From Nocardioides caldifontis (GTDB lineage Bacteria; Actinomycetota; Actinomycetes; Propionibacteriales; Nocardioidaceae): 64,000 nucleotides of DNA. The translations under genes and the position numbers were made by a program. The notes under the pieces were generated by a model. It saw only the letters and a list, made by a program, of their open reading frames with translations, had not been told where the DNA came from and did not search any database. The first letter of the stretch is position 1; each line of letters opens with the position of its first letter. The stretch spans positions 62,001 to 126,000 of the forward strand of contig NZ_ML701737.1 in assembly GCF_008087345.1 (NCBI RefSeq). Direction: 5' to 3'. This document shows, one piece after another, positions 1 through 64,000 of this stretch.

Positions 1-129
1 GTCCCGATCGTGCTCGGCCGCGGTGTCTCGGTGTGGACCGGGCTGGAGGGGCTCGAGGACAGGTACGACGTCGAGGCGGTCTCGACCCCGAGCGGCGTCA
101 CCCACCTGACCTTCACCCGCAAGCGTTGA
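1..129 (+). CDS. DHFR/RibD-like reductase family protein, C-terminal fragment
   Basis: The gene enters from outside the window and only its last 42 codons are present, ending in TGA at 127-129. The visible end reads PIVLGRGVSVWTGLEG, then a stretch ending in GVTHLTFTRKR. This resembles the C-terminus of small dihydrofolate reductase-like (RibD C-terminal domain) proteins, where a 'P.VLG.G...' strand precedes a short helix and a final strand. The catalytic and NADPH-binding parts are outside the window, so the function cannot be assigned beyond the family. A tandem repeat block starts directly at its stop codon. Confidence 0.6.
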   Translation, partial: VPIVLGRGVSVWTGLEGLEDRYDVEAVSTPSGVTHLTFTRKR

Positions 130-214
130 GCCGCCCCTCGTGGCGCGCGACAGGGGTGTTGAGCCGCCCCTCGTGGCTCGTCAGGGGTGTCGACCCGCCC
201 CTCGTGGCGCGTCA
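124..214. repeat. Tandem copies of a dispersed GAGCCGCCCCTCGTGG repeat
   Basis: Three imperfect units of about 30 nt follow one another, each with the core GAGCCGCCCCTCGTGG (the third has GACCCG) and separated by a CAGGGGTGT-type spacer. The block lies between the stop codons of two convergent genes. A reverse-orientation relative with the same core occurs at about 57875-57935, so this is a dispersed intergenic family and not a local duplication only. It may also act as a terminator region, but no strong local hairpin is visible here. Confidence 0.75.
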
Positions 215-699
215 GTCGAGCCGCAGCAGCGCGACCGCCAGGCAGACCAGCGCGCCCGTCGAGGTGAGCGTCCGGACGACGTTCCACCGCACCCAGCGCC
301 GCTCGAAGCGGGCCCGGGCCGCGGCGAGCTCCGGCGCCGGGGCGTCGAGCGTCACCTCCCCGATCGCCCGGTTGAGCGGCAGGTGCACGGCGCCGGTGAT
401 CACCAGGTCGCGACGGCGAGGACGAACGCCCCTGCCACGGGTACGGCGTCCCTGGTTCCCCGGTCGACCAGGGTCATGACGAGGGCGGCCGCCACGAGCA
501 CCGGCGCGGCCGTGAACGGCACCATGAACGACGGGTTGGAGACCGCCCGGTCGATCGCCTGGAAGGTGCCGACGTACTCGACGTCGTCCCGCTTCCCCAG
601 CGCCGGCATCACCGTGTGCGCGAACGCCCCGAGGAACCCGGCGGTGAGCCCCACGGCCACGGTGGCGAGGACCAAGGTGGTCCCGAGCACGGCCGTCAC
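212..699 (-). pseudogene. DUF1772 membrane protein, frameshifted
   Basis: This encodes a small membrane protein of the DUF1772 type. The GTG start at 699 overlaps the stop of the upstream VOC gene (GTGA), so the two would be translationally coupled. The first part reads through hydrophobic segments, including LATVAVGLTAGFLGAFAHTV and later VAGAFVLAVATW. It then meets TGA at 402-400. The family-typical continuation ITGAVHLPLNRAIGEV lies in another frame and runs to a stop at 214-212. The span is 488 nt, one base short of a whole number of codons, and one extra G in the GG run near 403 would restore a 162-residue protein. It is either a real one-base deletion or a sequence error. Confidence 0.7.
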
Positions 700-1073
700 C
701 CGACCGGCACGCTCGTGTCGACCTCCCAGTAGACCTCGATCCGCCACCCGTCCGGGTCGAGGCACTTGAACGAGACGAGCTCCTCCTCGTCGTCGCTCTC
801 CACGACCGGGACCCCGGCCGCCTGCAGCCGCTGCTCCAGGGCACGGACCTGGTCGGGGTCCGGCACCCGGAAGCCGACGTGGAGGAAGGTGTCCGGCGGC
901 GCCGATCCGGTGGACGGGTGCAGGGCGAGGTCGAAGCCGTCGCGGTTGCGGACGATCGTGGTGCCGTCCGGGTACCGCGTCGCGGTGGCCGGGTCGAAGT
1001 CGAACCAGGTGACGTAGAACTGCAGGCTGCGGTCGGTGTCGGCGACCGGCAGGCCGAGGTGGTGGAGCTTCAC
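696..1073 (-). CDS. VOC (glyoxalase/bleomycin resistance) family protein
   Basis: A 125-residue single-module vicinal oxygen chelate protein. It opens MKLHHLGLPVADTDRSLQFY, the usual beta-alpha start with a potential metal-ligand His. It continues with FLHVGFRVPDPDQVRALEQR, then DPDGWRIEVYW, which carries the C-terminal Glu ligand position. The family covers glyoxalases, extradiol dioxygenases and resistance proteins, and nothing here fixes the substrate. It overlaps the downstream DUF1772 gene by 4 nt, and its start lies close to the 3' end of adnB, also on the minus strand. Confidence 0.85.
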   Translation of the reverse strand: MKLHHLGLPVADTDRSLQFYVTWFDFDPATATRYPDGTTIVRNRDGFDLALHPSTGSAPPDTFLHVGFRVPDPDQVRALEQRLQAAGVPVVESDDEEELVSFKCLDPDGWRIEVYWEVDTSVPVG

Positions 1074-1092
1074 GCCTCCATCTCAGCACTGC

Positions 1093-4000
1093 TCAGGGCG
1101 TCGCGTCACCGGCCAGCAGCGCCTCGAGCTCCTCGCGTCCCGGGAGGTCGTCGTGGGTGACCACCTCGCCGTCACGGACGTAGTAGAACGCGGCACCGAC
1201 CTGCTCCAAAGGCACCCCCCGCAGCTCCGCCCAGCCGAGCCGGTAGACCGCCAGCTGCAGCGGGTCCGCGACTTGGGTGCGGTGGGTCTTCCAGTCGACG
1301 ACGAGCCACCGTCCGTCGGGCTCCCGGAACACCGCGTCGATCCGGCCGCGGACCACCTGGCTGCCGAGGACCAGCGCGAACGGCTGCTCGACCTCGACCT
1401 CGCGGCGGTCCGCGAACGGGCCCGCGCGGAACTTCGCGATGAGCTCGTCGAGCTCGGCGTCGTCGTCCACCCCCAGGTCGGCACGGTCGGAGAGCTCGTC
1501 GGGGTCGATCAGCAGCTCTTCGCGCCGGTGGTCGAAGTACGCCTCCACCCAGGCGTGGAACCGGGTCCCGAACCGGGCCGCCCGCGACGGGCGGCGCGGC
1601 ATCGGCCGGGCCAGGTCACGGGCGAGCTCCTCCGGCTCGTAGCGCAGCCGCGCGAGCGCGGTCGCGGACAGGCTCGGCGGGAGCGGCACCTCGACGACCG
1701 CGGCGTGGTCGCGCGCCGCCTCCTCGACCAGGCGGGCGAGCTCCTCGTCCCACTGCTGCACGCGGCTGAGGGCGACGATGTCGTCCACCGGCTCCCCGTA
1801 GGAGTCGCCGGCGGCGAGGGCGGCTGCCGCCTCGGTCACCAGCGCGGCGGCCGCCCGGCGCCGCTCCACCTCGGGCGTGTGGTGGGAGATCGGCCAGGGC
1901 CGCTCCTGGGTGCCCTCGCCGTAGGGCGACGGGTCGCCCTTCTGCGCGGCCTCGCACCACCGGACCGGCTGCTCGCCCCACCCCTGCACGACTTCGAGGG
2001 TGCGGAGGAGGTACTCCGAGGGGCCCCGGCCGCCCTTGAGCCTCGGCGCCCAGCACCACGCGGAGACGGTCAGCGAGTGGCGGGCCCGGGTCCACGCGAC
2101 GTACGCCAGCCTGAGCTCCTCGGTCGCCTCGTGGCGGCGCCCGGCCTCGGCGTGCTGCTGGAGGTCGACCGGGGTCCAGCCGCCGAGCACCGGCCGGTCG
2201 TGGGCGTCGCCGCGCAGCTCCCCGGGCATCACGAACGGCACCGTCAGTGCGGTGGAGCGCCCCTGGCCGGACGGGAACTTCTTGTCGGTGACGCCGACGA
2301 GGAACACCGCGTCCCACTCGAGCCCCTTGGCCCGGTGGACGGTCAGGAGCTTGACCGAGTCGGCCTCCGAGGGGGTGGCGACGTCGAGCCCCTGGCCGAG
2401 CTCGTCCTCCGCCTCGAGCCAGCCGAGCAGGGCCGGCAGCGTCACCGTGCCGTCGACGGCCTGGAACTCCGACACGGCCTGCACGAAGAGGTCGAGGTTG
2501 TCCCGGCGGGCCGCGGCCGCGGGGCTCACCGACGCCGCGAGCTCCACGTCGATGCCGGTGGTGTCGATGATCCGGCGGACCAGGTCGAGGATCGGTTCGC
2601 CGGCCGCGGCGCGGAGCCGGCGCAGCTCGGCGGCGAGGAGGGCGAACCGGTCACGTGCCTCGGGCGAGTAGCCGAGGTCGCCGGGGTCCTCGAGCGCGTC
2701 GCCGAGCGAGGGCAGCTCGGTCGGGTCACCGCCCTCGACGGCGGCGGCGAGCTCCTCCTCGACGCTGGTCGGCCGCTGCCCCCGTGGTGCGCCGCCGCAG
2801 AGCTCGCGGGCCCGCCGGCCCAGCAGCGCCAGGTCACGCGGGCCGACCGCCCACCGGGGGCCGGTGAGCAAGGTGAGGAGGGCGGCGTTCGCGGTCGCGT
2901 CCTGCAGCAGCGTCAGCGTGGCGACGACCTCGGCCACCTCGGGGAGCCGGAGCAGCCCCTTGAGGCCGACGATCTCGACCGGGATCTCCCGCGAGGTGAG
3001 CGCGTCGAAGACGTCGGCGGCGTGCGCGTTGTTGCGCGTCAGGACGCCGATCTCCTTCCACGACGGGGCCTCCATCGCCGCATGGGTGGCCGCGACCTCC
3101 TCGGCCAGCCACTCGAGCTCCTCGTCGTAGGTCTGGTGCACCGCGACTCGCACCTGGCCGGGCTCGGCCCCCGGCTTGGGCTCCAGCGGTCGGAGCGAGG
3201 GGCGCTCGGCGTAGAGCGGCGCGGCGAGGTGGTTGGCCGCCTCGAGGATCCGGGCGTCGGACCGGCGGTTGACGGTGAGCGGGTAGCTGCGGGGCCGCCC
3301 GTCGGGGGTGGGGAACGACCGGTCGAACTGGAGGATGTTCGACACCGAGGCGCCCCGCCAGCCGTAGATCGCCTGGTTGGGGTCACCCACCGCGGTCACC
3401 GGGTGGCCGAGGCCGTGGTCGGCGTCGGGGCCGGAGAAGAGCCGGCTGAGCATCAGCGCCTGGGCGACCGAGGTGTCCTGGTACTCGTCGAGCAGCACCA
3501 CCTTGAACCGCGTCCGCTCGGCAGCACCGACCTCGGGACACTCCTGGGCCAGCCGCGCGGCCAGCGCGATCTGGTCGGAGAAGTCCATCAGCCCGAGCTC
3601 GGCCTTGAGGGCGCGGTAGCCCTGGACGAGGTCGAGGAGCTCGGCCCGCTTGTCGATCGCCGCGATCGCCTTCAGGTTCTTGTCGCGGTAGGTCTTGCGG
3701 TGCTCGGTCGCCATCCCCTCCTCGAGCCGGCGGCGCTGCTCCGCGTCGTGGCGGCGCACCTGGTCGGCGGTGACGAGGTGCTCGCTCATCTCGGCCTCGA
3801 GCCCGAGGAGGTACTGGATGACGTGGCGCGGCGAGTCGGTGAGGTGGCGAACCGGCGCGTGGTGGCGCTGCACCGCACGGGCGGCGAGCTGGTAGCGGGA
3901 CGCATCGGCGATCAGCCGGGTGTCCGGCTCGTGACCGATCCGCAGCCCGTGGTCGGTCAGGAGCGCGGCGGCGTAGGAGTGGTACGTCGCGACCGTGGGC

Positions 4001-4341
4001 TCCTCCTGCTCGTCCTCGTCGGCGCTCCGGGGGCCGTCGGCGCGCAGCAGCCCGGCCTCGCGCAGCCGCTCGCGGATCCGGCCGCCGAGCTCGGCGGTGG
4101 CCTTCGTGGTGAACGTCAGGCCGAGGACCTCCCCCGGCTCGACCTGGCCGGTCGCGACCAGCCAGACGACCCGCGCCGCCATCACCGTGGTCTTGCCGGA
4201 CCCGGCGCCCGCGACGACCACCGCGGGCTCCAGCGGCGCGGTGATCGCGGCGAACTGCTGGTCGCTGAAGGCGAAGTCGGCCCGCATCAGCCGCTGCAGC
4301 TGCTCGGGGGTGTCGATCCGCATCCCTCGCTCCGCGGTCAC
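1093..4341 (-). CDS. adnB: AdnB-like UvrD-family helicase-nuclease subunit
   Basis: The protein is 1082 residues if it starts at GTG 4341, which overlaps the adnA stop (GTGA). An ATG at 4323 is the alternative. It has a superfamily 1 motor: Walker A AGAGSGKT at residues 44-51, the DEYQDT Walker B motif, GDPNQAIYGWRGA, and LLTVHRAKGLEWDAVF. The C-terminus carries a RecB-type nuclease module with GTRFHAW, GRIDAVF and VVDWKT, which supply the His, Asp, Asp and Lys positions. In mycobacteria AdnA and AdnB form the heterodimer that resects double-strand breaks, and both subunits have this motor-plus-nuclease layout. The order here (adnA then adnB) matches that pair. Confidence 0.9.
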   Translation of the reverse strand: MTAERGMRIDTPEQLQRLMRADFAFSDQQFAAITAPLEPAVVVAGAGSGKTTVMAARVVWLVATGQVEPGEVLGLTFTTKATAELGGRIRERLREAGLLRADGPRSADEDEQEEPTVATYHSYAAALLTDHGLRIGHEPDTRLIADASRYQLAARAVQRHHAPVRHLTDSPRHVIQYLLGLEAEMSEHLVTADQVRRHDAEQRRRLEEGMATEHRKTYRDKNLKAIAAIDKRAELLDLVQGYRALKAELGLMDFSDQIALAARLAQECPEVGAAERTRFKVVLLDEYQDTSVAQALMLSRLFSGPDADHGLGHPVTAVGDPNQAIYGWRGASVSNILQFDRSFPTPDGRPRSYPLTVNRRSDARILEAANHLAAPLYAERPSLRPLEPKPGAEPGQVRVAVHQTYDEELEWLAEEVAATHAAMEAPSWKEIGVLTRNNAHAADVFDALTSREIPVEIVGLKGLLRLPEVAEVVATLTLLQDATANAALLTLLTGPRWAVGPRDLALLGRRARELCGGAPRGQRPTSVEEELAAAVEGGDPTELPSLGDALEDPGDLGYSPEARDRFALLAAELRRLRAAAGEPILDLVRRIIDTTGIDVELAASVSPAAAARRDNLDLFVQAVSEFQAVDGTVTLPALLGWLEAEDELGQGLDVATPSEADSVKLLTVHRAKGLEWDAVFLVGVTDKKFPSGQGRSTALTVPFVMPGELRGDAHDRPVLGGWTPVDLQQHAEAGRRHEATEELRLAYVAWTRARHSLTVSAWCWAPRLKGGRGPSEYLLRTLEVVQGWGEQPVRWCEAAQKGDPSPYGEGTQERPWPISHHTPEVERRRAAAALVTEAAAALAAGDSYGEPVDDIVALSRVQQWDEELARLVEEAARDHAAVVEVPLPPSLSATALARLRYEPEELARDLARPMPRRPSRAARFGTRFHAWVEAYFDHRREELLIDPDELSDRADLGVDDDAELDELIAKFRAGPFADRREVEVEQPFALVLGSQVVRGRIDAVFREPDGRWLVVDWKTHRTQVADPLQLAVYRLGWAELRGVPLEQVGAAFYYVRDGEVVTHDDLPGREELEALLAGDATP

Positions 4342-7300
4342 GAGAGCACGCTCCCCGAGGACCACACGGGGCAGATGGCCTGGAAGTCGCACCGGTCGCA
4401 GTGGGACCCCGGTCGCGCCACCAGCTCCTCCTCGCGGACGACCCGCGCCGCGGCCATCAGCTGCTCCTCGACCAGCCGCGGACCGTCGGTCTCCGCGGGC
4501 GGCTCCTGCGCCTGGACCTTGGGGAGGCTCTCGCCCAGCCGGAGCTGGACCAGCTCGGCGCCACCCGCCTTCACCGGCCGCCCCACGACACCGTCGGCGG
4601 CACCGTGGTCGACCGCGAGCTGGTAGAGCCCGAGCTGCGCGTGCTCCTTCACCTGGGGGCCCGTCGGTGCGTACTTCCCGGTCTTCAGGTCGACCACCAC
4701 GACCCGTCCCGCCTCGTCCAGCTCGAGCCGGTCGGCGTACCCCTCGAGCCGGACGACCTCGCCGTCCGGCAGCGTCACCTCCGCACGGAGGTGGCTCTCG
4801 GTGCTCACCACCGTCCGGGAGCCGGGCCGCTCGTGCCAGGCGGCGAAGCGGCGCAGCGCCGCGGCGACCTCCTCCCGCTCGCGGGAGCGCGACCACGGGG
4901 TGCGGAACTCCAGGCGCCCCCACACCTCGTCCACCAGCGGCATCAGCTCGGACTCCACCCCGTCGACGTCGGCGGGGAGCTCGCCGCGGGCGATGCGGTC
5001 CGCGAGCGCGTGCACCACCATGCCGAACCCTTGCTGGGAGCTGCTCACCGCCTGGCCGCCGGCCTCGCGGGTCAGGAACCACTGCGCGGGGCAGCGCAGG
5101 ATCCCCTCCAGCGCACTGGCCGACAGGGTGAGCGGCTGGTCGCCCGGGCGGAGCGGTCGCTCCGAACGGCTCGGCGCGCGCATCCCCCACCACGTCACCG
5201 GGTCGGCCTGCGGCGCGATCGGGCGGCCGTGCACCTCGGTCGCGGCGAGCGCGGCGAGCCGTGCCGCGGCCGCCTGCCGGAGCACGAGGGGCTCGTCGGG
5301 GTCGGCCGCGCACCGGCGCAGCTCGGCGACGATGCCGGCCATCGAGAGCGGTCGACGCGGCCGGCCCTGCCGGTGGACCAGCTCACGGCCGAGCTCGGGC
5401 AGGAAGCGGGAGGGCTGCTCGCCCTCGTCGTCGGGCGAGGCGACCGCGGTCACCACGAGCCGCTCCCGAGCGCGGGTGCAGGCGACGTAGAAGAGCCGCC
5501 GCTCCTCGGCTCGCAGGGACGCCGGCGACGGCGGCGGCAGCAGCCCGTCGGCGTCGATCCGGTCGACCTCGAAGAGCGAGCCGCGGCGCCGCACGTCGGG
5601 CCAGCTGCCCTCCTGCACGTGGGCGACCACGACGAGCCGCCACTCCAGCCCCTTGGAGCGGTGCGCGGTCAGCAGCCGTACGGCGTCGCCGCGCACGCCC
5701 CGGTCGGCGAGGGTGTCGGCCGGGATCTCCTGGGCCGACAGGGTGGCGAGGAAGCTCGCCACACTGGTGTGGCCGCGCTGCTCCTCGGTGCGGGCCGCGG
5801 TCTCGAACAGGGCGCACAGGGCGTCGAGGTCACGGTGGGCCAGCCGGGCCGCCTGTCCGCCGTGCTGGCTGGCCGACCGGAGCCGCTGCCCCCAGTCGGT
5901 GCCGGCCCACAGGATCCAGAGCACTTCCTCCGCGGTGCCGCCCTCCTGAAGCACCTGCCGCGCCTCGGTGACGAGGGTCGCCAGCCGGCGGGCCCGCTGG
6001 GCGGCGGTGCCGTCGACGCCGGTCAGCACCCCCGGCTCGAGCACCACCCGGCGGAGCAGGTCGCGGGGCGAGGTGCCGGCGGGGAGGGTGCCGCCCTGCC
6101 GGGCGCGCATCGCGCGCACCAGGGCGCGGACGTCGGTGGCGTCGAGCCCGGCGAGGGGCGAGGTGAGCAGCTCCTCGGCGCGCGAGGCGTCGACGTAGCG
6201 GGGGTCCTCGGGGTCCGTCACGGCCGCGTCGACCACCACCCGCAGCGCGCCGAGCAGCACGAGCACGGCGGGCTCGCGGACCAGCGGCGTCTCGTCGGCC
6301 GCGACCTCGACCGGCACGCCGGCAGCGGTGAGCGACCGGCGCAGGGACGGGATCATCGCCCGGCCGGAACGGACCAGCACCGCCATCTCCGACCAGCCCA
6401 GGCCGTCCTCGAGGTTGGCGCGGCGCAGCAGGTCGGCGACGTTCTCGACCTCGGCCCGCGCGGTGTCGAAGGTGAGCACCTCCACCCGGCCGGCTCCCGA
6501 CCCGGGCGCCGTGACCGGGCTGCGGAACTGCGCCCACCGGTCGGCGCCGATCGCCCCGCTGACCGCGATCCCGGAGGCGACGGACTGCGCGGCCCGGAGG
6601 ATCCGCGACCCGAAGCGGCGGGTGGTGCCGAGCACCTGCACGGGTGCAGGCGTCCCGTCGGCGCGCGGGAACTCGCGCGGGAACTCGAGGATGCCGCGGA
6701 CGTCGGCCCCGCGGAAGCCGTAGATCGACTGGTCGGGGTCGCCGACGACCACCAGGTTGCGCCCGTCGCCGGCGAGCGCCTTCAGCAGCCGCACCTGGCT
6801 GGGGTCGGTGTCCTGGTACTCGTCGACGAAGACGTGCGTGTAGCGAGCGCGCAGCTCCTCGCGGTGGGCCTCGGCCTCCACGACCGCGCGGGTGACCAGG
6901 TCGGCGTGGTCGACGGCGCTCTCGTCGCCGAGGACCGCGAGGTACTGCTCCATGAACCGGCCGGCCGAGACCAGCTCGGGGCGCTCCTCCCGGCGTCCGA
7001 GCCGGACGAGGTCCTCGGGGTCGAGCCCGCGCTCCCGGGCCCGGGCGAGCACGGCGTGCACCTCGCGCGCGAACCCCCGCGTGCCCACCGCCGGCTGCAG
7101 GGCGCGGGGCCAACGGATCGACTCAGGGGCGTCGGTCAGCAGCTCGGCGAGCACGACGTCCTGCTCCGCGGCGGAGAGCAGCCGCAGCGGCGCCGAGTAG
7201 AGCTCGGCCGGGGCGTAGCGGCGGACCAGCCCGTAGGCGAAGGAGTGGAACGTCGAGGCCAGTGGGGTCGCGAGCGTGCGCCCCAGCCGTGCGGTCACCC

Positions 7301-7613
7301 GGTCGCGCAGCTGCTCGGCCGCCTTTCGGCTGAAGGTGAGCGCCAGCACCTGCTCGGGCTCCACCCCGCGCCGCTCCACCAGGTCGACGACCGACTCCAC
7401 CATCGTCGTCGTCTTCCCGGTGCCCGGGCCGGCGAGCACCAGCAGCGGACCGCCCGGGTGGTCGACGACGGCCCGCTGCGCAGGGTCGAGCCGGGGCAGC
7501 GCGGAGCCGCCCGCCGCCGGGGGCCGGAGCACGTAGGCCGGGCCCCCGCTGCGGACCGCGGGGGCGGGCGGCAGGAGGGGCTGGCGCGGGGGTGCGACGG
7601 TCGGCTGGCTCAT
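4338..7613 (-). CDS. adnA: AdnA-like UvrD-family helicase-nuclease subunit
   Basis: A 1091-residue protein starting at ATG 7613. Walker A AGPGTGKT is at residues 61-68. FVDEYQDTDPSQ, GDPDQSIYGFRGADV and LLTAHRSKGLEW follow. The C-terminal RecB-like nuclease has GYADRLEL and VVVDLKTGK. A Cys in ILRCPAQWF followed far downstream by CxxCxxxxxC (HCDRCDFQAIC) is the four-Cys pattern of the iron-sulfur clusters in AddB/AdnA-type nucleases. It is the first gene of the adnA-adnB pair and is divergent from the CoA transferase, with 110 nt between them. A much longer open frame extends upstream but lacks family similarity. Confidence 0.9.
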   Translation of the reverse strand: MSQPTVAPPRQPLLPPAPAVRSGGPAYVLRPPAAGGSALPRLDPAQRAVVDHPGGPLLVLAGPGTGKTTTMVESVVDLVERRGVEPEQVLALTFSRKAAEQLRDRVTARLGRTLATPLASTFHSFAYGLVRRYAPAELYSAPLRLLSAAEQDVVLAELLTDAPESIRWPRALQPAVGTRGFAREVHAVLARARERGLDPEDLVRLGRREERPELVSAGRFMEQYLAVLGDESAVDHADLVTRAVVEAEAHREELRARYTHVFVDEYQDTDPSQVRLLKALAGDGRNLVVVGDPDQSIYGFRGADVRGILEFPREFPRADGTPAPVQVLGTTRRFGSRILRAAQSVASGIAVSGAIGADRWAQFRSPVTAPGSGAGRVEVLTFDTARAEVENVADLLRRANLEDGLGWSEMAVLVRSGRAMIPSLRRSLTAAGVPVEVAADETPLVREPAVLVLLGALRVVVDAAVTDPEDPRYVDASRAEELLTSPLAGLDATDVRALVRAMRARQGGTLPAGTSPRDLLRRVVLEPGVLTGVDGTAAQRARRLATLVTEARQVLQEGGTAEEVLWILWAGTDWGQRLRSASQHGGQAARLAHRDLDALCALFETAARTEEQRGHTSVASFLATLSAQEIPADTLADRGVRGDAVRLLTAHRSKGLEWRLVVVAHVQEGSWPDVRRRGSLFEVDRIDADGLLPPPSPASLRAEERRLFYVACTRARERLVVTAVASPDDEGEQPSRFLPELGRELVHRQGRPRRPLSMAGIVAELRRCAADPDEPLVLRQAAAARLAALAATEVHGRPIAPQADPVTWWGMRAPSRSERPLRPGDQPLTLSASALEGILRCPAQWFLTREAGGQAVSSSQQGFGMVVHALADRIARGELPADVDGVESELMPLVDEVWGRLEFRTPWSRSREREEVAAALRRFAAWHERPGSRTVVSTESHLRAEVTLPDGEVVRLEGYADRLELDEAGRVVVVDLKTGKYAPTGPQVKEHAQLGLYQLAVDHGAADGVVGRPVKAGGAELVQLRLGESLPKVQAQEPPAETDGPRLVEEQLMAAARVVREEELVARPGSHCDRCDFQAICPVWSSGSVLS

Positions 7614-7723
7614 CACGGACCATCCCAACACGCGGCTCCGACAGAACCGCGACGATGTCCGGGCGGGTCGGGCGACTCCGGTCACCCACCGGCCCTCGAG
7701 GCCCGGTCGGTACGGTCGACCCC

Positions 7724-8899
7724 ATGTCCGAGGACCTGGAGGAGAGGGGTCCCCTGGCCGGGGTCCTCGTCGTCGACCTGACCCGCGCCCTCGCCGGGCC
7801 GCACGCCGCGATGATGCTGGGTGACCTGGGCGCTCGCGTCGTGAAGGTGGAGACGCCGGCCGGCGGTGACGACTCACGCGGGTGGGGGCCGCCGTTCGTC
7901 GGCGAGGGCGAGGAGCGGCAGTCGACGTACTTCATGTCGGCGAACCGCAACAAGGAGTCGCTGCGGCTCGACCTCAAGGACGAGGGCGACAAGGAGCTCC
8001 TGGCCGCGCTCGTCCGCCGCGCCGACGTCCTGCTCGAGAACTTCCGGGTCGGGGTGCTCGACCGCCTCGGGTTCCCGGTGGCGCGGCTCCACCGGCTCAA
8101 CCCCGGGCTGGTGATCGGCTCGATCACCGGGTTCGGCCACGACGGGCCGGAGGCCGCGCGCTCGGGGTACGACCAGATCGCGCAGGGCGAGGCCGGGCTG
8201 ATGAGCCTGACCGGGATCCACGAGCCGACCAAGGTCGGCGTCCCGATCTCGGACCTGCTCGCCGGGATGAACCTGGCGTACGGCGTAGTGTCGGCGTTGT
8301 ACGAGCGGCAGCGGACCGGTCGTGGCCGGGTGGTCCGCACCTCGTTGCTGGCCGGGGTCATCGGGGTGCACGCCTACCAGGGCACCCGGTGGACGGTCGG
8401 CCGGGAGGTGCCCGGGCTGGCCGGCTCGCACCACCCGGCCATCGCGCCGTACGGCATGTTCCGCACCGCGACCGCGCCGGTGCAGGTGGCCTGCGGCTCC
8501 GAGGGGCTGTGGCGTGCGTTCGCCACCGCCCTCGGGATCGACCCCGCCGACCCGCGGTTCGCGACGAACCTCGACCGGGTCACCAACCGCGAGGAGCTCA
8601 CCGTCGAGATCGAGGCGATGTTCGCCAACGCCGACGCCGAGCGCTGGTTGGCGCTGCTGGCCGAGGCGGGCGTGCCGGCGGGCAAGGTGCGCGAGCTCGA
8701 CGACGTCTACGCGTGGGAGCAGACCCGCTCCCAGGGGCTCGTCCTCGAGGTGGACCATCCGGTCGCGGGCCGCATCGAGCTGCCCGGCTCACCGCTGCGG
8801 TTCGACGACAACGACTACTCCGGAGGCCGGCGGACGCACCTCCCGCCGCCGCTGCTCGGCGAGCACGACGAGGCGATCCGGTCCGAGCTGGCCGACTGA
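7724..8899 (+). CDS. CaiB/BaiF family (class III) CoA transferase
   Basis: A 391-residue protein that starts MSEDLEERGPLAGVLVVDLT, the normal family opening. The catalytic aspartate position is D150 in SGYDQIAQGEAGLMSLTG. The glycine-rich region around GSITGFGHDGP and the C-terminal GSPLRFDD are also typical. Class III enzymes move CoA between carboxylic acids through a glutamyl/aspartyl-CoA type intermediate, and the substrate cannot be read from sequence. It is the first gene past adnA and marks the left edge of the accessory block. Its stop faces the VOC gene with 12 nt between them. Confidence 0.9.
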   Translation: MSEDLEERGPLAGVLVVDLTRALAGPHAAMMLGDLGARVVKVETPAGGDDSRGWGPPFVGEGEERQSTYFMSANRNKESLRLDLKDEGDKELLAALVRRADVLLENFRVGVLDRLGFPVARLHRLNPGLVIGSITGFGHDGPEAARSGYDQIAQGEAGLMSLTGIHEPTKVGVPISDLLAGMNLAYGVVSALYERQRTGRGRVVRTSLLAGVIGVHAYQGTRWTVGREVPGLAGSHHPAIAPYGMFRTATAPVQVACGSEGLWRAFATALGIDPADPRFATNLDRVTNREELTVEIEAMFANADAERWLALLAEAGVPAGKVRELDDVYAWEQTRSQGLVLEVDHPVAGRIELPGSPLRFDDNDYSGGRRTHLPPPLLGEHDEAIRSELAD

Positions 8900-8911
8900 C
8901 CCCGGCGCGCC

Positions 8912-9283
8912 TCAGCCGTTCCAGGAGGGCAGCTGCTGGAGCGCCCACCCGTTGCCGTCGGGATCGCTGAAGAACACGAACCGCCCCCACGGCTGCTCGT
9001 CCACGTCGCTGACCTCGACGCCTCGGCCCGAGAGCTCCGAGTGGGCGGCGTCGGCGTCCGCGACCACCATCTGCAGGTTGTCGAGCGAGCCGGGCGCCAT
9101 CTCCGTGAGCCCCTTGCCGAAGGCGATCGAGCACCCCGACCCCGGCGGCGTCATCTGGACGAACCTGACCTCGTCGCTGACCGTGTGGTCGTGGTCGAGC
9201 ACGAAGCCGACCTTCTCGTAGAACTCCTTGGCCCGGTCGACGTCGGTCACCGGCACGGCCACCAGCTCCAGCCTCATCTCCAT
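8912..9283 (-). CDS. VOC family protein
   Basis: A 123-residue VOC-fold protein starting MEMRLELVAVPVTDVDRAKEFY (ATG 9283; a second ATG lies at 9277). It carries two half-modules, with NLQMVVADADAAHSEL and VFFSDPDGNGWALQQLP near the end. This is the glyoxalase-like subgroup in which the C-terminal ligand Glu is replaced by Gln, so metal chemistry is uncertain. It is divergent from the thioesterase gene with 45 nt between starts, enough for back-to-back promoters. Confidence 0.85.
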   Translation of the reverse strand: MEMRLELVAVPVTDVDRAKEFYEKVGFVLDHDHTVSDEVRFVQMTPPGSGCSIAFGKGLTEMAPGSLDNLQMVVADADAAHSELSGRGVEVSDVDEQPWGRFVFFSDPDGNGWALQQLPSWNG

Positions 9284-9328
9284 CCGCCCACGGTAAGGCC
9301 GCCGGTGGCCCCTGGATAGGCTCGTGCC

Positions 9329-9826
9329 ATGCGCGCCCCGCACCCCACCTACGAGCAGCTGGTCGACCTGCCGGCCTACGTCCCGCAGCCGGTCCCGACG
9401 GCCTTCGAGGACGCGAACGGCCACCTCAACGTCCGGCACTACACCGGCATCGCCAGCGAGGGGCTCGACGAGTCCTTGGTCGATTGCGGGATCCCCAAGA
9501 ACTGGCCGGCGAAGGGCCACGCGTGCTTCTCCGCCGAGCACCACCTGACCTACGTCGCCGAGCTGCGCACCGGCGACAAGCTGTCGGCGCGAGTGCGGCT
9601 GCTCGGCCGCTCGGAGCGCGCCGCGCACGCCCTCGTCTACCTGCTCGACGACACCCACCAGCGGCTCAGCTTCGTGATGGAGGAGATCTTCCTCCACATC
9701 GACATGGAGACCCGCAAGACGGCTCCTTGGCCGGAAGACGTCGCGAAGGCGCTCGACCGGCGCATCGCCGAGGACGCGAAGATGCCCTGGGAGCCGGACG
9801 TCTCCGGCTCGCTCGCCCTGCGCTGA
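9329..9826 (+). CDS. Hot-dog fold thioesterase family protein
   Basis: A 165-residue single hot-dog domain. The segment AFEDANGHLNVRHYTGIASEG gives the D-x-N-G-H-x-N signature of 4-hydroxybenzoyl-CoA thioesterase-like enzymes, with Asp and His/Asn placed for CoA thioester hydrolysis. The second half has HHLTYVAELRTGDKLSARVRL, the long central strand region. A role in hydrolysing an acyl-CoA made by the nearby CoA transferase is possible but not shown. Confidence 0.85.
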   Translation: MRAPHPTYEQLVDLPAYVPQPVPTAFEDANGHLNVRHYTGIASEGLDESLVDCGIPKNWPAKGHACFSAEHHLTYVAELRTGDKLSARVRLLGRSERAAHALVYLLDDTHQRLSFVMEEIFLHIDMETRKTAPWPEDVAKALDRRIAEDAKMPWEPDVSGSLALR

Positions 9827-9865
9827 GCACCGGTTCGACCGTCGCGACCGGGGTACGGCGACACC

Positions 9866-10165
9866 GTGCCCCGTCGACCGAAGGACGCCGCCGTCGCCGC
9901 CACGGGCCAGTGGACCGACCCCGACGGCTTCCGCTCCCCCGCCGGCTCCGTGCACGCGTGGCTGCCCGGGACCAACCAGACCCTCTGCGGGCTCCAGCTG
10001 AGCCGGTCCCAGCTGCTGCGGTTCCCGCACGTGCAGTGGGTCGACGCCCAGCCGGCGACCGGACGGGACGCCGACCGGGTCCAGGAGGTGTGCCCGAGGT
10101 GCGCCGCCGGGATGGGCGCTCGGCGCGACGACAAGCCGTGGAAACGCACCGATCCACGCCCCTGA
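9866..10165 (+). CDS. Small conserved-looking hypothetical protein with Cys pairs
   Basis: A 99-residue basic protein from GTG 9866. It has a lone Cys in NQTLCGLQLS and a CxxC pair in EVCPRCAAG, which could make a zinc-binding or disulfide element together with the histidine in RFPHVQW. No enzyme family is recognised. It lies 39 nt behind the thioesterase and ends about 100 nt before the ABC importer. The GTG start has no strong ribosome binding site, so the start is uncertain. Confidence 0.55.
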   Translation: MPRRPKDAAVAATGQWTDPDGFRSPAGSVHAWLPGTNQTLCGLQLSRSQLLRFPHVQWVDAQPATGRDADRVQEVCPRCAAGMGARRDDKPWKRTDPRP

Positions 10166-10271
10166 GAGGTCACATCTCGGTCTCGGCTGTTTGTGTTTTC
10201 CACCCGTCCGGGTTTCGGTGGGGCTGGAGCGGCAAGGAACCCCACAGGACCCGAGCAGAACGGACGCGCCC

Positions 10272-11834
10272 ATGCACCAGTCGATCCGGCACCTCAAGCA
10301 CCGCCTGTCCCTCGCCACCGGCCTCGTCATCGCAGCCTCTCTCCTCGCCGCGTGCGGCGGTGGCGAGAGCGTCGACGTGGACGGCTCCTCCGACGACGGC
10401 GGCGGAGGCGGCGGAGGCGGGACGCTGCAGGCGGCGATCGGCGGCGAGCCGGACCAGCTCGACCCGCACCTCACGACGTCGTACTTCAGCTTCCAGGTGC
10501 TCGAGAACGTCTACGACACCCTGGTCGAGCCCGACGAGAACCTCGAGATGCAGCCGTCGCTGGCGTCCGAGTGGGAGACCAGCGAGGACCAGCTCACCTG
10601 GACGTTCACGATCCGCGAGGGGGTGAAGTTCTCCGACGGCTCGGACCTGACGTCGGAGGACATCGCCTACACCTACAACCGGATCATCGACGAGGAGCTG
10701 CAGCCGGCGTACCGCCTGGCCGGCGTGAAGTCGATCGAGGCGCCCGACCCGACGACCCTGGTCATCAACCTCGACGCCCCGCAGCCCAACCTGCTCTCCG
10801 CCCTCGGCGGTTACAAGGGCATGGCGATCGTGTCGAAGGAGAACGTCGAGTCCGGCGACGTGAAGAACAACCCGGTCGGCAGCGGCCCGTTCGTGCTGGA
10901 GGACTGGAGCAACGGGTCGTCGATCCAGCTGGCCCGCAACGACGAGTACTGGGGCGAGGCCCCCGCCCTCGACGGCGTCGAGTTCACCTTCGTCAAGGAC
11001 CCGACGGTCGCGCTGCAGAACCTGCAGTCCGGCCAGGTCCACTGGACCGACAACCTCCCGCCCCAGCAGGTCGACCAGCTCGCCGACAGCGAGGACGTGG
11101 TCGTGGAGTCCGCACCCAGCCAGGACTACTGGTACATGGCGATGAACCACGAGCGCGAGCCGTTCGACAACCCCGACGTCCGCCGCGCGATCGCGCTCGC
11201 CCTCGACCGGGAGGACATCGTCAAGGTCGCGAAGTTCGGCAACGCGACGGTGAACCAGACCGCGATCCCCGAGACCAGCGCGTGGTACCACGAGTACGCG
11301 CCGTTCGAGCAGGACACCGACGAGGCGCAGCAGCTGCTCGAGGACGCCGGCGTCGACGGGCTCGAGATGGACCTGATGGTCACCAGCGAGTACCCGGAGA
11401 CCGTCAGCGCGGCCCAGGTGATCGCCTCCCAGCTCGACGAGGTCGGCATCACCGTCGAGATCCGCGAGCTCGAGTTCCCCGCGTGGCTCGACGAGCAGGG
11501 CAAGGGCAACTTCGACTCGTTCATGCTCGGCTGGCTCGGGAACATCGACCCCGACGAGTTCTACTACTCCCAGCACCACTCGAAGGGCAGCAACAACTAC
11601 CAGGGGTACAGCAACCCCGAGGTCGACCAGATGCTCGACGAGGCGCGCACCGAGACCGACGAGGGGGCCCGCAAGGAGCTTTACGGCCAGATCGCCGAGC
11701 AGATCGTCGACGACGTCAGCTACCTCTACCTCTACAACCCCGACGTCGCGCAGGGCTGGGCGCCCGAGGTCTCCGGCTACGAGGTCCGCTCCGACCGGGC
11801 GATCCGGTTCCGGAGCACGAGCCTCGACGAGTGA
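10272..11834 (+). CDS. ABC importer substrate-binding lipoprotein, peptide/opine/nickel type (family 5)
   Basis: A 520-residue lipoprotein. A signal peptide (residues 1-27) ends in a lipobox LLAAC with C28 as the lipidated Cys. A Gly/Asp/Ser-rich linker follows, with a run of eight glycines encoded by GGC/GGA/GGG near 10400. The mature domain begins GTLQAAIGGEPDQLDPHL, the family 5 opening, and later has LTWTFTIREGVKFSDGSDLTSEDI. These proteins capture oligopeptides, opines or other small ligands outside the membrane. It is the first gene of the five-gene importer operon. No strong Shine-Dalgarno sequence precedes ATG 10272, and no better start is visible. The ligand is unknown. Confidence 0.92.
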   Translation: MHQSIRHLKHRLSLATGLVIAASLLAACGGGESVDVDGSSDDGGGGGGGGTLQAAIGGEPDQLDPHLTTSYFSFQVLENVYDTLVEPDENLEMQPSLASEWETSEDQLTWTFTIREGVKFSDGSDLTSEDIAYTYNRIIDEELQPAYRLAGVKSIEAPDPTTLVINLDAPQPNLLSALGGYKGMAIVSKENVESGDVKNNPVGSGPFVLEDWSNGSSIQLARNDEYWGEAPALDGVEFTFVKDPTVALQNLQSGQVHWTDNLPPQQVDQLADSEDVVVESAPSQDYWYMAMNHEREPFDNPDVRRAIALALDREDIVKVAKFGNATVNQTAIPETSAWYHEYAPFEQDTDEAQQLLEDAGVDGLEMDLMVTSEYPETVSAAQVIASQLDEVGITVEIRELEFPAWLDEQGKGNFDSFMLGWLGNIDPDEFYYSQHHSKGSNNYQGYSNPEVDQMLDEARTETDEGARKELYGQIAEQIVDDVSYLYLYNPDVAQGWAPEVSGYEVRSDRAIRFRSTSLDE

Positions 11835-11843
11835 CGCGCTGAC

Positions 11844-12788
11844 GTGGGACGGTTCCTGGTCCGGAGGCTCGCCCAGTCGGCCGTGGTGCTGCTGGGCGTG
11901 ACCCTGGTCGTGTTCCTGCTGCTGCAGCTCGTGCCCGGCGACCCGGTGCGGGTCGCACTCGGCACACGGTTCGAGCAGGACACGTACGACGCGCTGCGGG
12001 AGCGGGCCGGCCTCGACCGGCCCCTCCCCGTGCAGTACCTCAGCTACGTCGGCAACGCGCTGACCGGCGACCTCGGGGTGAGCTTCCGCAGCGGCGACCC
12101 GGTGACCGGCATCGTCCTCGAGCGGTTGCCGGCGACGCTCACGCTGGCGTTCTTCGCGGTGCTGTTCGCGCTGCTGGTCTCCTTCCCGCTCGGCATCCTG
12201 TCCGCGGTGAAGAACGGCTCGGTGCTCGACCACGTGGCGCGCGTGTTCAGCCAGTTCGGGGTCTCGGTGCCGGACTTCTGGATGGGGATCCTCGCGATCA
12301 TCCTGTTCACCGGCGTGCTCGGATGGCTCCCGCCGTCGGGGTACACCCCGCTGGGCGAGGACCCCGTGGACTGGTTCAAGCACCTCGTGCTCCCCAGCGT
12401 CACGGTCGGGCTCGTCACGGCCGCGATCCTGACACGGTTCATCCGCTCCTCGGTGCTCGAGGCGATGTCCGAGGACTACGTGCGCACCGCTGAGGGCAAG
12501 GGGCTGAGCCCGCGCCGCGTGGTCACCCGCCACGTGCTCCGCAACGCGCTCATCCCGGTGGTCACCGTCGCCGCGGTGCAGCTCGCCAGCCTGCTGGGCG
12601 GCGTGATCGTCATCGAGGTGCTCTTCGCCTGGCCCGGACTCGGCCAGCTCACCTTCGACGCCGTACGGGCGCGCGACTACCCGGTCCTCCAGGGCGCCGT
12701 GCTCCTCGTGGCGGCGCTGTTCCTGCTGACCAACCTGCTGGTGGACCTGCTCTACGCCAAGCTCGACCCGAGGATCTCCGTCCGATGA
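11844..12788 (+). CDS. ABC importer permease, DppB-like
   Basis: A 314-residue membrane protein from GTG 11844, 9 nt after the binding-protein stop. It starts GRFLVRRLAQSAVVLLGVTLVVFLLLQLVPGDPV, the standard DppB/OppB first helix followed by the LxPGDP segment. The coupling loop is seen in VRTAEGKGLSPRRVVTRHVLRNALIP (EAA-type motif), and LLGGVIVIEVLFAWPGLGQL follows. About six membrane segments are expected. It pairs with the next gene as the transmembrane core, and the two overlap by ATGA. Confidence 0.93.
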   Translation: MGRFLVRRLAQSAVVLLGVTLVVFLLLQLVPGDPVRVALGTRFEQDTYDALRERAGLDRPLPVQYLSYVGNALTGDLGVSFRSGDPVTGIVLERLPATLTLAFFAVLFALLVSFPLGILSAVKNGSVLDHVARVFSQFGVSVPDFWMGILAIILFTGVLGWLPPSGYTPLGEDPVDWFKHLVLPSVTVGLVTAAILTRFIRSSVLEAMSEDYVRTAEGKGLSPRRVVTRHVLRNALIPVVTVAAVQLASLLGGVIVIEVLFAWPGLGQLTFDAVRARDYPVLQGAVLLVAALFLLTNLLVDLLYAKLDPRISVR

Positions 12789-13702
12789 GCGTCACCGAGC
12801 CCAACGCCGAGCACGCCGGTCCGGCGCCGACCCCGCACGTCTCCGAGCGGGGTCGGGTCTGGGCGGCGCTGCGTCGCAACAAGCCTGCGCTGGCCGGTCT
12901 CTTCATCCTCGCGGTCCTCGTGGTGGCCGGCGCGCTCGGCCCGCTGCTCGCGCCGTACGGCATCAACGAGGTCGACGCCGACCACCTGTTCCAGGGCCCG
13001 AGCCGGGACCACCCGTTCGGCACCGACGACGCCGGCCGCGACGTCTTCAGCCGGGTGCTGGTCGCGGCCAGGGTGTCGCTGCTCGTCGGTCTCGTCAGCG
13101 TCGGCATCGCACTTCTGGTCGGGGTGACAATCGGTCTGGTCGCCGGCTACTACCGCGGCGTGGTCGACAACGTCCTCATGCGCTGCATGGACGTGCTCTT
13201 CGCGTTCCCGGTGCTGCTCCTCGCCGTCGCGATCGTGGCGGTGCTCGGGCGCGGGCTGGTCACCGCGATGGTCGCCATCGGCGTCGTCTACACCCCGATC
13301 TTCGCGCGCGTGACCCGGGCGAGCGTGCTGTCGGTGCGGGAACAGGTCTTCGTGACCGCCGCCGTCTCGACCGGGGCGAGCGACTGGCGGATCATGCGCC
13401 GCCACGTGCTGCCCAACATCGCCGCCCCGCTGATCGTGCAGACGTCGCTGTCGCTGGCGTTCGCGATCCTCTCCGAGGCCGCGCTCTCGTTCCTCGGGCT
13501 CGGGATCCAGCCGCCCCAGCCGTCCTGGGGCCGGATGCTGTACGACGGGCGTGGCTACGTGCAGGACGCCTGGTGGATGGGGCTCTTCCCCGGGCTCGCG
13601 ATCTTCCTCGTGGTGCTCGCGTTCAACATCGTCGGCGACGCGCTCCGCGACGTGCTCGATCCCCGGCAGCTCACCAAGGACGAGGCGAGGAGGACCGCAT
13701 GA
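12785..13702 (+). CDS. ABC importer permease, DppC-like
   Basis: A 305-residue permease with the DppC layout: a short cytosolic N-terminus, first helix LAGLFILAVLVVAGALGPLLAPYG, the DHPFGTDDAGRDVFSRVL-like loop typical of the family, and the EAA coupling region around VTAAVSTGASDWRIMRRHVLPNIAAP. The end has EAALSFLGLGIQPPQPSWGRML. Start and stop overlap the neighbouring permease and ATPase genes by 4 nt each, so the operon is tightly coupled. Confidence 0.93.
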   Translation: MSVTEPNAEHAGPAPTPHVSERGRVWAALRRNKPALAGLFILAVLVVAGALGPLLAPYGINEVDADHLFQGPSRDHPFGTDDAGRDVFSRVLVAARVSLLVGLVSVGIALLVGVTIGLVAGYYRGVVDNVLMRCMDVLFAFPVLLLAVAIVAVLGRGLVTAMVAIGVVYTPIFARVTRASVLSVREQVFVTAAVSTGASDWRIMRRHVLPNIAAPLIVQTSLSLAFAILSEAALSFLGLGIQPPQPSWGRMLYDGRGYVQDAWWMGLFPGLAIFLVVLAFNIVGDALRDVLDPRQLTKDEARRTA

Positions 13703-14694
13703 GCGAGCCCGTGCTCGCCCTCGAGGGGCTGACCGTGACCTTCGGCTCAGCCCGCGGCACCGCGCGCGTCGTAGACGGGGTCGACTGGGCCGTGCACCCC
13801 GGCCAGACCCTGGCCGTGGTCGGGGAGTCCGGCAGCGGCAAGAGCATGACCGTGCTCTCCGCGACCGGGCTCGCGCCCCGCGGCGCGAAGGTCACCGGCA
13901 CCGTGCGGCTGCTCGGCGAGGAGCTGACCGCGATGAGCGACGCCGACCGGCGCCGTGCGCGCGGCCGGCACATCGGCTTCGTCTACCAGGACCCGATGAC
14001 CTCCTTGAACCCCGTGATGACCGTGGGCCGCCAGGTCAGCGAAGCCTGCGAGGAGCACCTCGGGATGAGCAAGCAGGAGGGGCGGAAGAGGGCGGTCGAG
14101 CTGCTCGGCCTCGTCGGCATCCCCTCGCCCGAGGAGCGGGTCGACAACTACCCCCACCAGTTCTCCGGCGGCATGCGGCAGCGTGTCGTGATCGCGATGG
14201 CGCTCGCCAACGAGCCCGAGGTGCTGATCGCCGACGAGGCGACCACCGCCCTCGACGTCACGACGCAGGCGCAGATCCTGGAGCTCGTCGCCGGGCTCCA
14301 GGAGCGGCTCGGCACCGCGGTCGTCTGGATCACCCACGACCTCGGCGTCGTCGCCGGGATCGCGGACCGCGTCGTCGTGATGTACGGCGGCCGCATCATC
14401 GAGCAGGGCAAGGTCGACGACCTCTTCGCCGATCCGGCGCACCCCTACACGCAGGCGCTCCTCGCGGCCCGGCCGCAGCCCGGGGTGCGCGCGGACCGGC
14501 TGCTCACGATCGCAGGCACTCCCCCGCTGCCGACCGAGCTCCCGCCGGGGTGCGCGTTCTGGCCCCGGTGCCCGGTCCGCGGGGACGCCCGCTGCGAGCA
14601 CGAGGAGCCGCCGCTGGTCGAGGTCGCCCCGGGCCACGAGGTGCGCAGCTTCTACCGGGCCGACCCCGCGGTCACCGAGGAGCGCTCCGCATGA
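13699..14694 (+). CDS. ABC importer ATPase, DppD-like
   Basis: A 331-residue ATPase. Walker A GESGSGKS lies at residues 42-49, the Q-loop is in VYQDPMTSLNPVMT, the signature is FSGGMRQRV, Walker B is VLIADEATTALD, and the switch His is in WITHDLG. The C-terminal part has CAFWPRCPVRGDARCEHEEP, the Cys-rich oligopeptide/dipeptide C-terminal element that binds an iron-sulfur cluster in some members. It works with the next ATPase as a heterodimer. The start at 13699 is set by the ATGA overlap with the permease; a longer open frame upstream has no family match. Confidence 0.93.
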   Translation: MSEPVLALEGLTVTFGSARGTARVVDGVDWAVHPGQTLAVVGESGSGKSMTVLSATGLAPRGAKVTGTVRLLGEELTAMSDADRRRARGRHIGFVYQDPMTSLNPVMTVGRQVSEACEEHLGMSKQEGRKRAVELLGLVGIPSPEERVDNYPHQFSGGMRQRVVIAMALANEPEVLIADEATTALDVTTQAQILELVAGLQERLGTAVVWITHDLGVVAGIADRVVVMYGGRIIEQGKVDDLFADPAHPYTQALLAARPQPGVRADRLLTIAGTPPLPTELPPGCAFWPRCPVRGDARCEHEEPPLVEVAPGHEVRSFYRADPAVTEERSA

Positions 14695-15725
14695 CGACCA
14701 CCGGGAGCACGGAGAGCACCGCGACCGACGTCGTCGCCCGGGTCACCGACCTGCGCGTCCACTTCCCGGTGGGCCGGGGATCGGTGGTGCACGCGGTCGA
14801 CGGCGTCTCCCTCGACGTACGACGGGGCGAGACGCTGGGGCTGGTGGGCGAGTCGGGCAGCGGGAAGTCGACGACCGGCCTCGCGCTGCTGCGGCTGGTC
14901 CACGTGACCTCCGGGACCGTCGAGGTGGCGGGCCAGGACGTCACCACCTGGTCTCGGCGGCAGGTGAAGCCGCTGCGCCGCCGGGTGGCGATGGTGTTCC
15001 AGGACCCGTCGGCGTCGCTCGACCCGCGGCTGACCATCGGGGCGAGCATCGCCGAGCCCCTGGCCGTGCACGGGCTCCGCGGCTCCAAGGCCGAGCGCCG
15101 TGAGCGCGTCGGCGAGCTGCTCGACCTCGTGGGGCTGCGCCCGGACATGGCCGACCGGCACCCGCACGAGATGTCCGGCGGCCAGCGGCAGCGGGTCGGC
15201 ATCGCACGGGCGCTCGCCGGGGAGCCGGACCTGCTCGTCCTCGACGAGCCGATCGCGTCGCTCGACCTCTCCGTTCAGGCCCAGATCATGAACCTGCTGC
15301 GCCGGCTCCAGGAGGAGCTGGGGCTGACCTACCTGTTCATCTCCCACGACCTCGCCGCGGTCGAGCACATGAGCGACCGGGTGGCGGTGATGTACCTCGG
15401 GCGCATCGTCGAGACCGGCACGCCGGAGCAGATCTACCGCAACCCGGCGCACCCCTACACCGCGGCGTTGCTCTCCGCGGTGCCGACCGCGGACCCGGCG
15501 CGGGAGCGCGAGCGCCGCCGGATCACGTTGCACGGCGACATCCCGTCGCCGGTCGACCCGCCGTCGGGGTGCCGGTTCCGGACCCGGTGCCCGGCGGCCC
15601 GCCCGGACTGCGCCGAGAAGGACCCCGACCTCTACCAGGTCGAGGAGGGCCACCGGGCCGCCTGCCTCTACAAGGTCGAGGCCGTCCGGGAGATGCGCGC
15701 GGGGGCCGACCGGGCCACCGGCTGA
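14691..15725 (+). CDS. ABC importer ATPase, DppF-like
   Basis: A 344-residue ATPase. Walker A GESGSGKS is at residues 53-60, followed by VFQDPSASLDPRLT, the signature MSGGQRQRVGIARAL, Walker B LLVLDEPIASLD, and FISHDLAAVEHM. The C-terminal CRFRTRCPAARPDCAEKDP is the paired Cys-rich element. It is the last gene of the importer operon. Its stop is only 4 nt from the stop of the convergent barbiturase-family gene, so transcripts from the two operons must meet here without a visible hairpin. Confidence 0.93.
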   Translation: MTTTGSTESTATDVVARVTDLRVHFPVGRGSVVHAVDGVSLDVRRGETLGLVGESGSGKSTTGLALLRLVHVTSGTVEVAGQDVTTWSRRQVKPLRRRVAMVFQDPSASLDPRLTIGASIAEPLAVHGLRGSKAERRERVGELLDLVGLRPDMADRHPHEMSGGQRQRVGIARALAGEPDLLVLDEPIASLDLSVQAQIMNLLRRLQEELGLTYLFISHDLAAVEHMSDRVAVMYLGRIVETGTPEQIYRNPAHPYTAALLSAVPTADPARERERRRITLHGDIPSPVDPPSGCRFRTRCPAARPDCAEKDPDLYQVEEGHRAACLYKVEAVREMRAGADRATG

Positions 15726-15729
15726 ATCG

Positions 15730-16824
15730 TCAGCCGAGGTCGACGATCGCCGCGACCGGCCCTCCCCCGTCCGGGCCCTGGTGGGCAGCGGAGACGGAGA
15801 CGAACGCGGCCGGGTCACCGGTGACGGCGGCCGTCACGCCACCGACGCAGGCCTTGATCTGCCGGTGCCAGTGCACGTCGGAGTCGTCGAGCATCGCGTT
15901 GCGACGGCCCCGGACCATGCCGTCCTGCGACACCTCGCACTTGAGGAAGACGTTGACCAGCCGCCCGTCGAGGTCGGTGTGGTGCGGCCGCTCGGGGAGC
16001 TCGAGCCCGGCGGAGCGGATCGCCTCCCAGATGCCGTCCTGGTCCAACGCGTCCTTCATCACCGAGTGGCCGATGCGGTAGCGGCCGCCGACGCCGCGGG
16101 CGTTGCCGACGACGACGACCTGCGCCTGGTCCAGCTCGACACCGGAGGAGCACGACGCGACCGAGGAGAACAGCGAGCGGTCGTGCATGACGTCCTCGTC
16201 CGACGGCATCTCGATCTCGCCCAGCGCGACCGCGACGCCGAGCGCGGTGCACCCGTTGGAGAGGTCCATCGACTCGTGGGTGTGCTCGGTCCACACCGTC
16301 TTCCCGCGGCTCTTCGCGTCGCGGATGGTGTGGATGGTCAGCAGGGGGGTCTTGGTCTGCACGTAGTGCACGTCCGCCGGGTCGGTGATGCCGGCACGGG
16401 TCATCGCGACCCGCACCGCCTCGGCCACCTTGGTGATCATCGCGGTGCGGCCGATGTCCTCGGGCAGCAGCTGCTCGCTCATCGCGAAGCCGACGGTCAG
16501 CCGCAGCTCGTCGCTCGGCTCGGCGTCGGTCGTGGCGAAGATCGTGGCGTGCGGGCTGAGCACGCCGTCGGTGCCGCCCGACCACACGACCGGGATCTCC
16601 TGCACCTGCTGTGGATCGGCGCCCTTCTCGACGAGCACCTCGCGGAACGCGCGGTCCGCGATGATCCGGGTGTAGTCGTTGACCCCGCCGTTCCCCTCGG
16701 TCTTGCCGATGATCGCGATCACCCGGTCGGCCTGCATGACGCCGTCGTCGAGGAGCTTGGCCAGCTCGCTGGCGTCGGCGACGGAGTGGATCGGGACCTT
16801 GCGTACTTCGATCGCGGATGGCAC
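15730..16824 (-). CDS. Ring-opening amidohydrolase (barbiturase / cyanuric acid hydrolase family)
   Basis: A 364-residue enzyme, the normal family length. The GTG start at 16824 is preceded by GAGAGGA at a good distance. The family has three repeated units, each giving a Ser and a Lys at a shared active site. Here the lysines fit K41 ([12 protein letters not shown]), K158 (VQTKTP) and K295 (VFLKCEV). The serines are in [10 protein letters not shown] (residues 82-91), [11 protein letters not shown] (about 220-230) and [14 protein letters not shown] (about 342-355). Members open cyclic ureides: barbiturate to ureidomalonate, or cyanuric acid to carboxybiuret. It forms a pair with the upstream carbamate kinase (25 nt gap). 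That partner and the distant NCS2 permease and Mo-hydroxylase favour barbiturate, but specificity cannot be read with certainty. Confidence 0.88.
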
Positions 16825-16849
16825 GGGTATTCCTCTCGTTGACAACAAA

Positions 16850-17779
16850 TCAGGGGGTGACGCGGGTCCCTGCCGACCCGGTGACCGCCTCGCCCAGTCG
16901 GGCCAGTGAGGTGATGATGCCGGTCCCGCCACCCTCGGCGAAACGGGTCACGGCTTCCACCTTGGGGCCCATCGACCCCTCGGCGAACCGCTCGCGCGCG
17001 GCGACCGCCCGCATCTCGGCCGCCGGCACGGTGCCGAGCGGCCGGGCGTCCGGGCTCCCCCAGCCGATCATCACGTGGTCGACGTCGGTGGCGATCACCA
17101 GGAGGTCGGCCCGGATCCGCCGTGCGACGAGCGCCGCGGTGAGGTCCTTGTCGATGACCGCCTCCACGCCTTCGAGCCCGCCGTCGGCGTTCCGCACGGT
17201 GGGGATCCCGCCTCCTCCGGAGGCGACGACGAGGTACCCCTGGGCCAGCAGCGCGTCGGCGGCCGGGGCGTCGAGCGGCTCCTGCGGCTCCGGGGAGGCG
17301 ACGACCCGCCGCCAGCCCCTGCCGACCACCTCGACGTACGTCTCGCCGTGGTCGATGAGCGGTTGCGCGTCCTCGTGGGAGAGGTACCGCCCGATCGGCT
17401 TCGTGCGCCGCTCGAACGCGGGGTCGTCGGCCGCCACCAGCGTGCGGGAGACCACCGTCGCCACCGGCTTGCTCACCCCGCGCCGGGCGAGCGCCGCATC
17501 GAGGTAGTTCATGAACAGCATGCCGATGGTGGCCTGGGTCTGCGCCCCGCACCAGCTCAGCGGCACCGGCGGCACGACGGCCGCGGCGAGCTCGTTCTTC
17601 ACCAGGATGTTGCCGACCTGCGGCCCGTTGCCGTGCGTGAGCAGGAGGTCGTGCCCCTCGGCCGCGAGGTCGGCGATGGGCTCCGCCGCCGCTCGTACGG
17701 CCTCGTGCTGGTCCTCGGGCCGCGCCTTCCCGTCGGGCGCGGACATCGCGTTGCCACCGAGGGCGATCACGATCCGCAT
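16850..17779 (-). CDS. arcC: Carbamate kinase
   Basis: A 309-residue enzyme of the amino acid kinase fold. It starts [12 protein letters not shown], followed by [37 protein letters not shown] and GSMGPKVEA, all carbamate kinase motifs. It moves phosphate between carbamoyl phosphate and ADP; in catabolism it makes ATP plus carbamate. No ornithine carbamoyltransferase or arginine deiminase gene is nearby. Instead it precedes the ring-opening amidohydrolase in the same direction, and the window also has a FdrA/DUF1116/DUF2877 set known elsewhere to make carbamoyl phosphate. This context suggests ureide catabolism, not the arginine deiminase pathway. Confidence 0.93.
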
Positions 17780-17800
17780 GGGGTGAGGCTACGACGTGCG

Positions 17801-17816
17801 GAGCCCCGTGGGGCTC
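17801..17816 (-). terminator. Short hairpin at the end of the phosphatase gene
   Basis: GAGCCCC, a 2-nt gap and GGGGCTC form a 7-bp hairpin that overlaps the stop codon of the phosphatase-superfamily gene and lies 21 nt before the carbamate kinase start. No T-run follows. It may reduce read-through into carbamate kinase. Confidence 0.4.
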
Positions 17817-19476
17817 AGCCGAGCGGGTGGGCGCGCCCGTCCGTGCGGAACCTCTGCCGCAGCCCCAGCTCCTTCAGGATCGTCGGCAGGATGTCCACCG
17901 ACCGCAGCGGCGTGCGCGGGCTCGCCTTGCCCACACCGGCGCCGTAGAAGACGATCGGGATCCGCTGCACGGCCTCCTGGTGCCCGCCGTGGTCGCCGGC
18001 GACGCCGTAGCTCGCGCCGTCGCGCAGCAGCCCGATCACGTCGGGACCGTAGGCCGCCGCCTCGGTGTCGACCAGCTCCTGGCCGTGCTTGCGCCACCAG
18101 CTCCACTCGGCCTTGCTCCACTGCCGCCGCGGCGCGTTCCACCGCAGGACGTAGTGCCGGCCGTCGCGGTAGTACGTCGCCCGGACGCCGCGCAACGTCG
18201 CCATCACGTCGGCGGCCTGCTTCTTGCGACGCGTGGTGCCCCGCTCCAGCCAGGTGCGGATGGCGCTGTCCTGCATGCTCGCCTCGACGTTGCCGCCGGT
18301 GCCGTTGATCAGCCGGCGGATCTGCTTCTGCGGGTCGAGGTACTCCTCGTCGGAGTCGGCGCCGTAGTACCAGTTGTAGTTCCCGCGGTCGGGCCCGTCC
18401 TCGCCGTAGTGGTGCTCGGAGGTCTGCTGGCCGTGGTCCGTGGTGAGCACGACGAGGGTCTCGTCGAGCAGCCCGTCGCGACGCAGCTTCCGGATGACCC
18501 GGCCCACCTGCTGGTCGGCGAGCTTCGCCGCCGCGGCCATGTGGGTGAACGCCGCACCGCCCGGGTAGGGGCGCCGGTCGTTGAGGCCGCCCCACATGTG
18601 GCCGGCCTTGTCGATGCCGCTGTAGGTCAGGAGCAGCCCGCTCCAGTCCTCGCGGTTCATCACCTTGAACGCCGCGTCGGTCACCCACACGTCACCACCG
18701 AGGTGCTCCGGGTCGCGGCCCGGCATGTCCCGGGCGCCGGCCAGCGGGTACATCCACGCCGGTGACGTGTCGGCGGTCCCGTAGTCCAGGTCGGAGTCGC
18801 CGTCGACGTAGAAGCGGCCGCACTCGGGCGCCGCGATGTACGCCGGGACGCCCACCCCGGTCGGTCCGCGCCAGCTGGCCTCGCCGTCGCTGTCGCAGTC
18901 GAACTCTCGACCGCCGAAGGTGAGCCGGATGTCCGAGCCCGGGCCGCCCATCGTCCAGACCGCGTAGTTCTTCTGGCCGATCGTGGCCACCGTCGACCCC
19001 TTGCGAAGCCGGTGCAGGTAGTCGGCGAGCTTGGGGTAGCCGCGGTGCTCGACGAGGGCGTCGAAGCCCTCCTGGCCGAGCGATCCGGTGACGTGCAGCT
19101 GCCCGCGCGGACCGAGCACCCCTGCGGCGTCGCGGTACCACTCGTCGGACCAGCCGAGGTTCTTCGGCAGCTGGCCGCTGGTCATCACGCCGTGGCTGAT
19201 GACGGTCTCGGAAGCCATGTGGCCCAGGTAGGCGTTGGGGAAGCTGGTCCCCCCGCGCATGAGCCGCTTCACGTGCTTCATCCCGAAGGCGTCGATGAAC
19301 TCGGGGCGGAGCTGGTCCAGCACGATGAAGACCACGCGCTGCGCCTCGTCGTCCGGCTTCTCCGCGGCGCGGGCCTGCGGACCGACCCGGGCGGGCGCGG
19401 CCAGGACGGCCGCGGCGAGCGCCAGCCCGAGGACGGCGGCGATTAGGAACCGGGACGCGCGTGCGGCGTGGCTCAT
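17815..19476 (-). CDS. Secreted alkaline phosphatase superfamily protein (nucleotide pyrophosphatase/phosphodiesterase-like)
   Basis: A 553-residue exported protein. The N-terminus has basic residues, the hydrophobic stretch FLIAAVLGLALAAAVLAAP and Ala-rich sites that fit a Sec signal peptide. Metal and nucleophile motifs of the superfamily are visible: RVVFIVLDQLRPEF (first Asp), MASETVISHGVMTSG (Thr or Ser nucleophile region), LLTYSGIDKAGHMWG, VVLTTDHGQ and AGDHGGHQEAVQRIP. The family hydrolyses phosphoesters outside the cell. The substrate is unknown, and no link with its neighbours is evident. Confidence 0.85.
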   Translation of the reverse strand: MSHAARASRFLIAAVLGLALAAAVLAAPARVGPQARAAEKPDDEAQRVVFIVLDQLRPEFIDAFGMKHVKRLMRGGTSFPNAYLGHMASETVISHGVMTSGQLPKNLGWSDEWYRDAAGVLGPRGQLHVTGSLGQEGFDALVEHRGYPKLADYLHRLRKGSTVATIGQKNYAVWTMGGPGSDIRLTFGGREFDCDSDGEASWRGPTGVGVPAYIAAPECGRFYVDGDSDLDYGTADTSPAWMYPLAGARDMPGRDPEHLGGDVWVTDAAFKVMNREDWSGLLLTYSGIDKAGHMWGGLNDRRPYPGGAAFTHMAAAAKLADQQVGRVIRKLRRDGLLDETLVVLTTDHGQQTSEHHYGEDGPDRGNYNWYYGADSDEEYLDPQKQIRRLINGTGGNVEASMQDSAIRTWLERGTTRRKKQAADVMATLRGVRATYYRDGRHYVLRWNAPRRQWSKAEWSWWRKHGQELVDTEAAAYGPDVIGLLRDGASYGVAGDHGGHQEAVQRIPIVFYGAGVGKASPRTPLRSVDILPTILKELGLRQRFRTDGRAHPLG

Positions 19477-19489
19477 GTCCGGACGCTAG

Positions 19490-19532
19490 GGACCACCGGG
19501 GCCGCCCGACAAGAGGGCGGCCCCGGTGGTCC
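19490..19532 (-). terminator. Strong hairpin downstream of the APC permease gene
   Basis: Two perfectly complementary 18-nt arms (19490-19507 and 19515-19532, starting GGACCACCGGGGCC) enclose a 7-nt loop. It lies 41 nt past the APC permease stop and 13 nt before the phosphatase start, both on the minus strand, so it should end the permease transcript. Confidence 0.85.
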
Positions 19533-19573
19533 AGTGCGCGTGCGGCCGGCTCGGGGGCGAACCGGCGGCCGAC

Positions 19574-21115
19574 TCAGGTGACCAGGTCGGCCACCGCGTC
19601 CGAGTTCTCGTTGCGACGCCGCAGCAGGTGCACCAGCGTGCCGAGCGCGAAGGTGAGGAACGGCGAGATCACGAGGAACCAGCCGAGGGCCGAGAGCCCC
19701 CACGACTGGGTCGTCGGGTCGACGCCCTCCGCGGTGGTGCCGGCGAGGAGCCCGAACTTCGAGGCCAACAGGTAGGAGCCGACCGCCAGGCCGATGATCG
19801 ACAGCACCGGGGCGATCATCGTGTTCCAGACCCGCGTGTCGGAGCGCTCGCGGCGGAAGTACACGATCACCGCGATCGACACCAGGATCTCGACCAGCAC
19901 GATGGCGAGCACGGCGAGGCCGCTGAACCAGGAGAACATGTGCAGCACCGGGTCGCGGTCGGTGACCACGAAGAGCAGGATCACGATCAGCGTGAGCATC
20001 GAGGTGGTGATCGCGCCCATGCCGGGAGCCCCGCGGCCGTTGACCTTGTCGAGCGCCGAGGGGAGCACGCCCGCGCGGCCCATCGAGAAGAAGTACCGAG
20101 CGGCGCTGTTCTGGAAGGCCAGCAGCCCGGCGAAGAGGCTGGAGAGGACCAGCCAGCTCATCAGGGTGCCGAGCCAGCTGCCGACGTACTCGTCGGCGAC
20201 CGCGAACAGCACGGCGGCCGGGTCGGCGAGCGGGGCGCCGTCGACCGTGGAGAGCTCGACGACGCGGTCGATGACCTGGCCGCTGCCCAGCGCGCTCACC
20301 ATCGCGAAGGCGGTGACCGCGAAGAGCAGCGCGATCAGCCCGACGGCGATGTAGGTCGCGATCGGCACGCTGCGCTTGGGGTCGCGGGTCTCCTCGCCGT
20401 AGATCGCGGTCGCCTCGAAGCCGATGTACGACGCGAACGCGAACGCGAGGGCGATGCCGGCCGAGCCCGCGAAGCCACCCTCGAAGATGTTGCCCGGCGA
20501 GAACGAGGCGCCGAGGTCGAGCCCGTCGGGGCCGCCGCCCTGGAAGATCACCGCGAGCGCGACGAGGAACAGCGACGCGACCTCGAGAATCATCAGGGTG
20601 CCGAGCACCTTCGCGCCGATGTCGACGCTGATGATCGAGAGCCCCAGTGTGAGCGCCCAGGCGATCAGGACCCAGACCCACCAGGCCCAGTCGATCCCGA
20701 GCTCGGCGTTCATCTGGCCGGCCATCACCGCACCGAAGAAGCCGAAGACCGCGAGCTGGATCGTGAGGTAGGCCAGTAGCGAGACGAACGCGGAGCCGAC
20801 GCCCGGCGCGATGCCGAGACCGCGGCCGACGTAGGCGAAGAAGGCGCCGGTGTTGGTCACCCGGTGGCTCATCGCGGAGTAGCCGACGCTGAAGACCAGC
20901 AGGGTGAGACCGACGGCGAGGTAGGCGCCTGGTGCGGCGGCGCCGTTGCCGAGGACGATGGCGATCGGCACCGCCCCGGTCATGCCGACCAGCGGTGCGG
21001 CCGCGGCCACCACGAAGAAGACGATCCCGGCGATCCCGAGCCGGTTCTTCGCGAGCTGCGGCTCGTCAGCGGGCGGGGCAGCGAGGTGCTGCTCCGGCTT
21101 GTGGACATGGCTCAT
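19574..21115 (-). CDS. APC family amino acid/amine permease
   Basis: A 513-residue membrane protein with about 12 predicted helices, starting at ATG 21115 behind GGGAGG at 8 nt. It has the APC opening LGIAGIVFFVVAAAAPLVGMTGAVP and the conserved helix pair around AFAFASYIGFEATAIYGEETRDPKRSVP. The family imports amino acids and amines by proton symport. It is divergent from the aldehyde dehydrogenase operon, and two CGTTNGGNNCCNNACGAT boxes lie between the starts. It is therefore a probable uptake system for the substrate of the MarR-linked pathway, perhaps an amine given the glutamine synthetase-like ligase in the same set. Confidence 0.9.
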   Translation of the reverse strand: MSHVHKPEQHLAAPPADEPQLAKNRLGIAGIVFFVVAAAAPLVGMTGAVPIAIVLGNGAAAPGAYLAVGLTLLVFSVGYSAMSHRVTNTGAFFAYVGRGLGIAPGVGSAFVSLLAYLTIQLAVFGFFGAVMAGQMNAELGIDWAWWVWVLIAWALTLGLSIISVDIGAKVLGTLMILEVASLFLVALAVIFQGGGPDGLDLGASFSPGNIFEGGFAGSAGIALAFAFASYIGFEATAIYGEETRDPKRSVPIATYIAVGLIALLFAVTAFAMVSALGSGQVIDRVVELSTVDGAPLADPAAVLFAVADEYVGSWLGTLMSWLVLSSLFAGLLAFQNSAARYFFSMGRAGVLPSALDKVNGRGAPGMGAITTSMLTLIVILLFVVTDRDPVLHMFSWFSGLAVLAIVLVEILVSIAVIVYFRRERSDTRVWNTMIAPVLSIIGLAVGSYLLASKFGLLAGTTAEGVDPTTQSWGLSALGWFLVISPFLTFALGTLVHLLRRRNENSDAVADLVT

Positions 21116-21189
21116 GCGGTGTGCCTCCCGGCGTGAGGAGGGCCGGCCGCGCCCGGGATACCCCACGTGTCCCAGGTCACAGGGCAGGC

Positions 21190-21207
21190 CGTTTGGATCC
21201 GTACGAT
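21190..21207. promoter_or_regulatory. MarR-type operator box A
   Basis: CGTTTGGATCCGTACGAT is an imperfect palindrome matching the five-site consensus CGTTNGGNNCCNNACGAT. It lies 75 nt upstream of the APC permease start. It includes TACGAT, which fits a -10 hexamer for rightward transcription toward the aldehyde dehydrogenase gene. Confidence 0.75.
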
Positions 21208-21293
21208 AGGGCTACGACGCTCCCGCTGCCAAGACCCGGGTGCTCGGCGCGCCTCTCGCCCGGACGGTTGACCGGGCGCGGCCCCGGCTCATA

Positions 21294-21311
21294 CGTTTGG
21301 ACCCTAACGAT
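21294..21311. promoter_or_regulatory. MarR-type operator box B
   Basis: CGTTTGGACCCTAACGAT is the second copy in this divergent region, 104 nt from box A. It ends directly before the CCGGAGG ribosome binding site of the aldehyde dehydrogenase gene, so bound protein would sit on the 5' leader or start region. Confidence 0.75.
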
Positions 21312-21326
21312 CTCCGGAGGACGCCC

Positions 21327-22835
21327 ATGCCGCTCGACGAACAGCTCCCGACGCACACCGAGGTCGAGGGCGTCCGGATCGACGTACGGCACTGGATCGG
21401 GGGCCGCCGGGTCGCCGGCGCCTCGACCTTCGCCGACATCTCCCCCATCGACGAGACCGAGATCGCCCAGGTCCACGCCGGCACCGCGACCGAGGTCGAC
21501 GCCGCCGTCGCCGCCGCGCGCGAGGCGTTCCCGGCCTGGGCCGCGATGCCGGTCGCCGAGCGCTCCGCGATCCTGCGCCGCGTCGCCGAGGGCGTCGAGG
21601 CCCGCGTGGAGGAGCTGGCCCGGGTCGAGACCCGCGACAACGGGTCGCTGCTGCGCAGCCACCGGCGCGGGGTGATGCCGCGGGTGGCGATGAACTTCCG
21701 GTTCTTCGCCGACTACGCCGAGCAGCTCGCCCACCCCGACATGGAGGTCCGCGGCCACCGCGAGCGGATCAGCTACGACCCCGCCGGGGTCGTCGCGATC
21801 ATCACGCCCTGGAACGCCCCGCTGATGCTGGCCACCTGGCGCATCGGCCCGGCGCTCGCCGCAGGGAACACCGTCGTGCTCAAGCCGCCGGAGTGGGCGC
21901 CGCTGACCGCGAGCCTGCTGGCCGACATCATGGCCGAGGCAGGCGTCCCCGACGGCGTCTTCAACGTCGTGCAGGGCACCGGCACCGAGGCCGGCGCACC
22001 CCTGTCGGCACACCCGGGGATCAACCGGCTGTCGTTCACCGGCTCCGTCCCCACCGCCGGCCGGGTGGCCGCCGCGGCGGCGCCGAACATCGTGCCGCTG
22101 TCGTTCGAGCTCGGCGGGAAGTCGCCGCTGGTGGTCTTCGAGGACTGCGACCTCGACCTCGCGGTGAACCTGACCGTCGAGCAGTTCGACAACGCCGGGC
22201 AGGTCTGCCTCGGCGCCTTCCGAGTGCTGGTGGCCGACTCGATCGCCGCGGAGTTCACCGAACGGGTGCTCGAGAAGGCGAAGCAGGTCGTCCAGGGCGA
22301 CCCGCGCGACGAGGCGACCGACATCAGCGCGCTGGTCTCCCGGGTGCACTTCGACCGGGTCCGCGGCTTCGTCGAGCGGGCCATCGAGGGCGGCGCCCGG
22401 CCGATCCTGGGCGGCGGCCCCAACGAGGAGCTCGGCGGGCTGTTCTTCCGGCCGACGATCCTGGTCGACGCCAAGCCCGGCAGCGAGATCCTCACCGAGG
22501 AGGTCTTCGGCCCGGTGCTGACGATCCAGACCTTCTCCGACGAGGAGGAGGCCGTCGCGATGGCCAACGACACCCGCTTCGGCCTCGCCGCCACCCTGGT
22601 CACCGGCGACCCCGACCGCGCGGAGCGCGTGTCGGCCCGGCTCAACGCCGGCACCGTGTGGGTGAACTGCTTCTTCGTCCGCGACCTCGGCGCCCCCTTC
22701 GGCGGCAACGGCCGCTCGGGGATCGGCCGCGAGGGCGGGATCTGGTCGTTCGACTTCTACACCGACGTCAAGAACACGGTCTTCGCACCCGCGGGGTGGA
22801 CCGTGGCTGGTTCCGAGGAGGGCTCAGATGGGTGA
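21327..22835 (+). CDS. Aldehyde dehydrogenase, 5-carboxymethyl-2-hydroxymuconate semialdehyde dehydrogenase-like
   Basis: A 502-residue NAD(P)-dependent aldehyde dehydrogenase from ATG 21327, with CCGGAGG at a 6-nt distance. The active-site Glu is E261 (SFELGGKSP) and the nucleophile is C294 (FDNAGQVCLG). The segment IITPWNAPLMLATWRIGPAL is the cofactor-side motif. It overlaps the ring-cleavage dioxygenase gene by 8 nt and is followed by a fumarylacetoacetase-family gene. This order fits the homoprotocatechuate meta-cleavage pathway, where the enzyme oxidises 5-carboxymethyl-2-hydroxymuconate semialdehyde (HpaE/HpcC role). The family alone does not prove that substrate. Confidence 0.87.
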   Translation: MPLDEQLPTHTEVEGVRIDVRHWIGGRRVAGASTFADISPIDETEIAQVHAGTATEVDAAVAAAREAFPAWAAMPVAERSAILRRVAEGVEARVEELARVETRDNGSLLRSHRRGVMPRVAMNFRFFADYAEQLAHPDMEVRGHRERISYDPAGVVAIITPWNAPLMLATWRIGPALAAGNTVVLKPPEWAPLTASLLADIMAEAGVPDGVFNVVQGTGTEAGAPLSAHPGINRLSFTGSVPTAGRVAAAAAPNIVPLSFELGGKSPLVVFEDCDLDLAVNLTVEQFDNAGQVCLGAFRVLVADSIAAEFTERVLEKAKQVVQGDPRDEATDISALVSRVHFDRVRGFVERAIEGGARPILGGGPNEELGGLFFRPTILVDAKPGSEILTEEVFGPVLTIQTFSDEEEAVAMANDTRFGLAATLVTGDPDRAERVSARLNAGTVWVNCFFVRDLGAPFGGNGRSGIGREGGIWSFDFYTDVKNTVFAPAGWTVAGSEEGSDG

Positions 22836-23781
22836 GGTGGTGGGCGCGGGGCTGCTCGCGCACGTGCCGACGATCGTGCTGCCGGAGGAGGTCCGCCGGG
22901 AGCTGAACAACGGCGAGGACAGCACCCTCGTCGAGGGGCTGCACCGGCTGCGGCGCGATGTCTTCGACATCCTCGACTACGACACCGTGGTCGTCCTCGA
23001 CTCCCACTGGGCCACCACGGTCGAGTTCGTGGTGACCGCGCAGGACCGGCGCAGCGGGCTGTTCACCTCCGAGGAGCTCCCGCGAGGGATGTGCCGCCGC
23101 CCGTACGACTTCCCGGGCGACCCGGAGCTGGCGCACCTGATCGCGTCCAAGGGCCCGGAGCACTGCACCTGGATCACCGCGATCGACGACCACTCGCTGC
23201 CGATCTTCTACGCCACCACGAACCTGTGGGAGTTCCTCGGCCAGGGGCTTCCCGACAAGCGGTGGATCTCGATCGGCGTCTGCCAGACCGCGGACATGGA
23301 GGACAACCTCCGGCTCGGCCGGGCGCTGGGGCAGGCGATCGCCGAGTCGGACCGCAAGGTGCTGCTGATCGCGTCCGGCGCCATGTCGCACACCTTCTGG
23401 CCGCTGCGCGAGCTGCGCAAGCACGAGGCCGCCGGCAAGGAGCACATCTTCACCCCCGAGGCGTACGCCGCGGACATGGAGCGGCTCGAGTGGTTCGCCA
23501 AGGGCGACCACGCACGGGTGCTGGAGACGATGGGCGAGTTCTACCGGTTCAGGCCCGAGGCCCGGTTCGGCCACTACCTGATGATGATCGGCGCGCTTGG
23601 CGAGGGCGACTGCACGGCCCAGGGGCGGCTCTACAGCGAGTACGAGAATTCCATCGGAACCGGCCAGGTGCACGTCTGGTTCGACCGCCCCAGCGACGGG
23701 TTCCCCCCGGCCCGGCAGACGCCGCCGGACCCGGACTACCTCGCCCAGGTGGGCGCGCCCGACGTCCCCGCCGCCGGCTGA
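22828..23781 (+). CDS. Class III extradiol dioxygenase, 3,4-dihydroxyphenylacetate 2,3-dioxygenase-like
   Basis: A 317-residue LigB-fold enzyme. It begins MGEVVGAGLLAHVPTIVLPEE with a metal-ligand His at residue 12. VVVLDSHWATTVEFVV gives the second His, and the catalytic-base region is in IASGAMSHTFWPLRE. The whole-length pattern, including ISIGVCQTADMEDNLRLGRALGQAI, resembles 3,4-dihydroxyphenylacetate (homoprotocatechuate) 2,3-dioxygenases. The iron enzyme opens the ring next to the diol. The 8-nt overlap with the aldehyde dehydrogenase supports coupled expression and the pathway order HpaE-HpaD-HpaG. Confidence 0.87.
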   Translation: MGEVVGAGLLAHVPTIVLPEEVRRELNNGEDSTLVEGLHRLRRDVFDILDYDTVVVLDSHWATTVEFVVTAQDRRSGLFTSEELPRGMCRRPYDFPGDPELAHLIASKGPEHCTWITAIDDHSLPIFYATTNLWEFLGQGLPDKRWISIGVCQTADMEDNLRLGRALGQAIAESDRKVLLIASGAMSHTFWPLRELRKHEAAGKEHIFTPEAYAADMERLEWFAKGDHARVLETMGEFYRFRPEARFGHYLMMIGALGEGDCTAQGRLYSEYENSIGTGQVHVWFDRPSDGFPPARQTPPDPDYLAQVGAPDVPAAG

Positions 23782-23791
23782 CCGTGCTCGA

Positions 23792-23845
23792 GGCTGGTCG
23801 AGCCTGTCGACACCACCGTGGCTGGTTGAGCCTGTCGAAACCACC
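23792..23845. repeat. Two copies of the GAGCCTGTCGAAACC-type repeat
   Basis: Two direct copies of a 26-nt unit (23792-23817 and 23820-23845) share the core GAGCCTGTCGAMACCACC. They fill most of the 85-nt gap between the dioxygenase and the FAH-family gene. The same core, in reverse orientation, occurs at about 44989-45003 inside the end of the Mo-subunit gene. I know this sequence type as a common intergenic repeat of actinobacteria; its role is not known to me. Confidence 0.75.
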
Positions 23846-23866
23846 CCGCTGACAAGAAAGAGATCC

Positions 23867-24721
23867 ATGAGAGAGACCCGTCGCATCCTCCTGGACGGCA
23901 ACGCCGTCGACGTCGTACGACGCGGGGAGGTGCTCGTGGCCGGGGACGGCCGCGAGGTCGCGATCGCCGACGCGCTCCACCTGCCGCCGGTGACGCCGTC
24001 GAAGATCGTCTGCGTGCACCTGAACTACATCAGCCGGGTGAAGGAGCTCCAGACGAAGCTGCCGCCCGCGCCGACGTACTTCCACAAGCCGGTCTCCGCC
24101 CTCAACGCACACGACTCCGCGGTCGTGCGCCCCGAGGGGTGCAAGTGGCTCAACTACGAGGGCGAGATCGCGATCGTCATCGGACGGACCGCGCGCAACA
24201 TCTCCCCCGACGAGGCCGGGGACTTCATCCGCGGCTTCACCGTCGCCAACGACTACGGGCTGCACGACTTCCGCGACACCGACTCCGGGTCGATGCTCCG
24301 CGTGAAGGGCGCCGACACGCTCTGCCCGGTCGGCCCGGGCGTCGTCGAGGGGTGGGACTTCCGCGGCAAGCAGATCCGCACCCTGGTCAACGGCGAGGTC
24401 AAGCAGGACGGCAACACCGACGAGATGCAGTGGGACATGCACTACCTCGTCGCCGACATCGCCCGCACCATCACCCTCCAGCCGGGCGACCTGCTGCTGT
24501 CGGGGACGCCGGCGATCTCGCGGACCGTGTACCCCGGTGATGTCGTCGAGGTCGAGGTCGAGGGGCTCGGCACGCTGCGGAACCACATCGTGTCCGGCCC
24601 GACCCCGATCCGCACCGACGTGGGCGCCCAGCCGACCGAGTCCGAGGAGGTCCTCTCGACCGCCCAGGGCGGCGACTGGGAGTTCCGCGGGATCCGCAAG
24701 CCGAAGCCCGCCGGGAGCTGA
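23867..24721 (+). CDS. Fumarylacetoacetate hydrolase family protein, HpaG-like
   Basis: A 284-residue FAH-fold enzyme. SKIVCVHLNYISRVKE, PTYFHKPVSALNAHD and NYEGEIAIVIGRTARNI supply the metal-site Glu residues. HDFRDTDSGSMLRVKGADTLCPVGP and LSGTPAISRTVYPGDVVEVEVEGLG complete the fold. In the homoprotocatechuate pathway this family provides the decarboxylase/isomerase that acts on 5-carboxymethyl-2-oxo-hex-3-ene-dioate. AAGAAAGAG before ATG 23867 can serve as ribosome binding site. It is separated from the dioxygenase gene only by the two repeat copies, so it is probably in the same transcript. Confidence 0.87.
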   Translation: MRETRRILLDGNAVDVVRRGEVLVAGDGREVAIADALHLPPVTPSKIVCVHLNYISRVKELQTKLPPAPTYFHKPVSALNAHDSAVVRPEGCKWLNYEGEIAIVIGRTARNISPDEAGDFIRGFTVANDYGLHDFRDTDSGSMLRVKGADTLCPVGPGVVEGWDFRGKQIRTLVNGEVKQDGNTDEMQWDMHYLVADIARTITLQPGDLLLSGTPAISRTVYPGDVVEVEVEGLGTLRNHIVSGPTPIRTDVGAQPTESEEVLSTAQGGDWEFRGIRKPKPAGS

Positions 24722-24725
24722 CCTC

Positions 24726-25457
24726 GTGAGCAGCCGCCGTCCCCTCATCGCGCTGCCCTCGCGGTTCGCGGCGTCCACCTCGGCGCTGCGCTACGCCGCG
24801 GAGGTCAGCGCCCGTGAGCTCGTCGCCGCCGTCTACGCGGCCGGTGGCGAGCCTCTCCAGGTGCACCCCGACGGGTCGCTGGGCGACGACGAGGTCGCCG
24901 AGCGGCTGGCCTTCGCCGACGGGATCCTGCTGCCCGGCGGCGGCGACCTGTCCGGCCGCTGGTCGGGACAGGGGCACCACCCCTCGCTCTACGACGTCGA
25001 CGAGGAGCAGGACGCCTTCGACCTCGCGGTGGCCCGGGTGGCCCTCGAGCGCGGGATCCCCACGCTCGCGGTCTGCCGCGGGCTCCAGGTGGTCAACGTC
25101 GTGCGCGGCGGCACGCTGATCCAGGACATGGACTCCCACGACACCGAGATCGGCCACCACCGCCACCGGGTCCACCACGTCACCGTCGACCAGGGCACGG
25201 TGCTGTGCGACGTCGTCGGCGAGTCCGTCGAGGTCTCCTGCTACCACCACCAGGCGCTGGACGTGATCGGCGAGGAGCTGGTCGTGACCGCGCGGTCGGA
25301 GGAGGGCGTCGTCGAAGGCGTCGAGATGCCGTCCGCGCCTGGCTGGTTCCTCGGGGTGCAGTGGCACCCGGAGGACAACTGGCGGACGGTGCCCCAGCAG
25401 CGCGCCGTCTTCGAGGCGCTGGTCACCGCCGCGGCGGCCTCGGTGGCGGCCCGATGA
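24726..25457 (+). CDS. Gamma-glutamyl-GABA hydrolase-like class I glutamine amidotransferase (peptidase C26)
   Basis: A 243-residue PuuD-like protein from GTG 24726. The nucleophile Cys is C117 in TLAVCRGLQVVN, and the His-Glu pair is in VQWHPEDNW near the C-terminus. GILLPGGGDLSG is the oxyanion-side loop. Such enzymes release glutamate from gamma-glutamyl amides. Together with the glutamine synthetase-like ligase at 28.6 kb this suggests a gamma-glutamylated intermediate. Start and stop lie 4 nt after the FAH gene and in ATGA overlap with the LLM gene. Confidence 0.87.
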   Translation: MSSRRPLIALPSRFAASTSALRYAAEVSARELVAAVYAAGGEPLQVHPDGSLGDDEVAERLAFADGILLPGGGDLSGRWSGQGHHPSLYDVDEEQDAFDLAVARVALERGIPTLAVCRGLQVVNVVRGGTLIQDMDSHDTEIGHHRHRVHHVTVDQGTVLCDVVGESVEVSCYHHQALDVIGEELVVTARSEEGVVEGVEMPSAPGWFLGVQWHPEDNWRTVPQQRAVFEALVTAAAASVAAR

Positions 25458-26398
25458 GCAGCGAGGCCACCACTCCCCGGATGCTGCTGATCCTCAGCGA
25501 GAACTGGACGCTGACGGACGGCCGCTCGCTCGGCGACCTGGTCCGCTGGGCGCAGGAGGCGGAGGACGCCGGCTTCGACGCCGTGATGCTGAGCGAGCAC
25601 GTCGTCCTCGGCCCCGACGCCGGCGTCGACGGGGTGATGGCGAACCCGCGCGCCTACGCGATGCCGGGCAACCAGGACCCCGCCACTCCGTGGCCCTCCT
25701 CGCTGATGCTCCTCTCGGCGATCGCGGCCGCGACCTCACGGGTGCGGCTCGTCGCCAGCGCGGTGATCGCCCCGCTGCGCCACCCGCTCCTGCTCGCCCG
25801 CGAGCTCGGCACCCTCGACCTGCTCTCGCAGGGCCGGCTGGTCGTGCAGCCGAACGTCAGCTGGAGCCGCGACGAGTACGCCGCGCTCGGCGTCCCGTTC
25901 CACGAGCGGGGCCGGATCCTCGACGAGCAGCTGGAGATCCTCGACCTGGTCTGGCGCAGCTCCCCCGCGTCGTACGACGGGAAGTACTTCTCCTTCGCCG
26001 ACACCTACCTCGAGCCGAAGGCGTACCGCCCCGACGGGCCGCGACTGTGGTTCGGCGGCCAGCGCGCCTCGGGGCCGGTGCTGCGCCGGCTGGTGAGGTA
26101 CGGCCACGGGTTCCACCCGCTCGGCCGGCAGACCCCGGAGAGCCTCGCCGCCGTGCGGTCCGCGCTCGCCGACGCCGGCCGCTCGCTCGACGACCTCGAG
26201 ATGATCGGCGGCGTCCGCGCGGTCTTCCCCGACGACGACTCCTGCGCCGACCTCGGGCAGGCGATGGAGGCGATCCCCGAGCAGTGGGAGCAGGGGTTCC
26301 GGACGTTCTGCGTGAAGCCGTCGCAGTTCATCGACGACCAGGCGGAGATGGGCTCCTTCTGCCGCGAGGTCGTCCGCCGCGCCGCCACCCTCGTCTGA
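25454..26398 (+). CDS. LLM class flavin-dependent oxidoreductase
   Basis: A 314-residue luciferase-like TIM-barrel protein. DAGFDAVMLSEHVVLGPDAGVDG, SRVRLVASAVIAPLRHPLLLARELGTLDLLSQGRL and RPDGPRLWFGGQRASG are typical. The family includes FMN-dependent monooxygenases and F420-dependent enzymes, and the cofactor cannot be decided here. It is the last gene of the MarR-box B operon (ALDH, dioxygenase, FAH, C26, LLM). A hydroxylation or oxidation step in the same pathway is the likely job. Confidence 0.85.
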   Translation: MSSEATTPRMLLILSENWTLTDGRSLGDLVRWAQEAEDAGFDAVMLSEHVVLGPDAGVDGVMANPRAYAMPGNQDPATPWPSSLMLLSAIAAATSRVRLVASAVIAPLRHPLLLARELGTLDLLSQGRLVVQPNVSWSRDEYAALGVPFHERGRILDEQLEILDLVWRSSPASYDGKYFSFADTYLEPKAYRPDGPRLWFGGQRASGPVLRRLVRYGHGFHPLGRQTPESLAAVRSALADAGRSLDDLEMIGGVRAVFPDDDSCADLGQAMEAIPEQWEQGFRTFCVKPSQFIDDQAEMGSFCREVVRRAATLV

Positions 26399-26400
26399 CC

Positions 26401-26506
26401 CGACCCGTCGCGTCTTCACCCCGCAACCCCGCCGAGCCGTCGCATCTTCACGCCGGAACCGGCCCGAGCCGTCGCATCTCACGCCGGAACCGGCCCGAGC
26501 CGGCGC
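26401..26506. repeat. Direct repeats, 32-nt unit, left flank of the mug-like gene
   Basis: Units at 26401-26432, 26433-26464 and 26465-26495 plus a partial unit share the core CGAGCCGTCGCATCTTCAC (the first has CGACCCGTCGCGTCTTCAC, the third lacks one T). The last partial unit runs into the stop codon of the DNA glycosylase gene. Inverted copies of the core lie on the other side of that gene at 27089-27108 and 27121-27140. Confidence 0.85.
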
Positions 26507-27045
26507 TAGCTGGCGGGCGCCCGACCGACCAGCGACGCCAGGTCGTACCACCACGACAGCCGGTGCGGCCGTCCGTCGTAGTCCTTGCGCTGGTTGGCGC
26601 CGCTCGTCCCGGGGAGCACGAAGACCTGCGCCTCGCCGACGTACCAGTCCTGGGGGCCGAGCCCGGGGCGACCGCGGCGGCCGAGCGACTTCGACGCCCA
26701 GTGCGCGGTGCCCTTGCTGGTGAAGGCGAGCCACTCCGGCTGCCAGGCCTCCACCTTCTCGACCAGCTCGTCGATCTCGACCCACGCCGGGTCCCAGTGG
26801 CCGACGAGGTCGGTGAGCCCGTAGCCGTGCTCGACGATGCGGGCGTCCTCCTCCGGCCGCAGCCGCGTCGGGGTCAGCCCGCTGAGGTGGAGCATCTCCC
26901 AGAAGTTGTTGCCCGGCGTCTCGTAGTAGTGGTCGCGGGTCTTGGTCGACTCCGCCCCCGCCATCCCGCAGAACACGACGAGTGGCTCGGGTCCGACGAT
27001 GTCGGGCAGCACCTCCATGGCCGCCAGCGTGGCAGGACGCGCCAA
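26506..27045 (-). CDS. mug: Mismatch-specific uracil-DNA glycosylase (Mug) family protein
   Basis: A 179-residue protein if it starts at TTG 27045, or 170 residues from ATG 27018; neither has a strong ribosome binding site. VVFCGMAGAES is the Mug/TDG active-site region, followed by HYYETPGNNFWEMLHLSGLTP, which matches the family's N-x-F-W-x-x-L block. LPGTSGANQRKDY near the C-terminus is the second catalytic-loop region. These enzymes remove uracil or thymine from G:U/G:T mismatches. The gene is oddly placed inside a catabolic block and is framed by inverted repeats. Its 3' end touches the left repeat array. Confidence 0.85.
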   Translation of the reverse strand: MARPATLAAMEVLPDIVGPEPLVVFCGMAGAESTKTRDHYYETPGNNFWEMLHLSGLTPTRLRPEEDARIVEHGYGLTDLVGHWDPAWVEIDELVEKVEAWQPEWLAFTSKGTAHWASKSLGRRGRPGLGPQDWYVGEAQVFVLPGTSGANQRKDYDGRPHRLSWWYDLASLVGRAPAS

Positions 27046-27088
27046 CTCGAGCCCGTCCGGCAGGAAAGACGCGCCGACTCGGCACCGA

Positions 27089-27140
27089 GTGAAGATGCGA
27101 CGACTCGGCCATGGTCAGCCGTGAAGATGCGACGGCTCGG
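27089..27140. repeat. Inverted repeat copies, right flank of the mug-like gene
   Basis: Two copies of the 20-nt element read GTGAAGATGCGACGACTCGG at 27089-27108 and GTGAAGATGCGACGGCTCGG at 27121-27140. They are the reverse complement of the core in the left array at 26401-26506. The unit spacing (32 nt) is the same as on the left. Confidence 0.85.
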
Positions 27141-27156
27141 CGGGGGCCGCGGAGGG

Positions 27157-27666
27157 TCAGGTGGTGGGGTCGTGCTCCTCGGCCACGGTCACGATGTGGC
27201 GCAGCGACTCGGTGAGCGTGGTGATGTCGGCGCCGGGGATGCCGGCGACGAGCTCGGCCTCGGCCCGGTTGAACTCGGGGTAGAGCTCCGCCATCAGCTC
27301 CTCACCCTTGTCGGAGAGCTGGAGCGAGACGAGCCGACGGTCGACGGCGGACGGCACCCGGTCGATCAGCCCACGGGCCACCAGTGTCTTGGTGACGCCG
27401 GTCAGCGTGGCCTTGGAGATGCCGACGCTCTCCGCGACGTGGCGGGTCTCCATCGAGCGCCACAGCCAGAGCAGCCACATGACGAGGAACCCGGTCCACG
27501 TCAGGTCGTGCGGCCGCAGCACGGTGTTGGTCAGGTGGCTCCGGGCGGCGTTGGCCGCCCGGTAGAGGCTCATGATCGCGTGGGCGGCGGGGAAGTCGAC
27601 GGCCAGCCTCCCGACCCGCTCCTGCGTCGCGCGCTCGGTCTCCTCCAGGGAGTGCTGGTCGGGCAT
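27157..27666 (-). CDS. MarR family transcriptional regulator
   Basis: A 169-residue winged-helix regulator. The recognition part is SMETRHVAESVGISKATLTGVTKTLVARGLIDRVPSAVDRRLVSLQLSDKG, including the D-x-R-[RL] wing, typical of MarR. The N-terminal helix is long and holds LYRAANAARSHLTNTVLRPHDLTWTGF, the usual dimer and ligand-pocket region. It lies 9 nt behind the acetoacetate decarboxylase-like gene and should be co-transcribed with it from the box C promoter, giving autoregulation. It is the only dedicated regulator in the 19.6-34.2 kb group, so it is the best candidate to bind the five CGTTNGGNNCCNNACGAT boxes. Aromatic ligands are common for this family. Confidence 0.92.
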   Translation of the reverse strand: MPDQHSLEETERATQERVGRLAVDFPAAHAIMSLYRAANAARSHLTNTVLRPHDLTWTGFLVMWLLWLWRSMETRHVAESVGISKATLTGVTKTLVARGLIDRVPSAVDRRLVSLQLSDKGEELMAELYPEFNRAEAELVAGIPGADITTLTESLRHIVTVAEEHDPTT

Positions 27667-27675
27667 GGGGCGACC

Positions 27676-28473
27676 CTACTCAGACAGCTTCGCGAGGGTA
27701 CGGCCGCCGTTCCAGGTCACGCCGACCTGGCGGTAGTAGCCGCCGATGACCTCGTCGACGCTGAGCCGGGACAGCTCCTCGGTCGGAGAGTCGAAGAGCC
27801 GCAGCTCGACGTCGCCGGACCAGGCCGGCCCGCCCTCGAACGACGCGCCCGCGGACTCGATCAGCTCGGCGTACGCGTCGCCACGGCCGTCGATCGAGGG
27901 GTACACGCGGTGGTGCGCCATCGGGTGCCCGTTGACGAAGCCGTTCGACGGCACCTCCTCGCGGAGCGTCAGCACCGCCTCGGCAAGCCGGCGGTCGCCC
28001 GCGGCGAGCGTCGCGCCGAAGACGCCGCCGACGGCGATCTGCGGGGCGGCCTGCGCGAACGGGTGCGGCCGGGTCTGCCACATCGAGCCGAGCTTCTTCG
28101 GGTAGCCCTGGTGCAGCCCGCGCAGGATCGCGAAGTCCTTGTCGACCCAGATGTAGACGCAGCGGGAGTACGTGCGGCCCTCGAACGAGCACCGCACCAC
28201 CACGAAGCACTCCTTGTACTGCGAGCGCACCGGGTCCAGCAGCTCCTCGCGCGAGCTCGAGCACGACTGCCAGTCCGCCCAGATCAGCGCGACCGCGCCC
28301 GGGTCCTCCTCGGCGAGCGACAGCGGCTCCGGGAGGAGCTCGGCCACCCGCGCTGGGTCGGTGCGGTACTCCACCGTCAGCAGGTCACCGGAGTAGGACC
28401 ACGGCGGACTCGGGATCAGGGACGCCTGACCGGTCGCCGTGCGCGGGTAGAAGAAGCCCTGCTGCTGCCCCAT
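27676..28473 (-). CDS. Acetoacetate decarboxylase family protein
   Basis: A 265-residue protein starting at ATG 28473. The segment ILRGLHQGYPKKLGSMWQTR keeps the adjacent lysine pair of acetoacetate decarboxylase, where the second partner lowers the pKa of the Schiff-base lysine. DLLTVEYRTDPARVAELLPEPL is the normal start of the fold. True acetoacetate decarboxylase is one option, but the family also has aldolase-dehydratases and others, so the substrate is open. It is upstream of marR in the same operon and has operator box C 21 nt before its start. A beta-keto acid or enol intermediate of ring cleavage is a reasonable substrate. Confidence 0.85.
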   Translation of the reverse strand: MGQQQGFFYPRTATGQASLIPSPPWSYSGDLLTVEYRTDPARVAELLPEPLSLAEEDPGAVALIWADWQSCSSSREELLDPVRSQYKECFVVVRCSFEGRTYSRCVYIWVDKDFAILRGLHQGYPKKLGSMWQTRPHPFAQAAPQIAVGGVFGATLAAGDRRLAEAVLTLREEVPSNGFVNGHPMAHHRVYPSIDGRGDAYAELIESAGASFEGGPAWSGDVELRLFDSPTEELSRLSVDEVIGGYYRQVGVTWNGGRTLAKLSE

Positions 28474-28493
28474 CCGGAGCCCTCCTCAAAGGT

Positions 28494-28511
28494 CGTTAGG
28501 GACCGTACGAT
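28494..28511. promoter_or_regulatory. MarR-type operator box C
   Basis: CGTTAGGGACCGTACGAT lies 21 nt upstream of the acetoacetate decarboxylase-like gene and on the other side faces the glutamine synthetase-like gene. It contains TACGAT on the plus strand as a possible -10 element for the latter. Confidence 0.75.
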
Positions 28512-28564
28512 AGCCCGGGAAGCGGGACTTCGGAACCTCTTGCGTGGCCCGGGTCACGTGTTAC

Positions 28565-28582
28565 TGTTCGGGCCCGAACGAT
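28565..28582. promoter_or_regulatory. MarR-type operator box D
   Basis: TGTTCGGGCCCGAACGAT has a perfect 14-nt palindromic core (GTTCGGGCCCGAAC). It ends 4 nt before the AGGAGG of the glutamine synthetase-like gene and is 71 nt from box C, giving this divergent region two sites like the one at 21.2 kb. Confidence 0.75.
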
Positions 28583-28598
28583 TGCCAGGAGGACGCCT

Positions 28599-29948
28599 GT
28601 GGCGCACTTCGACACCAGCGGGCTGCAGCCCGCCGCGGACCGGCTCGCTGCGGAGGGCATCGACGTCGTCCGCATCGGATACGCCGACCTGATCGGCACC
28701 GACCGCGGTCGCGACGTGCTCGTCAACCACTTCGCGCGCACGGTGAGCAGCGGCGTGGCCTTCTGCCGCTCGGTGCTGGGGACCACCCCGCGCGGCGGCG
28801 TGGTGGACATCGAGGGCGGGTTGAGCGACGGGCTCCCTGACATCCTCGCCTTCCCCGACGTCAGCACGCTGCTCCCCGTGCCGTGGGAACCGGGCGTCGC
28901 GCACGCGATCGCCGACCTCTACAACGCCGACGGCACACCGGCCGAGGACAGCCCGCGCCACGTCCTCCGGACGATCGTCGAGCAGTTCGAGGAGCTCGAC
29001 ATGGTCCCGATGGTCGGCCCCGAGCTGGAGTTCTACCTGCTCGAGCAGGATGACTCCCACCAGGGCTGGAAGCGGTACGGCGAGGGCACCGGCAACGTCT
29101 ACGTCGCCGGGCTGAAGGGCGACCCGCAGAACGTGCTGCTGGACTCCCTCCGCCAGCTGGGCAAGTACGGCATCGACGTCGTCGCGGCGAACCACGAGTT
29201 CAGCTCCGGCCAGTTCGAGATCAACCTCTGGCACGGCCCGGCCCTCGACGCCGCCGACCGCGCCCACCGGTTCAAGGCCGCCGTCAAGGAGCTGGCCCGC
29301 AAGCTCGGCCACCTCGCGACGTTCATGCCGAAGCCGTTCAACGACGAGGGCGGCTCCGGCTTCCACCTGCACTTCTCGATGTGGAGCCCGGACGACCGGC
29401 CGCTCTTCGACGACCCGAGCGCGCCGGACGGGCTCTCCGAGGTCGCCCGCCACGCCATCGGCGGCATCCTCGCGCACGCCCCCGCGCTCGCCGCGCTCTC
29501 GAACCCGACGATCAACTCCTACAAGCGGTTCGGGCCGGACACGCTCGCCCCGTGGCTGATCGACTGGGGGCTCGACAACCGCAGCGCGATGGTGCGGATC
29601 CCGCCGGAGCGCGGCTCCTCGGCGCGGCTCGAGCTCCGGCTCGGCGACTCCAGCGCCAACCCCTACCTCGCCACCGCCGCCCTGCTGGCCGGCGCGCTCC
29701 TCGGCGTGCGGAACAAGATCGAGCCGCCGGAGGCGCTCGTGGGCTACGGCTACGACACCGCGAAGGCCGACATGCTCCCGACCAGCCTGTCCGAGGCGCT
29801 CGACGCCCTCGAGCAGGACAAGGAGGTCTGCGAGGTGCTCGGGTCGCGCTTCGTGGCGGCTTTCCTCGCCTACAAGCGCGACGAGATCACCCGCTTCAAC
29901 TCCTGGATCACCGACTGGGAGTTCCAGGAGTACACGTACCACATCTGA
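28599..29948 (+). CDS. Glutamine synthetase-like gamma-glutamyl-amine ligase
   Basis: A 449-residue protein from GTG 28599 behind a strong AGGAGG. It has the glutamine synthetase catalytic set: VGPELEFYL and ANHEFSSGQFEINL (metal-binding Glu), GSGFHLHFSMW (His), NPTINSYKRF, NRSAMVRIPPERG and LELRLGDSSANPYL. The beta-grasp N-terminus is short, and regulatory adenylylation features of GlnA are not evident. This fits the PuuA/IpuC/GlnA-like group that joins glutamate to amines. It begins an operon with the P450 gene (41 nt gap) under boxes C and D. Because two amidotransferase-fold hydrolases and an APC permease share the boxes, a gamma-glutamyl-amine route is likely. The amine is unknown. Confidence 0.87.
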   Translation: MAHFDTSGLQPAADRLAAEGIDVVRIGYADLIGTDRGRDVLVNHFARTVSSGVAFCRSVLGTTPRGGVVDIEGGLSDGLPDILAFPDVSTLLPVPWEPGVAHAIADLYNADGTPAEDSPRHVLRTIVEQFEELDMVPMVGPELEFYLLEQDDSHQGWKRYGEGTGNVYVAGLKGDPQNVLLDSLRQLGKYGIDVVAANHEFSSGQFEINLWHGPALDAADRAHRFKAAVKELARKLGHLATFMPKPFNDEGGSGFHLHFSMWSPDDRPLFDDPSAPDGLSEVARHAIGGILAHAPALAALSNPTINSYKRFGPDTLAPWLIDWGLDNRSAMVRIPPERGSSARLELRLGDSSANPYLATAALLAGALLGVRNKIEPPEALVGYGYDTAKADMLPTSLSEALDALEQDKEVCEVLGSRFVAAFLAYKRDEITRFNSWITDWEFQEYTYHI

Positions 29949-29989
29949 CAGCCACCCAGGACGACTGCGCTGCAGCACCAGGAGGACCG

Positions 29990-31255
29990 ATGCCCCAGCA
30001 CCCGCCCGTACCTCTGGACGAGGTCGACCTCGCCGACATCGACGGCTTCGCCGACGGCCGCGGCTTCGCGATGTTCGACACGCTGCGCCGCGAGGACCCG
30101 GTGCACTGGAACCCCGAGCCGGCGCCGAACCACGGGTTCTGGGCCGTCACGAGGTACGACGACATCTGGGCCGTCGACAAGGACAGCGAGACCTTCACCT
30201 CCACGGAGTTCGTCAACCTCGAGGAGGTCCCCGAGGAGCTCCGCGAGAAGCGGCGTTCGCTGCTGGAGATGGACGGCGAGCGGCACTTCGCGCTGCGGAA
30301 GCTGATCGTCCGCGAGTTCACCCCGCGCAACCTGATGAAGAACTACGAGACGTTCCTCCGGGCGCTGACGCGGGAGACCATCGACAACGCGCTGCAGCAG
30401 GACGAGTTCGACTTCGTCGAGAAGGTCAGCGCGGACTTCCCGATCCAGGTGCTCGCACGGCTGCTCGACGTCCCGCGCGAGGACACCAAGCAGCTGATCG
30501 CGTGGGGCAACGAGTTCGTCGGGAACACCGACCCCGACTACGCCAAGGTGCTCGCCGACTCCGAGGAGGGCGAGAAGTACAACCACCTGCCGTTCCGCTC
30601 CCCCACCGTGCAGGAGGTCTGGGACTACGGCACCGAGCTCCGCGACCAGCGACGGGGCGGCGACGGCAACGACCTGATCAGCCAGCTGACCAACAAGGTG
30701 CCCGAGGACGGCATCCCGCTCAGCGACAACGACTTCAACCAGTACTTCACGCTGCTGGTGATCGCCGGCAACGAGACGACCCGCCACGCGATCAGCTCCA
30801 CCATGCTCGCCCTGATCGAGCAGCCGGACCAGCTGCGGCTCTTGCAGCAGCAGCCGGAGCTGATCCCGAACGCGGTCGAGGAGTTCCTCCGCTGGGCCTC
30901 GCCGGTCTACCACTTCCGCCGCACCGCGACCCGCGACGTCGAGCTCGGCGGCAAGCAGATCAAGAAGGGCGACAAGGTCGTCATGTGGTTCCCCTCGGGC
31001 AACCGCGACGAGTCGGTCTTCCCCGACCCCTACAAGCTCGACGTGACGCGCACGAACGTCGACCACATGACGTTCGGCAAGGGCAGCCCGCACCTGTGCC
31101 TGGGCAACAACCTGGCACGCATGGAGATCCGGCTGATGTTCGAGGAGCTCCTCCCCCGTCTCAGGGAGATCGAGCTCACCGGCGAGGTCAAGCGGGTGCG
31201 GTCGAACTTCGTCAACGGCATCAAGAAGATGCCGGTGCGGGTCGAGGCCGCCTGA
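29990..31255 (+). CDS. Cytochrome P450
   Basis: A 421-residue soluble bacterial P450 from ATG 29990, with GGAGG 5 nt upstream. The heme Cys is C370 in FGKGSPHLCLGNNLAR. The I-helix is LLVIAGNETTRHAIS, with the acid-Thr pair at residues 262-264 (ETT). The ExxR helix is in the EEFLRW region near residue 300. No ferredoxin or reductase is fused, and the nearest electron carrier is the reductase at 32.4 kb. Such enzymes hydroxylate or O/N-demethylate; the latter would release formaldehyde, for which a mycothiol-dependent dehydrogenase is present at 36.8 kb. Confidence 0.92.
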   Translation: MPQHPPVPLDEVDLADIDGFADGRGFAMFDTLRREDPVHWNPEPAPNHGFWAVTRYDDIWAVDKDSETFTSTEFVNLEEVPEELREKRRSLLEMDGERHFALRKLIVREFTPRNLMKNYETFLRALTRETIDNALQQDEFDFVEKVSADFPIQVLARLLDVPREDTKQLIAWGNEFVGNTDPDYAKVLADSEEGEKYNHLPFRSPTVQEVWDYGTELRDQRRGGDGNDLISQLTNKVPEDGIPLSDNDFNQYFTLLVIAGNETTRHAISSTMLALIEQPDQLRLLQQQPELIPNAVEEFLRWASPVYHFRRTATRDVELGGKQIKKGDKVVMWFPSGNRDESVFPDPYKLDVTRTNVDHMTFGKGSPHLCLGNNLARMEIRLMFEELLPRLREIELTGEVKRVRSNFVNGIKKMPVRVEAA

Positions 31256-31262
31256 CCAGCAG

Positions 31263-31329
31263 CTGACACAGCATCACCGGGCGTTTCCGGTCACTCGGTG
31301 ACTGGGAACGCCCGGTGATCGCTTGTCAG
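31263..31329. terminator. Bidirectional terminator between P450 and Rieske-like gene
   Basis: A large inverted repeat. Inner arms ATCACCGGGCGTT and AACGCCCGGTGAT (31273-31285 and 31307-31319) enclose a second small palindrome GGTCACTCGGTGACT. Outer CTGACA/TGTCAG arms add to the stem. It sits exactly between two convergent stop codons and can terminate both strands. Confidence 0.85.
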
Positions 31330-31330
31330 G

Positions 31331-32401
31331 TCAGCGGGTGCCGGTCTCGTCGGCGACGAGCCGGTCCATGATCCGGCGCACCTGGACCGCGGCGGCGTCG
31401 GCGGCGACGAGCACGTCGGCGCGCGGGCCGTCCTCGGACACAATGCGCTGCATGTCCTCGAGGGCCTCACGGACGGCGCGGTAGTAGCCGTCCATCAGCG
31501 GCGTGAGCGTGCCGGTGGCCGCCGAGGAGTCGGCGAAGTTCCGGCTGACCCGCCAGACGTGGCGGGTGGAGGTCTCGTCCACCGGGGTCAGCGCGTGGGT
31601 GAAGACGAAGCTCGCGCGCCCCTCGGGGGTGTCCGCGTGCCACCGGTCGACCCACAGTCCGGGTGACAAGAACTCACCCTCCTCCCGCTGCGGGTATGCC
31701 TCGTCGGCCGGGACGCCGAGCATCGGCGCCTGCCACGCGGGGACCGGGACGGGTGGGTACTGCCGGGCGAACGACATCCCGGTCTCGCTGACGGTGACCT
31801 CGAGCGGCGGCATCGGACCGGCGACGAGGGCCGGCGGAGCGACCTCCGGCCGCACGTGCGCGACGTGGGTGATGTCGGAGAAGTTGTCGAGGAGCAGCCG
31901 GAGCGGCGCCTGGGTGACCCAGCTGTCGCCGAAGGTCACCCACTCGGGGTCCTGCAGCCACGGCGCCTGCGGCGGGGGCCGGAGCCGGGCCAGGTTGGGG
32001 TCGCCGGTCCAGACCCAGACGAACGACCCGTCGTCGTGCACGGGGAAGGCCCGCACGCGCGCACCGATCGGCACGTTCGCCTGCGTGGGTACGGCGACGC
32101 AGCGGCCGTCCGGGGCGTAGCGGAACCCGGTGTAGCCGGCCACGATGTCGTCGCCCTCGAGCCGCCCGCTGCTCAGCGGCACCGGACGGTGGGCGCACCG
32201 GTCCTCGAGCGCGACGGCGTCGCCGGCGACGGTGCGGTAGACGACGACCCGGTTCCCGAGCATCCGTCGGGAGAGCGGCGCGCGGCCCACCTCGTCGCTG
32301 GTCGCGGCGGCGTACCACGCGTTGTGGGGTACGTCGACGCAGCGACGTCGCGGCTGGGCCGTCGTGTCGGCGGGGCTGGTGGGCACGGTCGAGATCCTCA
32401 T
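31331..32401 (-). CDS. Rieske-type oxygenase homologue with degenerate Rieske and iron sites
   Basis: A 356-residue protein clearly related to vanillate O-demethylase oxygenase (VanA) subunits: NAWYAAATSDEV, LGNRVVVYRTVAGDAVALEDRCAHR, then FRYAPDGRCVAVPTQANVP and FVWVWTGDP. The first Rieske pair is present (C69, H71), but the second CxxH reads A88-G-Y-T91, so half of the 2Fe-2S ligands are missing. In the mononuclear iron region, DNFSDITHVAHVRPEV has D176 and H179, but the second His position of HxxxxH is R184. The frame is intact and family-like on both sides. A GAGGAG lies before ATG 32401. It follows its reductase gene by 11 nt. Normal Rieske activity is unlikely as written; a non-redox or altered role is possible. 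Confidence 0.85.
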   Translation of the reverse strand: MRISTVPTSPADTTAQPRRRCVDVPHNAWYAAATSDEVGRAPLSRRMLGNRVVVYRTVAGDAVALEDRCAHRPVPLSSGRLEGDDIVAGYTGFRYAPDGRCVAVPTQANVPIGARVRAFPVHDDGSFVWVWTGDPNLARLRPPPQAPWLQDPEWVTFGDSWVTQAPLRLLLDNFSDITHVAHVRPEVAPPALVAGPMPPLEVTVSETGMSFARQYPPVPVPAWQAPMLGVPADEAYPQREEGEFLSPGLWVDRWHADTPEGRASFVFTHALTPVDETSTRHVWRVSRNFADSSAATGTLTPLMDGYYRAVREALEDMQRIVSEDGPRADVLVAADAAAVQVRRIMDRLVADETGTR

Positions 32402-32412
32402 CCCCGGGCTCC

Positions 32413-33381
32413 TCAGGCGTCCAGGACCAGGCGGGCCCCGCGGCAGCGGGACACGCAGACCATCATGACCTCGCCCGACTCCTGCTCGTCGGGGTCGAGG
32501 ACGGAGTCGCGGTGGTCGATCTCCCCCTCGACGACCTCGGTCTCGCAGGTGCCGCAGGTGCCCTCCATGCAGGAGGCGAGCACCGAGACGCCGGCGTCGC
32601 GCATCGCCTGGAGGACCGACTTGTCCTCCGGCACGGTCGTCGTGATGCCGGAGCGCTGGAGCACCAGCTCGAAGGCGGTGTCGGCGCCCTCGCGCTCGAC
32701 GGCCTTGGGCGAGAACCGCTCGAGGTGCAGCGCGCCGGACGGCCAGCTCGCGCACCGCTCCTCCACCGCCTGCAGCAGCGGCTCCGGGCCGCAGCAGTAG
32801 ACCAGCGTGCGGTCGTCGGGCGACCCCAGGATCGTCGCCAGGTCGAGCAGCCCGGCCTCGTCCTGCGGGACCACGGTCACCCGGTCGCCGTACTGCTCGA
32901 GCCGGTCGAGGTAGGCCATCGAGGAGCGGGTGCGTCCGCCGTAGTGCAGGTGCCAGTCGGCGCCGGCCGCGTCGGCCTCCTCGATCATCGGCAGCAGCGG
33001 CGTGATCCCGATGCCGCCGGCAACGAAGAGGTAGCGCGGCGCGCTCACCAGCGGGAAGTGGTTGCGGGGGCCCCGGATCCGCACGGTCGCGCCCGGGGTG
33101 AGCTCGTGGACGCGCTTGGAGCCGCCGCGGGTGTCGGGCGCGAGGAGCACGGCGACCTTGAGCGCGGAGGGGTCCGCGGGGCTGCCGCAGAGGGAGTACT
33201 GCCGGACCGTGTCGTGGTCGAGCACGAGGTCGATGTGGGCCCCCGGTGTCCAACCCGGCAGCGCGAGCCCGTCGGGATGTGCCATCGTCACCTCGACGAC
33301 GTCCTCGGCCGGTCGGGTGACCGCGGTGACGACCACGTCGGCCTCGTACTCGTTGACGACGGTCGGTGTCGGTGAGGTCAT
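32413..33381 (-). CDS. PDR/VanB-type oxygenase reductase (FMN or FAD, NAD, 2Fe-2S)
   Basis: A 322-residue class IA-type reductase. It has the flavin motif RQYSLCGSP (residues 60-68), the NAD-binding FVAGGIGITPLLPM (119-132) and CCGPEPL. The C-terminal plant-type ferredoxin domain has C271, C276, C279 and C309 in CMEGTCGTCE...MMVCVSRC. All iron-sulfur ligands are present, in contrast to the partner oxygenase. It moves electrons from NAD(P)H to an oxygenase. Partners could be the Rieske-like protein or the P450. Box E lies 45 nt before its start at 33381. Confidence 0.9.
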   Translation of the reverse strand: MTSPTPTVVNEYEADVVVTAVTRPAEDVVEVTMAHPDGLALPGWTPGAHIDLVLDHDTVRQYSLCGSPADPSALKVAVLLAPDTRGGSKRVHELTPGATVRIRGPRNHFPLVSAPRYLFVAGGIGITPLLPMIEEADAAGADWHLHYGGRTRSSMAYLDRLEQYGDRVTVVPQDEAGLLDLATILGSPDDRTLVYCCGPEPLLQAVEERCASWPSGALHLERFSPKAVEREGADTAFELVLQRSGITTTVPEDKSVLQAMRDAGVSVLASCMEGTCGTCETEVVEGEIDHRDSVLDPDEQESGEVMMVCVSRCRGARLVLDA

Positions 33382-33425
33382 GAGGGTGGCTCCGGTGGGA
33401 TGTCGTCGCGCGCCCGCCGCGCAAC

Positions 33426-33443
33426 CGTTAGGATCCGAACGAT
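33426..33443. promoter_or_regulatory. MarR-type operator box E
   Basis: CGTTAGGATCCGAACGAT lies in the 96-nt divergent region between the reductase gene (minus) and the amidotransferase-fold gene (plus), 45 and 35 nt from the two starts. It is the fifth copy of the consensus. Confidence 0.75.
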
Positions 33444-33477
33444 AACGCCGTCCCCGACAGCCCACAAGGAGGCCTCC

Positions 33478-34194
33478 ATGCGAGCCCTGGTGATCCAGCA
33501 CGACCACGTGTCACCCCCCGGGCTGGTCGGCGAGCGCCTCGTGGAGCGCGGCTACGACCTCGTCGAGCACCAGGTCGTGCCCGAGGAGAGCTTCTTCGCC
33601 CCGGGCGTCGAGACGGAGTTCCCCGACCCGCGCGAGTTCGACCTCGTCGTCCCGATGGGGTCGCCGTGGCCGGTCTACGACACCGAGCTGATCGGCTCGT
33701 GGGTGAAGCCCGAGATGGAGCTGCTCCGCGAGGCCGACGAGGCCGGCGTGCCGGTGCTCGGCCTCTGCTTCGGCGGCCAGCTGCTGGCCGCCACCCACGG
33801 CGGCCGCGTCGAGCGCGGCGAGCAGGCCGAGCTCGGCTGGGTGCACGACATCGTCACCGACGACCCGGCCCTGGTCCCCCAGGGCCCGTGGTTCGAGTGG
33901 CACTACGACCGGTGGCACGTCCCGCCGGGCGCGAAGGAGGTCGCGCGCAACGACGTCGCGTCGCAGGCCTTCGTGCTCCGCCGCAACCTCGCGCTGCAGT
34001 TCCACCCCGAGCTCGACCCCGCGATGCTCGAGGGGTGGCTGACCAACGGCGGCGCGGACGAGCTCGAGCGGGCCGGGCTGGTCCTCGACGAGGTGCGCGC
34101 GGTCACCGAGCAGCAGCTGCCGGCGGTCCGGCTGCGCACGCACGCGCTGGTCGACGCGTTCCTCGAGCGGGTCGCCGCCGGCCCGCTGACCTGA
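33478..34194 (+). CDS. Class I glutamine amidotransferase-like hydrolase (GMP synthase type)
   Basis: A 238-residue stand-alone GATase1 domain from ATG 33478 with AAGGAGG at 5 nt. The nucleophile is C97 in LGLCFGGQLLA, and the His-Glu pair is in LQFHPELDP. No synthase domain is attached. In aniline degradation operons a similar free domain hydrolyses the gamma-glutamylated amine made by a glutamine synthetase-like enzyme. The same logic fits here, as box E puts it in the same putative regulon. Its stop is 3 nt from the convergent sigma factor gene. Confidence 0.87.
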   Translation: MRALVIQHDHVSPPGLVGERLVERGYDLVEHQVVPEESFFAPGVETEFPDPREFDLVVPMGSPWPVYDTELIGSWVKPEMELLREADEAGVPVLGLCFGGQLLAATHGGRVERGEQAELGWVHDIVTDDPALVPQGPWFEWHYDRWHVPPGAKEVARNDVASQAFVLRRNLALQFHPELDPAMLEGWLTNGGADELERAGLVLDEVRAVTEQQLPAVRLRTHALVDAFLERVAAGPLT

Positions 34195-34197
34195 GGC

Positions 34198-35427
34198 TCA
34201 ACCGGCGTCGGTTTCCGCCCGCCTCGTGAGCAGGTGGGCGCGCTCGGCGTCGTTGCCGCACATCGCCAGTGCGGCGTCGTAGGCCGTGCGGGCCTCGTCG
34301 TACCGGCCGAGGCGGGCCAGCAGCTCGGCCCGGACCGCGGGCAACCGGTGGCCGGGCAGCGCCACGCCCGACAGGGCGGCCAGTCCCGCCTGCGGACCCG
34401 AGGCCTCGGCCACGGCGACCGCGCGGTTGAGCCGGACCACCGGTGAGTCGACGAGGTCGAGCAGCTCGTCGTAGCGCTGCACGATCCGCTCCCACGCGGT
34501 CTCCCCGGGCGAGGGGGCGATGGCGTGCTCGGCCGCGACCAGCGCCTGGAGGAGGTACGGCGAGGGCGGCGCGTGCACCCAGGGCTGCAACAGCTCCACC
34601 GCCTCGGCGACCTCGTCGTGACGCCAGAGCCCCCGGTCCTGGTCCGGGAGCAGGACCAGCGCGCCGTCCCGCACCCGGGCGTCGCGTCGCGAGTGCTGGA
34701 GCAGCATCAGCGCCAGCAGGGCGTCGAGCTCGGCCTGGTCCCGCTCCGGGAGCCCGGCAGGCAGGACGGAGCGGAGCACCGCGACGAGGCGGAGCGCCTC
34801 TCCCGCGACGTCGGCCCGGAGCACGTCCGCCCCGCTCCCGGGTGCGTACCCCGCGGTGAAGGCGAGGTAGGCGACGTCCTCCACGAACGTGACCCGGCCG
34901 GGCAGCGCGTCCGGCGGCGGCAGCTCGAACCGCGCGCCGGCGAGTCGCTTGCGCGCCCGGGTCAGCCGCGCGGCCATCGTCGGGGTCGGGACGAGGAAGA
35001 GCCGCGCGACGTCCTCGGTGGTCACCCCCATCACCAGCCGCAGGGTCAGCGCGGCCGCCGCCTCGCGGGACAGCGAGGGGTGCGCGCAGAGCAGCACGAG
35101 CCGGAGCCGTTCGTCCACGAGCACCTCTCCGCTGTCCGCCATCGTGCGCTGGGCCTCCTGCGCGAGCTCCGCCTCGACCGCGAGCACCGGCACGCGCCGG
35201 GCGGCCACCGCCTCGGCGCGGAGCCGGTCGAGCGCGCGGCGCCGGGCCGCGGTGAGCAGCCACGCCGCCGGGTTCGCGGGGACGCCGTCGGCCGGCCACG
35301 TGCGGGCGGCAGCCTCGACGGCGTCGGCGAGCGCGTCCTCGGCGAGGTCGAGCCGCCCGAAGCGGGCCACGAGGAGCGCGAGGAGCCGGCCCCAGTCGTC
35401 CCGGACGACCTCCTCGAGCACCGTCAC
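34198..35427 (-). CDS. ECF sigma factor, ECF42 type with C-terminal extension
   Basis: A 409-residue sigma factor. Region 2 spans ARFGRLDLAEDALADAVEAAARTWPADGVPANPAAWLLTAARRRALDRLR. Region 4 spans SREAAAALTLRLVMGVTTEDVARLFLVPTPTMAARLTRARKRL. A long C-terminal domain with TPR-like helices (for example LGRYDEARTAYDAALA) follows, as in the ECF42 group. GTG 35427 is chosen because it follows the YCII gene stop by 7 nt; a longer open frame overlaps that gene. ECF42 members have no anti-sigma factor and act on the YCII/DGPF genes beside them, which are present here. Confidence 0.9.
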   Translation of the reverse strand: MTVLEEVVRDDWGRLLALLVARFGRLDLAEDALADAVEAAARTWPADGVPANPAAWLLTAARRRALDRLRAEAVAARRVPVLAVEAELAQEAQRTMADSGEVLVDERLRLVLLCAHPSLSREAAAALTLRLVMGVTTEDVARLFLVPTPTMAARLTRARKRLAGARFELPPPDALPGRVTFVEDVAYLAFTAGYAPGSGADVLRADVAGEALRLVAVLRSVLPAGLPERDQAELDALLALMLLQHSRRDARVRDGALVLLPDQDRGLWRHDEVAEAVELLQPWVHAPPSPYLLQALVAAEHAIAPSPGETAWERIVQRYDELLDLVDSPVVRLNRAVAVAEASGPQAGLAALSGVALPGHRLPAVRAELLARLGRYDEARTAYDAALAMCGNDAERAHLLTRRAETDAG

Positions 35428-35434
35428 CGAGGCA

Positions 35435-35797
35435 TCACCCGGGCTCCATGTCGATGATCGGACGCACTTCCACCGAGTAGCTCTCCGGGAGCTCTCGGGC
35501 CGCCTCGAGCGCGGTCTCGAGGTCGGCCACGTCGATGAGGAAGAAGCCGCCGAGCTGCTCGACGGTCTCGGCGTAGGGGCCGGCGACGACGGACCGGACG
35601 CCAGCGTCGTCCGCCGGCCGCAGGGTGCGGGCCTGGTCGGGCGAGGCAAGGGCGTCCCCGCCGAGCATGGAGCCGCGCTCCTCGACCGCACGGGCGAACG
35701 CTTCGAACCGGGCGAACGCCGCCTCGTGCTCGGCGGCGTCAGCCGCCTCCCACCGGGCGAAGGAGTCCTTCTCCGCCATCAGCACCAGGAACTTCAC
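35435..35797 (-). CDS. YCII-related (DGPF) protein
   Basis: A 120-residue single YCII domain: MKFLVLMAEKDSF at the start, GPYAETVEQLGGFFLIDVADLETALEAAREL in the second half and VEVRPIIDM at the end. The GPYAE-x-x-E-Q-x-GG-F segment is the DGPF motif. The role of these proteins with ECF42 sigma factors is not known. It overlaps the upstream paralogue by ATGA and precedes the sigma gene. Confidence 0.9.
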   Translation of the reverse strand: MKFLVLMAEKDSFARWEAADAAEHEAAFARFEAFARAVEERGSMLGGDALASPDQARTLRPADDAGVRSVVAGPYAETVEQLGGFFLIDVADLETALEAARELPESYSVEVRPIIDMEPG

Positions 35798-36168
35798 GAC
35801 GGGTCACCTTCGTGGTCGATGGTGGCCCGGACCTCGACCCCGCCGTCGTCCCCGGCCAGCAGGCCGCAGAGCTGCAGCAGGTCGTCGAGGTCGTCGCTCT
35901 GCACCAGGTAGAACCCGGAGAGCTGCTCCACCGCCTCGGCGTAGGGGCCGTCGCTCACCACCGCTCCGGAGCCGTTGCTGCGCACGACCTTCGCGGTCCG
36001 GGAGTGGGTCAGCTCGGCGCCACCGACGATCGTGTGGCCGCGCTCGGCGAGGAGCCGTGAGAACTCCTCGTGGCGGGCGTAGGTGGCCGCGCGCTCCTCG
36101 GGGCTCGCCGCCTCCCACACCGACTCGTCGCCGGGCAGCAGCACCGCGTACGTCGTCACACCGGTCAT
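35794..36168 (-). CDS. YCII-related (DGPF) protein
   Basis: A 124-residue paralogue of the next gene with DGPYAEAVEQLSGFYLVQSDDLDDLLQL and VEVRATIDH. ATG 36168 has GAGGAGGAC upstream. It is the first gene of the three-gene ECF42 operon, and the ECF42-type promoter lies just before it. Confidence 0.9.
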   Translation of the reverse strand: MTGVTTYAVLLPGDESVWEAASPEERAATYARHEEFSRLLAERGHTIVGGAELTHSRTAKVVRSNGSGAVVSDGPYAEAVEQLSGFYLVQSDDLDDLLQLCGLLAGDDGGVEVRATIDHEGDPS

Positions 36169-36203
36169 CGTGTCCTCCTCGCGTCGGGGGTTGTCAATGA
36201 CAT

Positions 36204-36230
36204 GACGCGCGAGGAGGACCCGATTCGACA
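36204..36230 (-). promoter_or_regulatory. ECF42-type promoter for the YCII-YCII-sigma operon
   Basis: On the minus strand TGTCGA (36230-36225), a 17-nt spacer and CGTC (36207-36204) match the bipartite motif described for ECF42 sigma factors (TGTCGA at -35, CG[A/T]C at -10). The -10 element is about 36 nt from the first start codon. The promoter begins just behind the stop of the metallo-hydrolase gene. Confidence 0.7.
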
Positions 36231-36236
36231 CTCCGG

Positions 36237-36845
36237 TCACTCGAGGTTCGCGGCCTCCGCGGCGATGGTGGTGGAGTCGCCGTGGCCGGTGTGGACGACC
36301 GTCTCCGGCGGCAGCGTCATCAGCCGCTCGCGGATCGAGGTGAGGATCGTCGGCTTGTCGCTGTACGAGCGGCCGGTGGCCCCGGGTCCGCCCTGGAACA
36401 GCGTGTCCCCGGTGAAGACGCACCCGAGGTCGGCGGCGAGGAAGCAGACCGCCCCCGGCGCGTGGCCCGGCGTGTGCAGGACGGTCAGGGTGGTGCCGGC
36501 GACCGGGACCTCCTGGCCGTCGCGCAGCTCGACGTCCCAGAACAGGTCGGGGTGGGTCATCTCCCACAGCGGCCGGTCGTCGGGGTGCAGGTGGATCGGC
36601 GCACCCGTGGCGTCCCGCAGGGCCGGGGCGACGCGGACGTGGTCGTCGTGGGCATGGGTGCACAGGATCCCGAGGAGCCGGCGGTCGCCGACCACCTCGA
36701 GGATCCTCCCGGCGTCGTGCGGCGCGTCGATGACGACGCACTCCCGGTCGTCGCCGACCACCCAGACGTTGTTGTCGACGTCGAAGGTCTGCCCGTCGAG
36801 CGAGAACGTCCCCGAGGTGACGGCGTGGTCGATGCGCGCGGTCAC
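36237..36845 (-). CDS. MBL-fold hydrolase beside mycothiol-dependent formaldehyde dehydrogenase
   Basis: A 202-residue metallo-beta-lactamase-fold protein. Zinc motifs are THAHDDH (HxHxDH), HTPGHAPG and FTGDTLF, with a final VVHTGHG. This is the glyoxalase II-like subgroup. The GTG start at 36845 overlaps the stop of the dehydrogenase gene (GTGA). In actinobacteria such a hydrolase commonly follows the S-(hydroxymethyl)mycothiol dehydrogenase and is thought to hydrolyse the S-formylmycothiol product. Confidence 0.87.
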
Positions 36846-37930
36846 GGGAGCACCACCACGCTGCGCAGCACGTCGCCGTGGTGCATCTTCTCGAAGGCCG
36901 CCTCGATGTCGTCGAGCCCGATGCGCTCGGAGACGAACGCGTCGAGGTCGAGCCGCCCCTGCTGGTAGAGGTCGACCAGCATCGGGAAGTCGCGGCTCGG
37001 CAGGCAGTCGCCGTACCACGACGACTTGAGCGCGCCGCCCCGGCCGAAGACGTCGATCAGCGGGATGTCCGGGATCCGCATGTCCGGCGTCGGGACGCCG
37101 ACGAGCACGACCGTGCCGGCGAGGTCGCGGGCGTAGAAGGCCTGCTTCCAGGTCTCCGGGCGGCCGACCGCGTCGATCACCACGTCGGCGCCGAAGCCGC
37201 CGGTGAGTGCCTGGATCGCCTCGACCGGGTCCTGCTCCTTGCTGTTCACGGTGTGGGTGGCGCCGAACTTCCGCGCCCACTCCAGCTTCCGGTCGTCGAT
37301 GTCGACGGCGATGATCGTGCCCGCCCCGGCGAGCGCCGAGCCGGCGACCGAGGCCGCACCGACACCGCCGCAGCCGATCACCGCGACGCTCCGGCCGCGG
37401 GTCACCGCGCCGGTGTTGATCGCGGCGCCGATGCCGGCCATCACGCCGCAGCCGAGGAGCCCGACCGCAGCGGGGTCGGCGTCCGGGGCGACCTTGGTGC
37501 ACTGGCCCGAGTGGACCAGCGTCTTCTCGATGAACGCGCCGATGCCGAGCGCCGGCGACAGCTCGGTGCCGTCCTCCAGCGTCATCTTCTGCGAGGCGTT
37601 GTGGGTGGCGAAGCAGTACCACGGCTCCCCGCGCAGACAGGCGCGGCAGTTGCCGCAGACCGCACGCCAGTTCAGCACCACGAAGTCGCCGGGCGCGACG
37701 TTGACGACGCCCTCGCCCACGGCCTCCACGATCCCGGCCGCCTCGTGGCCGAGCAGGAAGGGGAACTCGTCGTTGATGCCGCCCTCGCGGTAGTGCAGGT
37801 CGGTGTGGCAGACCCCGCAGGTCTGGATCTTCACCACGGCCTCACCCGGGCCCGGGTCGGGAACGTTGATGGTCTCGACCGAGACCGGCTTCCCCTTGGC
37901 CCTGGCCACCACTCCACGAACTTGCTGCAT
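36842..37930 (-). CDS. mscR: S-(hydroxymethyl)mycothiol dehydrogenase (formaldehyde dehydrogenase)
   Basis: A 362-residue zinc alcohol dehydrogenase. [15 protein letters not shown] and [14 protein letters not shown] give the catalytic zinc ligands, and [15 protein letters not shown] gives the structural zinc cysteines. [19 protein letters not shown] is the Rossmann loop, followed by [18 protein letters not shown]. The whole-length pattern matches the mycothiol-dependent class III-like enzymes (AdhE2/MscR). It oxidises the mycothiol adduct of formaldehyde. Formaldehyde could come from demethylation by the P450 or oxygenase system 5 kb away; that link is inference. Confidence 0.9.
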
Positions 37931-37954
37931 TCCCTCTCCTCTGGTCGTACCGCC

Positions 37955-37970
37955 TTGGTCGCGGGACCAA
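37955..37970. promoter_or_regulatory. Inverted repeat upstream of mscR
   Basis: TTGGTC-N4-GACCAA lies 25 nt upstream of the mscR start. It has the form of an operator, but no second copy was found in the window and no regulator is assigned. Confidence 0.35.
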
Positions 37971-38002
37971 CCTAGGCGACCGCGCCGACAGGAGGGAGTG
38001 CC

Positions 38003-38025
38003 GGTAGGCGGCTCCGCGGCCTACC
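38003..38025. promoter_or_regulatory. Inverted repeat just before the xdhC-like gene
   Basis: GGTAGGC and GCCTACC arms with a 9-nt spacer end 8 nt before ATG 38034. It occupies the place where the ribosome binding site would be, so it could be an operator or an RNA hairpin that limits translation. Nothing further is visible. Confidence 0.35.
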
Positions 38026-38033
38026 CTCGGGGC

Positions 38034-38519
38034 ATGGACGGACCCGAGGGACTGCTGGTGGTAGGTGACGGGCCGGTGAGCGAGGCTTTGGTGGCGATGA
38101 CCGGGGTGCTCGGGTGGCGTCCGACGGTCGCCACCACGCTGCCCGAGGTGGAGGCGGCACTCCCCTCGGTCCGGGCCGTCGTGGTCACCAGCCACGACGA
38201 GGAGGTGGACGCCGCGGCGATCGCGCGGGCCCTGGACGCCGGCGTCGACTACCTCGGCGGGATGGGCTCCCGGCCCACTCAGGCACGTCGCCGTGCCTGG
38301 CTCCTCGACCACGGCGTGACCGAGGAGCGGCTCGCGTCGGTGCGCGGCCCGGCGGGGCTCGACATCGGCGCCGACGGCCCGGCCGAGATCGCGCTGTCGA
38401 TCCTGGCCGAGGCGCTCGCCGTGCTCCGCGGCGTCGAGGTGACCGGCGCGATCAGCGACCGCGACGGCCCGATCCACCCGGACAAGGCGCCCGGCGAGGC
38501 GTTCTGCCCGACGGGCTGA
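38034..38519 (+). CDS. XdhC C-terminal domain protein
   Basis: A 161-residue protein that has only the Rossmann-like C-terminal part of XdhC: VVVTSHDEEVD, YLGGMGSRPTQARRRAWLLDHG and GLDIGADGPAEIALSILAE. The usual N-terminal XdhC/CoxI domain is missing, and the short N-terminus LLVVGDGPVSEALVAM begins directly with the dinucleotide-fold strand. XdhC proteins help load sulfurated molybdenum cofactor into xanthine dehydrogenase-family enzymes. A Mo hydroxylase is encoded at 44.9-48.8 kb, so this may be its maturation factor. It converges on hyuB with no gap. Confidence 0.82.
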   Translation: MDGPEGLLVVGDGPVSEALVAMTGVLGWRPTVATTLPEVEAALPSVRAVVVTSHDEEVDAAAIARALDAGVDYLGGMGSRPTQARRRAWLLDHGVTEERLASVRGPAGLDIGADGPAEIALSILAEALAVLRGVEVTGAISDRDGPIHPDKAPGEAFCPTG

Positions 38520-40430
38520 TCAGCGCCAGTCGACCTCGGCCGCGGTCGCACCGCCGGAGAGCCGGGCGTAGCCGGGTCCCCGGTCGAAGAAGGGCTGCTC
38601 GGCGCGCTCGGCTCGGCGGGCGCGCCGGGTCTCCTCCGTCGCGACGGCGTCGAAGCCCGGCTCCTCGGCGTCGCCGGTGAGCACCACGCCGTAGTCACGC
38701 AGCGCACCTCCCGGCGAGACCTTCTGCCAGACGACGTCGCGGACGACGAGCTCGGGGTCGCGGTCGAGCGGGTCGCCCCAGCCGCCCCCGCCGGTGGTCC
38801 GGATCCGGATCACCTCGCCGGCCCGCACCGGCTCGGCGTCGGCGAGGGCGTCGACCTCGCGCTCGTTCGGGCCACCCGGGTCCACGACCACCTCGAACGG
38901 CCGGCCCGCGAGGCCGCCGCGGACACCCCAGCAGGCGAGGATCGACCGGTCGGCGATCGACATGAAGTGCGCGTCGCGGAGCATCCGGATGTGCTTCTCG
39001 TAGCCGAGGCCGCCGCGGTGCTTCCCCGGCCCTCCGGAGTCGACGGCGAGCGACAGCCGCTCGACCAGGAACGGGAACCGCGACTCGGTGAACTCCGACG
39101 GGAGGTTCCGGGAGTCGGGCACCACGTGGATGGTGTCTTCGCCGTCGGCGTACGGGCGGCCGCCGGAGCCACCGCCGAGCACCTCCCTCATGAGGTACGG
39201 GCGGCCGTCGGTCCCGGTCCCGTAGACGCCGGTGTAGCGGATCGTCTCCTGGTCGGCGGGCATCTCGCCGTCGACCGCCTTCGCCAGCACGCCGGCGAGC
39301 ACGCCGAGGAGCCGCAGGATCACGAAGGTACGGGCGTTGGTGGGCGCCGGGAACTCCGGCGTGAGCAGCGTCCCGGGCTCCGGGAACCGCATCTCGATCA
39401 GCGGCACCACACCCTCGTTGACGTCGAGCTCGGCCATCCGCTCGGGGGTGGCGGCGAGGTTGCGCAGGATCGGGGCGAGCCACTTCTTGAGGAAGACGCC
39501 GTCGCTGTAGTCGCCGCAGTGGTTGATCGGCCCCTTCGCCTGCGGGCCGGTGCCGTCGAAGTCGATGACCAGCCGCTCGCCGTCCGGGTCGTCGGCGGCG
39601 GTGCGGGTGAGGGTGATCCGTTGCGTGTGCAGCCGTGGCTCGTCGACGCCGTCGTGCTCGGCGTAGTCCTCCCACACCCAGCTCCCGACCGGGATCCGGG
39701 AGAGGATCTCGCGCCGGTAGGTCTGGGTGGTGCGGTCGATGATCGCGTCGAAGCAGCACTCGACGGCGTCGCGGCCGTACCGCTCGAAGAGCTCCCCGAG
39801 CCGACGCGCCCCCATCAGGCAGGCGGAGCACTCGGCGTCGAGGTCGGCCGCGAGCGACTCCGGCATCCGGGAGTTGCGGGTCATGATCGTCAGCGCCGCA
39901 CGGTTGGGGACGCCGGCGTCCCAGAGCTTGATGGGCGGCACCATCAACCCTTCCTCGAACACCGTCGTCGCGCCGCTCGGCATCGATCCGGGCACCCGCC
40001 CGCCGATGTCGTCATGGTGACCAAAAGCCTGCACGAAGGCGACGACCTGCCCGCCGCTGAAGACCGGCACGGTCACGCACAGGTCGGGGAGGTGGCCGAT
40101 GCCGCCCTCGGACTCGTAGACGTCGTTGTGGAAGAACACGTCGCCGGGCCGCATCTCCTCGATCGGGAAGTCGCGGGCGACCGGGTGGACCAGCGCGGAG
40201 TAGGACCGGCCGGTGAGCTTGCGGAGCCGGCGGTCGTGGATGCCGACGCGGAAGTCGTGGGCGTCGCGGATCATCGGGCTCCGGCTGGTGCGGGCGATCG
40301 CCGTCTCGACCTCCTGCTCCACGCTGGCCAGCGAGCCCTGCACGATCTCCACGAGCACCGGGTCGGCGCTCGCACCTGCGTCCTGCGTCAGCGTCCCGAA
40401 GGGGAACTGGGTGGGGACCCTGCGCGACAT
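38520..40430 (-). CDS. Hydantoinase B/oxoprolinase family protein (HyuB)
   Basis: A 636-residue HyuB-type subunit. Typical segments are IEEMRPGDVFFHNDVYESEGGIGHLPDL, GHHDDIGGRVPGSMPSGATTVFEEGLMVPPIKL, DFDGTGPQAKGPINHCGDYSDG and RTTGGGGWGDPLDRDPE near the end. ATG 40430 is preferred over GTG 40433 because GAGGAGG is then 4 nt away; it overlaps the hyuA stop by one base (TGATG). With HyuA it forms ATP-dependent hydantoinase, oxoprolinase or acetone carboxylase-like complexes. The substrate is not known. A cyclic ureide would fit the surroundings. Confidence 0.9.
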   Translation of the reverse strand: MSRRVPTQFPFGTLTQDAGASADPVLVEIVQGSLASVEQEVETAIARTSRSPMIRDAHDFRVGIHDRRLRKLTGRSYSALVHPVARDFPIEEMRPGDVFFHNDVYESEGGIGHLPDLCVTVPVFSGGQVVAFVQAFGHHDDIGGRVPGSMPSGATTVFEEGLMVPPIKLWDAGVPNRAALTIMTRNSRMPESLAADLDAECSACLMGARRLGELFERYGRDAVECCFDAIIDRTTQTYRREILSRIPVGSWVWEDYAEHDGVDEPRLHTQRITLTRTAADDPDGERLVIDFDGTGPQAKGPINHCGDYSDGVFLKKWLAPILRNLAATPERMAELDVNEGVVPLIEMRFPEPGTLLTPEFPAPTNARTFVILRLLGVLAGVLAKAVDGEMPADQETIRYTGVYGTGTDGRPYLMREVLGGGSGGRPYADGEDTIHVVPDSRNLPSEFTESRFPFLVERLSLAVDSGGPGKHRGGLGYEKHIRMLRDAHFMSIADRSILACWGVRGGLAGRPFEVVVDPGGPNEREVDALADAEPVRAGEVIRIRTTGGGGWGDPLDRDPELVVRDVVWQKVSPGGALRDYGVVLTGDAEEPGFDAVATEETRRARRAERAEQPFFDRGPGYARLSGGATAAEVDWR

Positions 40431-42538
40431 CACGCCTCCTCAGCGACGGTCGAGACCACCAGGTTCCGGTGGCTGTCCACCCGGGCGGTGAACCCGGGGT
40501 GCAGCGGGACGGTGGAGCCGTACTCCTCCACGATCGCGGGACCGTGCACCACCTGTCCCGGCTGCAGGTCGGGACGCCACAGGACCGGCGTCGGGACGTG
40601 GCCGGCCGAGGCTTCGAAGCAGACCGGCCGCTCGCCGCGCGGCGTCGGAGCCGCTTCCCCGGTGGCCGGCTCGGCGGCCCGCAGCTCCGGGCGTCTGATC
40701 GGCCCGATGCCGGTCAGCCGGAGGTTGACCCACTCCACCTGCTGGCGGGGATCGGTCGCGAAGTCGTAGCCGTAGAGCGCCCGGTGCTCGTCGTGGAACG
40801 CCCGCGCGACCCCGTCGAGCACGTCGGAGGTGAGCGGCCCGTCCGGCACCGCCACCCGCACCTCGAACGCCTGCCCGTAGTAGCGGAGGTCGGCGCTCCG
40901 CACCAGCCGGTGCTCCTCGTCGTCGAACCCCTCACGCACGAGCGCCTCGGTGGCCTGGCCGGCGAGCTCGCCGTACACCTGCTCGAGGGTGGTGCCCTCG
41001 ACGTCGCGGTGGAGCCGGACGTAGGTCCGCACGTAGTCGTTCTTCACGTCGACCGTGAGCAGCCCGAACGCGGAGACGTTGCCCGGGTCCGGCGGCACGA
41101 GCACCGTCGGGATGCCGAGCACGTCCATCAGCCGGCAGAGCAGCAACGACCCCGAGCCGCCGAACGTGGTGAGCACGAAGTCGCGGACGTCGAGCCCGCG
41201 CTTCACGGTGACCTGGCGGAGCGCGTTGGCCTGGTTCCACGCGGAGATCTCGAGGACGCCGACGGCGCACTCCTCCGGTGTGATCGCGAGCTCCGCCGCG
41301 AGCCGTTCGACGCCCTCCCGGGCACGGTCGACGTCGAGCGGGATCTCGCCACCGAGGAGGTGAGGAGGGATCCGGCCGAGCACCACGTGCGCATCGGTGA
41401 CGGTGACCTCGGTGCCGCCCTTGGCGTAGCAGAGTGGTCCGGGGTCCGCGCCCGCCGAGCGGGGGCCCACCTTGAGGTTGCCCTCGGGCGAGAGCCACGC
41501 GACCGAGCCGCCACCCGCACCGACGGTGACGACGTCGATCATCGGGATCTTGCTCGGGTAGGCGCCCACGGTCCCCTCTGTCGTCAACGTGGGCTCGCCA
41601 CCGACGACGACCGCGACGTCCGTCGAGGTGCCGCCGCCGTCGCAGGTGAGGACTTGGTCGAAGCCGGCGACGTGCGCGATCATCGCCGCCCCGAGCGCCC
41701 CTGCGGCCGGCCCGGACAGGACGGTGGTGATCGGCTGGTGCACGACCTCGTCGGCGGAGAGCACTCCCCCGTTGGACTTCATGACGTGGAAGGGCACCTC
41801 ACCGACCTCGGCGGCCAGGCGCCGCTTGATGTTGCCGACGTAGCGGGAGAGTCGGGGCTTCACGGCGGCGTCCACGAGCGTGGTGACGGAGCGTTCGTAC
41901 TCGCGGTACTCACGCAGCACCTCGCTGGAGATCGAGACCACCGCCGCGGGGTGCTCCTCGGCGATGAGGTCGCGCATCCGCTGCTCGTGCGCGGGGTTGG
42001 CGTACGCGTGCAGGAAGCTGACGCCGAGCGTGGTGATGCCGCGCTCGCGGAACCACCGGGCGGTGCGGCGGGCGCCCTCCTCGTCGAGCGGGCGCAGCTC
42101 GGCCCCCGTGTGGTCCAGCCGCCCCTCGACGCCGCGGACCCGGTGGCGGGGCACGATGCGGTCGGGCTTCACCCAGAAGTAGGAGTTCCCGTAGCCGTCG
42201 GGGACGCTCTGCCGGGCGATCTCGAGCATCGCCTCGTACCCGGCGTTGGTGACGAAGCCGAGCCGCTCGACCTTGCCCTCGAGCAGCTGGTTGGTCGCGA
42301 CCGTCGTGCCGTGGCTGACGGAGGCGATGTGCTCGGCTGCCCGCGGCCCGTCGAGCCCCATGAGCCCGAGCACCTTGGCGATGCCGGTCATGAATCCGTC
42401 CGCGGGGTCGGCCGGGGTCGACGGTGTCTTCGTGGTGGTCGTCGCCCCGGTCGCCTCGTCGAAGGCCACGACGTCGGTGAACGTGCCGCCGGTGTCGATG
42501 CCGATCCGGATCGTCCGTCGCGGGTCCTGAGTCGTCAC
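40430..42538 (-). CDS. Hydantoinase A/oxoprolinase family protein (HyuA)
   Basis: A 702-residue HyuA-type ATP-binding subunit from GTG 42538. IRIGIDTGGTFTDVVAF is the phosphate-1 motif of the actin/hexokinase-like ATPase fold. SVSHGTTVATNQLLEG, SGPAAGALGAA, CDGGGTSTDVAVV (phosphate-2) and TFGGSGSLLLCRLMDVLGIPTVLVPPDPGNVSAFGLL follow. It uses ATP to activate a cyclic amide for ring opening or a ketone for carboxylation. It is the first gene of a two-gene operon with hyuB and is divergent from a small ORF at 42678. Confidence 0.9.
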   Translation of the reverse strand: MTTQDPRRTIRIGIDTGGTFTDVVAFDEATGATTTTKTPSTPADPADGFMTGIAKVLGLMGLDGPRAAEHIASVSHGTTVATNQLLEGKVERLGFVTNAGYEAMLEIARQSVPDGYGNSYFWVKPDRIVPRHRVRGVEGRLDHTGAELRPLDEEGARRTARWFRERGITTLGVSFLHAYANPAHEQRMRDLIAEEHPAAVVSISSEVLREYREYERSVTTLVDAAVKPRLSRYVGNIKRRLAAEVGEVPFHVMKSNGGVLSADEVVHQPITTVLSGPAAGALGAAMIAHVAGFDQVLTCDGGGTSTDVAVVVGGEPTLTTEGTVGAYPSKIPMIDVVTVGAGGGSVAWLSPEGNLKVGPRSAGADPGPLCYAKGGTEVTVTDAHVVLGRIPPHLLGGEIPLDVDRAREGVERLAAELAITPEECAVGVLEISAWNQANALRQVTVKRGLDVRDFVLTTFGGSGSLLLCRLMDVLGIPTVLVPPDPGNVSAFGLLTVDVKNDYVRTYVRLHRDVEGTTLEQVYGELAGQATEALVREGFDDEEHRLVRSADLRYYGQAFEVRVAVPDGPLTSDVLDGVARAFHDEHRALYGYDFATDPRQQVEWVNLRLTGIGPIRRPELRAAEPATGEAAPTPRGERPVCFEASAGHVPTPVLWRPDLQPGQVVHGPAIVEEYGSTVPLHPGFTARVDSHRNLVVSTVAEEA

Positions 42539-42677
42539 GGGGTGATTACACCCGGTACGACGCCCCGACGGGACCGTGGACCGGTCCGACGCAGCGACGT
42601 GTCCGGGACCCGAACCGTTGTGGTCGATAGAGCCGACCGGATGTCGGGTACATCACACCCGGAGGAGGGAACTCTGG

Positions 42678-42875
42678 ATGGTGACCGACCGGAACACCGT
42701 GGTGCACGCGCTGAGGGCGCAGGGCGACCACGACCGTGCACTTCAAGCGTCCTGCATCCTGCCCGCCACGGTGGACACCGACAAGGACGCCAACGTGCTG
42801 AGCATGCTGGGCGTGTGCCCGGGATCGCTCCAGGAGCAGGGGGACCCCTCGCCGACTCGAGCCGCCGGTACATGA
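42678..42875 (+). CDS. Small hypothetical protein, 65 residues
   Basis: A short ORF from ATG 42678 with a strong GGAGGAGGG 8-9 nt upstream. The N-terminal half (VVHALRAQGDHDRALQASCILP) is a plausible amphipathic helix; the C-terminal half is Gly/Pro-rich. A strong terminator follows its stop at once, which supports a real transcription unit. I do not recognise a family. It is divergent from hyuA and isolated between hyuA and the amidase. Confidence 0.5.
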   Translation: MVTDRNTVVHALRAQGDHDRALQASCILPATVDTDKDANVLSMLGVCPGSLQEQGDPSPTRAAGT

Positions 42876-42922
42876 CATCGGGGAGAGGTTGACGCACCAG
42901 GTGCACCAACGGCTCCCCGATG
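42876..42922. terminator. Terminator between small ORF and amidase gene
   Basis: Perfect 10-nt arms CATCGGGGAG (42876-42885) and CTCCCCGATG (42913-42922) enclose a second hairpin GCACCAGGTGC. It starts at the stop of the small ORF and lies 14 nt beyond the amidase stop, so it can serve both strands. Confidence 0.85.
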
Positions 42923-42935
42923 TTCCGCACGGGAG

Positions 42936-44345
42936 CTACAGCGGTGGGCGGCGGTCCCCGACCCGGGTGGCCTGCTCGAAGACCCACGCCACCTCGAGCA
43001 GCCGGCGCTCCTGGTTGTGCGGCGCGACGACCTGGATCCCCACCGGCAGCCCCTCGTCGGTGAACCCGGCCGGCACCGAGATCGCGGGACAGCCGGTGAC
43101 GGTCACGAAGTACGCCGACCGCATCCAGTCGAGATAGGTCTCCATCGGGCGTCCGGCGACCGTGGTCGGGAACTCCTGGTCGGCGGGGAACGGCGGCACC
43201 TGGCTCACCGGCAGCACGAGCACGTCGTGGTCGTCGAAGAACTCCACCATCCGCTGGGTCAGCGCGGTGCGCTGCCGGTAGCCGCGGGCGACGTCGGCGC
43301 CGGTCAGCGGCTCGCCCGCCCGGATGTTGTCGGCGAGGGACTGCTTGAACGCCGACGGGTGCTCGGCGAGCAGCGGCCCGAACACCGCCTGGAAGAGCCA
43401 GGCGCGCAAGGTGCGGAAGGTGTCCTCCGCCTCCGGCAGCGAGGGGTACGCCGGGACCACGGTCGCGCCCTCCGCCGCCAGCACGGCCCCCGCCGACTCG
43501 ACGACGGCGGCCACCTCGGGCTCGACCGCGAACGCGCCCCCAAGGTCCGTCGACAGCGCCACCCGGAGCCCCGCGAGCGAGCCGGCGAGCGGCGGTGCGA
43601 AGGTCCGGCCGGGGTCGCCGAGGGCGAGCGGGACCCGACGGTCCGGACCGGCGAGCACCGACAGCAGCAGCGCGACGTCGCCGACGGTGCGGGCGAGCGG
43701 CCCGCCGACCGAGAGCGTCTCCCACGCGTTGTCCGCCGGCCACGAGGGCACCCGGCCGAGCGAGGGGCGCAGCCCGACCACGTTGCAGAACGAGGCCGGG
43801 TTGCGCAGCGAGCCGCCCATGTCGCTGCCGTCCGCGAGCGGCACCATCCCCGACGCGAGCGCCGCGGCCGCGCCGCCCGACGAACCGCCCGCGGAGCGGG
43901 AGAGGTCGAAGGGGTTCAGCGTGGTCCCGAAGACGGTGTTGAACGTGTGCGACCCGGCGGCGAACTCGGGGGTGTTGCTCTTCCCGACGATGACCGCTCC
44001 CGCCGCCCGCACCCGCTCGACGAGGAGCTCGTCCCGGTCGGGGACGTGGTCGGCGAACAACGGTGAGCCGTAGGTGGTGCGCCACCCCGCGACCGCGTGG
44101 GTGTCCTTCACCGCGAACGGCAGCCCGTGCAGCGGTCCGACGGGAGCGCCCGACGCCAGCTGCTCGTCGGCGGAAGCCGCGGCGGCGCGGGCCCGGTCGG
44201 GGTCGAGCGAGACCAGTGCGTTCACCGACGGGTTGACCTGCTCGATCCGCGCGAGGTGCAGCTCGAGGAGCTCCCGGGCGGAGACCTCGCGGGCGCGGAC
44301 CGCCGCCGCCATGTCGACGGCGGACGACCAGTGGTCGAGGGTCAC
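42936..44345 (-). CDS. Amidase (amidase signature family)
   Basis: A 469-residue amidase signature enzyme from GTG 44345, which overlaps the coxG stop (GTGA). The catalytic Lys is in GLPFAVKDTHAVAG, the cis-Ser in the glycine-rich SAGGSSGGAAAALASGM region and the nucleophile Ser in GSDMGGSLRNPASFCNVVGLRPS. The family cleaves linear amides. As the last gene of the permease/Mo-hydroxylase operon it may act on an amide made from the oxidised ring, for example ureidomalonate or malonamate. This is inference from position. Confidence 0.9.
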   Translation of the reverse strand: MTLDHWSSAVDMAAAVRAREVSARELLELHLARIEQVNPSVNALVSLDPDRARAAAASADEQLASGAPVGPLHGLPFAVKDTHAVAGWRTTYGSPLFADHVPDRDELLVERVRAAGAVIVGKSNTPEFAAGSHTFNTVFGTTLNPFDLSRSAGGSSGGAAAALASGMVPLADGSDMGGSLRNPASFCNVVGLRPSLGRVPSWPADNAWETLSVGGPLARTVGDVALLLSVLAGPDRRVPLALGDPGRTFAPPLAGSLAGLRVALSTDLGGAFAVEPEVAAVVESAGAVLAAEGATVVPAYPSLPEAEDTFRTLRAWLFQAVFGPLLAEHPSAFKQSLADNIRAGEPLTGADVARGYRQRTALTQRMVEFFDDHDVLVLPVSQVPPFPADQEFPTTVAGRPMETYLDWMRSAYFVTVTGCPAISVPAGFTDEGLPVGIQVVAPHNQERRLLEVAWVFEQATRVGDRRPPL

Positions 44346-44974
44346 CGCCGTCGACCCAGCACGGCGCCGAGGAGCACCCCGAGGGAGACCAGCCCGGCGC
44401 CGACCGCGACACCGGCGAGGAACCTGGGCTCGGCCCCGGCCCGTGCCAGGGCCGGCGGTGCGGTGAAGACCTGTTGCGGTGCGGCCTCCTCGTGGGGCGC
44501 CGCGGCAGCGGCGGGGTGCGGCTGGGCTGCGCCGGTCATGACGTGCCGCTCCACCGCGGTGAAGAACTCGGTGGCCAGCCGCCGGGAGACCGACGCGAGC
44601 ATCCGCTGGCCGACCCCGCCGATCATCCCGCCGACGACGGTGTCCGCGTCGTACTGCAGGACGGTGAAACCGGTCGCCTCGTCCTCGGAGAACCGGACGT
44701 CGACGTCCGCGGCGATCGTCCCGGGAGCACCCGCGCCCTCGGCGGAGAGCCGCAGCGACCGGTGCTCGGTGAGGTCGGTGATCCTGCACGACCCGGTGTA
44801 GGTGCCCTTGATCGCGGCGATCCCGACGGTGACGGTCATCGCGTAGGCGTTCTCGCCCGTGGTCTCGAGCCGCTCGCACCCCGGGATCGTCGAGACCAGC
44901 ACCTGCGGGTCGAGCAGTGCGTCCCACACCTTCGGCAGCGGCGCCTGGAGGACCGCCTCGCCCGTGATCTTCAT
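44342..44974 (-). CDS. coxG: CoxG family SRPBCC protein with C-terminal membrane anchor
   Basis: A 210-residue protein. The SRPBCC domain starts MKITGEAVLQAPLPKVWDALLDPQVLVSTIPGCE, as in CoxG, and includes GVGQRMLASVSRRLATEFF. A Pro/Ala-rich linker follows, and the end holds FLAGVAVGAGLVSLGVLLGAVLG before a short basic tail, a single membrane anchor. CoxG binds quinone and helps anchor or couple the CO dehydrogenase-type enzyme to the membrane chain. It overlaps the Mo subunit by ATGA. Confidence 0.88.
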   Translation of the reverse strand: MKITGEAVLQAPLPKVWDALLDPQVLVSTIPGCERLETTGENAYAMTVTVGIAAIKGTYTGSCRITDLTEHRSLRLSAEGAGAPGTIAADVDVRFSEDEATGFTVLQYDADTVVGGMIGGVGQRMLASVSRRLATEFFTAVERHVMTGAAQPHPAAAAAPHEEAAPQQVFTAPPALARAGAEPRFLAGVAVGAGLVSLGVLLGAVLGRRR

Positions 44975-47421
44975 CGGCTCTCCTTGGTCTCGACAGGCTC
45001 GGACCTGGCGCTCTCGACCGACCCGGCGTTCTCGACCGACCCGGCGTTCTCGGCCGCCTTGCGTCGCAGGTCGTAGAGCTCCGACGGCGAGATCGGCATC
45101 CTCCGGATCGGGATCCCCTCCGCGTCCTCGATCGCCGACGCGAACAGCGCTGCCGACGGGATCACGCCGGCCTCCCCGGCCCCCTTGATCCCCAGGGGGT
45201 TCAGCGGCGACGGGGTCTCGAGGTGGTCGACTTCGATGCGCTCGGGGACCTCGGTGACGTAGGGCATCAGGAAGTCCATGAACGAGGCGTTGAGCAGCTG
45301 CCCGCTCTCGTCGTACGCCATCCGCTCGTAGAGCGCGCCGCCCACCCCCTGCGCGACCCCGCCGTGGATCTGCCCCTCGACGATCATCGGGTTCACCAGC
45401 GTCCCGCAGTCGTGGACGACGGCGTACCTGAGGATCTTGACCTCCGCGGTGTCCGGGTCGGTCTCCACGACGACCGCGTGCATCCCGGCGGCGAAGGTCG
45501 ACCGCTCCGGCGAGTAGAAGTCGCGCCCCTCCAACCCGGGCTCGTCGTCCTCCTCCACGGGCGGCTTGTCGGGGTTGCCGACGGTGAACTGCGTGGCCAG
45601 CTTCGACGCCTCGTCGAAGGCGTAGCGGAGCGGGTTGGAGAGCACCGCGACGGTGCCGAGCGCGAGCCGCGACGCCGGCGCCCCGCGGACCTGCACGTGA
45701 CCGTCGACGATCTCGAGGTCCTCCTCCGCCGCCTCGAGCGCGTCGGCCGCGATGCGCAGCGCCTTCGCCTTCACCTGGCGGGCCGCCAGCGCCACGGCGG
45801 AGCCGCTCATCACCGCGGCGCGGGAGGCGAAGGTGCCCACGGCGTAGCCCATCCGCCGGGTGTCGCCGGACGTCACCTCGACGTCTTCGAACGGGACGCC
45901 CAGCTCGTCGGCGACGATCTGGGCGAACGCCGTGCGGTGCCCCTGCCCCTGCGACGTCAGCCCGATCGCGACCTTCACCTTGCCGGTCGTCTCGACGTTG
46001 ATGTGCGCGCCCTCGTAGGGGCCGACCCCGGTCCCCTCGACGTAGCAGGCCAGCCCGATCCCGACCCGACGCCCTTCGCGCCGGGCTTCTTGTCGAACAG
46101 ACTCGAAGTCGTCCCACCCGACCAGCGCCTTGAGCTTGTCGAGCAGCTGTGGGTAGTCGCCGGAGTCGTAGACCAGCGGGCGGCCGTCCTGGAACGTCAT
46201 CCGCTGGTCGTAGGGGAACTCGTCGGGCTGGATGAAGTTGGCCGCGCGTACCTCTGCCCGGTCGCGGCCGAGGTACGCCGCGATCGCGTCCATCGTGCGC
46301 TCCATGAGGAAGACGCCCTGCGGCCGGCCGGCCCCGCGGTACGGCGTGACGATCACCGTGTTCGTGTAGAGCGACTCGAAGACGACCTTGTAGGCCTCGG
46401 GCTTGTAGGGGCCGAGCGCCTGCGTCGAGGTGATGATCGGGACGATGAGCCCGTAGGGGATGTAGGCGCCGTGGTCGTGCCACAGCTGCACCGACATCCC
46501 GAGCAGCCGGCCCTCGTCGTCGAACCCGACGTCGACGTGCTGGAGCTGGCCCCGCTCGTGGGCACTGGAGACGAAGTGCTCGCGGCGGTCCTCGGTGAAC
46601 TTCACCGGACGGCCCAGCGCCATCGCCGCCATCGGCACCAGCACCTCCTCCGGCCACGGGTGCACGATCTTGACGCCGAAACCGCCGCCCACGTCCGGGG
46701 TGATCACGTCGACCTGGCCGAGGTCGAGCCCCAGCTTCGTCGCCACCGCCGCCCGGACCCCCGTCGAGGTCTGCGTCGAGCTCCAGACCGTCAGCCGGCC
46801 GGCGTCGGGGTCCCAGCGCGCCACCGTCCCCCGTCCCTCGAGCGGGGTGCTGGCGGAGCGCTCGACCTCGAGGTCGAGGGAGAGCCGGTGGGGAGCGGCG
46901 GCGATCGCGGCGTCGGCGTCACCGGTCGCCTGCTCGAGCCGCGCCGCGACGTTGCCGGGGACGTCCTCGTGCACCAGGTGCTCGGCGCTGCGGGCGGCCT
47001 CGACCCCCACGACGGCGGGCAGCGGCTCGTAGGTCACCCGGATCCGTGACACCGCGTCCTCCGCGACGTAGCGGTCCTCGGCGACGACGAACGCGATCGC
47101 CTCGCCGACGTGGTTCACCTCGTCCTTCGCGAGGGCGTGCTGCGTGCGGCCGTGGGTCAGCGCCGGGTGCGGGATCAGCAGCGGCAGCGGCTCGGCCATC
47201 GGGCCGGTCAGGTCGTCGTAGGTCCACACCGCGACGACGCCGTCGACGTCGAGCACCGGGTCGACGTCGATCTCGACGATCCGCGCGTGGGCGTGCGGGC
47301 TCCGGAGCACCGCGACCTCCAGCGCCCCTTGTGCGAGGTCGTCGACGTAGCGCCCCTGTCCCCGCAGCAGCCGGTCGTCCTCGACCCGCTGGACCTTCTC
47401 GCCGAGCATCCGCGTGGTCAC
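44971..47421 (-). CDS. Xanthine dehydrogenase-family molybdopterin-binding subunit
   Basis: An 816-residue large subunit from GTG 47421. VITPDVGGGFGVKI is the first Moco-binding segment, and TPYRGAGRPQGVFLMER is the AYRGAGR-type active-site loop (form II, not the AYRCSFR loop of true aerobic CO dehydrogenase). LTSQGQGHRTAFAQIVADELG and NPLGIKGAGEAGVIPSAAL carry the active-site Glu region. It hydroxylates an aromatic or heterocyclic carbon with water. The C-terminal tail ENAGSVENAGSVESARSEPVETK is encoded by local duplications and the GAGCCTGTCGA repeat core, so the natural end has been extended by repeat DNA. Confidence 0.9.
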   Translation of the reverse strand: MTTRMLGEKVQRVEDDRLLRGQGRYVDDLAQGALEVAVLRSPHAHARIVEIDVDPVLDVDGVVAVWTYDDLTGPMAEPLPLLIPHPALTHGRTQHALAKDEVNHVGEAIAFVVAEDRYVAEDAVSRIRVTYEPLPAVVGVEAARSAEHLVHEDVPGNVAARLEQATGDADAAIAAAPHRLSLDLEVERSASTPLEGRGTVARWDPDAGRLTVWSSTQTSTGVRAAVATKLGLDLGQVDVITPDVGGGFGVKIVHPWPEEVLVPMAAMALGRPVKFTEDRREHFVSSAHERGQLQHVDVGFDDEGRLLGMSVQLWHDHGAYIPYGLIVPIITSTQALGPYKPEAYKVVFESLYTNTVIVTPYRGAGRPQGVFLMERTMDAIAAYLGRDRAEVRAANFIQPDEFPYDQRMTFQDGRPLVYDSGDYPQLLDKLKALVGWDDFESVRQEARREGRRVGIGLACYVEGTGVGPYEGAHINVETTGKVKVAIGLTSQGQGHRTAFAQIVADELGVPFEDVEVTSGDTRRMGYAVGTFASRAAVMSGSAVALAARQVKAKALRIAADALEAAEEDLEIVDGHVQVRGAPASRLALGTVAVLSNPLRYAFDEASKLATQFTVGNPDKPPVEEDDEPGLEGRDFYSPERSTFAAGMHAVVVETDPDTAEVKILRYAVVHDCGTLVNPMIVEGQIHGGVAQGVGGALYERMAYDESGQLLNASFMDFLMPYVTEVPERIEVDHLETPSPLNPLGIKGAGEAGVIPSAALFASAIEDAEGIPIRRMPISPSELYDLRRKAAENAGSVENAGSVESARSEPVETKESR
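44989..45054. repeat. Repeat-derived 3' end of the Mo-subunit gene
   Basis: TGGTCTCGACAGGCTC (reverse complement of the GAGCCTGTCGA repeat core of 23792-23845) is followed by two direct copies of CTCGACCGACCCGGCGTT. All lie within the last codons of the molybdenum subunit gene, in frame, and add a low-complexity tail. Confidence 0.7.
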
Positions 47422-47906
47422 GCGTCACCTCCACGCAGCTCCGCCGCCCGCAGGACCGAGGCGACGATGTTCTGGTAGCCCGTGCACCGGCACAGGTTCC
47501 CGGCGACCATCTCCCGCGCCTCCTCCGGCGTCGGGGACGGGTTCTCCTCCAGCCCCGCGGTGATCGTGGTGAGGAAGCCGGGGGTGCAGAAGCCGCACTG
47601 CAGGCCGTGGCACTCCTTGAACGCCTGCTGCACCGGGCCGAGCGAGCCGTCGGCGTCCGCGAGCCCTTCCACGGTGGTGATCTCGGCGTCGACGGCGGAC
47701 ACCGCGAGCACCAGGCAGGACCGCACCGGCCGGCCGTCCATCAGCACCGTGCAGGCGCCGCAGACCCCGTGCTCGCACCCGACGTGCGTCCCGGTCAGCC
47801 CGACGTCGTGGCGGAGGGCGTCGCTGAGCAGCCGCCGCGCGGGCACCTGCACGTCGTGCACGGTGCCGTTCACGTGCAGCCGCACGTCGTACCGCGTCTC
47901 CGTCAC
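47418..47906 (-). CDS. Mo-hydroxylase 2Fe-2S subunit
   Basis: A 162-residue iron-sulfur subunit from GTG 47906. The plant-type cluster ligands are C44, C49, C52 and C64 (GCEHGVCGACTVLMDGRPVRSC). The second, alpha-helical cluster has C104, C107, C139 and C141 (QCGFCTPGF and NLCRCTGYQN). It carries electrons from Moco to FAD. It has GTGA/ATGA-type 4-nt overlaps with both neighbours, as usual for these operons. Confidence 0.93.
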   Translation of the reverse strand: MTETRYDVRLHVNGTVHDVQVPARRLLSDALRHDVGLTGTHVGCEHGVCGACTVLMDGRPVRSCLVLAVSAVDAEITTVEGLADADGSLGPVQQAFKECHGLQCGFCTPGFLTTITAGLEENPSPTPEEAREMVAGNLCRCTGYQNIVASVLRAAELRGGDA

Positions 47907-48757
47907 CGGCCCTCCTCGTGCGCCTCGTCCCACGCCGACCGCAGCGCCCGGGCGGTGAGCACCCGGACGAGGTGCCGACGGTAGTCCGCCGAGGCGTGGA
48001 TGTCCGCCGGTGGATCGAGGCGGGTCAGCGCGAGCTCCGCCGCGTCCGCCACCGCGGCGTCGGTCGGGCCACCGGCGAGCTGCTCGGAGACGTCGACGGC
48101 GACGGGCACGTCGCAGACGGAGAAGTACGAGACCCGCGCGCCCTCGCCAGGCCGGACCACCGCCGCCACCCCGCACAGCGCGTAGTCGCCGTGCCGGCGC
48201 GCGACCTCCTCGACCGCCGTGCCGGCTCCGGCCGGCAGGGCCGGGAAGAACGCCTCGACCGCCACCTCGTCGGGGCGCAGCGAGGACTCCATCGGCCCGA
48301 CGAACAGCTCGCCGGCCGGGATCCTGCGTCGCCCGTCCACCGACGCCGCGGTCACGTGGCCCTCGGTCAGCGCGAGCACCGCGGGCATCTCCGCGGACGC
48401 GTCCGCGTGCACCACCGAGCCCACGGTGGTCCCCCGGTTGCGGATCGTGGCATGCGCGACGAGCCGCAACGCCTTGCGCAGCAAGGGCTGCACCCGGGCG
48501 GCCTCGTCGTCACCGAGGACGTCGGTGTGCCGGGCCAGCGCCCCGACCCGGACTCCGTCGTCGTCGGAGCGCACGTAGGCCAGGGGCCCGATCCCGTTGA
48601 TGTCGACCAGCAGCGCCGGGGATGCGAGCCGCATCGACAGCAACGGGACCAGGCTCTGGCCGCCGGCCAGCACCTTCGCGTCCGGGCTCGACGCGAGCGC
48701 CTCGAGCGCCTCGTCGAGGGAGCGCGGTCGGACGAGCTCGAAGGGTGCCGGCTTCAA
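47903..48757 (-). CDS. Mo-hydroxylase FAD-binding subunit
   Basis: A 284-residue FAD subunit, probably starting at TTG 48757 (LKPAPFELVRPRSLDEAL), with AGAGGGG 10 nt upstream and 4 nt after the permease stop. KVLAGGQSLVPLLSMRLASP is the first FAD loop, and HATIRNRGTTVGSVVHADASAEMP is the second. It passes electrons from the 2Fe-2S centres to the acceptor. The direct junction to the permease gene shows that permease and enzyme form one operon. Confidence 0.9.
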   Translation of the reverse strand: MKPAPFELVRPRSLDEALEALASSPDAKVLAGGQSLVPLLSMRLASPALLVDINGIGPLAYVRSDDDGVRVGALARHTDVLGDDEAARVQPLLRKALRLVAHATIRNRGTTVGSVVHADASAEMPAVLALTEGHVTAASVDGRRRIPAGELFVGPMESSLRPDEVAVEAFFPALPAGAGTAVEEVARRHGDYALCGVAAVVRPGEGARVSYFSVCDVPVAVDVSEQLAGGPTDAAVADAAELALTRLDPPADIHASADYRRHLVRVLTARALRSAWDEAHEEGR

Positions 48758-48761
48758 ACGT

Positions 48762-50189
48762 TCACTGCCCCTCTCGGTGCGACGTCGGACGTTCTGACGA
48801 GTCGGCTCCGGACGGGCCGACGATGAGCGCACCGCTCCGGTCCACGTCGTGCGTGCCGCCCTTGACCATGTGGAAGAACACGATGACGAGGATGGTGCCG
48901 AGCGCGATGCCACCGAGCTCGAAGTCGTCGGTGACCTCGAGGGTGACCCCGCCGATGCCGGCGATGATGCCCGCGGCGAGCCCGACGAGGTTGCGCGGGT
49001 TGCCGAAGTCGACGCCGTTCTCGACCCAGATCTTCGCGCCCACGAGGCCGATCATCCCGTAGAGCACGATCGTGATGCCGCCGAGCACGCCGCCCGGGGT
49101 GGCGTTGACGACCTGGCCGAACTTCGGGCAGAGCCCCAGCAGGATCGCCACGCCGGCCGCGAAGTAGTACGCCGCGGTGGAGTACACGCGCGTCGCGCCC
49201 ATGACACCGATGTTCTCGGCGTACGTCGTCGTCGGCGAGCCGCCGAACGCGCTGGCCAGGGCGGTCGCGAGGCCGTCCGCGCCGATCGCCCTCCCCATGT
49301 ACGGGTCGAGGTCGTCACCGGTCATCTCCGCGACCGCCTTCACGTGGCCGGTGTTCTCCGCGATCAGGGCGATGACGCCGGGGAGCACCAGCAGGATGAA
49401 CGTGAGCGAGAAGCTCGGCCCGTGCACCGCGTCGACGCCGTCGGCGAGCGTGCCGGACGGGAAGCCGATCCAGTCGGCCGCCTCGACGTTCGCCCAGCTG
49501 ACCCGGTCGTGCGGGACCGCCTCGCCGTTGCTGGTCGGGAGCACCGAGGTGATCTGCCCGAACAGCCCGTCGGCCACCCACGAGATGACGTAGCCGAAGA
49601 TCAGCGCGAGGAAGACCGCGATCCGGGACCAGAACCCCGGCAGCAGCACCGCGGCGGCGACCATGAACGCCGCGGTGAGCAGCGCGATCCACTGGTCCTG
49701 CGGCCAGTAGACCCCGGCCACGACGGGGGCGAGGTTGAAGCCGATCAGCATGACCACCGCGCCCGTCACCGCCGGCGGCAGGATCCGGTGGATCAGCCGC
49801 GACCCGCCGAAGTGCACGAGCAGGCCGACGAGCGCGAGCACGATGCCGGCGACCATGATCGCGCCGGTCACGTCGGCGGAGTCGCCGCCCTGCGCCCGGA
49901 TCGCGGCCACACCGGCCACGAACGAGGCGCTGGTGCCCAGGTAGCTCGGCACCCGGTTGTTGCAGATGAGCAGGAACAGGATCGTGCAGATCCCGGAGAA
50001 CATGATCGCGAGGTTCGCGTCGAGCCCCATGACGATCGGGAACACGAAGGTCGCCCCGAACATCGCGACGACGTGCTGGGCGCCGAGCCCCGCCGTACGG
50101 CCCCAGCTCAACCGCTCCATCGGACCGACCGCGGCTCCTGGGGGAGGTGTCTTGCCGTCGTAAACGACGTCCCACTTGAACATCGACAT
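48762..50189 (-). CDS. NCS2 family nucleobase (uracil/xanthine) permease
   Basis: A 475-residue membrane protein from ATG 50189 with AGGAG 7 nt upstream. It has the UraA/RutG type opening LGAQHVVAMFGATFVFPIVMGLD. LIAENTGHVKAVAEMTGDD holds the NCS2 substrate-site Glu of helix 8. FGGSPTTTYAENIGVMGATRVYS is the NCS2 signature around helix 10. The pattern is nearer to uracil than to urate/xanthine carriers, but this is a judgement by eye. It leads a six-gene operon (permease, FAD, 2Fe-2S, Mo, CoxG, amidase), so the likely Mo-enzyme substrate is a nucleobase. Confidence 0.88.
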   Translation of the reverse strand: MSMFKWDVVYDGKTPPPGAAVGPMERLSWGRTAGLGAQHVVAMFGATFVFPIVMGLDANLAIMFSGICTILFLLICNNRVPSYLGTSASFVAGVAAIRAQGGDSADVTGAIMVAGIVLALVGLLVHFGGSRLIHRILPPAVTGAVVMLIGFNLAPVVAGVYWPQDQWIALLTAAFMVAAAVLLPGFWSRIAVFLALIFGYVISWVADGLFGQITSVLPTSNGEAVPHDRVSWANVEAADWIGFPSGTLADGVDAVHGPSFSLTFILLVLPGVIALIAENTGHVKAVAEMTGDDLDPYMGRAIGADGLATALASAFGGSPTTTYAENIGVMGATRVYSTAAYYFAAGVAILLGLCPKFGQVVNATPGGVLGGITIVLYGMIGLVGAKIWVENGVDFGNPRNLVGLAAGIIAGIGGVTLEVTDDFELGGIALGTILVIVFFHMVKGGTHDVDRSGALIVGPSGADSSERPTSHREGQ

Positions 50190-50207
50190 CTGGCCACTCC
50201 TGTCGTT

Positions 50208-50224
50208 CGTACCGTGGCGGTACG
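50208..50224. promoter_or_regulatory. Palindrome between NCS2 operon and carbamoyltransferase operon
   Basis: CGTACCG-TGG-CGGTACG is a perfect 7-bp inverted repeat 19 nt upstream of the permease start, in the 189-nt divergent region. It has operator form. No second copy was found and no regulator gene lies next to it. Confidence 0.5.
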
Positions 50225-50378
50225 CCGGCCCACCGGGTGGTCGACCGGTCACCCTCGGTTCACATGGTGGACCTCGAAGGTCACCGGGGCGAGACGCGAC
50301 GGTTCCGGGGGTGTTGGGCGTGTCGCCCGAAAACGCACCCGGCAGCGGATCGGGGGCGCGACTCGATAGCGTGGCGCC

Positions 50379-51197
50379 GTGGCAGCGACGAACCAGGTTC
50401 CGATGACCTCCGTCGTGGGTTCGGCCTCGATCTGGGTCCTCGGTCGGGTGGCCGGTCCGCGGCGCCGTGGCCGTGTCCTGCACGTCGGCGACTCCGCGGT
50501 CTACCTCGACCTCGAGGGCACCTGTCTCGCCGTGCTCGGGGCGCGTGCCGTGCAGGTGCCGTGCGGGGTGCGGACCCAGCTCCCCACGCTCCCCGACATC
50601 GAGGCCGGTGCGGAGGTCGTCGTCGAGGACGGCTCGATCGTGCTCCCCGGCCTCGAGGTCATGGTCACCACTATCGTCGACACGACGGTCCCGGTCCTCG
50701 GCGCGGACACCGCCGCGTGGGGCGGCGAGGTGGTCGACGAGCTCCTCACCGACCGGCTCGACGCGGTCCGTGCCCAGGTGCCCGGGGCGGCGCTCGCCGC
50801 GCTCGCCGAGGGCGACGCCGGGAGCGTCCTGCAGCTGCTCGGACTCGGCCCGGGGCTGACGCCGCTCGGGGACGACGTGCTGTGCGGCTGGCTGGCCACC
50901 GCGGTCGCCAGCCGGCACCCTGCGCTCGCCGACGTCCGTGGCGCGGTCGGCGCGGCCGCGGTCGAGCGCACGACGACGCTGTCGGCCACGCTGCTCTCGT
51001 GCGCCTCACGCGGCGAGGGGCTCCCCGAGTTCCGGAGCCTGCTCGTCGGGGTCAACCAGCAGAACCGGGAGGTCGTCGAGCAGGCGCTCGAGCTGATGCT
51101 CCAGGTGGGCGAGACCTCCGGGGCCGGCAACCTGCTGGGCGCCCTCGTCGCGCTCCAGTCACCCTCGCTTCTCGCACCCCCTGCCGGAGACGTCTGA
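50379..51197 (+). CDS. DUF2877 protein (AllH/YlbF-like)
   Basis: A 272-residue protein from GTG 50379. The family signature is LLGLGPGLTPLGDDVLCGWLA (residues about 164-184), followed by TLSATLLSCASRGEGLPEF. In E. coli the DUF2877 protein AllH is part of the oxamate carbamoyltransferase complex AllFGH. It is the first gene of a three-gene operon with the FdrA-like and DUF1116 genes (10 nt gap, then ATGA overlap). Confidence 0.85.
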   Translation: MAATNQVPMTSVVGSASIWVLGRVAGPRRRGRVLHVGDSAVYLDLEGTCLAVLGARAVQVPCGVRTQLPTLPDIEAGAEVVVEDGSIVLPGLEVMVTTIVDTTVPVLGADTAAWGGEVVDELLTDRLDAVRAQVPGAALAALAEGDAGSVLQLLGLGPGLTPLGDDVLCGWLATAVASRHPALADVRGAVGAAAVERTTTLSATLLSCASRGEGLPEFRSLLVGVNQQNREVVEQALELMLQVGETSGAGNLLGALVALQSPSLLAPPAGDV

Positions 51198-51207
51198 GGA
51201 GGTCGCC

Positions 51208-52671
51208 GTGAGCCACACCCACGTCGAGCTGCGGGACGCGTACGCCGACTCCGTGGTGCTGCTCGAGGTGAGCAAGGCCGTGGCCGCCACCCCCGGGGTC
51301 CTCGACGCGCAGGTGGCGATGGGGACGCCGCTCAACGTCGAGGTGCTCACCGGCATGGGGTTCGAGGTGCCGCCCTGCTCCCCCAACACGATGGTGGTCG
51401 CGCTCCGGGTCGGCTCGGAGGAGGAGGTGCCGGCGGCGCTGGCCGCGGTCGACGCCGCCCTCGCCGCGGGACGACGCGACTCCTCCGGTTCCTCGGGGTC
51501 CGACGGCCCGTCGGCGGTCCTCCCCCGCACCACGGGCCGCGCCCTCAGGCGCACCGGCAGCACGCTGGCGCTCGTCTCGGTCCCCGGTGAGCACGCGACC
51601 GCCGAGGCGGTCGACGCGCTCGACGCCGGGGCCGACGTCCTCGTCTTCAGCGACAACGTGCCGGTCGAGCAGGAGGTCGCGCTCAAGCGGCTCGCGACCG
51701 AGCGCGGCCGGCTGGTGATGGGGCCTGACTGCGGCACCGCGGTCGTCGACGGCGTGGGGCTCGGTTTCGCCAACGTCGTGCCCCCGGGCGACGTGGCCCT
51801 CGTGGCCGCCTCGGGCACCGGCGCGCAGCAGCTGATGTGCCTGCTCGCCGCCGCGGGGGTGGGGGTCGGCGACGTGCTCGGCGTGGGCGGTCGCGACCTG
51901 TCCGAGGAGGTCGGTGGGCTCTCCACCCTCGAGGCGCTGCGCAGGCTCGACGCCGACCCAGGCGTACGCCGCATCGTGCTCGTGTCCAAGCCGCCCGCCC
52001 CGGCCGTCGCGGCCCGCGTCGAGGAGCACGCCGCCGGGCTCTCCACCCCGGTCGACCTCGCGCTCCTCGGCCCCGGCCGTCCGGACCTGACGGCGGTCGC
52101 GGAGTCGGTCGTGGCGGCCCTCGGCGGCACCGCCCCGACCTGGCCCGTCCGCGGCACGGCGCGCCCGGCGCGCGGCGGCCACCTCCGTGGGCTGTTCGTC
52201 GGCGGCACGCTCTGCGACGAGGCGATGATCATCGCGGCCGGCCGCCTCGGCCCGATCCGCAGCAACATCCCGCTCTCCCCCGAGCTCGCGCTCGGCCCCG
52301 ACCTCCAGTCGGACGGCCACCTGATGGTCGACTTCGGCGACGACCGGCTCACCCAGGGCCGGGCGCACCCGATGATCGACCCCACCCTCCGGCTCGAGCA
52401 GCTGGCCCGGTTCGGCGCCGACCCCGCCACCGGGGTGCTGCTGCTCGACGTGGTCCTCGGCCACGCGGCCGAGCCCGACCCCGCCGCGCTGCTCGCCCCG
52501 GCGATCGCGGCGGTCGACGTCCCGGTCGTGGTCGCCTGCGTCGGCACCACCGCGGACCCCCAGGGGCTCGACCGGCAGGCGGAGGCGCTGGCAGGGGCCG
52601 GCGCCGAGGTCCACCTCTCCAACGCCGCCGCGGCCCGGCGCGCGGCCGAGCTCGCAGGAGGTGCCGCATGA
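51208..52671 (+). CDS. fdrA: FdrA-like protein (AllF type, succinyl-CoA synthetase-alpha fold)
   Basis: A 487-residue protein from GTG 51208 behind GAGGAGG. The first part has an ACT-like or regulatory segment, then VLVFSDNVPVEQEVALKRLATERGRLVMGPDCGTAVVDGVGLGFANVV, and VALVAASGTGAQQLMCLLAAAGVGVGDVLGVGGRDL, the CoA-ligase-alpha Rossmann pattern kept in FdrA. The second half repeats a ligase-like domain (GLFVGGTLCDEAM). In E. coli FdrA (AllF) works with AllG and AllH in carbamoyl transfer. Neighbours give exactly that set. Confidence 0.87.
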   Translation: MSHTHVELRDAYADSVVLLEVSKAVAATPGVLDAQVAMGTPLNVEVLTGMGFEVPPCSPNTMVVALRVGSEEEVPAALAAVDAALAAGRRDSSGSSGSDGPSAVLPRTTGRALRRTGSTLALVSVPGEHATAEAVDALDAGADVLVFSDNVPVEQEVALKRLATERGRLVMGPDCGTAVVDGVGLGFANVVPPGDVALVAASGTGAQQLMCLLAAAGVGVGDVLGVGGRDLSEEVGGLSTLEALRRLDADPGVRRIVLVSKPPAPAVAARVEEHAAGLSTPVDLALLGPGRPDLTAVAESVVAALGGTAPTWPVRGTARPARGGHLRGLFVGGTLCDEAMIIAAGRLGPIRSNIPLSPELALGPDLQSDGHLMVDFGDDRLTQGRAHPMIDPTLRLEQLARFGADPATGVLLLDVVLGHAAEPDPAALLAPAIAAVDVPVVVACVGTTADPQGLDRQAEALAGAGAEVHLSNAAAARRAAELAGGAA

Positions 52672-54053
52672 GCACCGGCCCGATCGTCGCCGCCGGCGCC
52701 GACCTGTTCGCCACCGCCGTCGAGTCCCAAGGCGTCCCCGTCGAGCGCGTCGACTGGCGACCGCCGATGGAGGGCACCTCCGCCGACCTCGCCACCGTCC
52801 TCACCGACCCGCTCCGTGCCGACGCCAACCGGCGGGCCGTGGAGGCGGTGCTCGGTGTGCAGGCGGTGCTGGTCGACGTCGCGCCCGCGTCCGAGGTGCT
52901 CGGGCTCTCGAAGGGCGAGTTCCTGCACGCCGGCCCGCCGATCGGGTGGGAGCGCACCTCCGGCCCGCTCCGCGGCGCGCTGATGGGCGCCGCCGCCCTC
53001 GAGGGGCTGGTCGACGACCCGGAGGACGCAGCTGCCCTGTTCGAGGCCGGGTCGGTCACCTGGGAGCCGTGCCACCACCGCAGCGCCGTCGGTCCGATGG
53101 CCGGGGTGGTGTCGCCGTCGATGTGGATGTTCGTGATCGAGGACGCCGCGTCCGGGCGCCGCACGTACTGCTCGCTGAACGAGGGGCTCGGCAAGGTCCT
53201 CCGCTACGGCGCCTACGCCCCCGACGTGCTCGACCGGCTCCACTGGATGGCGGCGGTGCTCGGACCGGTGCTCCGCGACGCCGTACGCACGACGGGGCCG
53301 GTGGACGTCACCGCGATCCTCACCCAGATGCTCCAGATGGGCGACGAGGCGCACAACCGCAACCGGGCCGGCACGCTGATGCTGCTGCGCGACCTCTCCC
53401 CCGCGATGGTCTCCGGGCCGCACCCGTCCTCGGACGTCGCGGAGGCGCTGCGGTTCATCGGCGGCAACGACCACTTCTTCCTCAACCTCGCGATGCCGGC
53501 GTGCAAGCTCGCGCTCGACGCCGGGCGCGACGTCGAGGGGTCGACGATGGTCGTCGCGATGGCCCGCAACGGCACCGACTTCGGGATCCAGGTCTCCGGG
53601 ACCGGCGACGAGTGGTTCACCGGGCCGGCGCAGCTCGCGGACGGGCTGTTCCTGGGGTCCTACGGGCCCGACGACGCCAATCCCGACATCGGCGACTCGG
53701 CGATCACCGAGACCGCGGGGATCGGCGGGTTCGCGATGGCGACCGCGCCGGCGATCGTCCGGTTCGTCGGCGGCACCGTCCCCGACGCGCTGGCCACGAC
53801 CCGGCGGATGCACGAGATCACGCTCGCCGAGAACCCGCGCTGGTCGATCCCGGTGCTCGACTTCGCCGGCGCCCCTACGGGCATCGACGTCACCGCGGTC
53901 TGCCGGACCGGGATCCTGCCGCAGATCAACACCGGGATGGCCGGCCGCGTCGCCGGTGTCGGCCAGGTCGGAGCCGGCCTGGTGAACCCGCCGGCCGAGA
54001 TCTTCCCGAAGGCCCTCGCCGCCCTCGCCGCCCGTACCCGCTCCCGCGCCTGA
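52668..54053 (+). CDS. DUF1116 protein (AllG/YlbE-like)
   Basis: A 461-residue protein from ATG 52668 with AGGAGG 5-6 nt upstream and ATGA overlap with fdrA. VERVDWRPPMEG is the typical N-terminal block. ALMGAAALEGLVDDPEDAAALFEAGSVTWEPCHHRSAVGPMAGVVSPSMWMF carries the conserved CHH region. GTDFGIQVSGTGDEWFTGPAQLADGLFL and LDFAGAPTGIDVTAV follow. It is the core subunit of AllFGH-type carbamoyltransferase. Its stop is only 3 nt from the stop of the convergent alkyltransferase-like gene, the right edge of the accessory block. Confidence 0.88.
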   Translation: MSTGPIVAAGADLFATAVESQGVPVERVDWRPPMEGTSADLATVLTDPLRADANRRAVEAVLGVQAVLVDVAPASEVLGLSKGEFLHAGPPIGWERTSGPLRGALMGAAALEGLVDDPEDAAALFEAGSVTWEPCHHRSAVGPMAGVVSPSMWMFVIEDAASGRRTYCSLNEGLGKVLRYGAYAPDVLDRLHWMAAVLGPVLRDAVRTTGPVDVTAILTQMLQMGDEAHNRNRAGTLMLLRDLSPAMVSGPHPSSDVAEALRFIGGNDHFFLNLAMPACKLALDAGRDVEGSTMVVAMARNGTDFGIQVSGTGDEWFTGPAQLADGLFLGSYGPDDANPDIGDSAITETAGIGGFAMATAPAIVRFVGGTVPDALATTRRMHEITLAENPRWSIPVLDFAGAPTGIDVTAVCRTGILPQINTGMAGRVAGVGQVGAGLVNPPAEIFPKALAALAARTRSRA

Positions 54054-54056
54054 GGG

Positions 54057-54353
54057 TCAGCTCCAGGAGTCCCAGAACGCCCGCCGCATGTCAGGCCGGT
54101 TGGAGGGGGTCAAGGGCGTCCCCTCGACGCGGTACTCCTCCAACGGCGTCGGGTCCTTGAACTCCGGCAGGGACCCGTCCGCCCGGACCACCCGCCACCA
54201 CGGGACCCCGCCGCCGTGCAGCGACATCACCCGGCCGACCGAACGCGGCCCGCCCCGTCCGACGCGCTCCGCGATCGCGCCGTACGTCGTCACCCGGCCC
54301 GGCGGGACCCGTTCGACGAGCGACAGCACCGCCTCGACGTACTCCTCGTCCAC
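54057..54353 (-). CDS. Alkyltransferase-like protein (ATL), MGMT DNA-binding fold
   Basis: A 98-residue protein with only the C-terminal DNA-binding fold of O6-alkylguanine transferases: VERVPPGRVTTYGAIAERVG and PRSVGRVMS (the recognition helix and Arg finger region). The active-site PCHR block is PWWRVV, with Trp where transferases have the alkyl-acceptor Cys. It therefore cannot dealkylate DNA itself; ATL proteins bind alkylated guanine and pass it to nucleotide excision repair. In mycobacteria an ATL gene lies near adnA-adnB, as remembered from M. tuberculosis. Confidence 0.9.
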   Translation of the reverse strand: MDEEYVEAVLSLVERVPPGRVTTYGAIAERVGRGGPRSVGRVMSLHGGGVPWWRVVRADGSLPEFKDPTPLEEYRVEGTPLTPSNRPDMRRAFWDSWS

Positions 54354-54374
54354 GGTTCCGACCGTAACGGGGGC

Positions 54375-54413
54375 GGGCCCCCGACCACGTCGCAGGAACG
54401 TGGCCGGGGGCCC
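54375..54413 (-). terminator. Hairpin downstream of the secreted protease gene
   Basis: GGGCCCCCG-type 16-nt arms (54375-54390 and 54398-54413) with one mismatch and a 7-nt loop. It follows the protease stop by 20 nt and precedes the ATL start by 21 nt, both on the minus strand. Confidence 0.8.
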
Positions 54414-54433
54414 TAGGGGTGGGAGGGATGCGT

Positions 54434-55312
54434 CTAGAGGACCGGCTCGAACGGCTCGGTGCCCGGCACCAGCTGCAGGCCGGAGATCCCGGAGTGCTGC
54501 TGGGCGAACCGCAGCTCACGGCTCAGGTCGCCGACGCCGTTGGACGCCGGGAGCGGGGCGAGCGCGAGGGTCGACAGCGTGCCGAGCGCCTTGCCCTCGG
54601 CGTCGAGGAACCCGCTGCCGGAGTCACCGGGGACGCCGGGGGTCAGCGTGTAGACCGGGTGGGTCCAGCCGCCGCCGCTCGTGCCGAGGCTGGCACCGAC
54701 CTTCGGCGACAGCAGCTCGACGCCGGCGCGGAGGCTGGAGTTGCCGAACGAGTAGACCTTCTCGCCTGCCGGTGCGCCATCGCTGTTCACCGCGGTCGGG
54801 CCGCCGAAGAACGGCACGCTCGGGTTCACCTTGCCGACGTGCGCGGCGTCGACCTTCACCAGCGCGAAGTCGTTGTAGGCACAGGTGTTCTCGTCGGTCG
54901 TCCCTGCCTGCTTCATCGACAGCCAGCTGCTGTAGGCCAGCGTCCCGGTCCCGACCGTGGTGCCGGCGGTGAGCAGGTTGCCGTTCTCGACGAACTCGAC
55001 CTTGGTGCCGAGCGGCAGCGAGCCCGCGTCGCACCCGTTGGTGTCGGTGGCCTCGCCGGTGCCGGCGCAGTGCGCGGCGTAGCCGACGTAGACGTTGGAG
55101 GCGCTGTCGGTGAAGACGAAGTTCGCCGTGCACTGGGCGCCGTTGGTGTACATCTGCACGCCCGGGTGGATCTTCGCGCTCGCGGCGGGCGCCCACGCGG
55201 CGCGGACGGCGCTGCTCGGCTGGGCCGCATCAGCCGGGCCGGCGACGAAGGCGGCCGTGGCGAGGGCGGTGGCGAAGATCGAGGCGGCAGTGGTGCGAGC
55301 CCGTGAGGCCAT
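54434..55312 (-). CDS. Secreted trypsin-like serine protease
   Basis: A 292-residue exported protein with a signal peptide (ASIFATALATAAFVAGPADA, cleavage likely after residue 29). The S1-type triad is visible: H81 in VGYAAHC, D148 in CAYNDFALVKVD and S231 in GVPGDSGSGF. Cys pairs (C61/C82 and C94/C144) can form disulfides. It is a stand-alone extracellular peptidase. A similar short trypsin-like form is common in Nocardioides-type actinomycetes; the natural substrate is unknown. Confidence 0.88.
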   Translation of the reverse strand: MASRARTTAASIFATALATAAFVAGPADAAQPSSAVRAAWAPAASAKIHPGVQMYTNGAQCTANFVFTDSASNVYVGYAAHCAGTGEATDTNGCDAGSLPLGTKVEFVENGNLLTAGTTVGTGTLAYSSWLSMKQAGTTDENTCAYNDFALVKVDAAHVGKVNPSVPFFGGPTAVNSDGAPAGEKVYSFGNSSLRAGVELLSPKVGASLGTSGGGWTHPVYTLTPGVPGDSGSGFLDAEGKALGTLSTLALAPLPASNGVGDLSRELRFAQQHSGISGLQLVPGTEPFEPVL

Positions 55313-55430
55313 GGACGTGGCTCCTTGGTGGTGACGGTCGTGAGGTGCGCTGCTGCGACGTCAACGAGGGTCCCCGGCGGAAGGTCACGCCACCCGCGTC
55401 GTACGGCCCGTTCCACTACCCGAAAAGCGG

Positions 55431-55464
55431 CGCGGCCCGGCCCCTCGGGAGGGGCCGGGCCGCG
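55431..55464 (-). terminator. Terminator downstream of moeZ
   Basis: Two perfect 16-nt GC-only type arms (55431-55446 starting CGCGGCCCGG, and 55449-55464) lie 25 nt past the moeZ stop. The loop is minimal. It separates moeZ from the protease gene on the same strand. Confidence 0.8.
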
Positions 55465-55488
55465 GTCAGGTCCGCGTCAGTTCTCGCG

Positions 55489-56688
55489 TCAGTACGACGG
55501 CTGCGACGGGTCGATCTGGTTGACCCAGGCCACCACGCCACCACCGACGTGCACGGCGTCGGAGTAGCCCGCGCCCTTCACGATCGCCAGGGTCTCCGCC
55601 GACCGCACACCGGACTTGCAGTGCATCACGATCTGCTTGTCGGAGGGCAGCTTCTCCAGGGCGCTGCCGTTGAGGAAGTCGCCCTTGGGGATCAGCACCG
55701 AGCCGGGGATCTTGTTGATCTCGTACTCGTTCGGCTCGCGCACGTCGACGAGCACGAAGTCGCGCTCACCGTTCTCGCGCTCCTTGATCCACTGCTCGAG
55801 CGTCGACACGGAGATCGTCGCGTCGGCGGCGGCCTCGGCGGCCTCGTCGCTGATCGCGCCGCAGAAGGTCTCGTAGTCGATCAGCCCGGTGACCGTCGGG
55901 TTCTCGCCGCACAGCGCGCAGTTCGGGTCCTTGCGCACCTTGAGCTTGCGCCACTCGAGCTCGAGGGCGTCGTAGATGACCAGCTTGCCGACGATCGGGT
56001 CGCCGATGCCGGTCAGCAGCTTGATCGCCTCGTTGACCTGGATCGAGCCGATCGCGGCGCAGAGCACGCCCAGCACGCCGCCCTCGGCGCAGGACGGGAC
56101 CATGCCCGGCGGCGGCGGCTCGGGGTAGAGGCAGCGGTAGCAGGGCGCGTCGTCGGCGAGGCTCGGCGCGAAGATCGAGGCCTGCCCGTCGAAGCGGTAG
56201 ATCGAGCCCCAGACGTAGGGGATCCCGAGGAAGTACGCCGCGTCGTTGACCATGTAGCGCGTCGCGAAGTTGTCCGTGCCGTCGACGATGAGGTCGTAGC
56301 CGCGGAACACGTCCATCACGTTGTCGTTGTCGAGCCGCTCGCCGTGGACGACGACCTCGACCAGCGGGTTGACCTCCTTGATGGAGTCCCGCGCCGACTC
56401 GGCCTTGGGACGGCCCACGTCGCTCTGGCCGTGGATGACCTGGCGCTGCAGGTTGGACTCGTCGACCTCGTCGAACTCGGCGATGCCGAGGGTGCCGACG
56501 CCGGCCGCGGCGAGGTACAGCAGCGCGGGCGAGCCCAGGCCGCCGGCACCGATGACCAGCACCTTGGCGTTCTTCAGCCGCTTCTGGCCGGTCATCCCGA
56601 CGTCGGGGATGATCAGGTGGCGGCTGTAGCGGCGTACCTCGTCGATCGTCAGCTCGGCGGCTGGCTCGACCAGCGGGGGCAGGGACAC
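55489..56688 (-). CDS. moeZ: MoeZ, adenylyltransferase-sulfurtransferase
   Basis: A 399-residue fusion. The N-terminal ThiF/MoeB domain has RYSRHLIIPDVGMTGQKRLKNAKVLVIGAGGLGSP, DGTDNFATRY and zinc cysteines in CYRCLYPEPPPP and NCALCG. The C-terminal rhodanese domain has LVDVREPNEYEINKIPGS and the active Cys in MHCKSGVRSAE. It activates sulfur-carrier proteins (MoaD, ThiS, CysO and others) and supplies sulfur for molybdopterin and thiocarboxylate pathways. GTG 56688 has GAGGAG upstream. It is housekeeping, but it also serves Moco needed by the Mo hydroxylase. Confidence 0.92.
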   Translation of the reverse strand: MSLPPLVEPAAELTIDEVRRYSRHLIIPDVGMTGQKRLKNAKVLVIGAGGLGSPALLYLAAAGVGTLGIAEFDEVDESNLQRQVIHGQSDVGRPKAESARDSIKEVNPLVEVVVHGERLDNDNVMDVFRGYDLIVDGTDNFATRYMVNDAAYFLGIPYVWGSIYRFDGQASIFAPSLADDAPCYRCLYPEPPPPGMVPSCAEGGVLGVLCAAIGSIQVNEAIKLLTGIGDPIVGKLVIYDALELEWRKLKVRKDPNCALCGENPTVTGLIDYETFCGAISDEAAEAAADATISVSTLEQWIKERENGERDFVLVDVREPNEYEINKIPGSVLIPKGDFLNGSALEKLPSDKQIVMHCKSGVRSAETLAIVKGAGYSDAVHVGGGVVAWVNQIDPSQPSY

Positions 56689-56959
56689 GGCATCTCCTCG
56701 GGCACTGCGGGCGTGCGTCGACCTGGTGGTCAGGACACCGGCACAACAACGCCGGGCTCCTCCATGTTCCCCCGCCCCACAACCGCCGCCGGACACGCAT
56801 CTCAGCATCCGGATCCGTCCGGTGTGGGTCGCGGCGGGAGCGGATCCCGCCGGCGGTACCCTGCAGTAGCCATCGCGGGGCCCGTCCGGGGTTCGGCATG
56901 GCGACCTACGGGGCACCGGTCACCGACCGGCCAGGAGCAGCGGGAACAGGAGGGGTCGG

Positions 56960-57589
56960 GTGAGCGGCGTCGACCAGGCACGACCGCGTGGCGGCCGCAT
57001 GCCACGCAAGGCGAGGCGGGCACAGCTGCTCGACTCCGCGCTCGAGGTCTTCGTCGCCCAGGGGTACCACGCGGCCGCGATGGACGACATCGCCGAGCGG
57101 GCCGGCGTCTCCAAGCCGGTGCTCTACCAGCACTTCCCCGGCAAGCTGGAGCTCTACCTCGCGCTCCTCGAGCAGTCCGCCGACCGCATCATCGACGCCA
57201 CCCGTGAGGCCCTGGCGTCCACGCAGGACAACAAGATGCGCGTCCTGGCGACGATGCAGGTCTTCTACGACTACGTCGCCAACGCCCAGGGCGCGTTCCG
57301 GCTCGTCTTCGAGTCCGACCTCACCAACGAGCCGCTCGTGCGGGCCCAGGTCGACCGGGTGACCGCGGTGTGCGCCGAGGAGGTCACCAAGGTCATCCAC
57401 GAGGACACCGGGCTCTCCGACGAGGCGTCCCGGCTGCTGGCCGTCTCGCTCGTCGGGGTCGCCCAGTTCAGCGCCCGCTACTGGCTCGACAGCGGCGGCG
57501 ACCTCGACCAGCAGGCCGCCGCCCAGCTGGTGGCTAGCCTGGCATGGCGCGGGATCAGTGGATTCCCGCTCACCGACGAGCAGGGCTGA
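56960..57589 (+). CDS. TetR family transcriptional regulator
   Basis: A 209-residue regulator from GTG 56960 with AGGAGGGG upstream. The helix-turn-helix is in AMDDIAERAGVSKPVLYQHFPGKLELYLALLEQ. The ligand domain is TetR_C-like with VFYDYVANAQGAFRLVFESDLTNEPLVRAQV. It lies just before the DUF3107 gene, as Rv3208 lies before Rv3208A in M. tuberculosis. Target genes are not known. Confidence 0.92.
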   Translation: MSGVDQARPRGGRMPRKARRAQLLDSALEVFVAQGYHAAAMDDIAERAGVSKPVLYQHFPGKLELYLALLEQSADRIIDATREALASTQDNKMRVLATMQVFYDYVANAQGAFRLVFESDLTNEPLVRAQVDRVTAVCAEEVTKVIHEDTGLSDEASRLLAVSLVGVAQFSARYWLDSGGDLDQQAAAQLVASLAWRGISGFPLTDEQG

Positions 57590-57643
57590 GCGGACGCACC
57601 GCGTCCGGCCGGCCCCACATCACCCCGAAGAAGGAGCACCACC

Positions 57644-57868
57644 GTGGAGGTCAAGATCGGCGTCCAGCACGCCCAGCGCGAGCTCGTCATCGACACCGAG
57701 CTGTCCGGCGACGACGTCGCCGCCGAGGTGAGCAAGGCGCTGAACGAGGAGGGCGGCGTCCTCTCGCTCTCCGACTCCCGCGGCCGCCGCATCCTGGTCC
57801 CCAGCGCGAAGCTCGCGTACGTCGAGCTCGGCACCCCGACCCCCGGCCAGGTCGGCTTCCGCAGCTGA
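57644..57868 (+). CDS. DUF3107 protein
   Basis: A 74-residue protein from GTG 57644 with GAAGGAG upstream: MEVKIGVQHAQRELVIDTELSGDD, then a C-terminal RILVPSAKLAYVELGT. It is a short conserved actinobacterial ATP-binding-like protein family of unknown function (TB9.4 in mycobacteria). It forms a unit with the TetR gene 54 nt upstream. Confidence 0.9.
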   Translation: MEVKIGVQHAQRELVIDTELSGDDVAAEVSKALNEEGGVLSLSDSRGRRILVPSAKLAYVELGTPTPGQVGFRS

Positions 57869-57874
57869 CCCGCC

Positions 57875-57935
57875 CGCCCCTCGTCACACCACGAGGGGCG
57901 GCTCGACACCCTGCGCGCGCCACGAACGGCGGCTC
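57875..57935. repeat. Reverse copy of the dispersed repeat with a terminator hairpin
   Basis: CGCCCCTCGT and ACGAGGGGCG form a perfect 10-bp hairpin with a 6-nt loop (57875-57900). The right part reads CCACGAGGGGCGGCTCGACA, the reverse complement of the repeat core at 124-214, and a weaker second copy follows to about 57935. It lies between convergent genes and can terminate both. Confidence 0.8.
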
Positions 57936-57956
57936 GGCATCCACGACGCCGACCGC

Positions 57957-58646
57957 TCAGGCGTCGAGGCCCAGGTTCTCCATGCGCTTGGTGTGGTTCT
58001 CGGTCAGCCGGGTGAACAGCCGTCCCATCGCGGCGAGGTCGAGCCCGGGCCGGTCGACGCCGCCGGTGAGGAGGGCGGTGAGGGCGTCCCGGTCGGCGGC
58101 CACGCGCTGGGCCTGGGTGAGCGCCTCCCCCATCAGCCGGCGTCCCCAGAGGGCGAGCCGGCCGGCGACCCGGTGGTCGCGGGCGATGGCGGCCCGGACC
58201 CGGTCGACGACGAACTCGGCGTTGCCGGCGTCCCGGAGGCTCTCGATGATGACGGTGCGGGTCTCCGGGTCGAGGAAGGCCGCGATCTCGGTGTAGAAGT
58301 CGGCCGCCAGCCCGTCGCCGACGTACGCCGTGACGAGCCCCTCGAGCCAGTCGGAGGACGCCGTCCGGGCGTGGAAGTCGTCGAACGCCTCGCGGAACGG
58401 CTCCATCGCGGCGACCGGGTCGGCACCGAGGTCGGTGAGGTAGTCGCAGAGCCGCGCGTAATGGGTGTACTCCACCGACGCCATCCGCGCGAGCTCGCCC
58501 TTGTCGGCGAGCCCGGGGGCCATCCGCGCGTCCTGGGCGAGCCGCTCGAAGGCGGAGATCTCGCCGTACGCGACCGCCCCGAGGAGGTCGACGACCGCCT
58601 CGGCGTAGACCGGGTCCTCCATCGCGGGCGGGCGGGCGCTCGTCAT
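57957..58646 (-). CDS. Ferritin-like fold protein (MiaE-like/Rv3210c type)
   Basis: A 229-residue helical protein. EISAFERLAQDA, MASVEYTHYARLCDYL and TEIAAFLDPETRTVIIE provide Glu and His residues spaced as in ferritin-like di-iron proteins (E in helix 1, ExxH in helix 2). The function is unknown; the family is placed near MiaE-type hydroxylases. It is upstream of the DEAD-box helicase in divergent orientation, the same relation as Rv3210c and rhlE. Confidence 0.85.
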   Translation of the reverse strand: MTSARPPAMEDPVYAEAVVDLLGAVAYGEISAFERLAQDARMAPGLADKGELARMASVEYTHYARLCDYLTDLGADPVAAMEPFREAFDDFHARTASSDWLEGLVTAYVGDGLAADFYTEIAAFLDPETRTVIIESLRDAGNAEFVVDRVRAAIARDHRVAGRLALWGRRLMGEALTQAQRVAADRDALTALLTGGVDRPGLDLAAMGRLFTRLTENHTKRMENLGLDA

Positions 58647-58712
58647 GCGGGGAGGGTACTCCCCGCCCACCCGCGCCGCGTGCGGTCGGGCGGCGGTGCC
58701 CCAGCCGTTACC

Positions 58713-58751
58713 ATGGGGAGTCACATCCCAGAGACGAAGGCAAGACTCTGA
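58713..58751 (+). other. Possible 12-codon leader ORF coupled to the helicase start
   Basis: ATG GGG AGT ... CTC TGA encodes 12 residues, and its TGA overlaps the proposed CTG start of the helicase. GAAGGCAAG lies within the leader at the right place for a ribosome binding site of the CTG. No separate ribosome binding site for this ATG is obvious. Confidence 0.35.
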
Positions 58752-60232
58752 CCACGTTCCGAGAGCTCGGGGTGCTCCCCGAGATCGCCGCCGCCCTCGA
58801 GCGCGGCGGCATCACGACCCCCTTCCCGATCCAGGAGATGACGCTCAGCGTCGCCCTGCTCGGCACCGACCTCATCGGCCAGGCGCGCACCGGCACCGGC
58901 AAGACGCTGGCGTTCGGCATCCCGCTGCTGCAGCGCACCGTGGCCCCGCACGACCCCGAGCACGAGGACCTCGCCGCGCCCGACAAGCCGCAGGCGCTGG
59001 TCGTCGCGCCCACCCGTGAGCTCGCGCTCCAGGTGTCCAACGACCTCAAGCTGGCCGCGCAGGACCGCAGCACCCGCATCCTCACCGTCTACGGCGGCGT
59101 CCCCTACGAGGGCCAGCTCGAGGCGCTCGAGAAGGGCGTCGAGGTCGTCGTCGGCACGCCGGGCCGCCTCCTCGACCTCGCCAACCGGCGCAGCCTCGAC
59201 CTCTCGCACGTCAAGGTGCTGGTGCTCGACGAGGCTGACGAGATGCTCGACCTGGGCTTCCTCCCCGACGTCGAGAAGCTGCTCGCCAAGACGCCGAGCC
59301 ACCGGCAGACGATGCTGTTCTCGGCGACGATGCCGGGCGCGATCGTGTCGCTGGCCCGCACCCACATGCGCCACCCGGTGAACATCCGCGCGGAGTCCGC
59401 GGCGGACACCCAGATGGTGCCGGCGACCGCGCAGTTCATCTACCAGGTCCACGACCTCGACAAGATCGAGATGCTCGCCCGGATCCTCCAGGCGGAGAAC
59501 TCCGGATCGACGATCGTCTTCACCCGCACCAAGCGCCAGGCGCAGCGGGTCGCCGACGACCTCGCCGAGCGCGGCTTCCCCGCGAGCCCGCTGCACGGCG
59601 ACATGGCCCAGGTCGCGCGCGAGAAGGCGATGGCGAAGTTCCGCGAGCGCAAGGTCCGGGTCCTGGTCGCGACCGACGTCGCCGCCCGCGGCATCGACGT
59701 CTCCGACGTCACCCACGTCATCAACTACAGCTGCCCCGAGGACGACGCGACCTACGTCCACCGCATCGGCCGCACCGGCCGCGCGGGCGCGTCCGGCGTC
59801 GCGGTCACCTTCGTCGACTGGGCGGACGTGACCCGGTGGAAGGTGATCAACAAGGCGCTCGACCTGCCGTTCGACGAGCCGGCCGAGACCTACTCGACGT
59901 CGGAGCACCTCTACCACGACCTCGGCATCCCCAAGGGCGTCAAGGGGCGGCTCAGCGAGCCGGCTCCTGAGAAGCCGCGCGAGCGCCGCGAGGAGGCGCC
60001 GCGGGAGAGCCGCCCGCGCAACCGGAACCGCAACCGCACCCGTGGCGGCCGCCCGGTCGAGGAGACCGGCGCGACCGGCGAGGGCACGGAGCAGCCGGCC
60101 GAGGTGGGCTCCTCGGAGGAGCGCCCGGCCCGGCGTCGGCGCCGCCGTCGTTCCGGCTCCGGTCAGTCCGCCGGCCAGTCCGCCGGTCAGTCCGCCGGTC
60201 AGTCCGCCGGGCAGTCGGCGGGCCAGGAGTAG
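58748..60232 (+). CDS. DEAD-box RNA helicase (RhlE-like), CTG start proposed
   Basis: A 494-residue helicase if CTG 58748 is the start. The first residues TTFRELGVLPEI are required for the Q motif (the conserved Phe lies 17 residues before GITTPFPIQ), so the GTG at 58772 is too late. Motif I is ARTGTGKT (46-53), then VVAPTREL, VLDEADEMLDLGF (II), FSATMP (III), VATDVAARGIDV (V) and HRIGRTGRAG (VI). The C-terminus is basic, RNA-binding-like (RPRNRNRNRTRGGR and ARRRRRRR), and ends in five GQSA units. A 12-codon ORF (58713-58751) overlaps the CTG as CTGA, so initiation may be coupled. Confidence 0.88.
   Translation: MTTFRELGVLPEIAAALERGGITTPFPIQEMTLSVALLGTDLIGQARTGTGKTLAFGIPLLQRTVAPHDPEHEDLAAPDKPQALVVAPTRELALQVSNDLKLAAQDRSTRILTVYGGVPYEGQLEALEKGVEVVVGTPGRLLDLANRRSLDLSHVKVLVLDEADEMLDLGFLPDVEKLLAKTPSHRQTMLFSATMPGAIVSLARTHMRHPVNIRAESAADTQMVPATAQFIYQVHDLDKIEMLARILQAENSGSTIVFTRTKRQAQRVADDLAERGFPASPLHGDMAQVAREKAMAKFRERKVRVLVATDVAARGIDVSDVTHVINYSCPEDDATYVHRIGRTGRAGASGVAVTFVDWADVTRWKVINKALDLPFDEPAETYSTSEHLYHDLGIPKGVKGRLSEPAPEKPRERREEAPRESRPRNRNRNRTRGGRPVEETGATGEGTEQPAEVGSSEERPARRRRRRRSGSGQSAGQSAGQSAGQSAGQSAGQE
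60161..60228 (+). repeat. 12-nt tandem repeat inside the helicase 3' end
   Basis: Five to six units of GGTCAGTCCGCC (late copies vary to GGGCAGTCGGCG and GGCCAGGAG) encode GQSA repeats at the C-terminus. Unit number is likely to vary between strains by slippage while the frame is kept. Confidence 0.85.
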
Positions 60233-60239
60233 CCGCCGG

Positions 60240-60629
60240 TCAGCGGACCGCGCGCACTGTCGGGCTGGTGTCGGCCTTGCAGTGCGGCGTCCGCCGTACC
60301 TTGGCGTAGAAGCGCCCCTCGAGGCCGGTGTTCCCGGTCTCCCACTCGTAGCGACCGTCGTCACGCTCGGTGACGTCCGAGGCGACGCGGACGTCGTCGC
60401 CACCTCCGCGGACGCCCTTCTGCTGGAAGACGACCACCAGCCGCCCCTTGGCGCACTTCGCCGGGCGGGGGCTCGAGACGGTGCCGGACAGCTCGACGCC
60501 GTCGGCCCGGATCGTCACGGTCGTGCGGGCCCGTGCCGCGGAGGCGTCGGCCGGAACGGTCACGAGCGCCACGCCGGCGAGCCCGGCGAGGGCGGCCGGC
60601 AGGGCCAGGAGGGTGGAGGTACGACGCAT
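60240..60629 (-). CDS. Small secreted hypothetical protein
   Basis: A 129-residue exported protein from ATG 60629 with AGGGGAGC upstream. The signal peptide is STLLALPAALAGLAGVALVTVPADA. The mature part is beta-rich (VTIRADGVELSGTVSSPRPAKCAKGRLVVVFQQKG) with two Cys (in AKCAKG and PHCKAD) that can form a disulfide. No family is assigned. It is convergent with the helicase gene with 7 nt between stops. Confidence 0.7.
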   Translation of the reverse strand: MRRTSTLLALPAALAGLAGVALVTVPADASAARARTTVTIRADGVELSGTVSSPRPAKCAKGRLVVVFQQKGVRGGGDDVRVASDVTERDDGRYEWETGNTGLEGRFYAKVRRTPHCKADTSPTVRAVR

Positions 60630-60718
60630 GGGAGCTCCCCTGTGCACGCGCCGCCCGGGTGACGGCGACCTCTCGGCAGGCTAGGACGGCCCCACCGGCA
60701 GCGGACCACCCGAACGGG

Positions 60719-61363
60719 TCACTCCGTGACGACGACCGTCGTCCCGATCGGAGCGAACCGCCACAACGCCTTGGCGTCCGGGCGGGCCTGCCGGATGCAG
60801 CCGTGGCTCATCGGCGTGCCAAGGTCGTCGAGCTCCTGCACCGGCTCGCCGTCGTCGACCGGGATGTCGTGGAACCCGATCGCGGCGCGGTCGCCGTGGG
60901 CGAACCGCACCATGAACTTCATCGTCCCCGAGTCGTCGATGCCGATGGCGTTCCGCGACCGGGAGTAGACCGCGTAGCTCCCCGCGTCGAGGTTGTCGTA
61001 GATGCTGCCGGAGACGAGGTACGTGCGCGCCACCGAACCGTCCTCCCGGACCAGCCAGACCCGCTGGTCGGAGACGTCGAAGACGACCCGCCGCCCCTCG
61101 CCGCTGTCGGCGGGGACCGGCACCGCGTCGGTCTCGGAGGCGCTCGCGGTGCCCGTCGACCCGGGGGCGACACTGCCGGTCGTGCTCGACGAAGCACTCC
61201 CGGAGAGCGTCAGGGCGTCGTCCCGCGGCGTCGCGGCGTACGACGGCTCCCCCGACGACGGCAGCACGCCGAGCCCGCCCAGCGCCGCGGTCGTCGTCAC
61301 CACGAGCGACGCACCCAGGGCGGCGACCCGGCCCCGGCGCAGCCGCACCTCGCGCGCCGGCAT
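60719..61363 (-). CDS. L,D-transpeptidase (YkuD domain), exported
   Basis: A 214-residue protein. A signal or anchor segment (VAALGASLVVTTTAALGGLGVL) is followed by a Ser/Thr/Gly-rich linker to about residue 90. The YkuD domain starts VVFDVSDQRVWLVREDG. The catalytic part is IGFHDIP...GTPMSHGCIRQARPDAKALW with C189 as nucleophile. It makes 3-3 crosslinks in peptidoglycan or is a related wall enzyme. It overlaps the ParA gene by one base (TGATG), so the two are translated together. Confidence 0.9.
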   Translation of the reverse strand: MPAREVRLRRGRVAALGASLVVTTTAALGGLGVLPSSGEPSYAATPRDDALTLSGSASSSTTGSVAPGSTGTASASETDAVPVPADSGEGRRVVFDVSDQRVWLVREDGSVARTYLVSGSIYDNLDAGSYAVYSRSRNAIGIDDSGTMKFMVRFAHGDRAAIGFHDIPVDDGEPVQELDDLGTPMSHGCIRQARPDAKALWRFAPIGTTVVVTE

Positions 61364-62136
61364 CAGCGGGCCGCCTGCCGGCCCATGAGCCCTCGCGCGA
61401 CCTCGCGGTAGGCCTCCGCCCCCTTGGTCGTACGCGCGGTCCGCAGGATCGACCTGCCGGCGGCCGGTGCCTCGGCGAACCGGATCGACTTCGGGATCGG
61501 CGGCTCCACGACGGCGAGGTCGTAGGTCTCGGAGATCGTGTCGAGCACCGTGCGGGCGTGGTTGGTGCGGCCGTCGTACAACGTCGGGAGGACGCCCCAC
61601 ACCTCGAGGTCGCGGTTGGTGAACCGGCGTACGTCGTGGACGGTGTCGAGGAGCTGGCCGACGCCGCGGTGCGACAGCGTCTCGCACTGCAGCGGCACCA
61701 GCACGCCGTGGGCCGCGGTCAGCGCCGCGACGGTCAGCACGCCGAGCGAGGGTGGGCAGTCGAGCAGGACCCAGTCGTAGCCGTCGAGCTCCTCCAGCGC
61801 CGCCCGGATGACGTGCTCCCGGCCGGTGCGCGTGAGCAGGTCGGCCTCGGCGCGGGCGAGCTCGATGGTCGCGGGCAGCAGGTCGACGCCGTCCTCGGTC
61901 TCCAGCACGACCTCGGCGGCGGGGAGCCCCTTGGTGAGCACGTGGTGGACCGACACCTCGAGGTCCTCGGGGTCGATGCCGAGGGAGAACGTCAGGCAGG
62001 CCTGCGGGTCGAGGTCGACGATGAGCACCTTCGCCCCGAGCTCCGCCAGCGCCGCGCCCAGCGAGGCCACGGTGGTGGTCTTCGCCACGCCACCCTTCTG
62101 GTTGGCGACGGCGAGAATCGTGCTCACGGCGGCCAT
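61363..62136 (-). CDS. ParA/Soj family ATPase
   Basis: A 257-residue deviant Walker ATPase: NQKGGVAKTTTVASLGAAL (residues 12-30), VLIVDLDPQACLTFSLGI, and DWVLLDCPPSLG. GTG 62127 is an alternative start. No ParB gene is adjacent, so it is probably an orphan such as M. tuberculosis Rv3213c, which has the same position near rhlE, and not the chromosome partition ParA. It is coupled to the L,D-transpeptidase and divergent from an SDR gene (54 nt). Confidence 0.9.
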   Translation of the reverse strand: MAAVSTILAVANQKGGVAKTTTVASLGAALAELGAKVLIVDLDPQACLTFSLGIDPEDLEVSVHHVLTKGLPAAEVVLETEDGVDLLPATIELARAEADLLTRTGREHVIRAALEELDGYDWVLLDCPPSLGVLTVAALTAAHGVLVPLQCETLSHRGVGQLLDTVHDVRRFTNRDLEVWGVLPTLYDGRTNHARTVLDTISETYDLAVVEPPIPKSIRFAEAPAAGRSILRTARTTKGAEAYREVARGLMGRQAAR

Positions 62137-62190
62137 TGTGCCCCGCAGCCCCGTCCGGACCGGGGAGGCAGGCCCTGGCATGCTGCCCGC

Positions 62191-62979
62191 ATGTCGCAGG
62201 CCGCCAACAGCTCTCCCGCCCGCCCCGTCGCCCTGGTCACCGGACCCACCGCTGGTCTGGGCCGCCGGTTCGCCGTCCGGCTCGCCGAGCGCGGCCACGA
62301 CCTCGTCCTCGTGGCCCGCGACCGGGGCCGGCTGGAGGAGCTCGCCGTCGAGCTCGAGCGCGACCACGGGGCGTCGTCGGAGGTGCTCGTCGCCGACCTG
62401 GCGGACCGCGAGCAGCTGAAGGCGGTCGAGCGCCGCGCGGCCGCCACGGAACGGCCGGTCGAGCTGGTGGTCAACAACGCGGGGTTCGGGATGAAGCACC
62501 CGTTCCTCGACAACGACGTCGAGGACGAGCAGCGGATGCTCGAGGTCCTCGTCACCGCGGTGATGCGGCTCAGCCATGCGGCTCTCGGCCAGATGGTGGA
62601 GCGCGGCAGCGGCGGGATCATCAACGTCTCCAGCGTCGCCGGCGAGCTCCCCCGCGGCACCTACTCCGCCGCGAAGGCCTACGTCACCCAGCTCTCCAAG
62701 TGGTCCGACGCGACCTACCGGGACCAGGGGGTGCGCACCATGGCGCTGCTGCCCGGGTTCACCCGCACGGAGTTCCACAGCCGGATGGACGTCAAGCAGC
62801 ACTCCGCCCCGGCCTGGATGTGGCTCGACGCCGACCGCGTGGTGCGGGACGGGCTGCGGGACTTCGACGCGGGCCGGTCGGTGTCGGTCCCCTCGAAGCG
62901 CTACAAGCTGATCACCACGGCCGTCCGAGCGGTGCCGTACGGCGTGCAGGCGAAGTTCCAGTCGCTGGGCCGCAAGTAG
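62191..62979 (+). CDS. Short-chain dehydrogenase/reductase
   Basis: A 262-residue classical SDR. VALVTGPTAGLGRRFAVRLAERG is the cofactor loop (TGxxxGxG), VVNNAGFG the NNAG motif, INVSSVAG holds the catalytic Ser and YSAAKAY the YxxxK pair. ARDRGRLEEL after strand 2 suggests NADP preference. PGFTRTEFHSRM follows. The substrate is not known. Confidence 0.9.
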   Translation: MSQAANSSPARPVALVTGPTAGLGRRFAVRLAERGHDLVLVARDRGRLEELAVELERDHGASSEVLVADLADREQLKAVERRAAATERPVELVVNNAGFGMKHPFLDNDVEDEQRMLEVLVTAVMRLSHAALGQMVERGSGGIINVSSVAGELPRGTYSAAKAYVTQLSKWSDATYRDQGVRTMALLPGFTRTEFHSRMDVKQHSAPAWMWLDADRVVRDGLRDFDAGRSVSVPSKRYKLITTAVRAVPYGVQAKFQSLGRK

Positions 62980-63015
62980 TCCGGGCGGGGAGACCCAGGG
63001 TGCCCTTGGGGAACT

Positions 63016-63051
63016 GGTGCTCCCCACAGGTTGCGGTCGATGGGGAGCACC
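63016..63051. terminator. Terminator between SDR and marC
   Basis: Perfect 10-nt arms GGTGCTCCCC (63016-63025) and GGGGAGCACC (63042-63051) with a 16-nt loop. It lies between the convergent SDR and MarC genes, 36 nt past each stop. Confidence 0.75.
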
Positions 63052-63088
63052 GGAAACCCATGCCACCATGGGAAACCGTCCCCCGAAC

Positions 63089-63706
63089 TCAGCCCTCGCC
63101 GGCGATGAACGCGCGGACCGCGTCGGCGACCAGCTGCACGGCGATCGCCGAGAGCAGCAGACCGGCGATCCGGCTGACGAGCACGACCCCGCCCTCGCGG
63201 AGCAGCCGCAGGATCGGCATCGAGAAGCGCATCGAGAGCCAGATGGCGACGTGCACCAGCACCAGCGCCAGCCCGACCGCGGAGAACGACGCCACGTCGT
63301 CGACGTGCTCGGAGTAGACCATGGTCGCCACGATCGCGCCCGGTCCGGCGAGGAGCGGCGTGCCGAGCGGCACGAGCGCGATGTTGACGTCGGAGTTCGC
63401 CGTCGGCGTCTCCTCCTTGCCGGTCAGCAGCTCGAGCGCGACCAGCAGGAGGAGCAGCCCGCCGGCCGCCTGCAGCGCCGGCAACGAGATGTGCAGGTAG
63501 CTCAGGATCGCCTGGCCGAAGAAGGCGAACGCGCAGATCACGCCGAAGGAGACCGCCACCGCCTGCCAGGCAGCCCGGCGGATCGTGGCCTGCGCTCGGC
63601 CGCGGGTCAGCGACAGGAAGATCGGGATCGTCCCGACCGGGTCCATGATCACGAACAGCGTGACGAACACCTCGGTCATCAGACCGAGGGCGAGCAGGTC
63701 GCTCAT
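63089..63706 (-). CDS. MarC family membrane protein
   Basis: A 205-residue six-helix membrane protein. The two-fold repeat is visible: FVTLFVIMDPVGTIPIFLSL in the first half and VPLGTPLLAGPGAIVATMV in the second. FFGQAILSYLHISLPALQAAGGLLLLLVALELL is the middle. MarC proteins have no firm function. It overlaps the PHP gene by ATGA. Confidence 0.92.
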   Translation of the reverse strand: MSDLLALGLMTEVFVTLFVIMDPVGTIPIFLSLTRGRAQATIRRAAWQAVAVSFGVICAFAFFGQAILSYLHISLPALQAAGGLLLLLVALELLTGKEETPTANSDVNIALVPLGTPLLAGPGAIVATMVYSEHVDDVASFSAVGLALVLVHVAIWLSMRFSMPILRLLREGGVVLVSRIAGLLLSAIAVQLVADAVRAFIAGEG

Positions 63707-64000
63707 GCGGGGCGGGTCCTCTCACGGGAGGCGACGGCGGCCCGCTCGCGCAGCCGCTCGTACTCCTCCGGGGCGGTGGTGTTGCACCCGAGGTCGTGGT
63801 CGACCTTCCCGGTGCCGTGGTGGTCGCTGGAGCCGGTCACGACGAGGTCGAGCTCGGCGGCGATGGCGCGCAGCTCGGCGCGCTGACGGGCGTCGTGGTC
63901 CTGGTGGTCGACCTCGATGCCGGTGAGGCCGTGCGCCTTCAACCGCGCGATGCCGTCGAGCCGCAGGTCGTCGTTGTCGTGCCTGCCCCACGGGTGGGCG
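63703..64000 (-). CDS. PHP domain protein (5'-3' ribonuclease/TrpH-like), C-terminal part
   Basis: The gene continues beyond the window; 99 codons are present. AHPWGRHDNDDL (metal-ligand His), GLTGIEVDHQDHD and VVTGSSDHHGTGK are PHP metal-site motifs of the RNase AM/TrpH group, which removes nucleotides from 5' ends of RNA or short oligonucleotides. It precedes marC in one operon. Confidence 0.87.
   Translation of the reverse strand, partial: AHPWGRHDNDDLRLDGIARLKAHGLTGIEVDHQDHDARQRAELRAIAAELDLVVTGSSDHHGTGKVDHDLGCNTTAPEEYERLRERAAVASRERTRPA

Follow-up and report, generated by a model that had tools for sequence, protein, structure and literature searches.

Genes for a predicted carbamoyl phosphate-yielding oxidative pyrimidine pathway in Nocardioides caldifontis and other actinobacteria

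Gene content of the window

The 64,000-nucleotide stretch of Nocardioides caldifontis DNA analysed here (contig NZ_ML701737.1, positions 62,001 to 126,000, hereafter the window) contains a putative barbiturase gene paired with a carbamate kinase gene, and a second stretch of genes encoding HyuAB, an amidase, a CoxG-type protein, a three-subunit Mo-hydroxylase, a nucleobase permease and the three subunits of an AllFGH-type carbamoyltransferase (Table 1). Profile searches confirmed all of the genes named in the first-pass annotation of this DNA, which had described the set as dispersed; this holds for the present genome, where about 20 kb of other genes split the set, but not for most of the relatives we read, in which it forms a single cluster that includes HyuAB. 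Six adjacent pairs of genes overlap by 4 bp according to their coordinates (FAD/2Fe-2S, 2Fe-2S/large subunit, large subunit/CoxG, CoxG/amidase, HyuA/HyuB and AllF/AllG). The HyuA and HyuB genes, which belong to the cluster in relatives, had been omitted from that annotation, as had the class III CoA-transferase gene. The XdhC-type protein is a weak candidate for membership of the cluster because it was matched in just two of 140 loci.

Table 1. Window genes discussed in relation to the pathway, with positions counted from the first nucleotide of the window.
Gene product	Position	Strand	Profile or structure matches
Barbiturase (ring-opening amidohydrolase), putative	15730-16824	-	PF09663 480 bits; TIGR02714
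Carbamate kinase (ArcC family)	16850-17779	-	PF00696 and NCBIfam carbamate kinase models
HyuB (hydantoinase B / oxoprolinase family)	38520-40433	-	PF02538 460 bits
HyuA (hydantoinase A / oxoprolinase family)	40430-42538	-	PF01968 302 bits
Amidase-signature amidase, candidate malonamate amidase	42936-44345	-	PF01425 383 bits
CoxG-type accessory protein	44342-44974	-	PF06240 81 bits, cut-off 22
Mo-hydroxylase large subunit, candidate uracil dehydrogenase	44971-47421	-	MoCoBD domains
Mo-hydroxylase 2Fe-2S subunit	47418-47906	-	PF01799, PF00111
Mo-hydroxylase FAD subunit	47903-48757	-	PF00941, PF03450
NCS2 nucleobase permease, uracil-permease/RutG-like	48762-50189	-	PF00860 233 bits
AllH subunit (DUF2877)	50379-51197	+	PF11392 83.5 bits, cut-off 25
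AllF/FdrA subunit	51208-52671	+	PF00549; NF004760 FdrA; PDB 3dmy
AllG subunit (DUF1116)	52668-54053	+	PF06545 322 bits
Class III (CaiB-type) CoA-transferase, candidate malonate CoA-transferase	7592-8899	+	PF02515 378 bits
XdhC-type Mo-cofactor maturation protein, possible accessory	37803-38519	+	PF13478 102 bits

Family assignments of the encoded proteins

The ring-opening amidohydrolase covers the whole of the PF09663 profile (1–358 of 358), scores 603 bits with TIGR02714, and matches the PDB entry 5hwe ('Barbiturase') with 689 bits, compared with 327 or less for the other six PDB sequences. It is identical at 315 of 364 aligned residues (87%) to the crystallised barbiturase of Rhodococcus erythropolis, whose reaction is the one step of the route proposed here with an assay behind it in the literature (strain NBRC 15567 matches 5hwe along its stretch with 100% identity), and shares 45–49% identity with three cyanuric acid hydrolases (CAHs). 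The alignment column of CAH Arg188 holds Arg in TrzD, AtzD and the Moorella CAH, and Asn in both the window and R. erythropolis proteins, whereas PMC4051656 gives the residue of its barbiturase subgroup as Gln. It should be noted that the NF052395 model labels the window protein a cyanuric acid amidohydrolase (475 bits, cut-off 360), and that on a plasmid of Aminobacter the neighbours of TrzD are FdrA, DUF1116 and ArcC, as might be expected if the window enzyme were a CAH in a pathway for s-triazines. However, NF052395 does not discriminate between the two activities because the R. erythropolis barbiturase passes it as well (477.5 bits), and given the identities and the replacement of the CAH Arg this reading is disfavoured by the sequence comparisons and seems to us extremely improbable. 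The enzyme groups instead with barbiturase, as the pathway put forward in the first-pass annotation requires, and owing to the 87% identity its predicted substrate is the firmest of those suggested here.

The carbamate kinase scores 323.6 bits with the equivalog model TIGR00746, under the cut-off of 358, and 292 bits with the subfamily model NF009007, over the cut-off of 266; an ArcC gene is found immediately upstream of the barbiturase gene in 73 of 80 named loci, as it is in the window. AllF, AllG and AllH are all present together, with AllF matching NF004760 FdrA (366 bits, under the cut-off of 433) and the PDB FdrA 3dmy (237 bits), and AllG matching 3clq (402 bits). The barbiturase-linked AllG proteins form a separate clade that includes the window AllG and leaves outside that of Escherichia coli, which is 45% identical to it. 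The NCS2 permease scores 339 bits with the RutG model, which is below cut-off, and amongst PDB sequences it is far closer to the uracil permease than to the uric acid-xanthine permease (188 vs 44 bits).

Quinoline 2-oxidoreductase (1t3q, 453 bits) is the nearest PDB sequence to the Mo-hydroxylase large subunit, with a CO dehydrogenase almost as near (8uem, 437 bits). The CoxL subunit of aerobic CO dehydrogenase carries an AYxCSFR motif; the loop instead reads PYRGAGR in both the window and R. erythropolis, which speaks against an aerobic CO dehydrogenase. The subunit is 63% identical (tblastn) to one near the R. erythropolis barbiturase, and CoxG has tblastn matches of 38–66% located beside CoxL in relatives. 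HyuB is best matched in NCBIfam by caprolactamase beta, below cut-off, and the closest solved structure to HyuA is N-methylhydantoinase (7hk5). The CoA-transferase is 60% identical to one near the R. erythropolis barbiturase and has a relative in 46 of the 80 named barbiturase loci; no match above cut-off to malonyl-CoA synthetase was found in this genome.

Linkage, co-occurrence and the comparison with Rhodococcus

The families occur together across the actinobacteria, and the co-occurrence survey proposed in the first-pass annotation thus came out in its favour. On present evidence, two of the three findings which that annotation had named as refuting its pathway, a preference of the amidohydrolase for cyanuric acid and operons carried independently of each other, are not borne out. 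AllG was present in 74 of 75 genomes with PF09663 versus 12 of 218 without in our sample of the window's order, in 22 of 27 versus 27 of 369 in a sample of the phylum, and in 72 of the 74 named barbiturase genomes outside Rhodococcus (79 named genomes were searched). All 19 barbiturase-type clusters that we read, from 18 genomes of the order, have HyuB with the barbiturase, and 18 have AllG on the same contig. Fifteen clusters from the phylum sample were chosen because barbiturase and AllG shared one contig, and AllF and AllG lie no more than 11 kb from the barbiturase in 13 of these (the distance is 17 kb in G367 and 28 kb in G354); barbiturase and AllG are on different contigs in five genomes of this sample. 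A search of 10 kb on either side of each of the 80 named loci met AllF in three cases and AllG in two, so linkage to AllFGH at these loci is mostly not shown by this search, and in Phycicoccus elongatus (L242) AllG is about 2.1 Mb from the barbiturase by the listed positions, if the contig is the same. An acetyl-CoA-carboxylase-type carboxyltransferase is also found in the cluster of a number of relatives.

To our knowledge, the only AllFGH enzyme to have been assayed is that of E. coli. According to PMC11326118, this enzyme works on oxalurate/oxamate, with a K_M of 36.9 mM for oxamate, and is encoded in an operon with carbamate kinase; we count the operon and this K_M in favour of the pathway proposed below. 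The E. coli AllFGH–AllK oxamate carbamoyltransferase system of the anaerobic allantoin pathway resembles the window in having the same three subunits and a carbamate kinase, but the window has a barbiturase and a Mo-hydroxylase in place of the allDCEB neighbours. The window AllFGH might nonetheless act on oxalurate or another acylurea derived from the Mo-hydroxylase and HyuAB (e.g. from an oxidised hydantoin such as parabanate), with the barbiturase forming a parallel branch. This would agree with the E. coli activity, with the closeness of HyuA to N-methylhydantoinase, and with a sister AllFG group of three clusters (G324, G427 and G449) in which Mo-hydroxylase, HyuAB and AllFG occur together in genomes without PF09663 and on stretches without ArcC, so AllFGH and HyuAB may serve another ring. 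We regard it as unlikely, however, as AllG co-occurs with the barbiturase in a clade distinct from E. coli AllG, the CoA-transferase and carboxyltransferase neighbours suit a C3 diacid, and amongst barbiturase genomes the AllD family and allantoinase are over cut-off in only 7 and 13 of 28, respectively. N. caldifontis itself has no match to the Ldh_2/AllD family and no allantoinase gene over cut-off, which speaks against placing AllFGH within an oxalurate-making allantoin/ureidoglycolate pathway.

The Rhodococcus route from barbiturate releases urea. A different amidase of the same superfamily as the window's directly follows the barbiturase in all five Rhodococcus loci, neither ArcC nor HyuAB was found on the barbiturase stretch, and AllG is absent from four of the five genomes (L180–L183), while all the copies in the fifth, R. 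koreensis, are divergent. As in the window, L180 has Mo-hydroxylase and NCS2 genes near the barbiturase, L182 and L183 have CoxM and NCS2, and L180–L183 have the CoA-transferase type (and also the carboxyltransferase type); R. koreensis (L204) has none of the shared Mo-hydroxylase, NCS2 and CoA-transferase genes on its stretch. Urease was found in all five Rhodococcus genomes versus five of 29 AllG-bearing genomes (Fisher p 0.0009, the Rhodococcus side being one genus), and was not found in the N. caldifontis genome.

Were the window amidase a ureidomalonase, as is presumed for its Rhodococcus counterpart, AllFGH and carbamate kinase would have to serve some other role in the regulon. The window amidase is 42% identical to the one that follows the R. 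erythropolis barbiturase, but it lies 26 kb from its own barbiturase and the two types fall into separate groups (63–79% identity within the window type and 76–100% within Rhodococcus, with 39–44% between them). It is ArcC that is directly joined to the barbiturase in most named loci, whereas the window-type amidase was not found on the stretch in three of the 19 own-order clusters (G181, G214 and G270), and 24 of the 29 AllG-bearing genomes lack the urease needed to use urea; we therefore consider this explanation very unlikely. The window also departs from the hydrolytic (ureidomalonase) pathway in that no Rhodococcus-type amidase directly follows its barbiturase.

The proposed pathway and related systems

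We think it probable that these genes specify an oxidative route for pyrimidines that uses phosphate and not water to cleave the acylurea, with AllFGH providing carbamoyl phosphate for ATP formation. Every substrate in this scheme is a predicted one: uracil would be imported by the NCS2 permease and hydroxylated to barbiturate by the Mo-hydroxylase (with CoxG), the barbiturase would open the barbiturate ring to give ureidomalonate, AllFGH would convert this with phosphate to malonamate and carbamoyl phosphate, and carbamate kinase would use the latter to produce ATP, NH3 and CO2. Malonamate would be converted to malonate by the amidase (or HyuAB), and the class III CoA-transferase, joined by the carboxyltransferase in some relatives, would take malonate onward via malonyl-CoA. 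Gene linkage, the Rhodococcus contrast and the urease pattern all give strong support to the core of this route, in which AllFGH, acting on the barbiturase product, would take the place of ureidomalonase and pass carbamoyl phosphate to carbamate kinase. The first-pass annotation had put this forward as an energy-saving pathway but had overlooked HyuAB. Studied members of the HyuAB families use ATP, and if HyuAB deamidates malonamate the ATP gained would therefore be spent, which could cancel the energy benefit. What HyuAB and the amidase do is the least certain part of the proposal and, because of this, the net energy yield is uncertain.

Three carboxylated acylureas are closely analogous to one another, namely oxalurate (-OOC-CO-NH-CO-NH2), ureidomalonate (-OOC-CH2-CO-NH-CO-NH2) and 1-carboxybiuret (-OOC-NH-CO-NH-CO-NH2), and the last two, as the ring-opened products of the barbiturate and cyanurate routes, are isosteres, as are barbiturate and cyanurate themselves. 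Genes of the CAH type were joined to an AllFGH/carbamate kinase-type module in three of the four plasmids we inspected. The AtzDEFGH and BiuH cyanuric acid pathways share a homologous ring-opener with the window but continue, according to PMC6219798, with amidohydrolases and a decarboxylase, unlike the carbamoyltransferase and kinase proposed to follow ring-opening in the window. AllFGH and carbamate kinase also appear tied to acylurea catabolism in comammox Nitrospira, where PMC12625717 places allFGHK beside triuret/biuret genes, with no atzD found, and where the authors interpret allFGHK as serving oxalurate degradation. We lean towards the view that AllFGH is not a single oxamate enzyme but a phosphorylase family whose members cleave various carboxylated acylureas and work with ring-opening amidohydrolases and carbamate kinase, acting on ureidomalonate in actinobacteria and on 1-carboxybiuret in the TrzD-type operons of Aminobacter and enterobacterial plasmids, where the products would be allophanate and carbamoyl phosphate. 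On this view the cyanurate pathway, too, would have a new ATP-yielding variant, and a further route of cyanuric acid degradation is predicted on mobile plasmids.

Apart from Rhodococcus, we know of the oxidative pyrimidine pathway in no more than a few bacteria, and many actinobacteria appear to degrade uracil via barbiturate with a predicted release of carbamoyl phosphate. If this is true, genes including a candidate uracil dehydrogenase would be assigned to the pathway, the newly assigned AllFGH enzyme would be extended past oxalurate, and the barbiturate pathway would have a new ATP-yielding variant. The carbamoyl phosphate-conserving route would then be usual amongst barbiturase-bearing actinobacteria, and the urea-releasing route of Rhodococcus would be the exception.

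Gene content and layout of the barbiturase cluster

All of the genes named in the first-pass annotation were found in the window, and the set it had described as dispersed is indeed split here, but most of the relatives we read carry it as a single cluster, a layout which rules out true dispersal for them. The minus-strand genes from the permease through to the amidase are contiguous, with 4-bp overlaps among those for the FAD, FeS and Mo subunits, CoxG and the amidase. HyuA and HyuB, which also overlap by 4 bp, lie ~400 bp beyond the amidase gene, and AllH–AllF–AllG are divergent from the permease-to-amidase run; HyuA, HyuB and a class III CoA-transferase had gone unnamed in that annotation. 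ArcC (carbamate kinase, 17.8 kb) and HyuB (38.5 kb) are set apart by ~20 kb of other genes, which include what looks like a separate aromatic or amine catabolic block. No carboxyltransferase is present in the window, and a 62% copy is located on another contig, C1, of this genome (4.8 Mb in 33 contigs), where the surroundings we inspected gave nothing further. A search of the same genome for MatB found nothing above cut-off, and the model is non-discriminating as 12 of the 14 control genomes likewise gave it weak matches under the cut-off.

Coordinates of features in the window and in comparison loci
Record	Position	Feature
Window	7592-8899	Class III CoA-transferase
Window	15730-16824	Barbiturase
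Window	16850-17779	ArcC
Window	21240-31255	Aldehyde dehydrogenase, LigB dioxygenase, FAA hydrolase, C26 peptidase, luciferase-like monooxygenase, acetoacetate decarboxylase family, glutamine-synthetase-like, P450
Window	38520-42538	HyuB, HyuA
Window	42936-50189	Amidase, CoxG, Mo-hydroxylase, NCS2 permease
Window	50379-54053	AllH, AllF, AllG
R. erythropolis (L180)	9154-9864	Uracil phosphoribosyltransferase, divergent
R. erythropolis (L180)	10001-11104	Barbiturase
Order genome G241 (L068)	5068-14734	Divergent PF09663 protein near AllF, AllG and two tandem ArcC
Aminobacter sp. SR38 pSR8 (L101)	8972-14065	FdrA-DUF1116-ring-opening amidohydrolase-ArcC-amidohydrolase-BMP/ABC-DUF2877
Klebsiella quasipneumoniae (L286)	2268-10064	atzF upstream of FdrA-DUF1116-amidohydrolase-ArcC
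Serratia liquefaciens (L102)	8909-16550	Amidohydrolase-NCS2-DUF2877-FdrA-DUF1116-ArcC-LysR

The top PDB match of the window barbiturase is 5hwe ('Barbiturase'; 689 bits, with the second at 327), the stretch of which matches R. erythropolis NBRC 15567 at 100% identity, and the alignment has Asn at the position of Arg188 in cyanuric acid hydrolases (CAHs); on identity and this key column together we reject a CAH. For its barbiturase subgroup PMC4051656 gives Gln, in contrast to the Asn of our alignment. The same Asn was found in 131 of the 136 PF09663 (barbiturase/CAH family) loci compared. It should be noted that the R. erythropolis barbiturase also scores above the cut-off of the cyanuric acid amidohydrolase equivalog NCBIfam NF052395, which does not tell the two types apart, and automatic names for such proteins, including the one in the window, may therefore be wrong. 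Judging by its active-site loop, the Mo-hydroxylase is not a CO dehydrogenase, although an enzyme of that kind ranks second among its nearest PDB sequences.

We fetched the barbiturase region from 20 of the 75 genomes of the same order with PF09663, picked by ourselves, comprising 18 with the barbiturase type and two (G241 and G249) with divergent proteins. The former gave 19 clusters, excluding second, divergent copies (L083, L084 and L097). Within the stretches fetched, HyuB accompanied barbiturase in all 19 and ArcC in 18 (the exception being G170); 17 also carried the Mo-hydroxylase and 16 the amidase. AllG was on the barbiturase contig in 18 (its position in G189 comes from the AllG search of order genomes) and on another contig in G270. 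The usual order is AllG-AllF-AllH, divergent from NCS2-CoxM-CoxS-CoxL-CoxG-amidase-HyuA-HyuB-(often an NmrA-like gene)-ArcC-barbiturase. The distance between barbiturase and AllG ranges from 10.6 to 40.6 kb, with a median of 24 kb, in the 65 of 74 order genomes having both on one contig, with eight having them on different contigs and G241 omitted as divergent. The G241 ring-opener (36%) has Ser at the key column and appears to be a further kind linked to the same module.

Across the phylum we took 15 of the 22 genomes with both families, selected for having both genes on one contig; the others are our own genome, G377 (44 kb apart), and G378, G389, G560, G590 and G617 (different contigs). Barbiturases in these clusters are 65–69% identical (85% in G354), and ArcC is present in 13 (not G595 or G570). 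In eight clusters the Mo-hydroxylase genes come after AllG and share its strand, in two they are elsewhere in the cluster, and in five they are off the stretch. An NCS2-type permease between barbiturase and ArcC was confirmed in all three phylum loci tested (L162, L164 and L172), though NCS2 counts for order, phylum and named loci are lower bounds as the query was partly in the wrong frame.

Co-occurrence with AllG and the Rhodococcus alternative

The first-pass annotation had proposed that AllFGH phosphorolyses ureidomalonate to malonamate and carbamoyl phosphate, from which carbamate kinase would make ATP, and the co-occurrence survey it suggested found PF09663 and AllG together in both samples. 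Among the 293 order genomes, 75 have PF09663, 86 AllG and 74 both (Fisher p = 2e-55, though related genomes are not independent events), with a divergent protein (33%) in the sole exception, G249. The 396 phylum genomes include 27, 49 and 22, respectively (p = 4e-18). Of the five phylum exceptions, G342 and G483 have ring-openers with the CAH Arg (37–43% identity), while that of G473 is 44% identical yet has Asn in one alignment; in G473, G484 and G588 the key column aligns differently in a second alignment. AllG was also found without PF09663 in 12 order and 27 phylum genomes, and AllFGH must therefore have other uses.

The alternative is the Rhodococcus route, in which a ureidomalonase releases urea. 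We examined the best 80 of 561 matches listed for a Rhodococcus query, a set which partly overlaps the order sample. Of these 80, 73 have a same-strand ArcC no more than 300 bp upstream of barbiturase, and the seven without it are five Rhodococcus/Rhodococcoides loci, Arachnia (L197) and a Streptosporangiaceae MAG (L254). HyuB was found in the flanks of 51/80 and HyuA in 41/80; the five Rhodococcus loci have neither. The R. erythropolis locus has UPRTase, barbiturase, amidase, aminotransferase, NCS2 and CoxMSLG, and the amidase following the Rhodococcus barbiturase is plausibly a ureidomalonase. CoxM and NCS2 are also present in L182 and L183, neither was found on the R. koreensis stretch (L204), and the L181 stretch ends early. 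The uracil phosphoribosyltransferase gene, with relatives at L181 and L182 (3 of 140 loci), ties the R. erythropolis locus to uracil.

Searches of 79 of these genomes (without L241) found AllG in 73, with no match in R. erythropolis, Rhodococcus IEGM 1409 (L181), Rhodococcoides fascians (L182), Rhodococcus AW25M09 (L183) or the ~2.5-Mb MAGs L216 and L248, and R. koreensis has only copies scoring ≤251 bits. Outside Rhodococcus, 72 of 74 from the best 80 of 561 loci have AllG, four of them partial or broken (L196, L221, L228 and L258). Only 3/80 have AllF and 2/80 AllG beside barbiturase because the flanks extend just 10 kb; the distance to AllG is 26 kb in Janibacter (L200) and, provided that the contig named is C1, ~2.1 Mb in Phycicoccus elongatus (L242). 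A CoA-transferase relative occurs in 46/80 and a carboxyltransferase in 17/80 of these best-listed loci, L180–L183 included, and the two would fit conversion of malonate via malonyl-CoA to acetyl-CoA.

Urease was sought in 33 of the 80 named genomes plus our own (the L191 match is only partial). The alpha subunit was found in 5/5 Rhodococcus versus 5/29 genomes with AllG, one partial (Fisher p = 0.0009, comparing one genus against many), and not in our own genome. A comparable division among enteric bacteria is described in the main text of PMC11326118. Searches of 27 of the 80 plus our own placed the AllD family above cut-off in 7/28 genomes and allantoinase in 13/28. Our own genome has no AllD-family gene and a best allantoinase score of 299 against a cut-off of 358, and on these grounds we reject oxalurate from allantoin there.

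AllG phylogeny and predicted chemistry

Our AllG tree has 85 tips, consisting of the window protein plus 84 distinct tblastn pieces (of 112) after merging identical pieces and dropping those under 300 columns, E. coli excepted. The 69 barbiturase-labelled tips, among which the window's own copy is counted twice, form one clade (support 0.99), with E. coli AllG, TrzD-linked AllGs and second copies outside.

Oxalurate, ureidomalonate and 1-carboxybiuret are each a carboxylate-bearing amide whose nitrogen carries a terminal carbamoyl, and transfer of the carbamoyl to phosphate leaves oxamate, malonamate and allophanate, respectively. Three of the four plasmid records we inspected combine FdrA (AllF), DUF1116 (AllG) and ArcC with a CAH-type ring-opener, with DUF2877 (AllH) in two (it is not on the Klebsiella stretch) and atzF in one. 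The pSR8 ring-opener is 100% identical to TrzD 5t13 across the aligned stretch and the Serratia protein has the CAH Arg. Citrobacter freundii CF2 has only the amidohydrolase and NCS2, the stretch ending at the end of the circular record. These runs may represent an ATP-yielding cyanurate route via 1-carboxybiuret.

The K_M of E. coli AllFGH for oxamate is given as 36.9 mM in the abstract of PMC11326118, and 'barbitur', 'cyanuric' and 'ureidomalon' are all absent from the main text of that paper. Barbiturase and carbamate kinase are not mentioned together in the open-licence PMC papers searched, outside which most subscription papers fall, and earlier print is possible. The sole paper of that set joining 'cyanuric acid' and 'carbamate kinase' reports that no atzD was found (PMC12625717).

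The main point that the proposed pathway does not explain is the sister group of the barbiturase-linked AllG clade. This group comprises five genomes, all without PF09663, of which three (G324, G427 and G449; L277–L279) have CoxMSL-HyuA-HyuB-AllF-AllG runs, the other two contigs being short; one run also includes an acyl-CoA ligase together with AllH, CoxG and an amidase. In view of these runs, AllFGH with HyuAB may serve another ring. A PF04199 cyclase-family gene adjoins AllG in L277, and we do not claim the L278 acyl-CoA ligase as a malonyl-CoA synthetase, since that model ranks only fifth-best. An energy gain from the pathway is plausible, subject to the role of HyuAB. The genomic evidence gives good support to a real and conserved actinobacterial pathway variant, the chemistry of which is a prediction.
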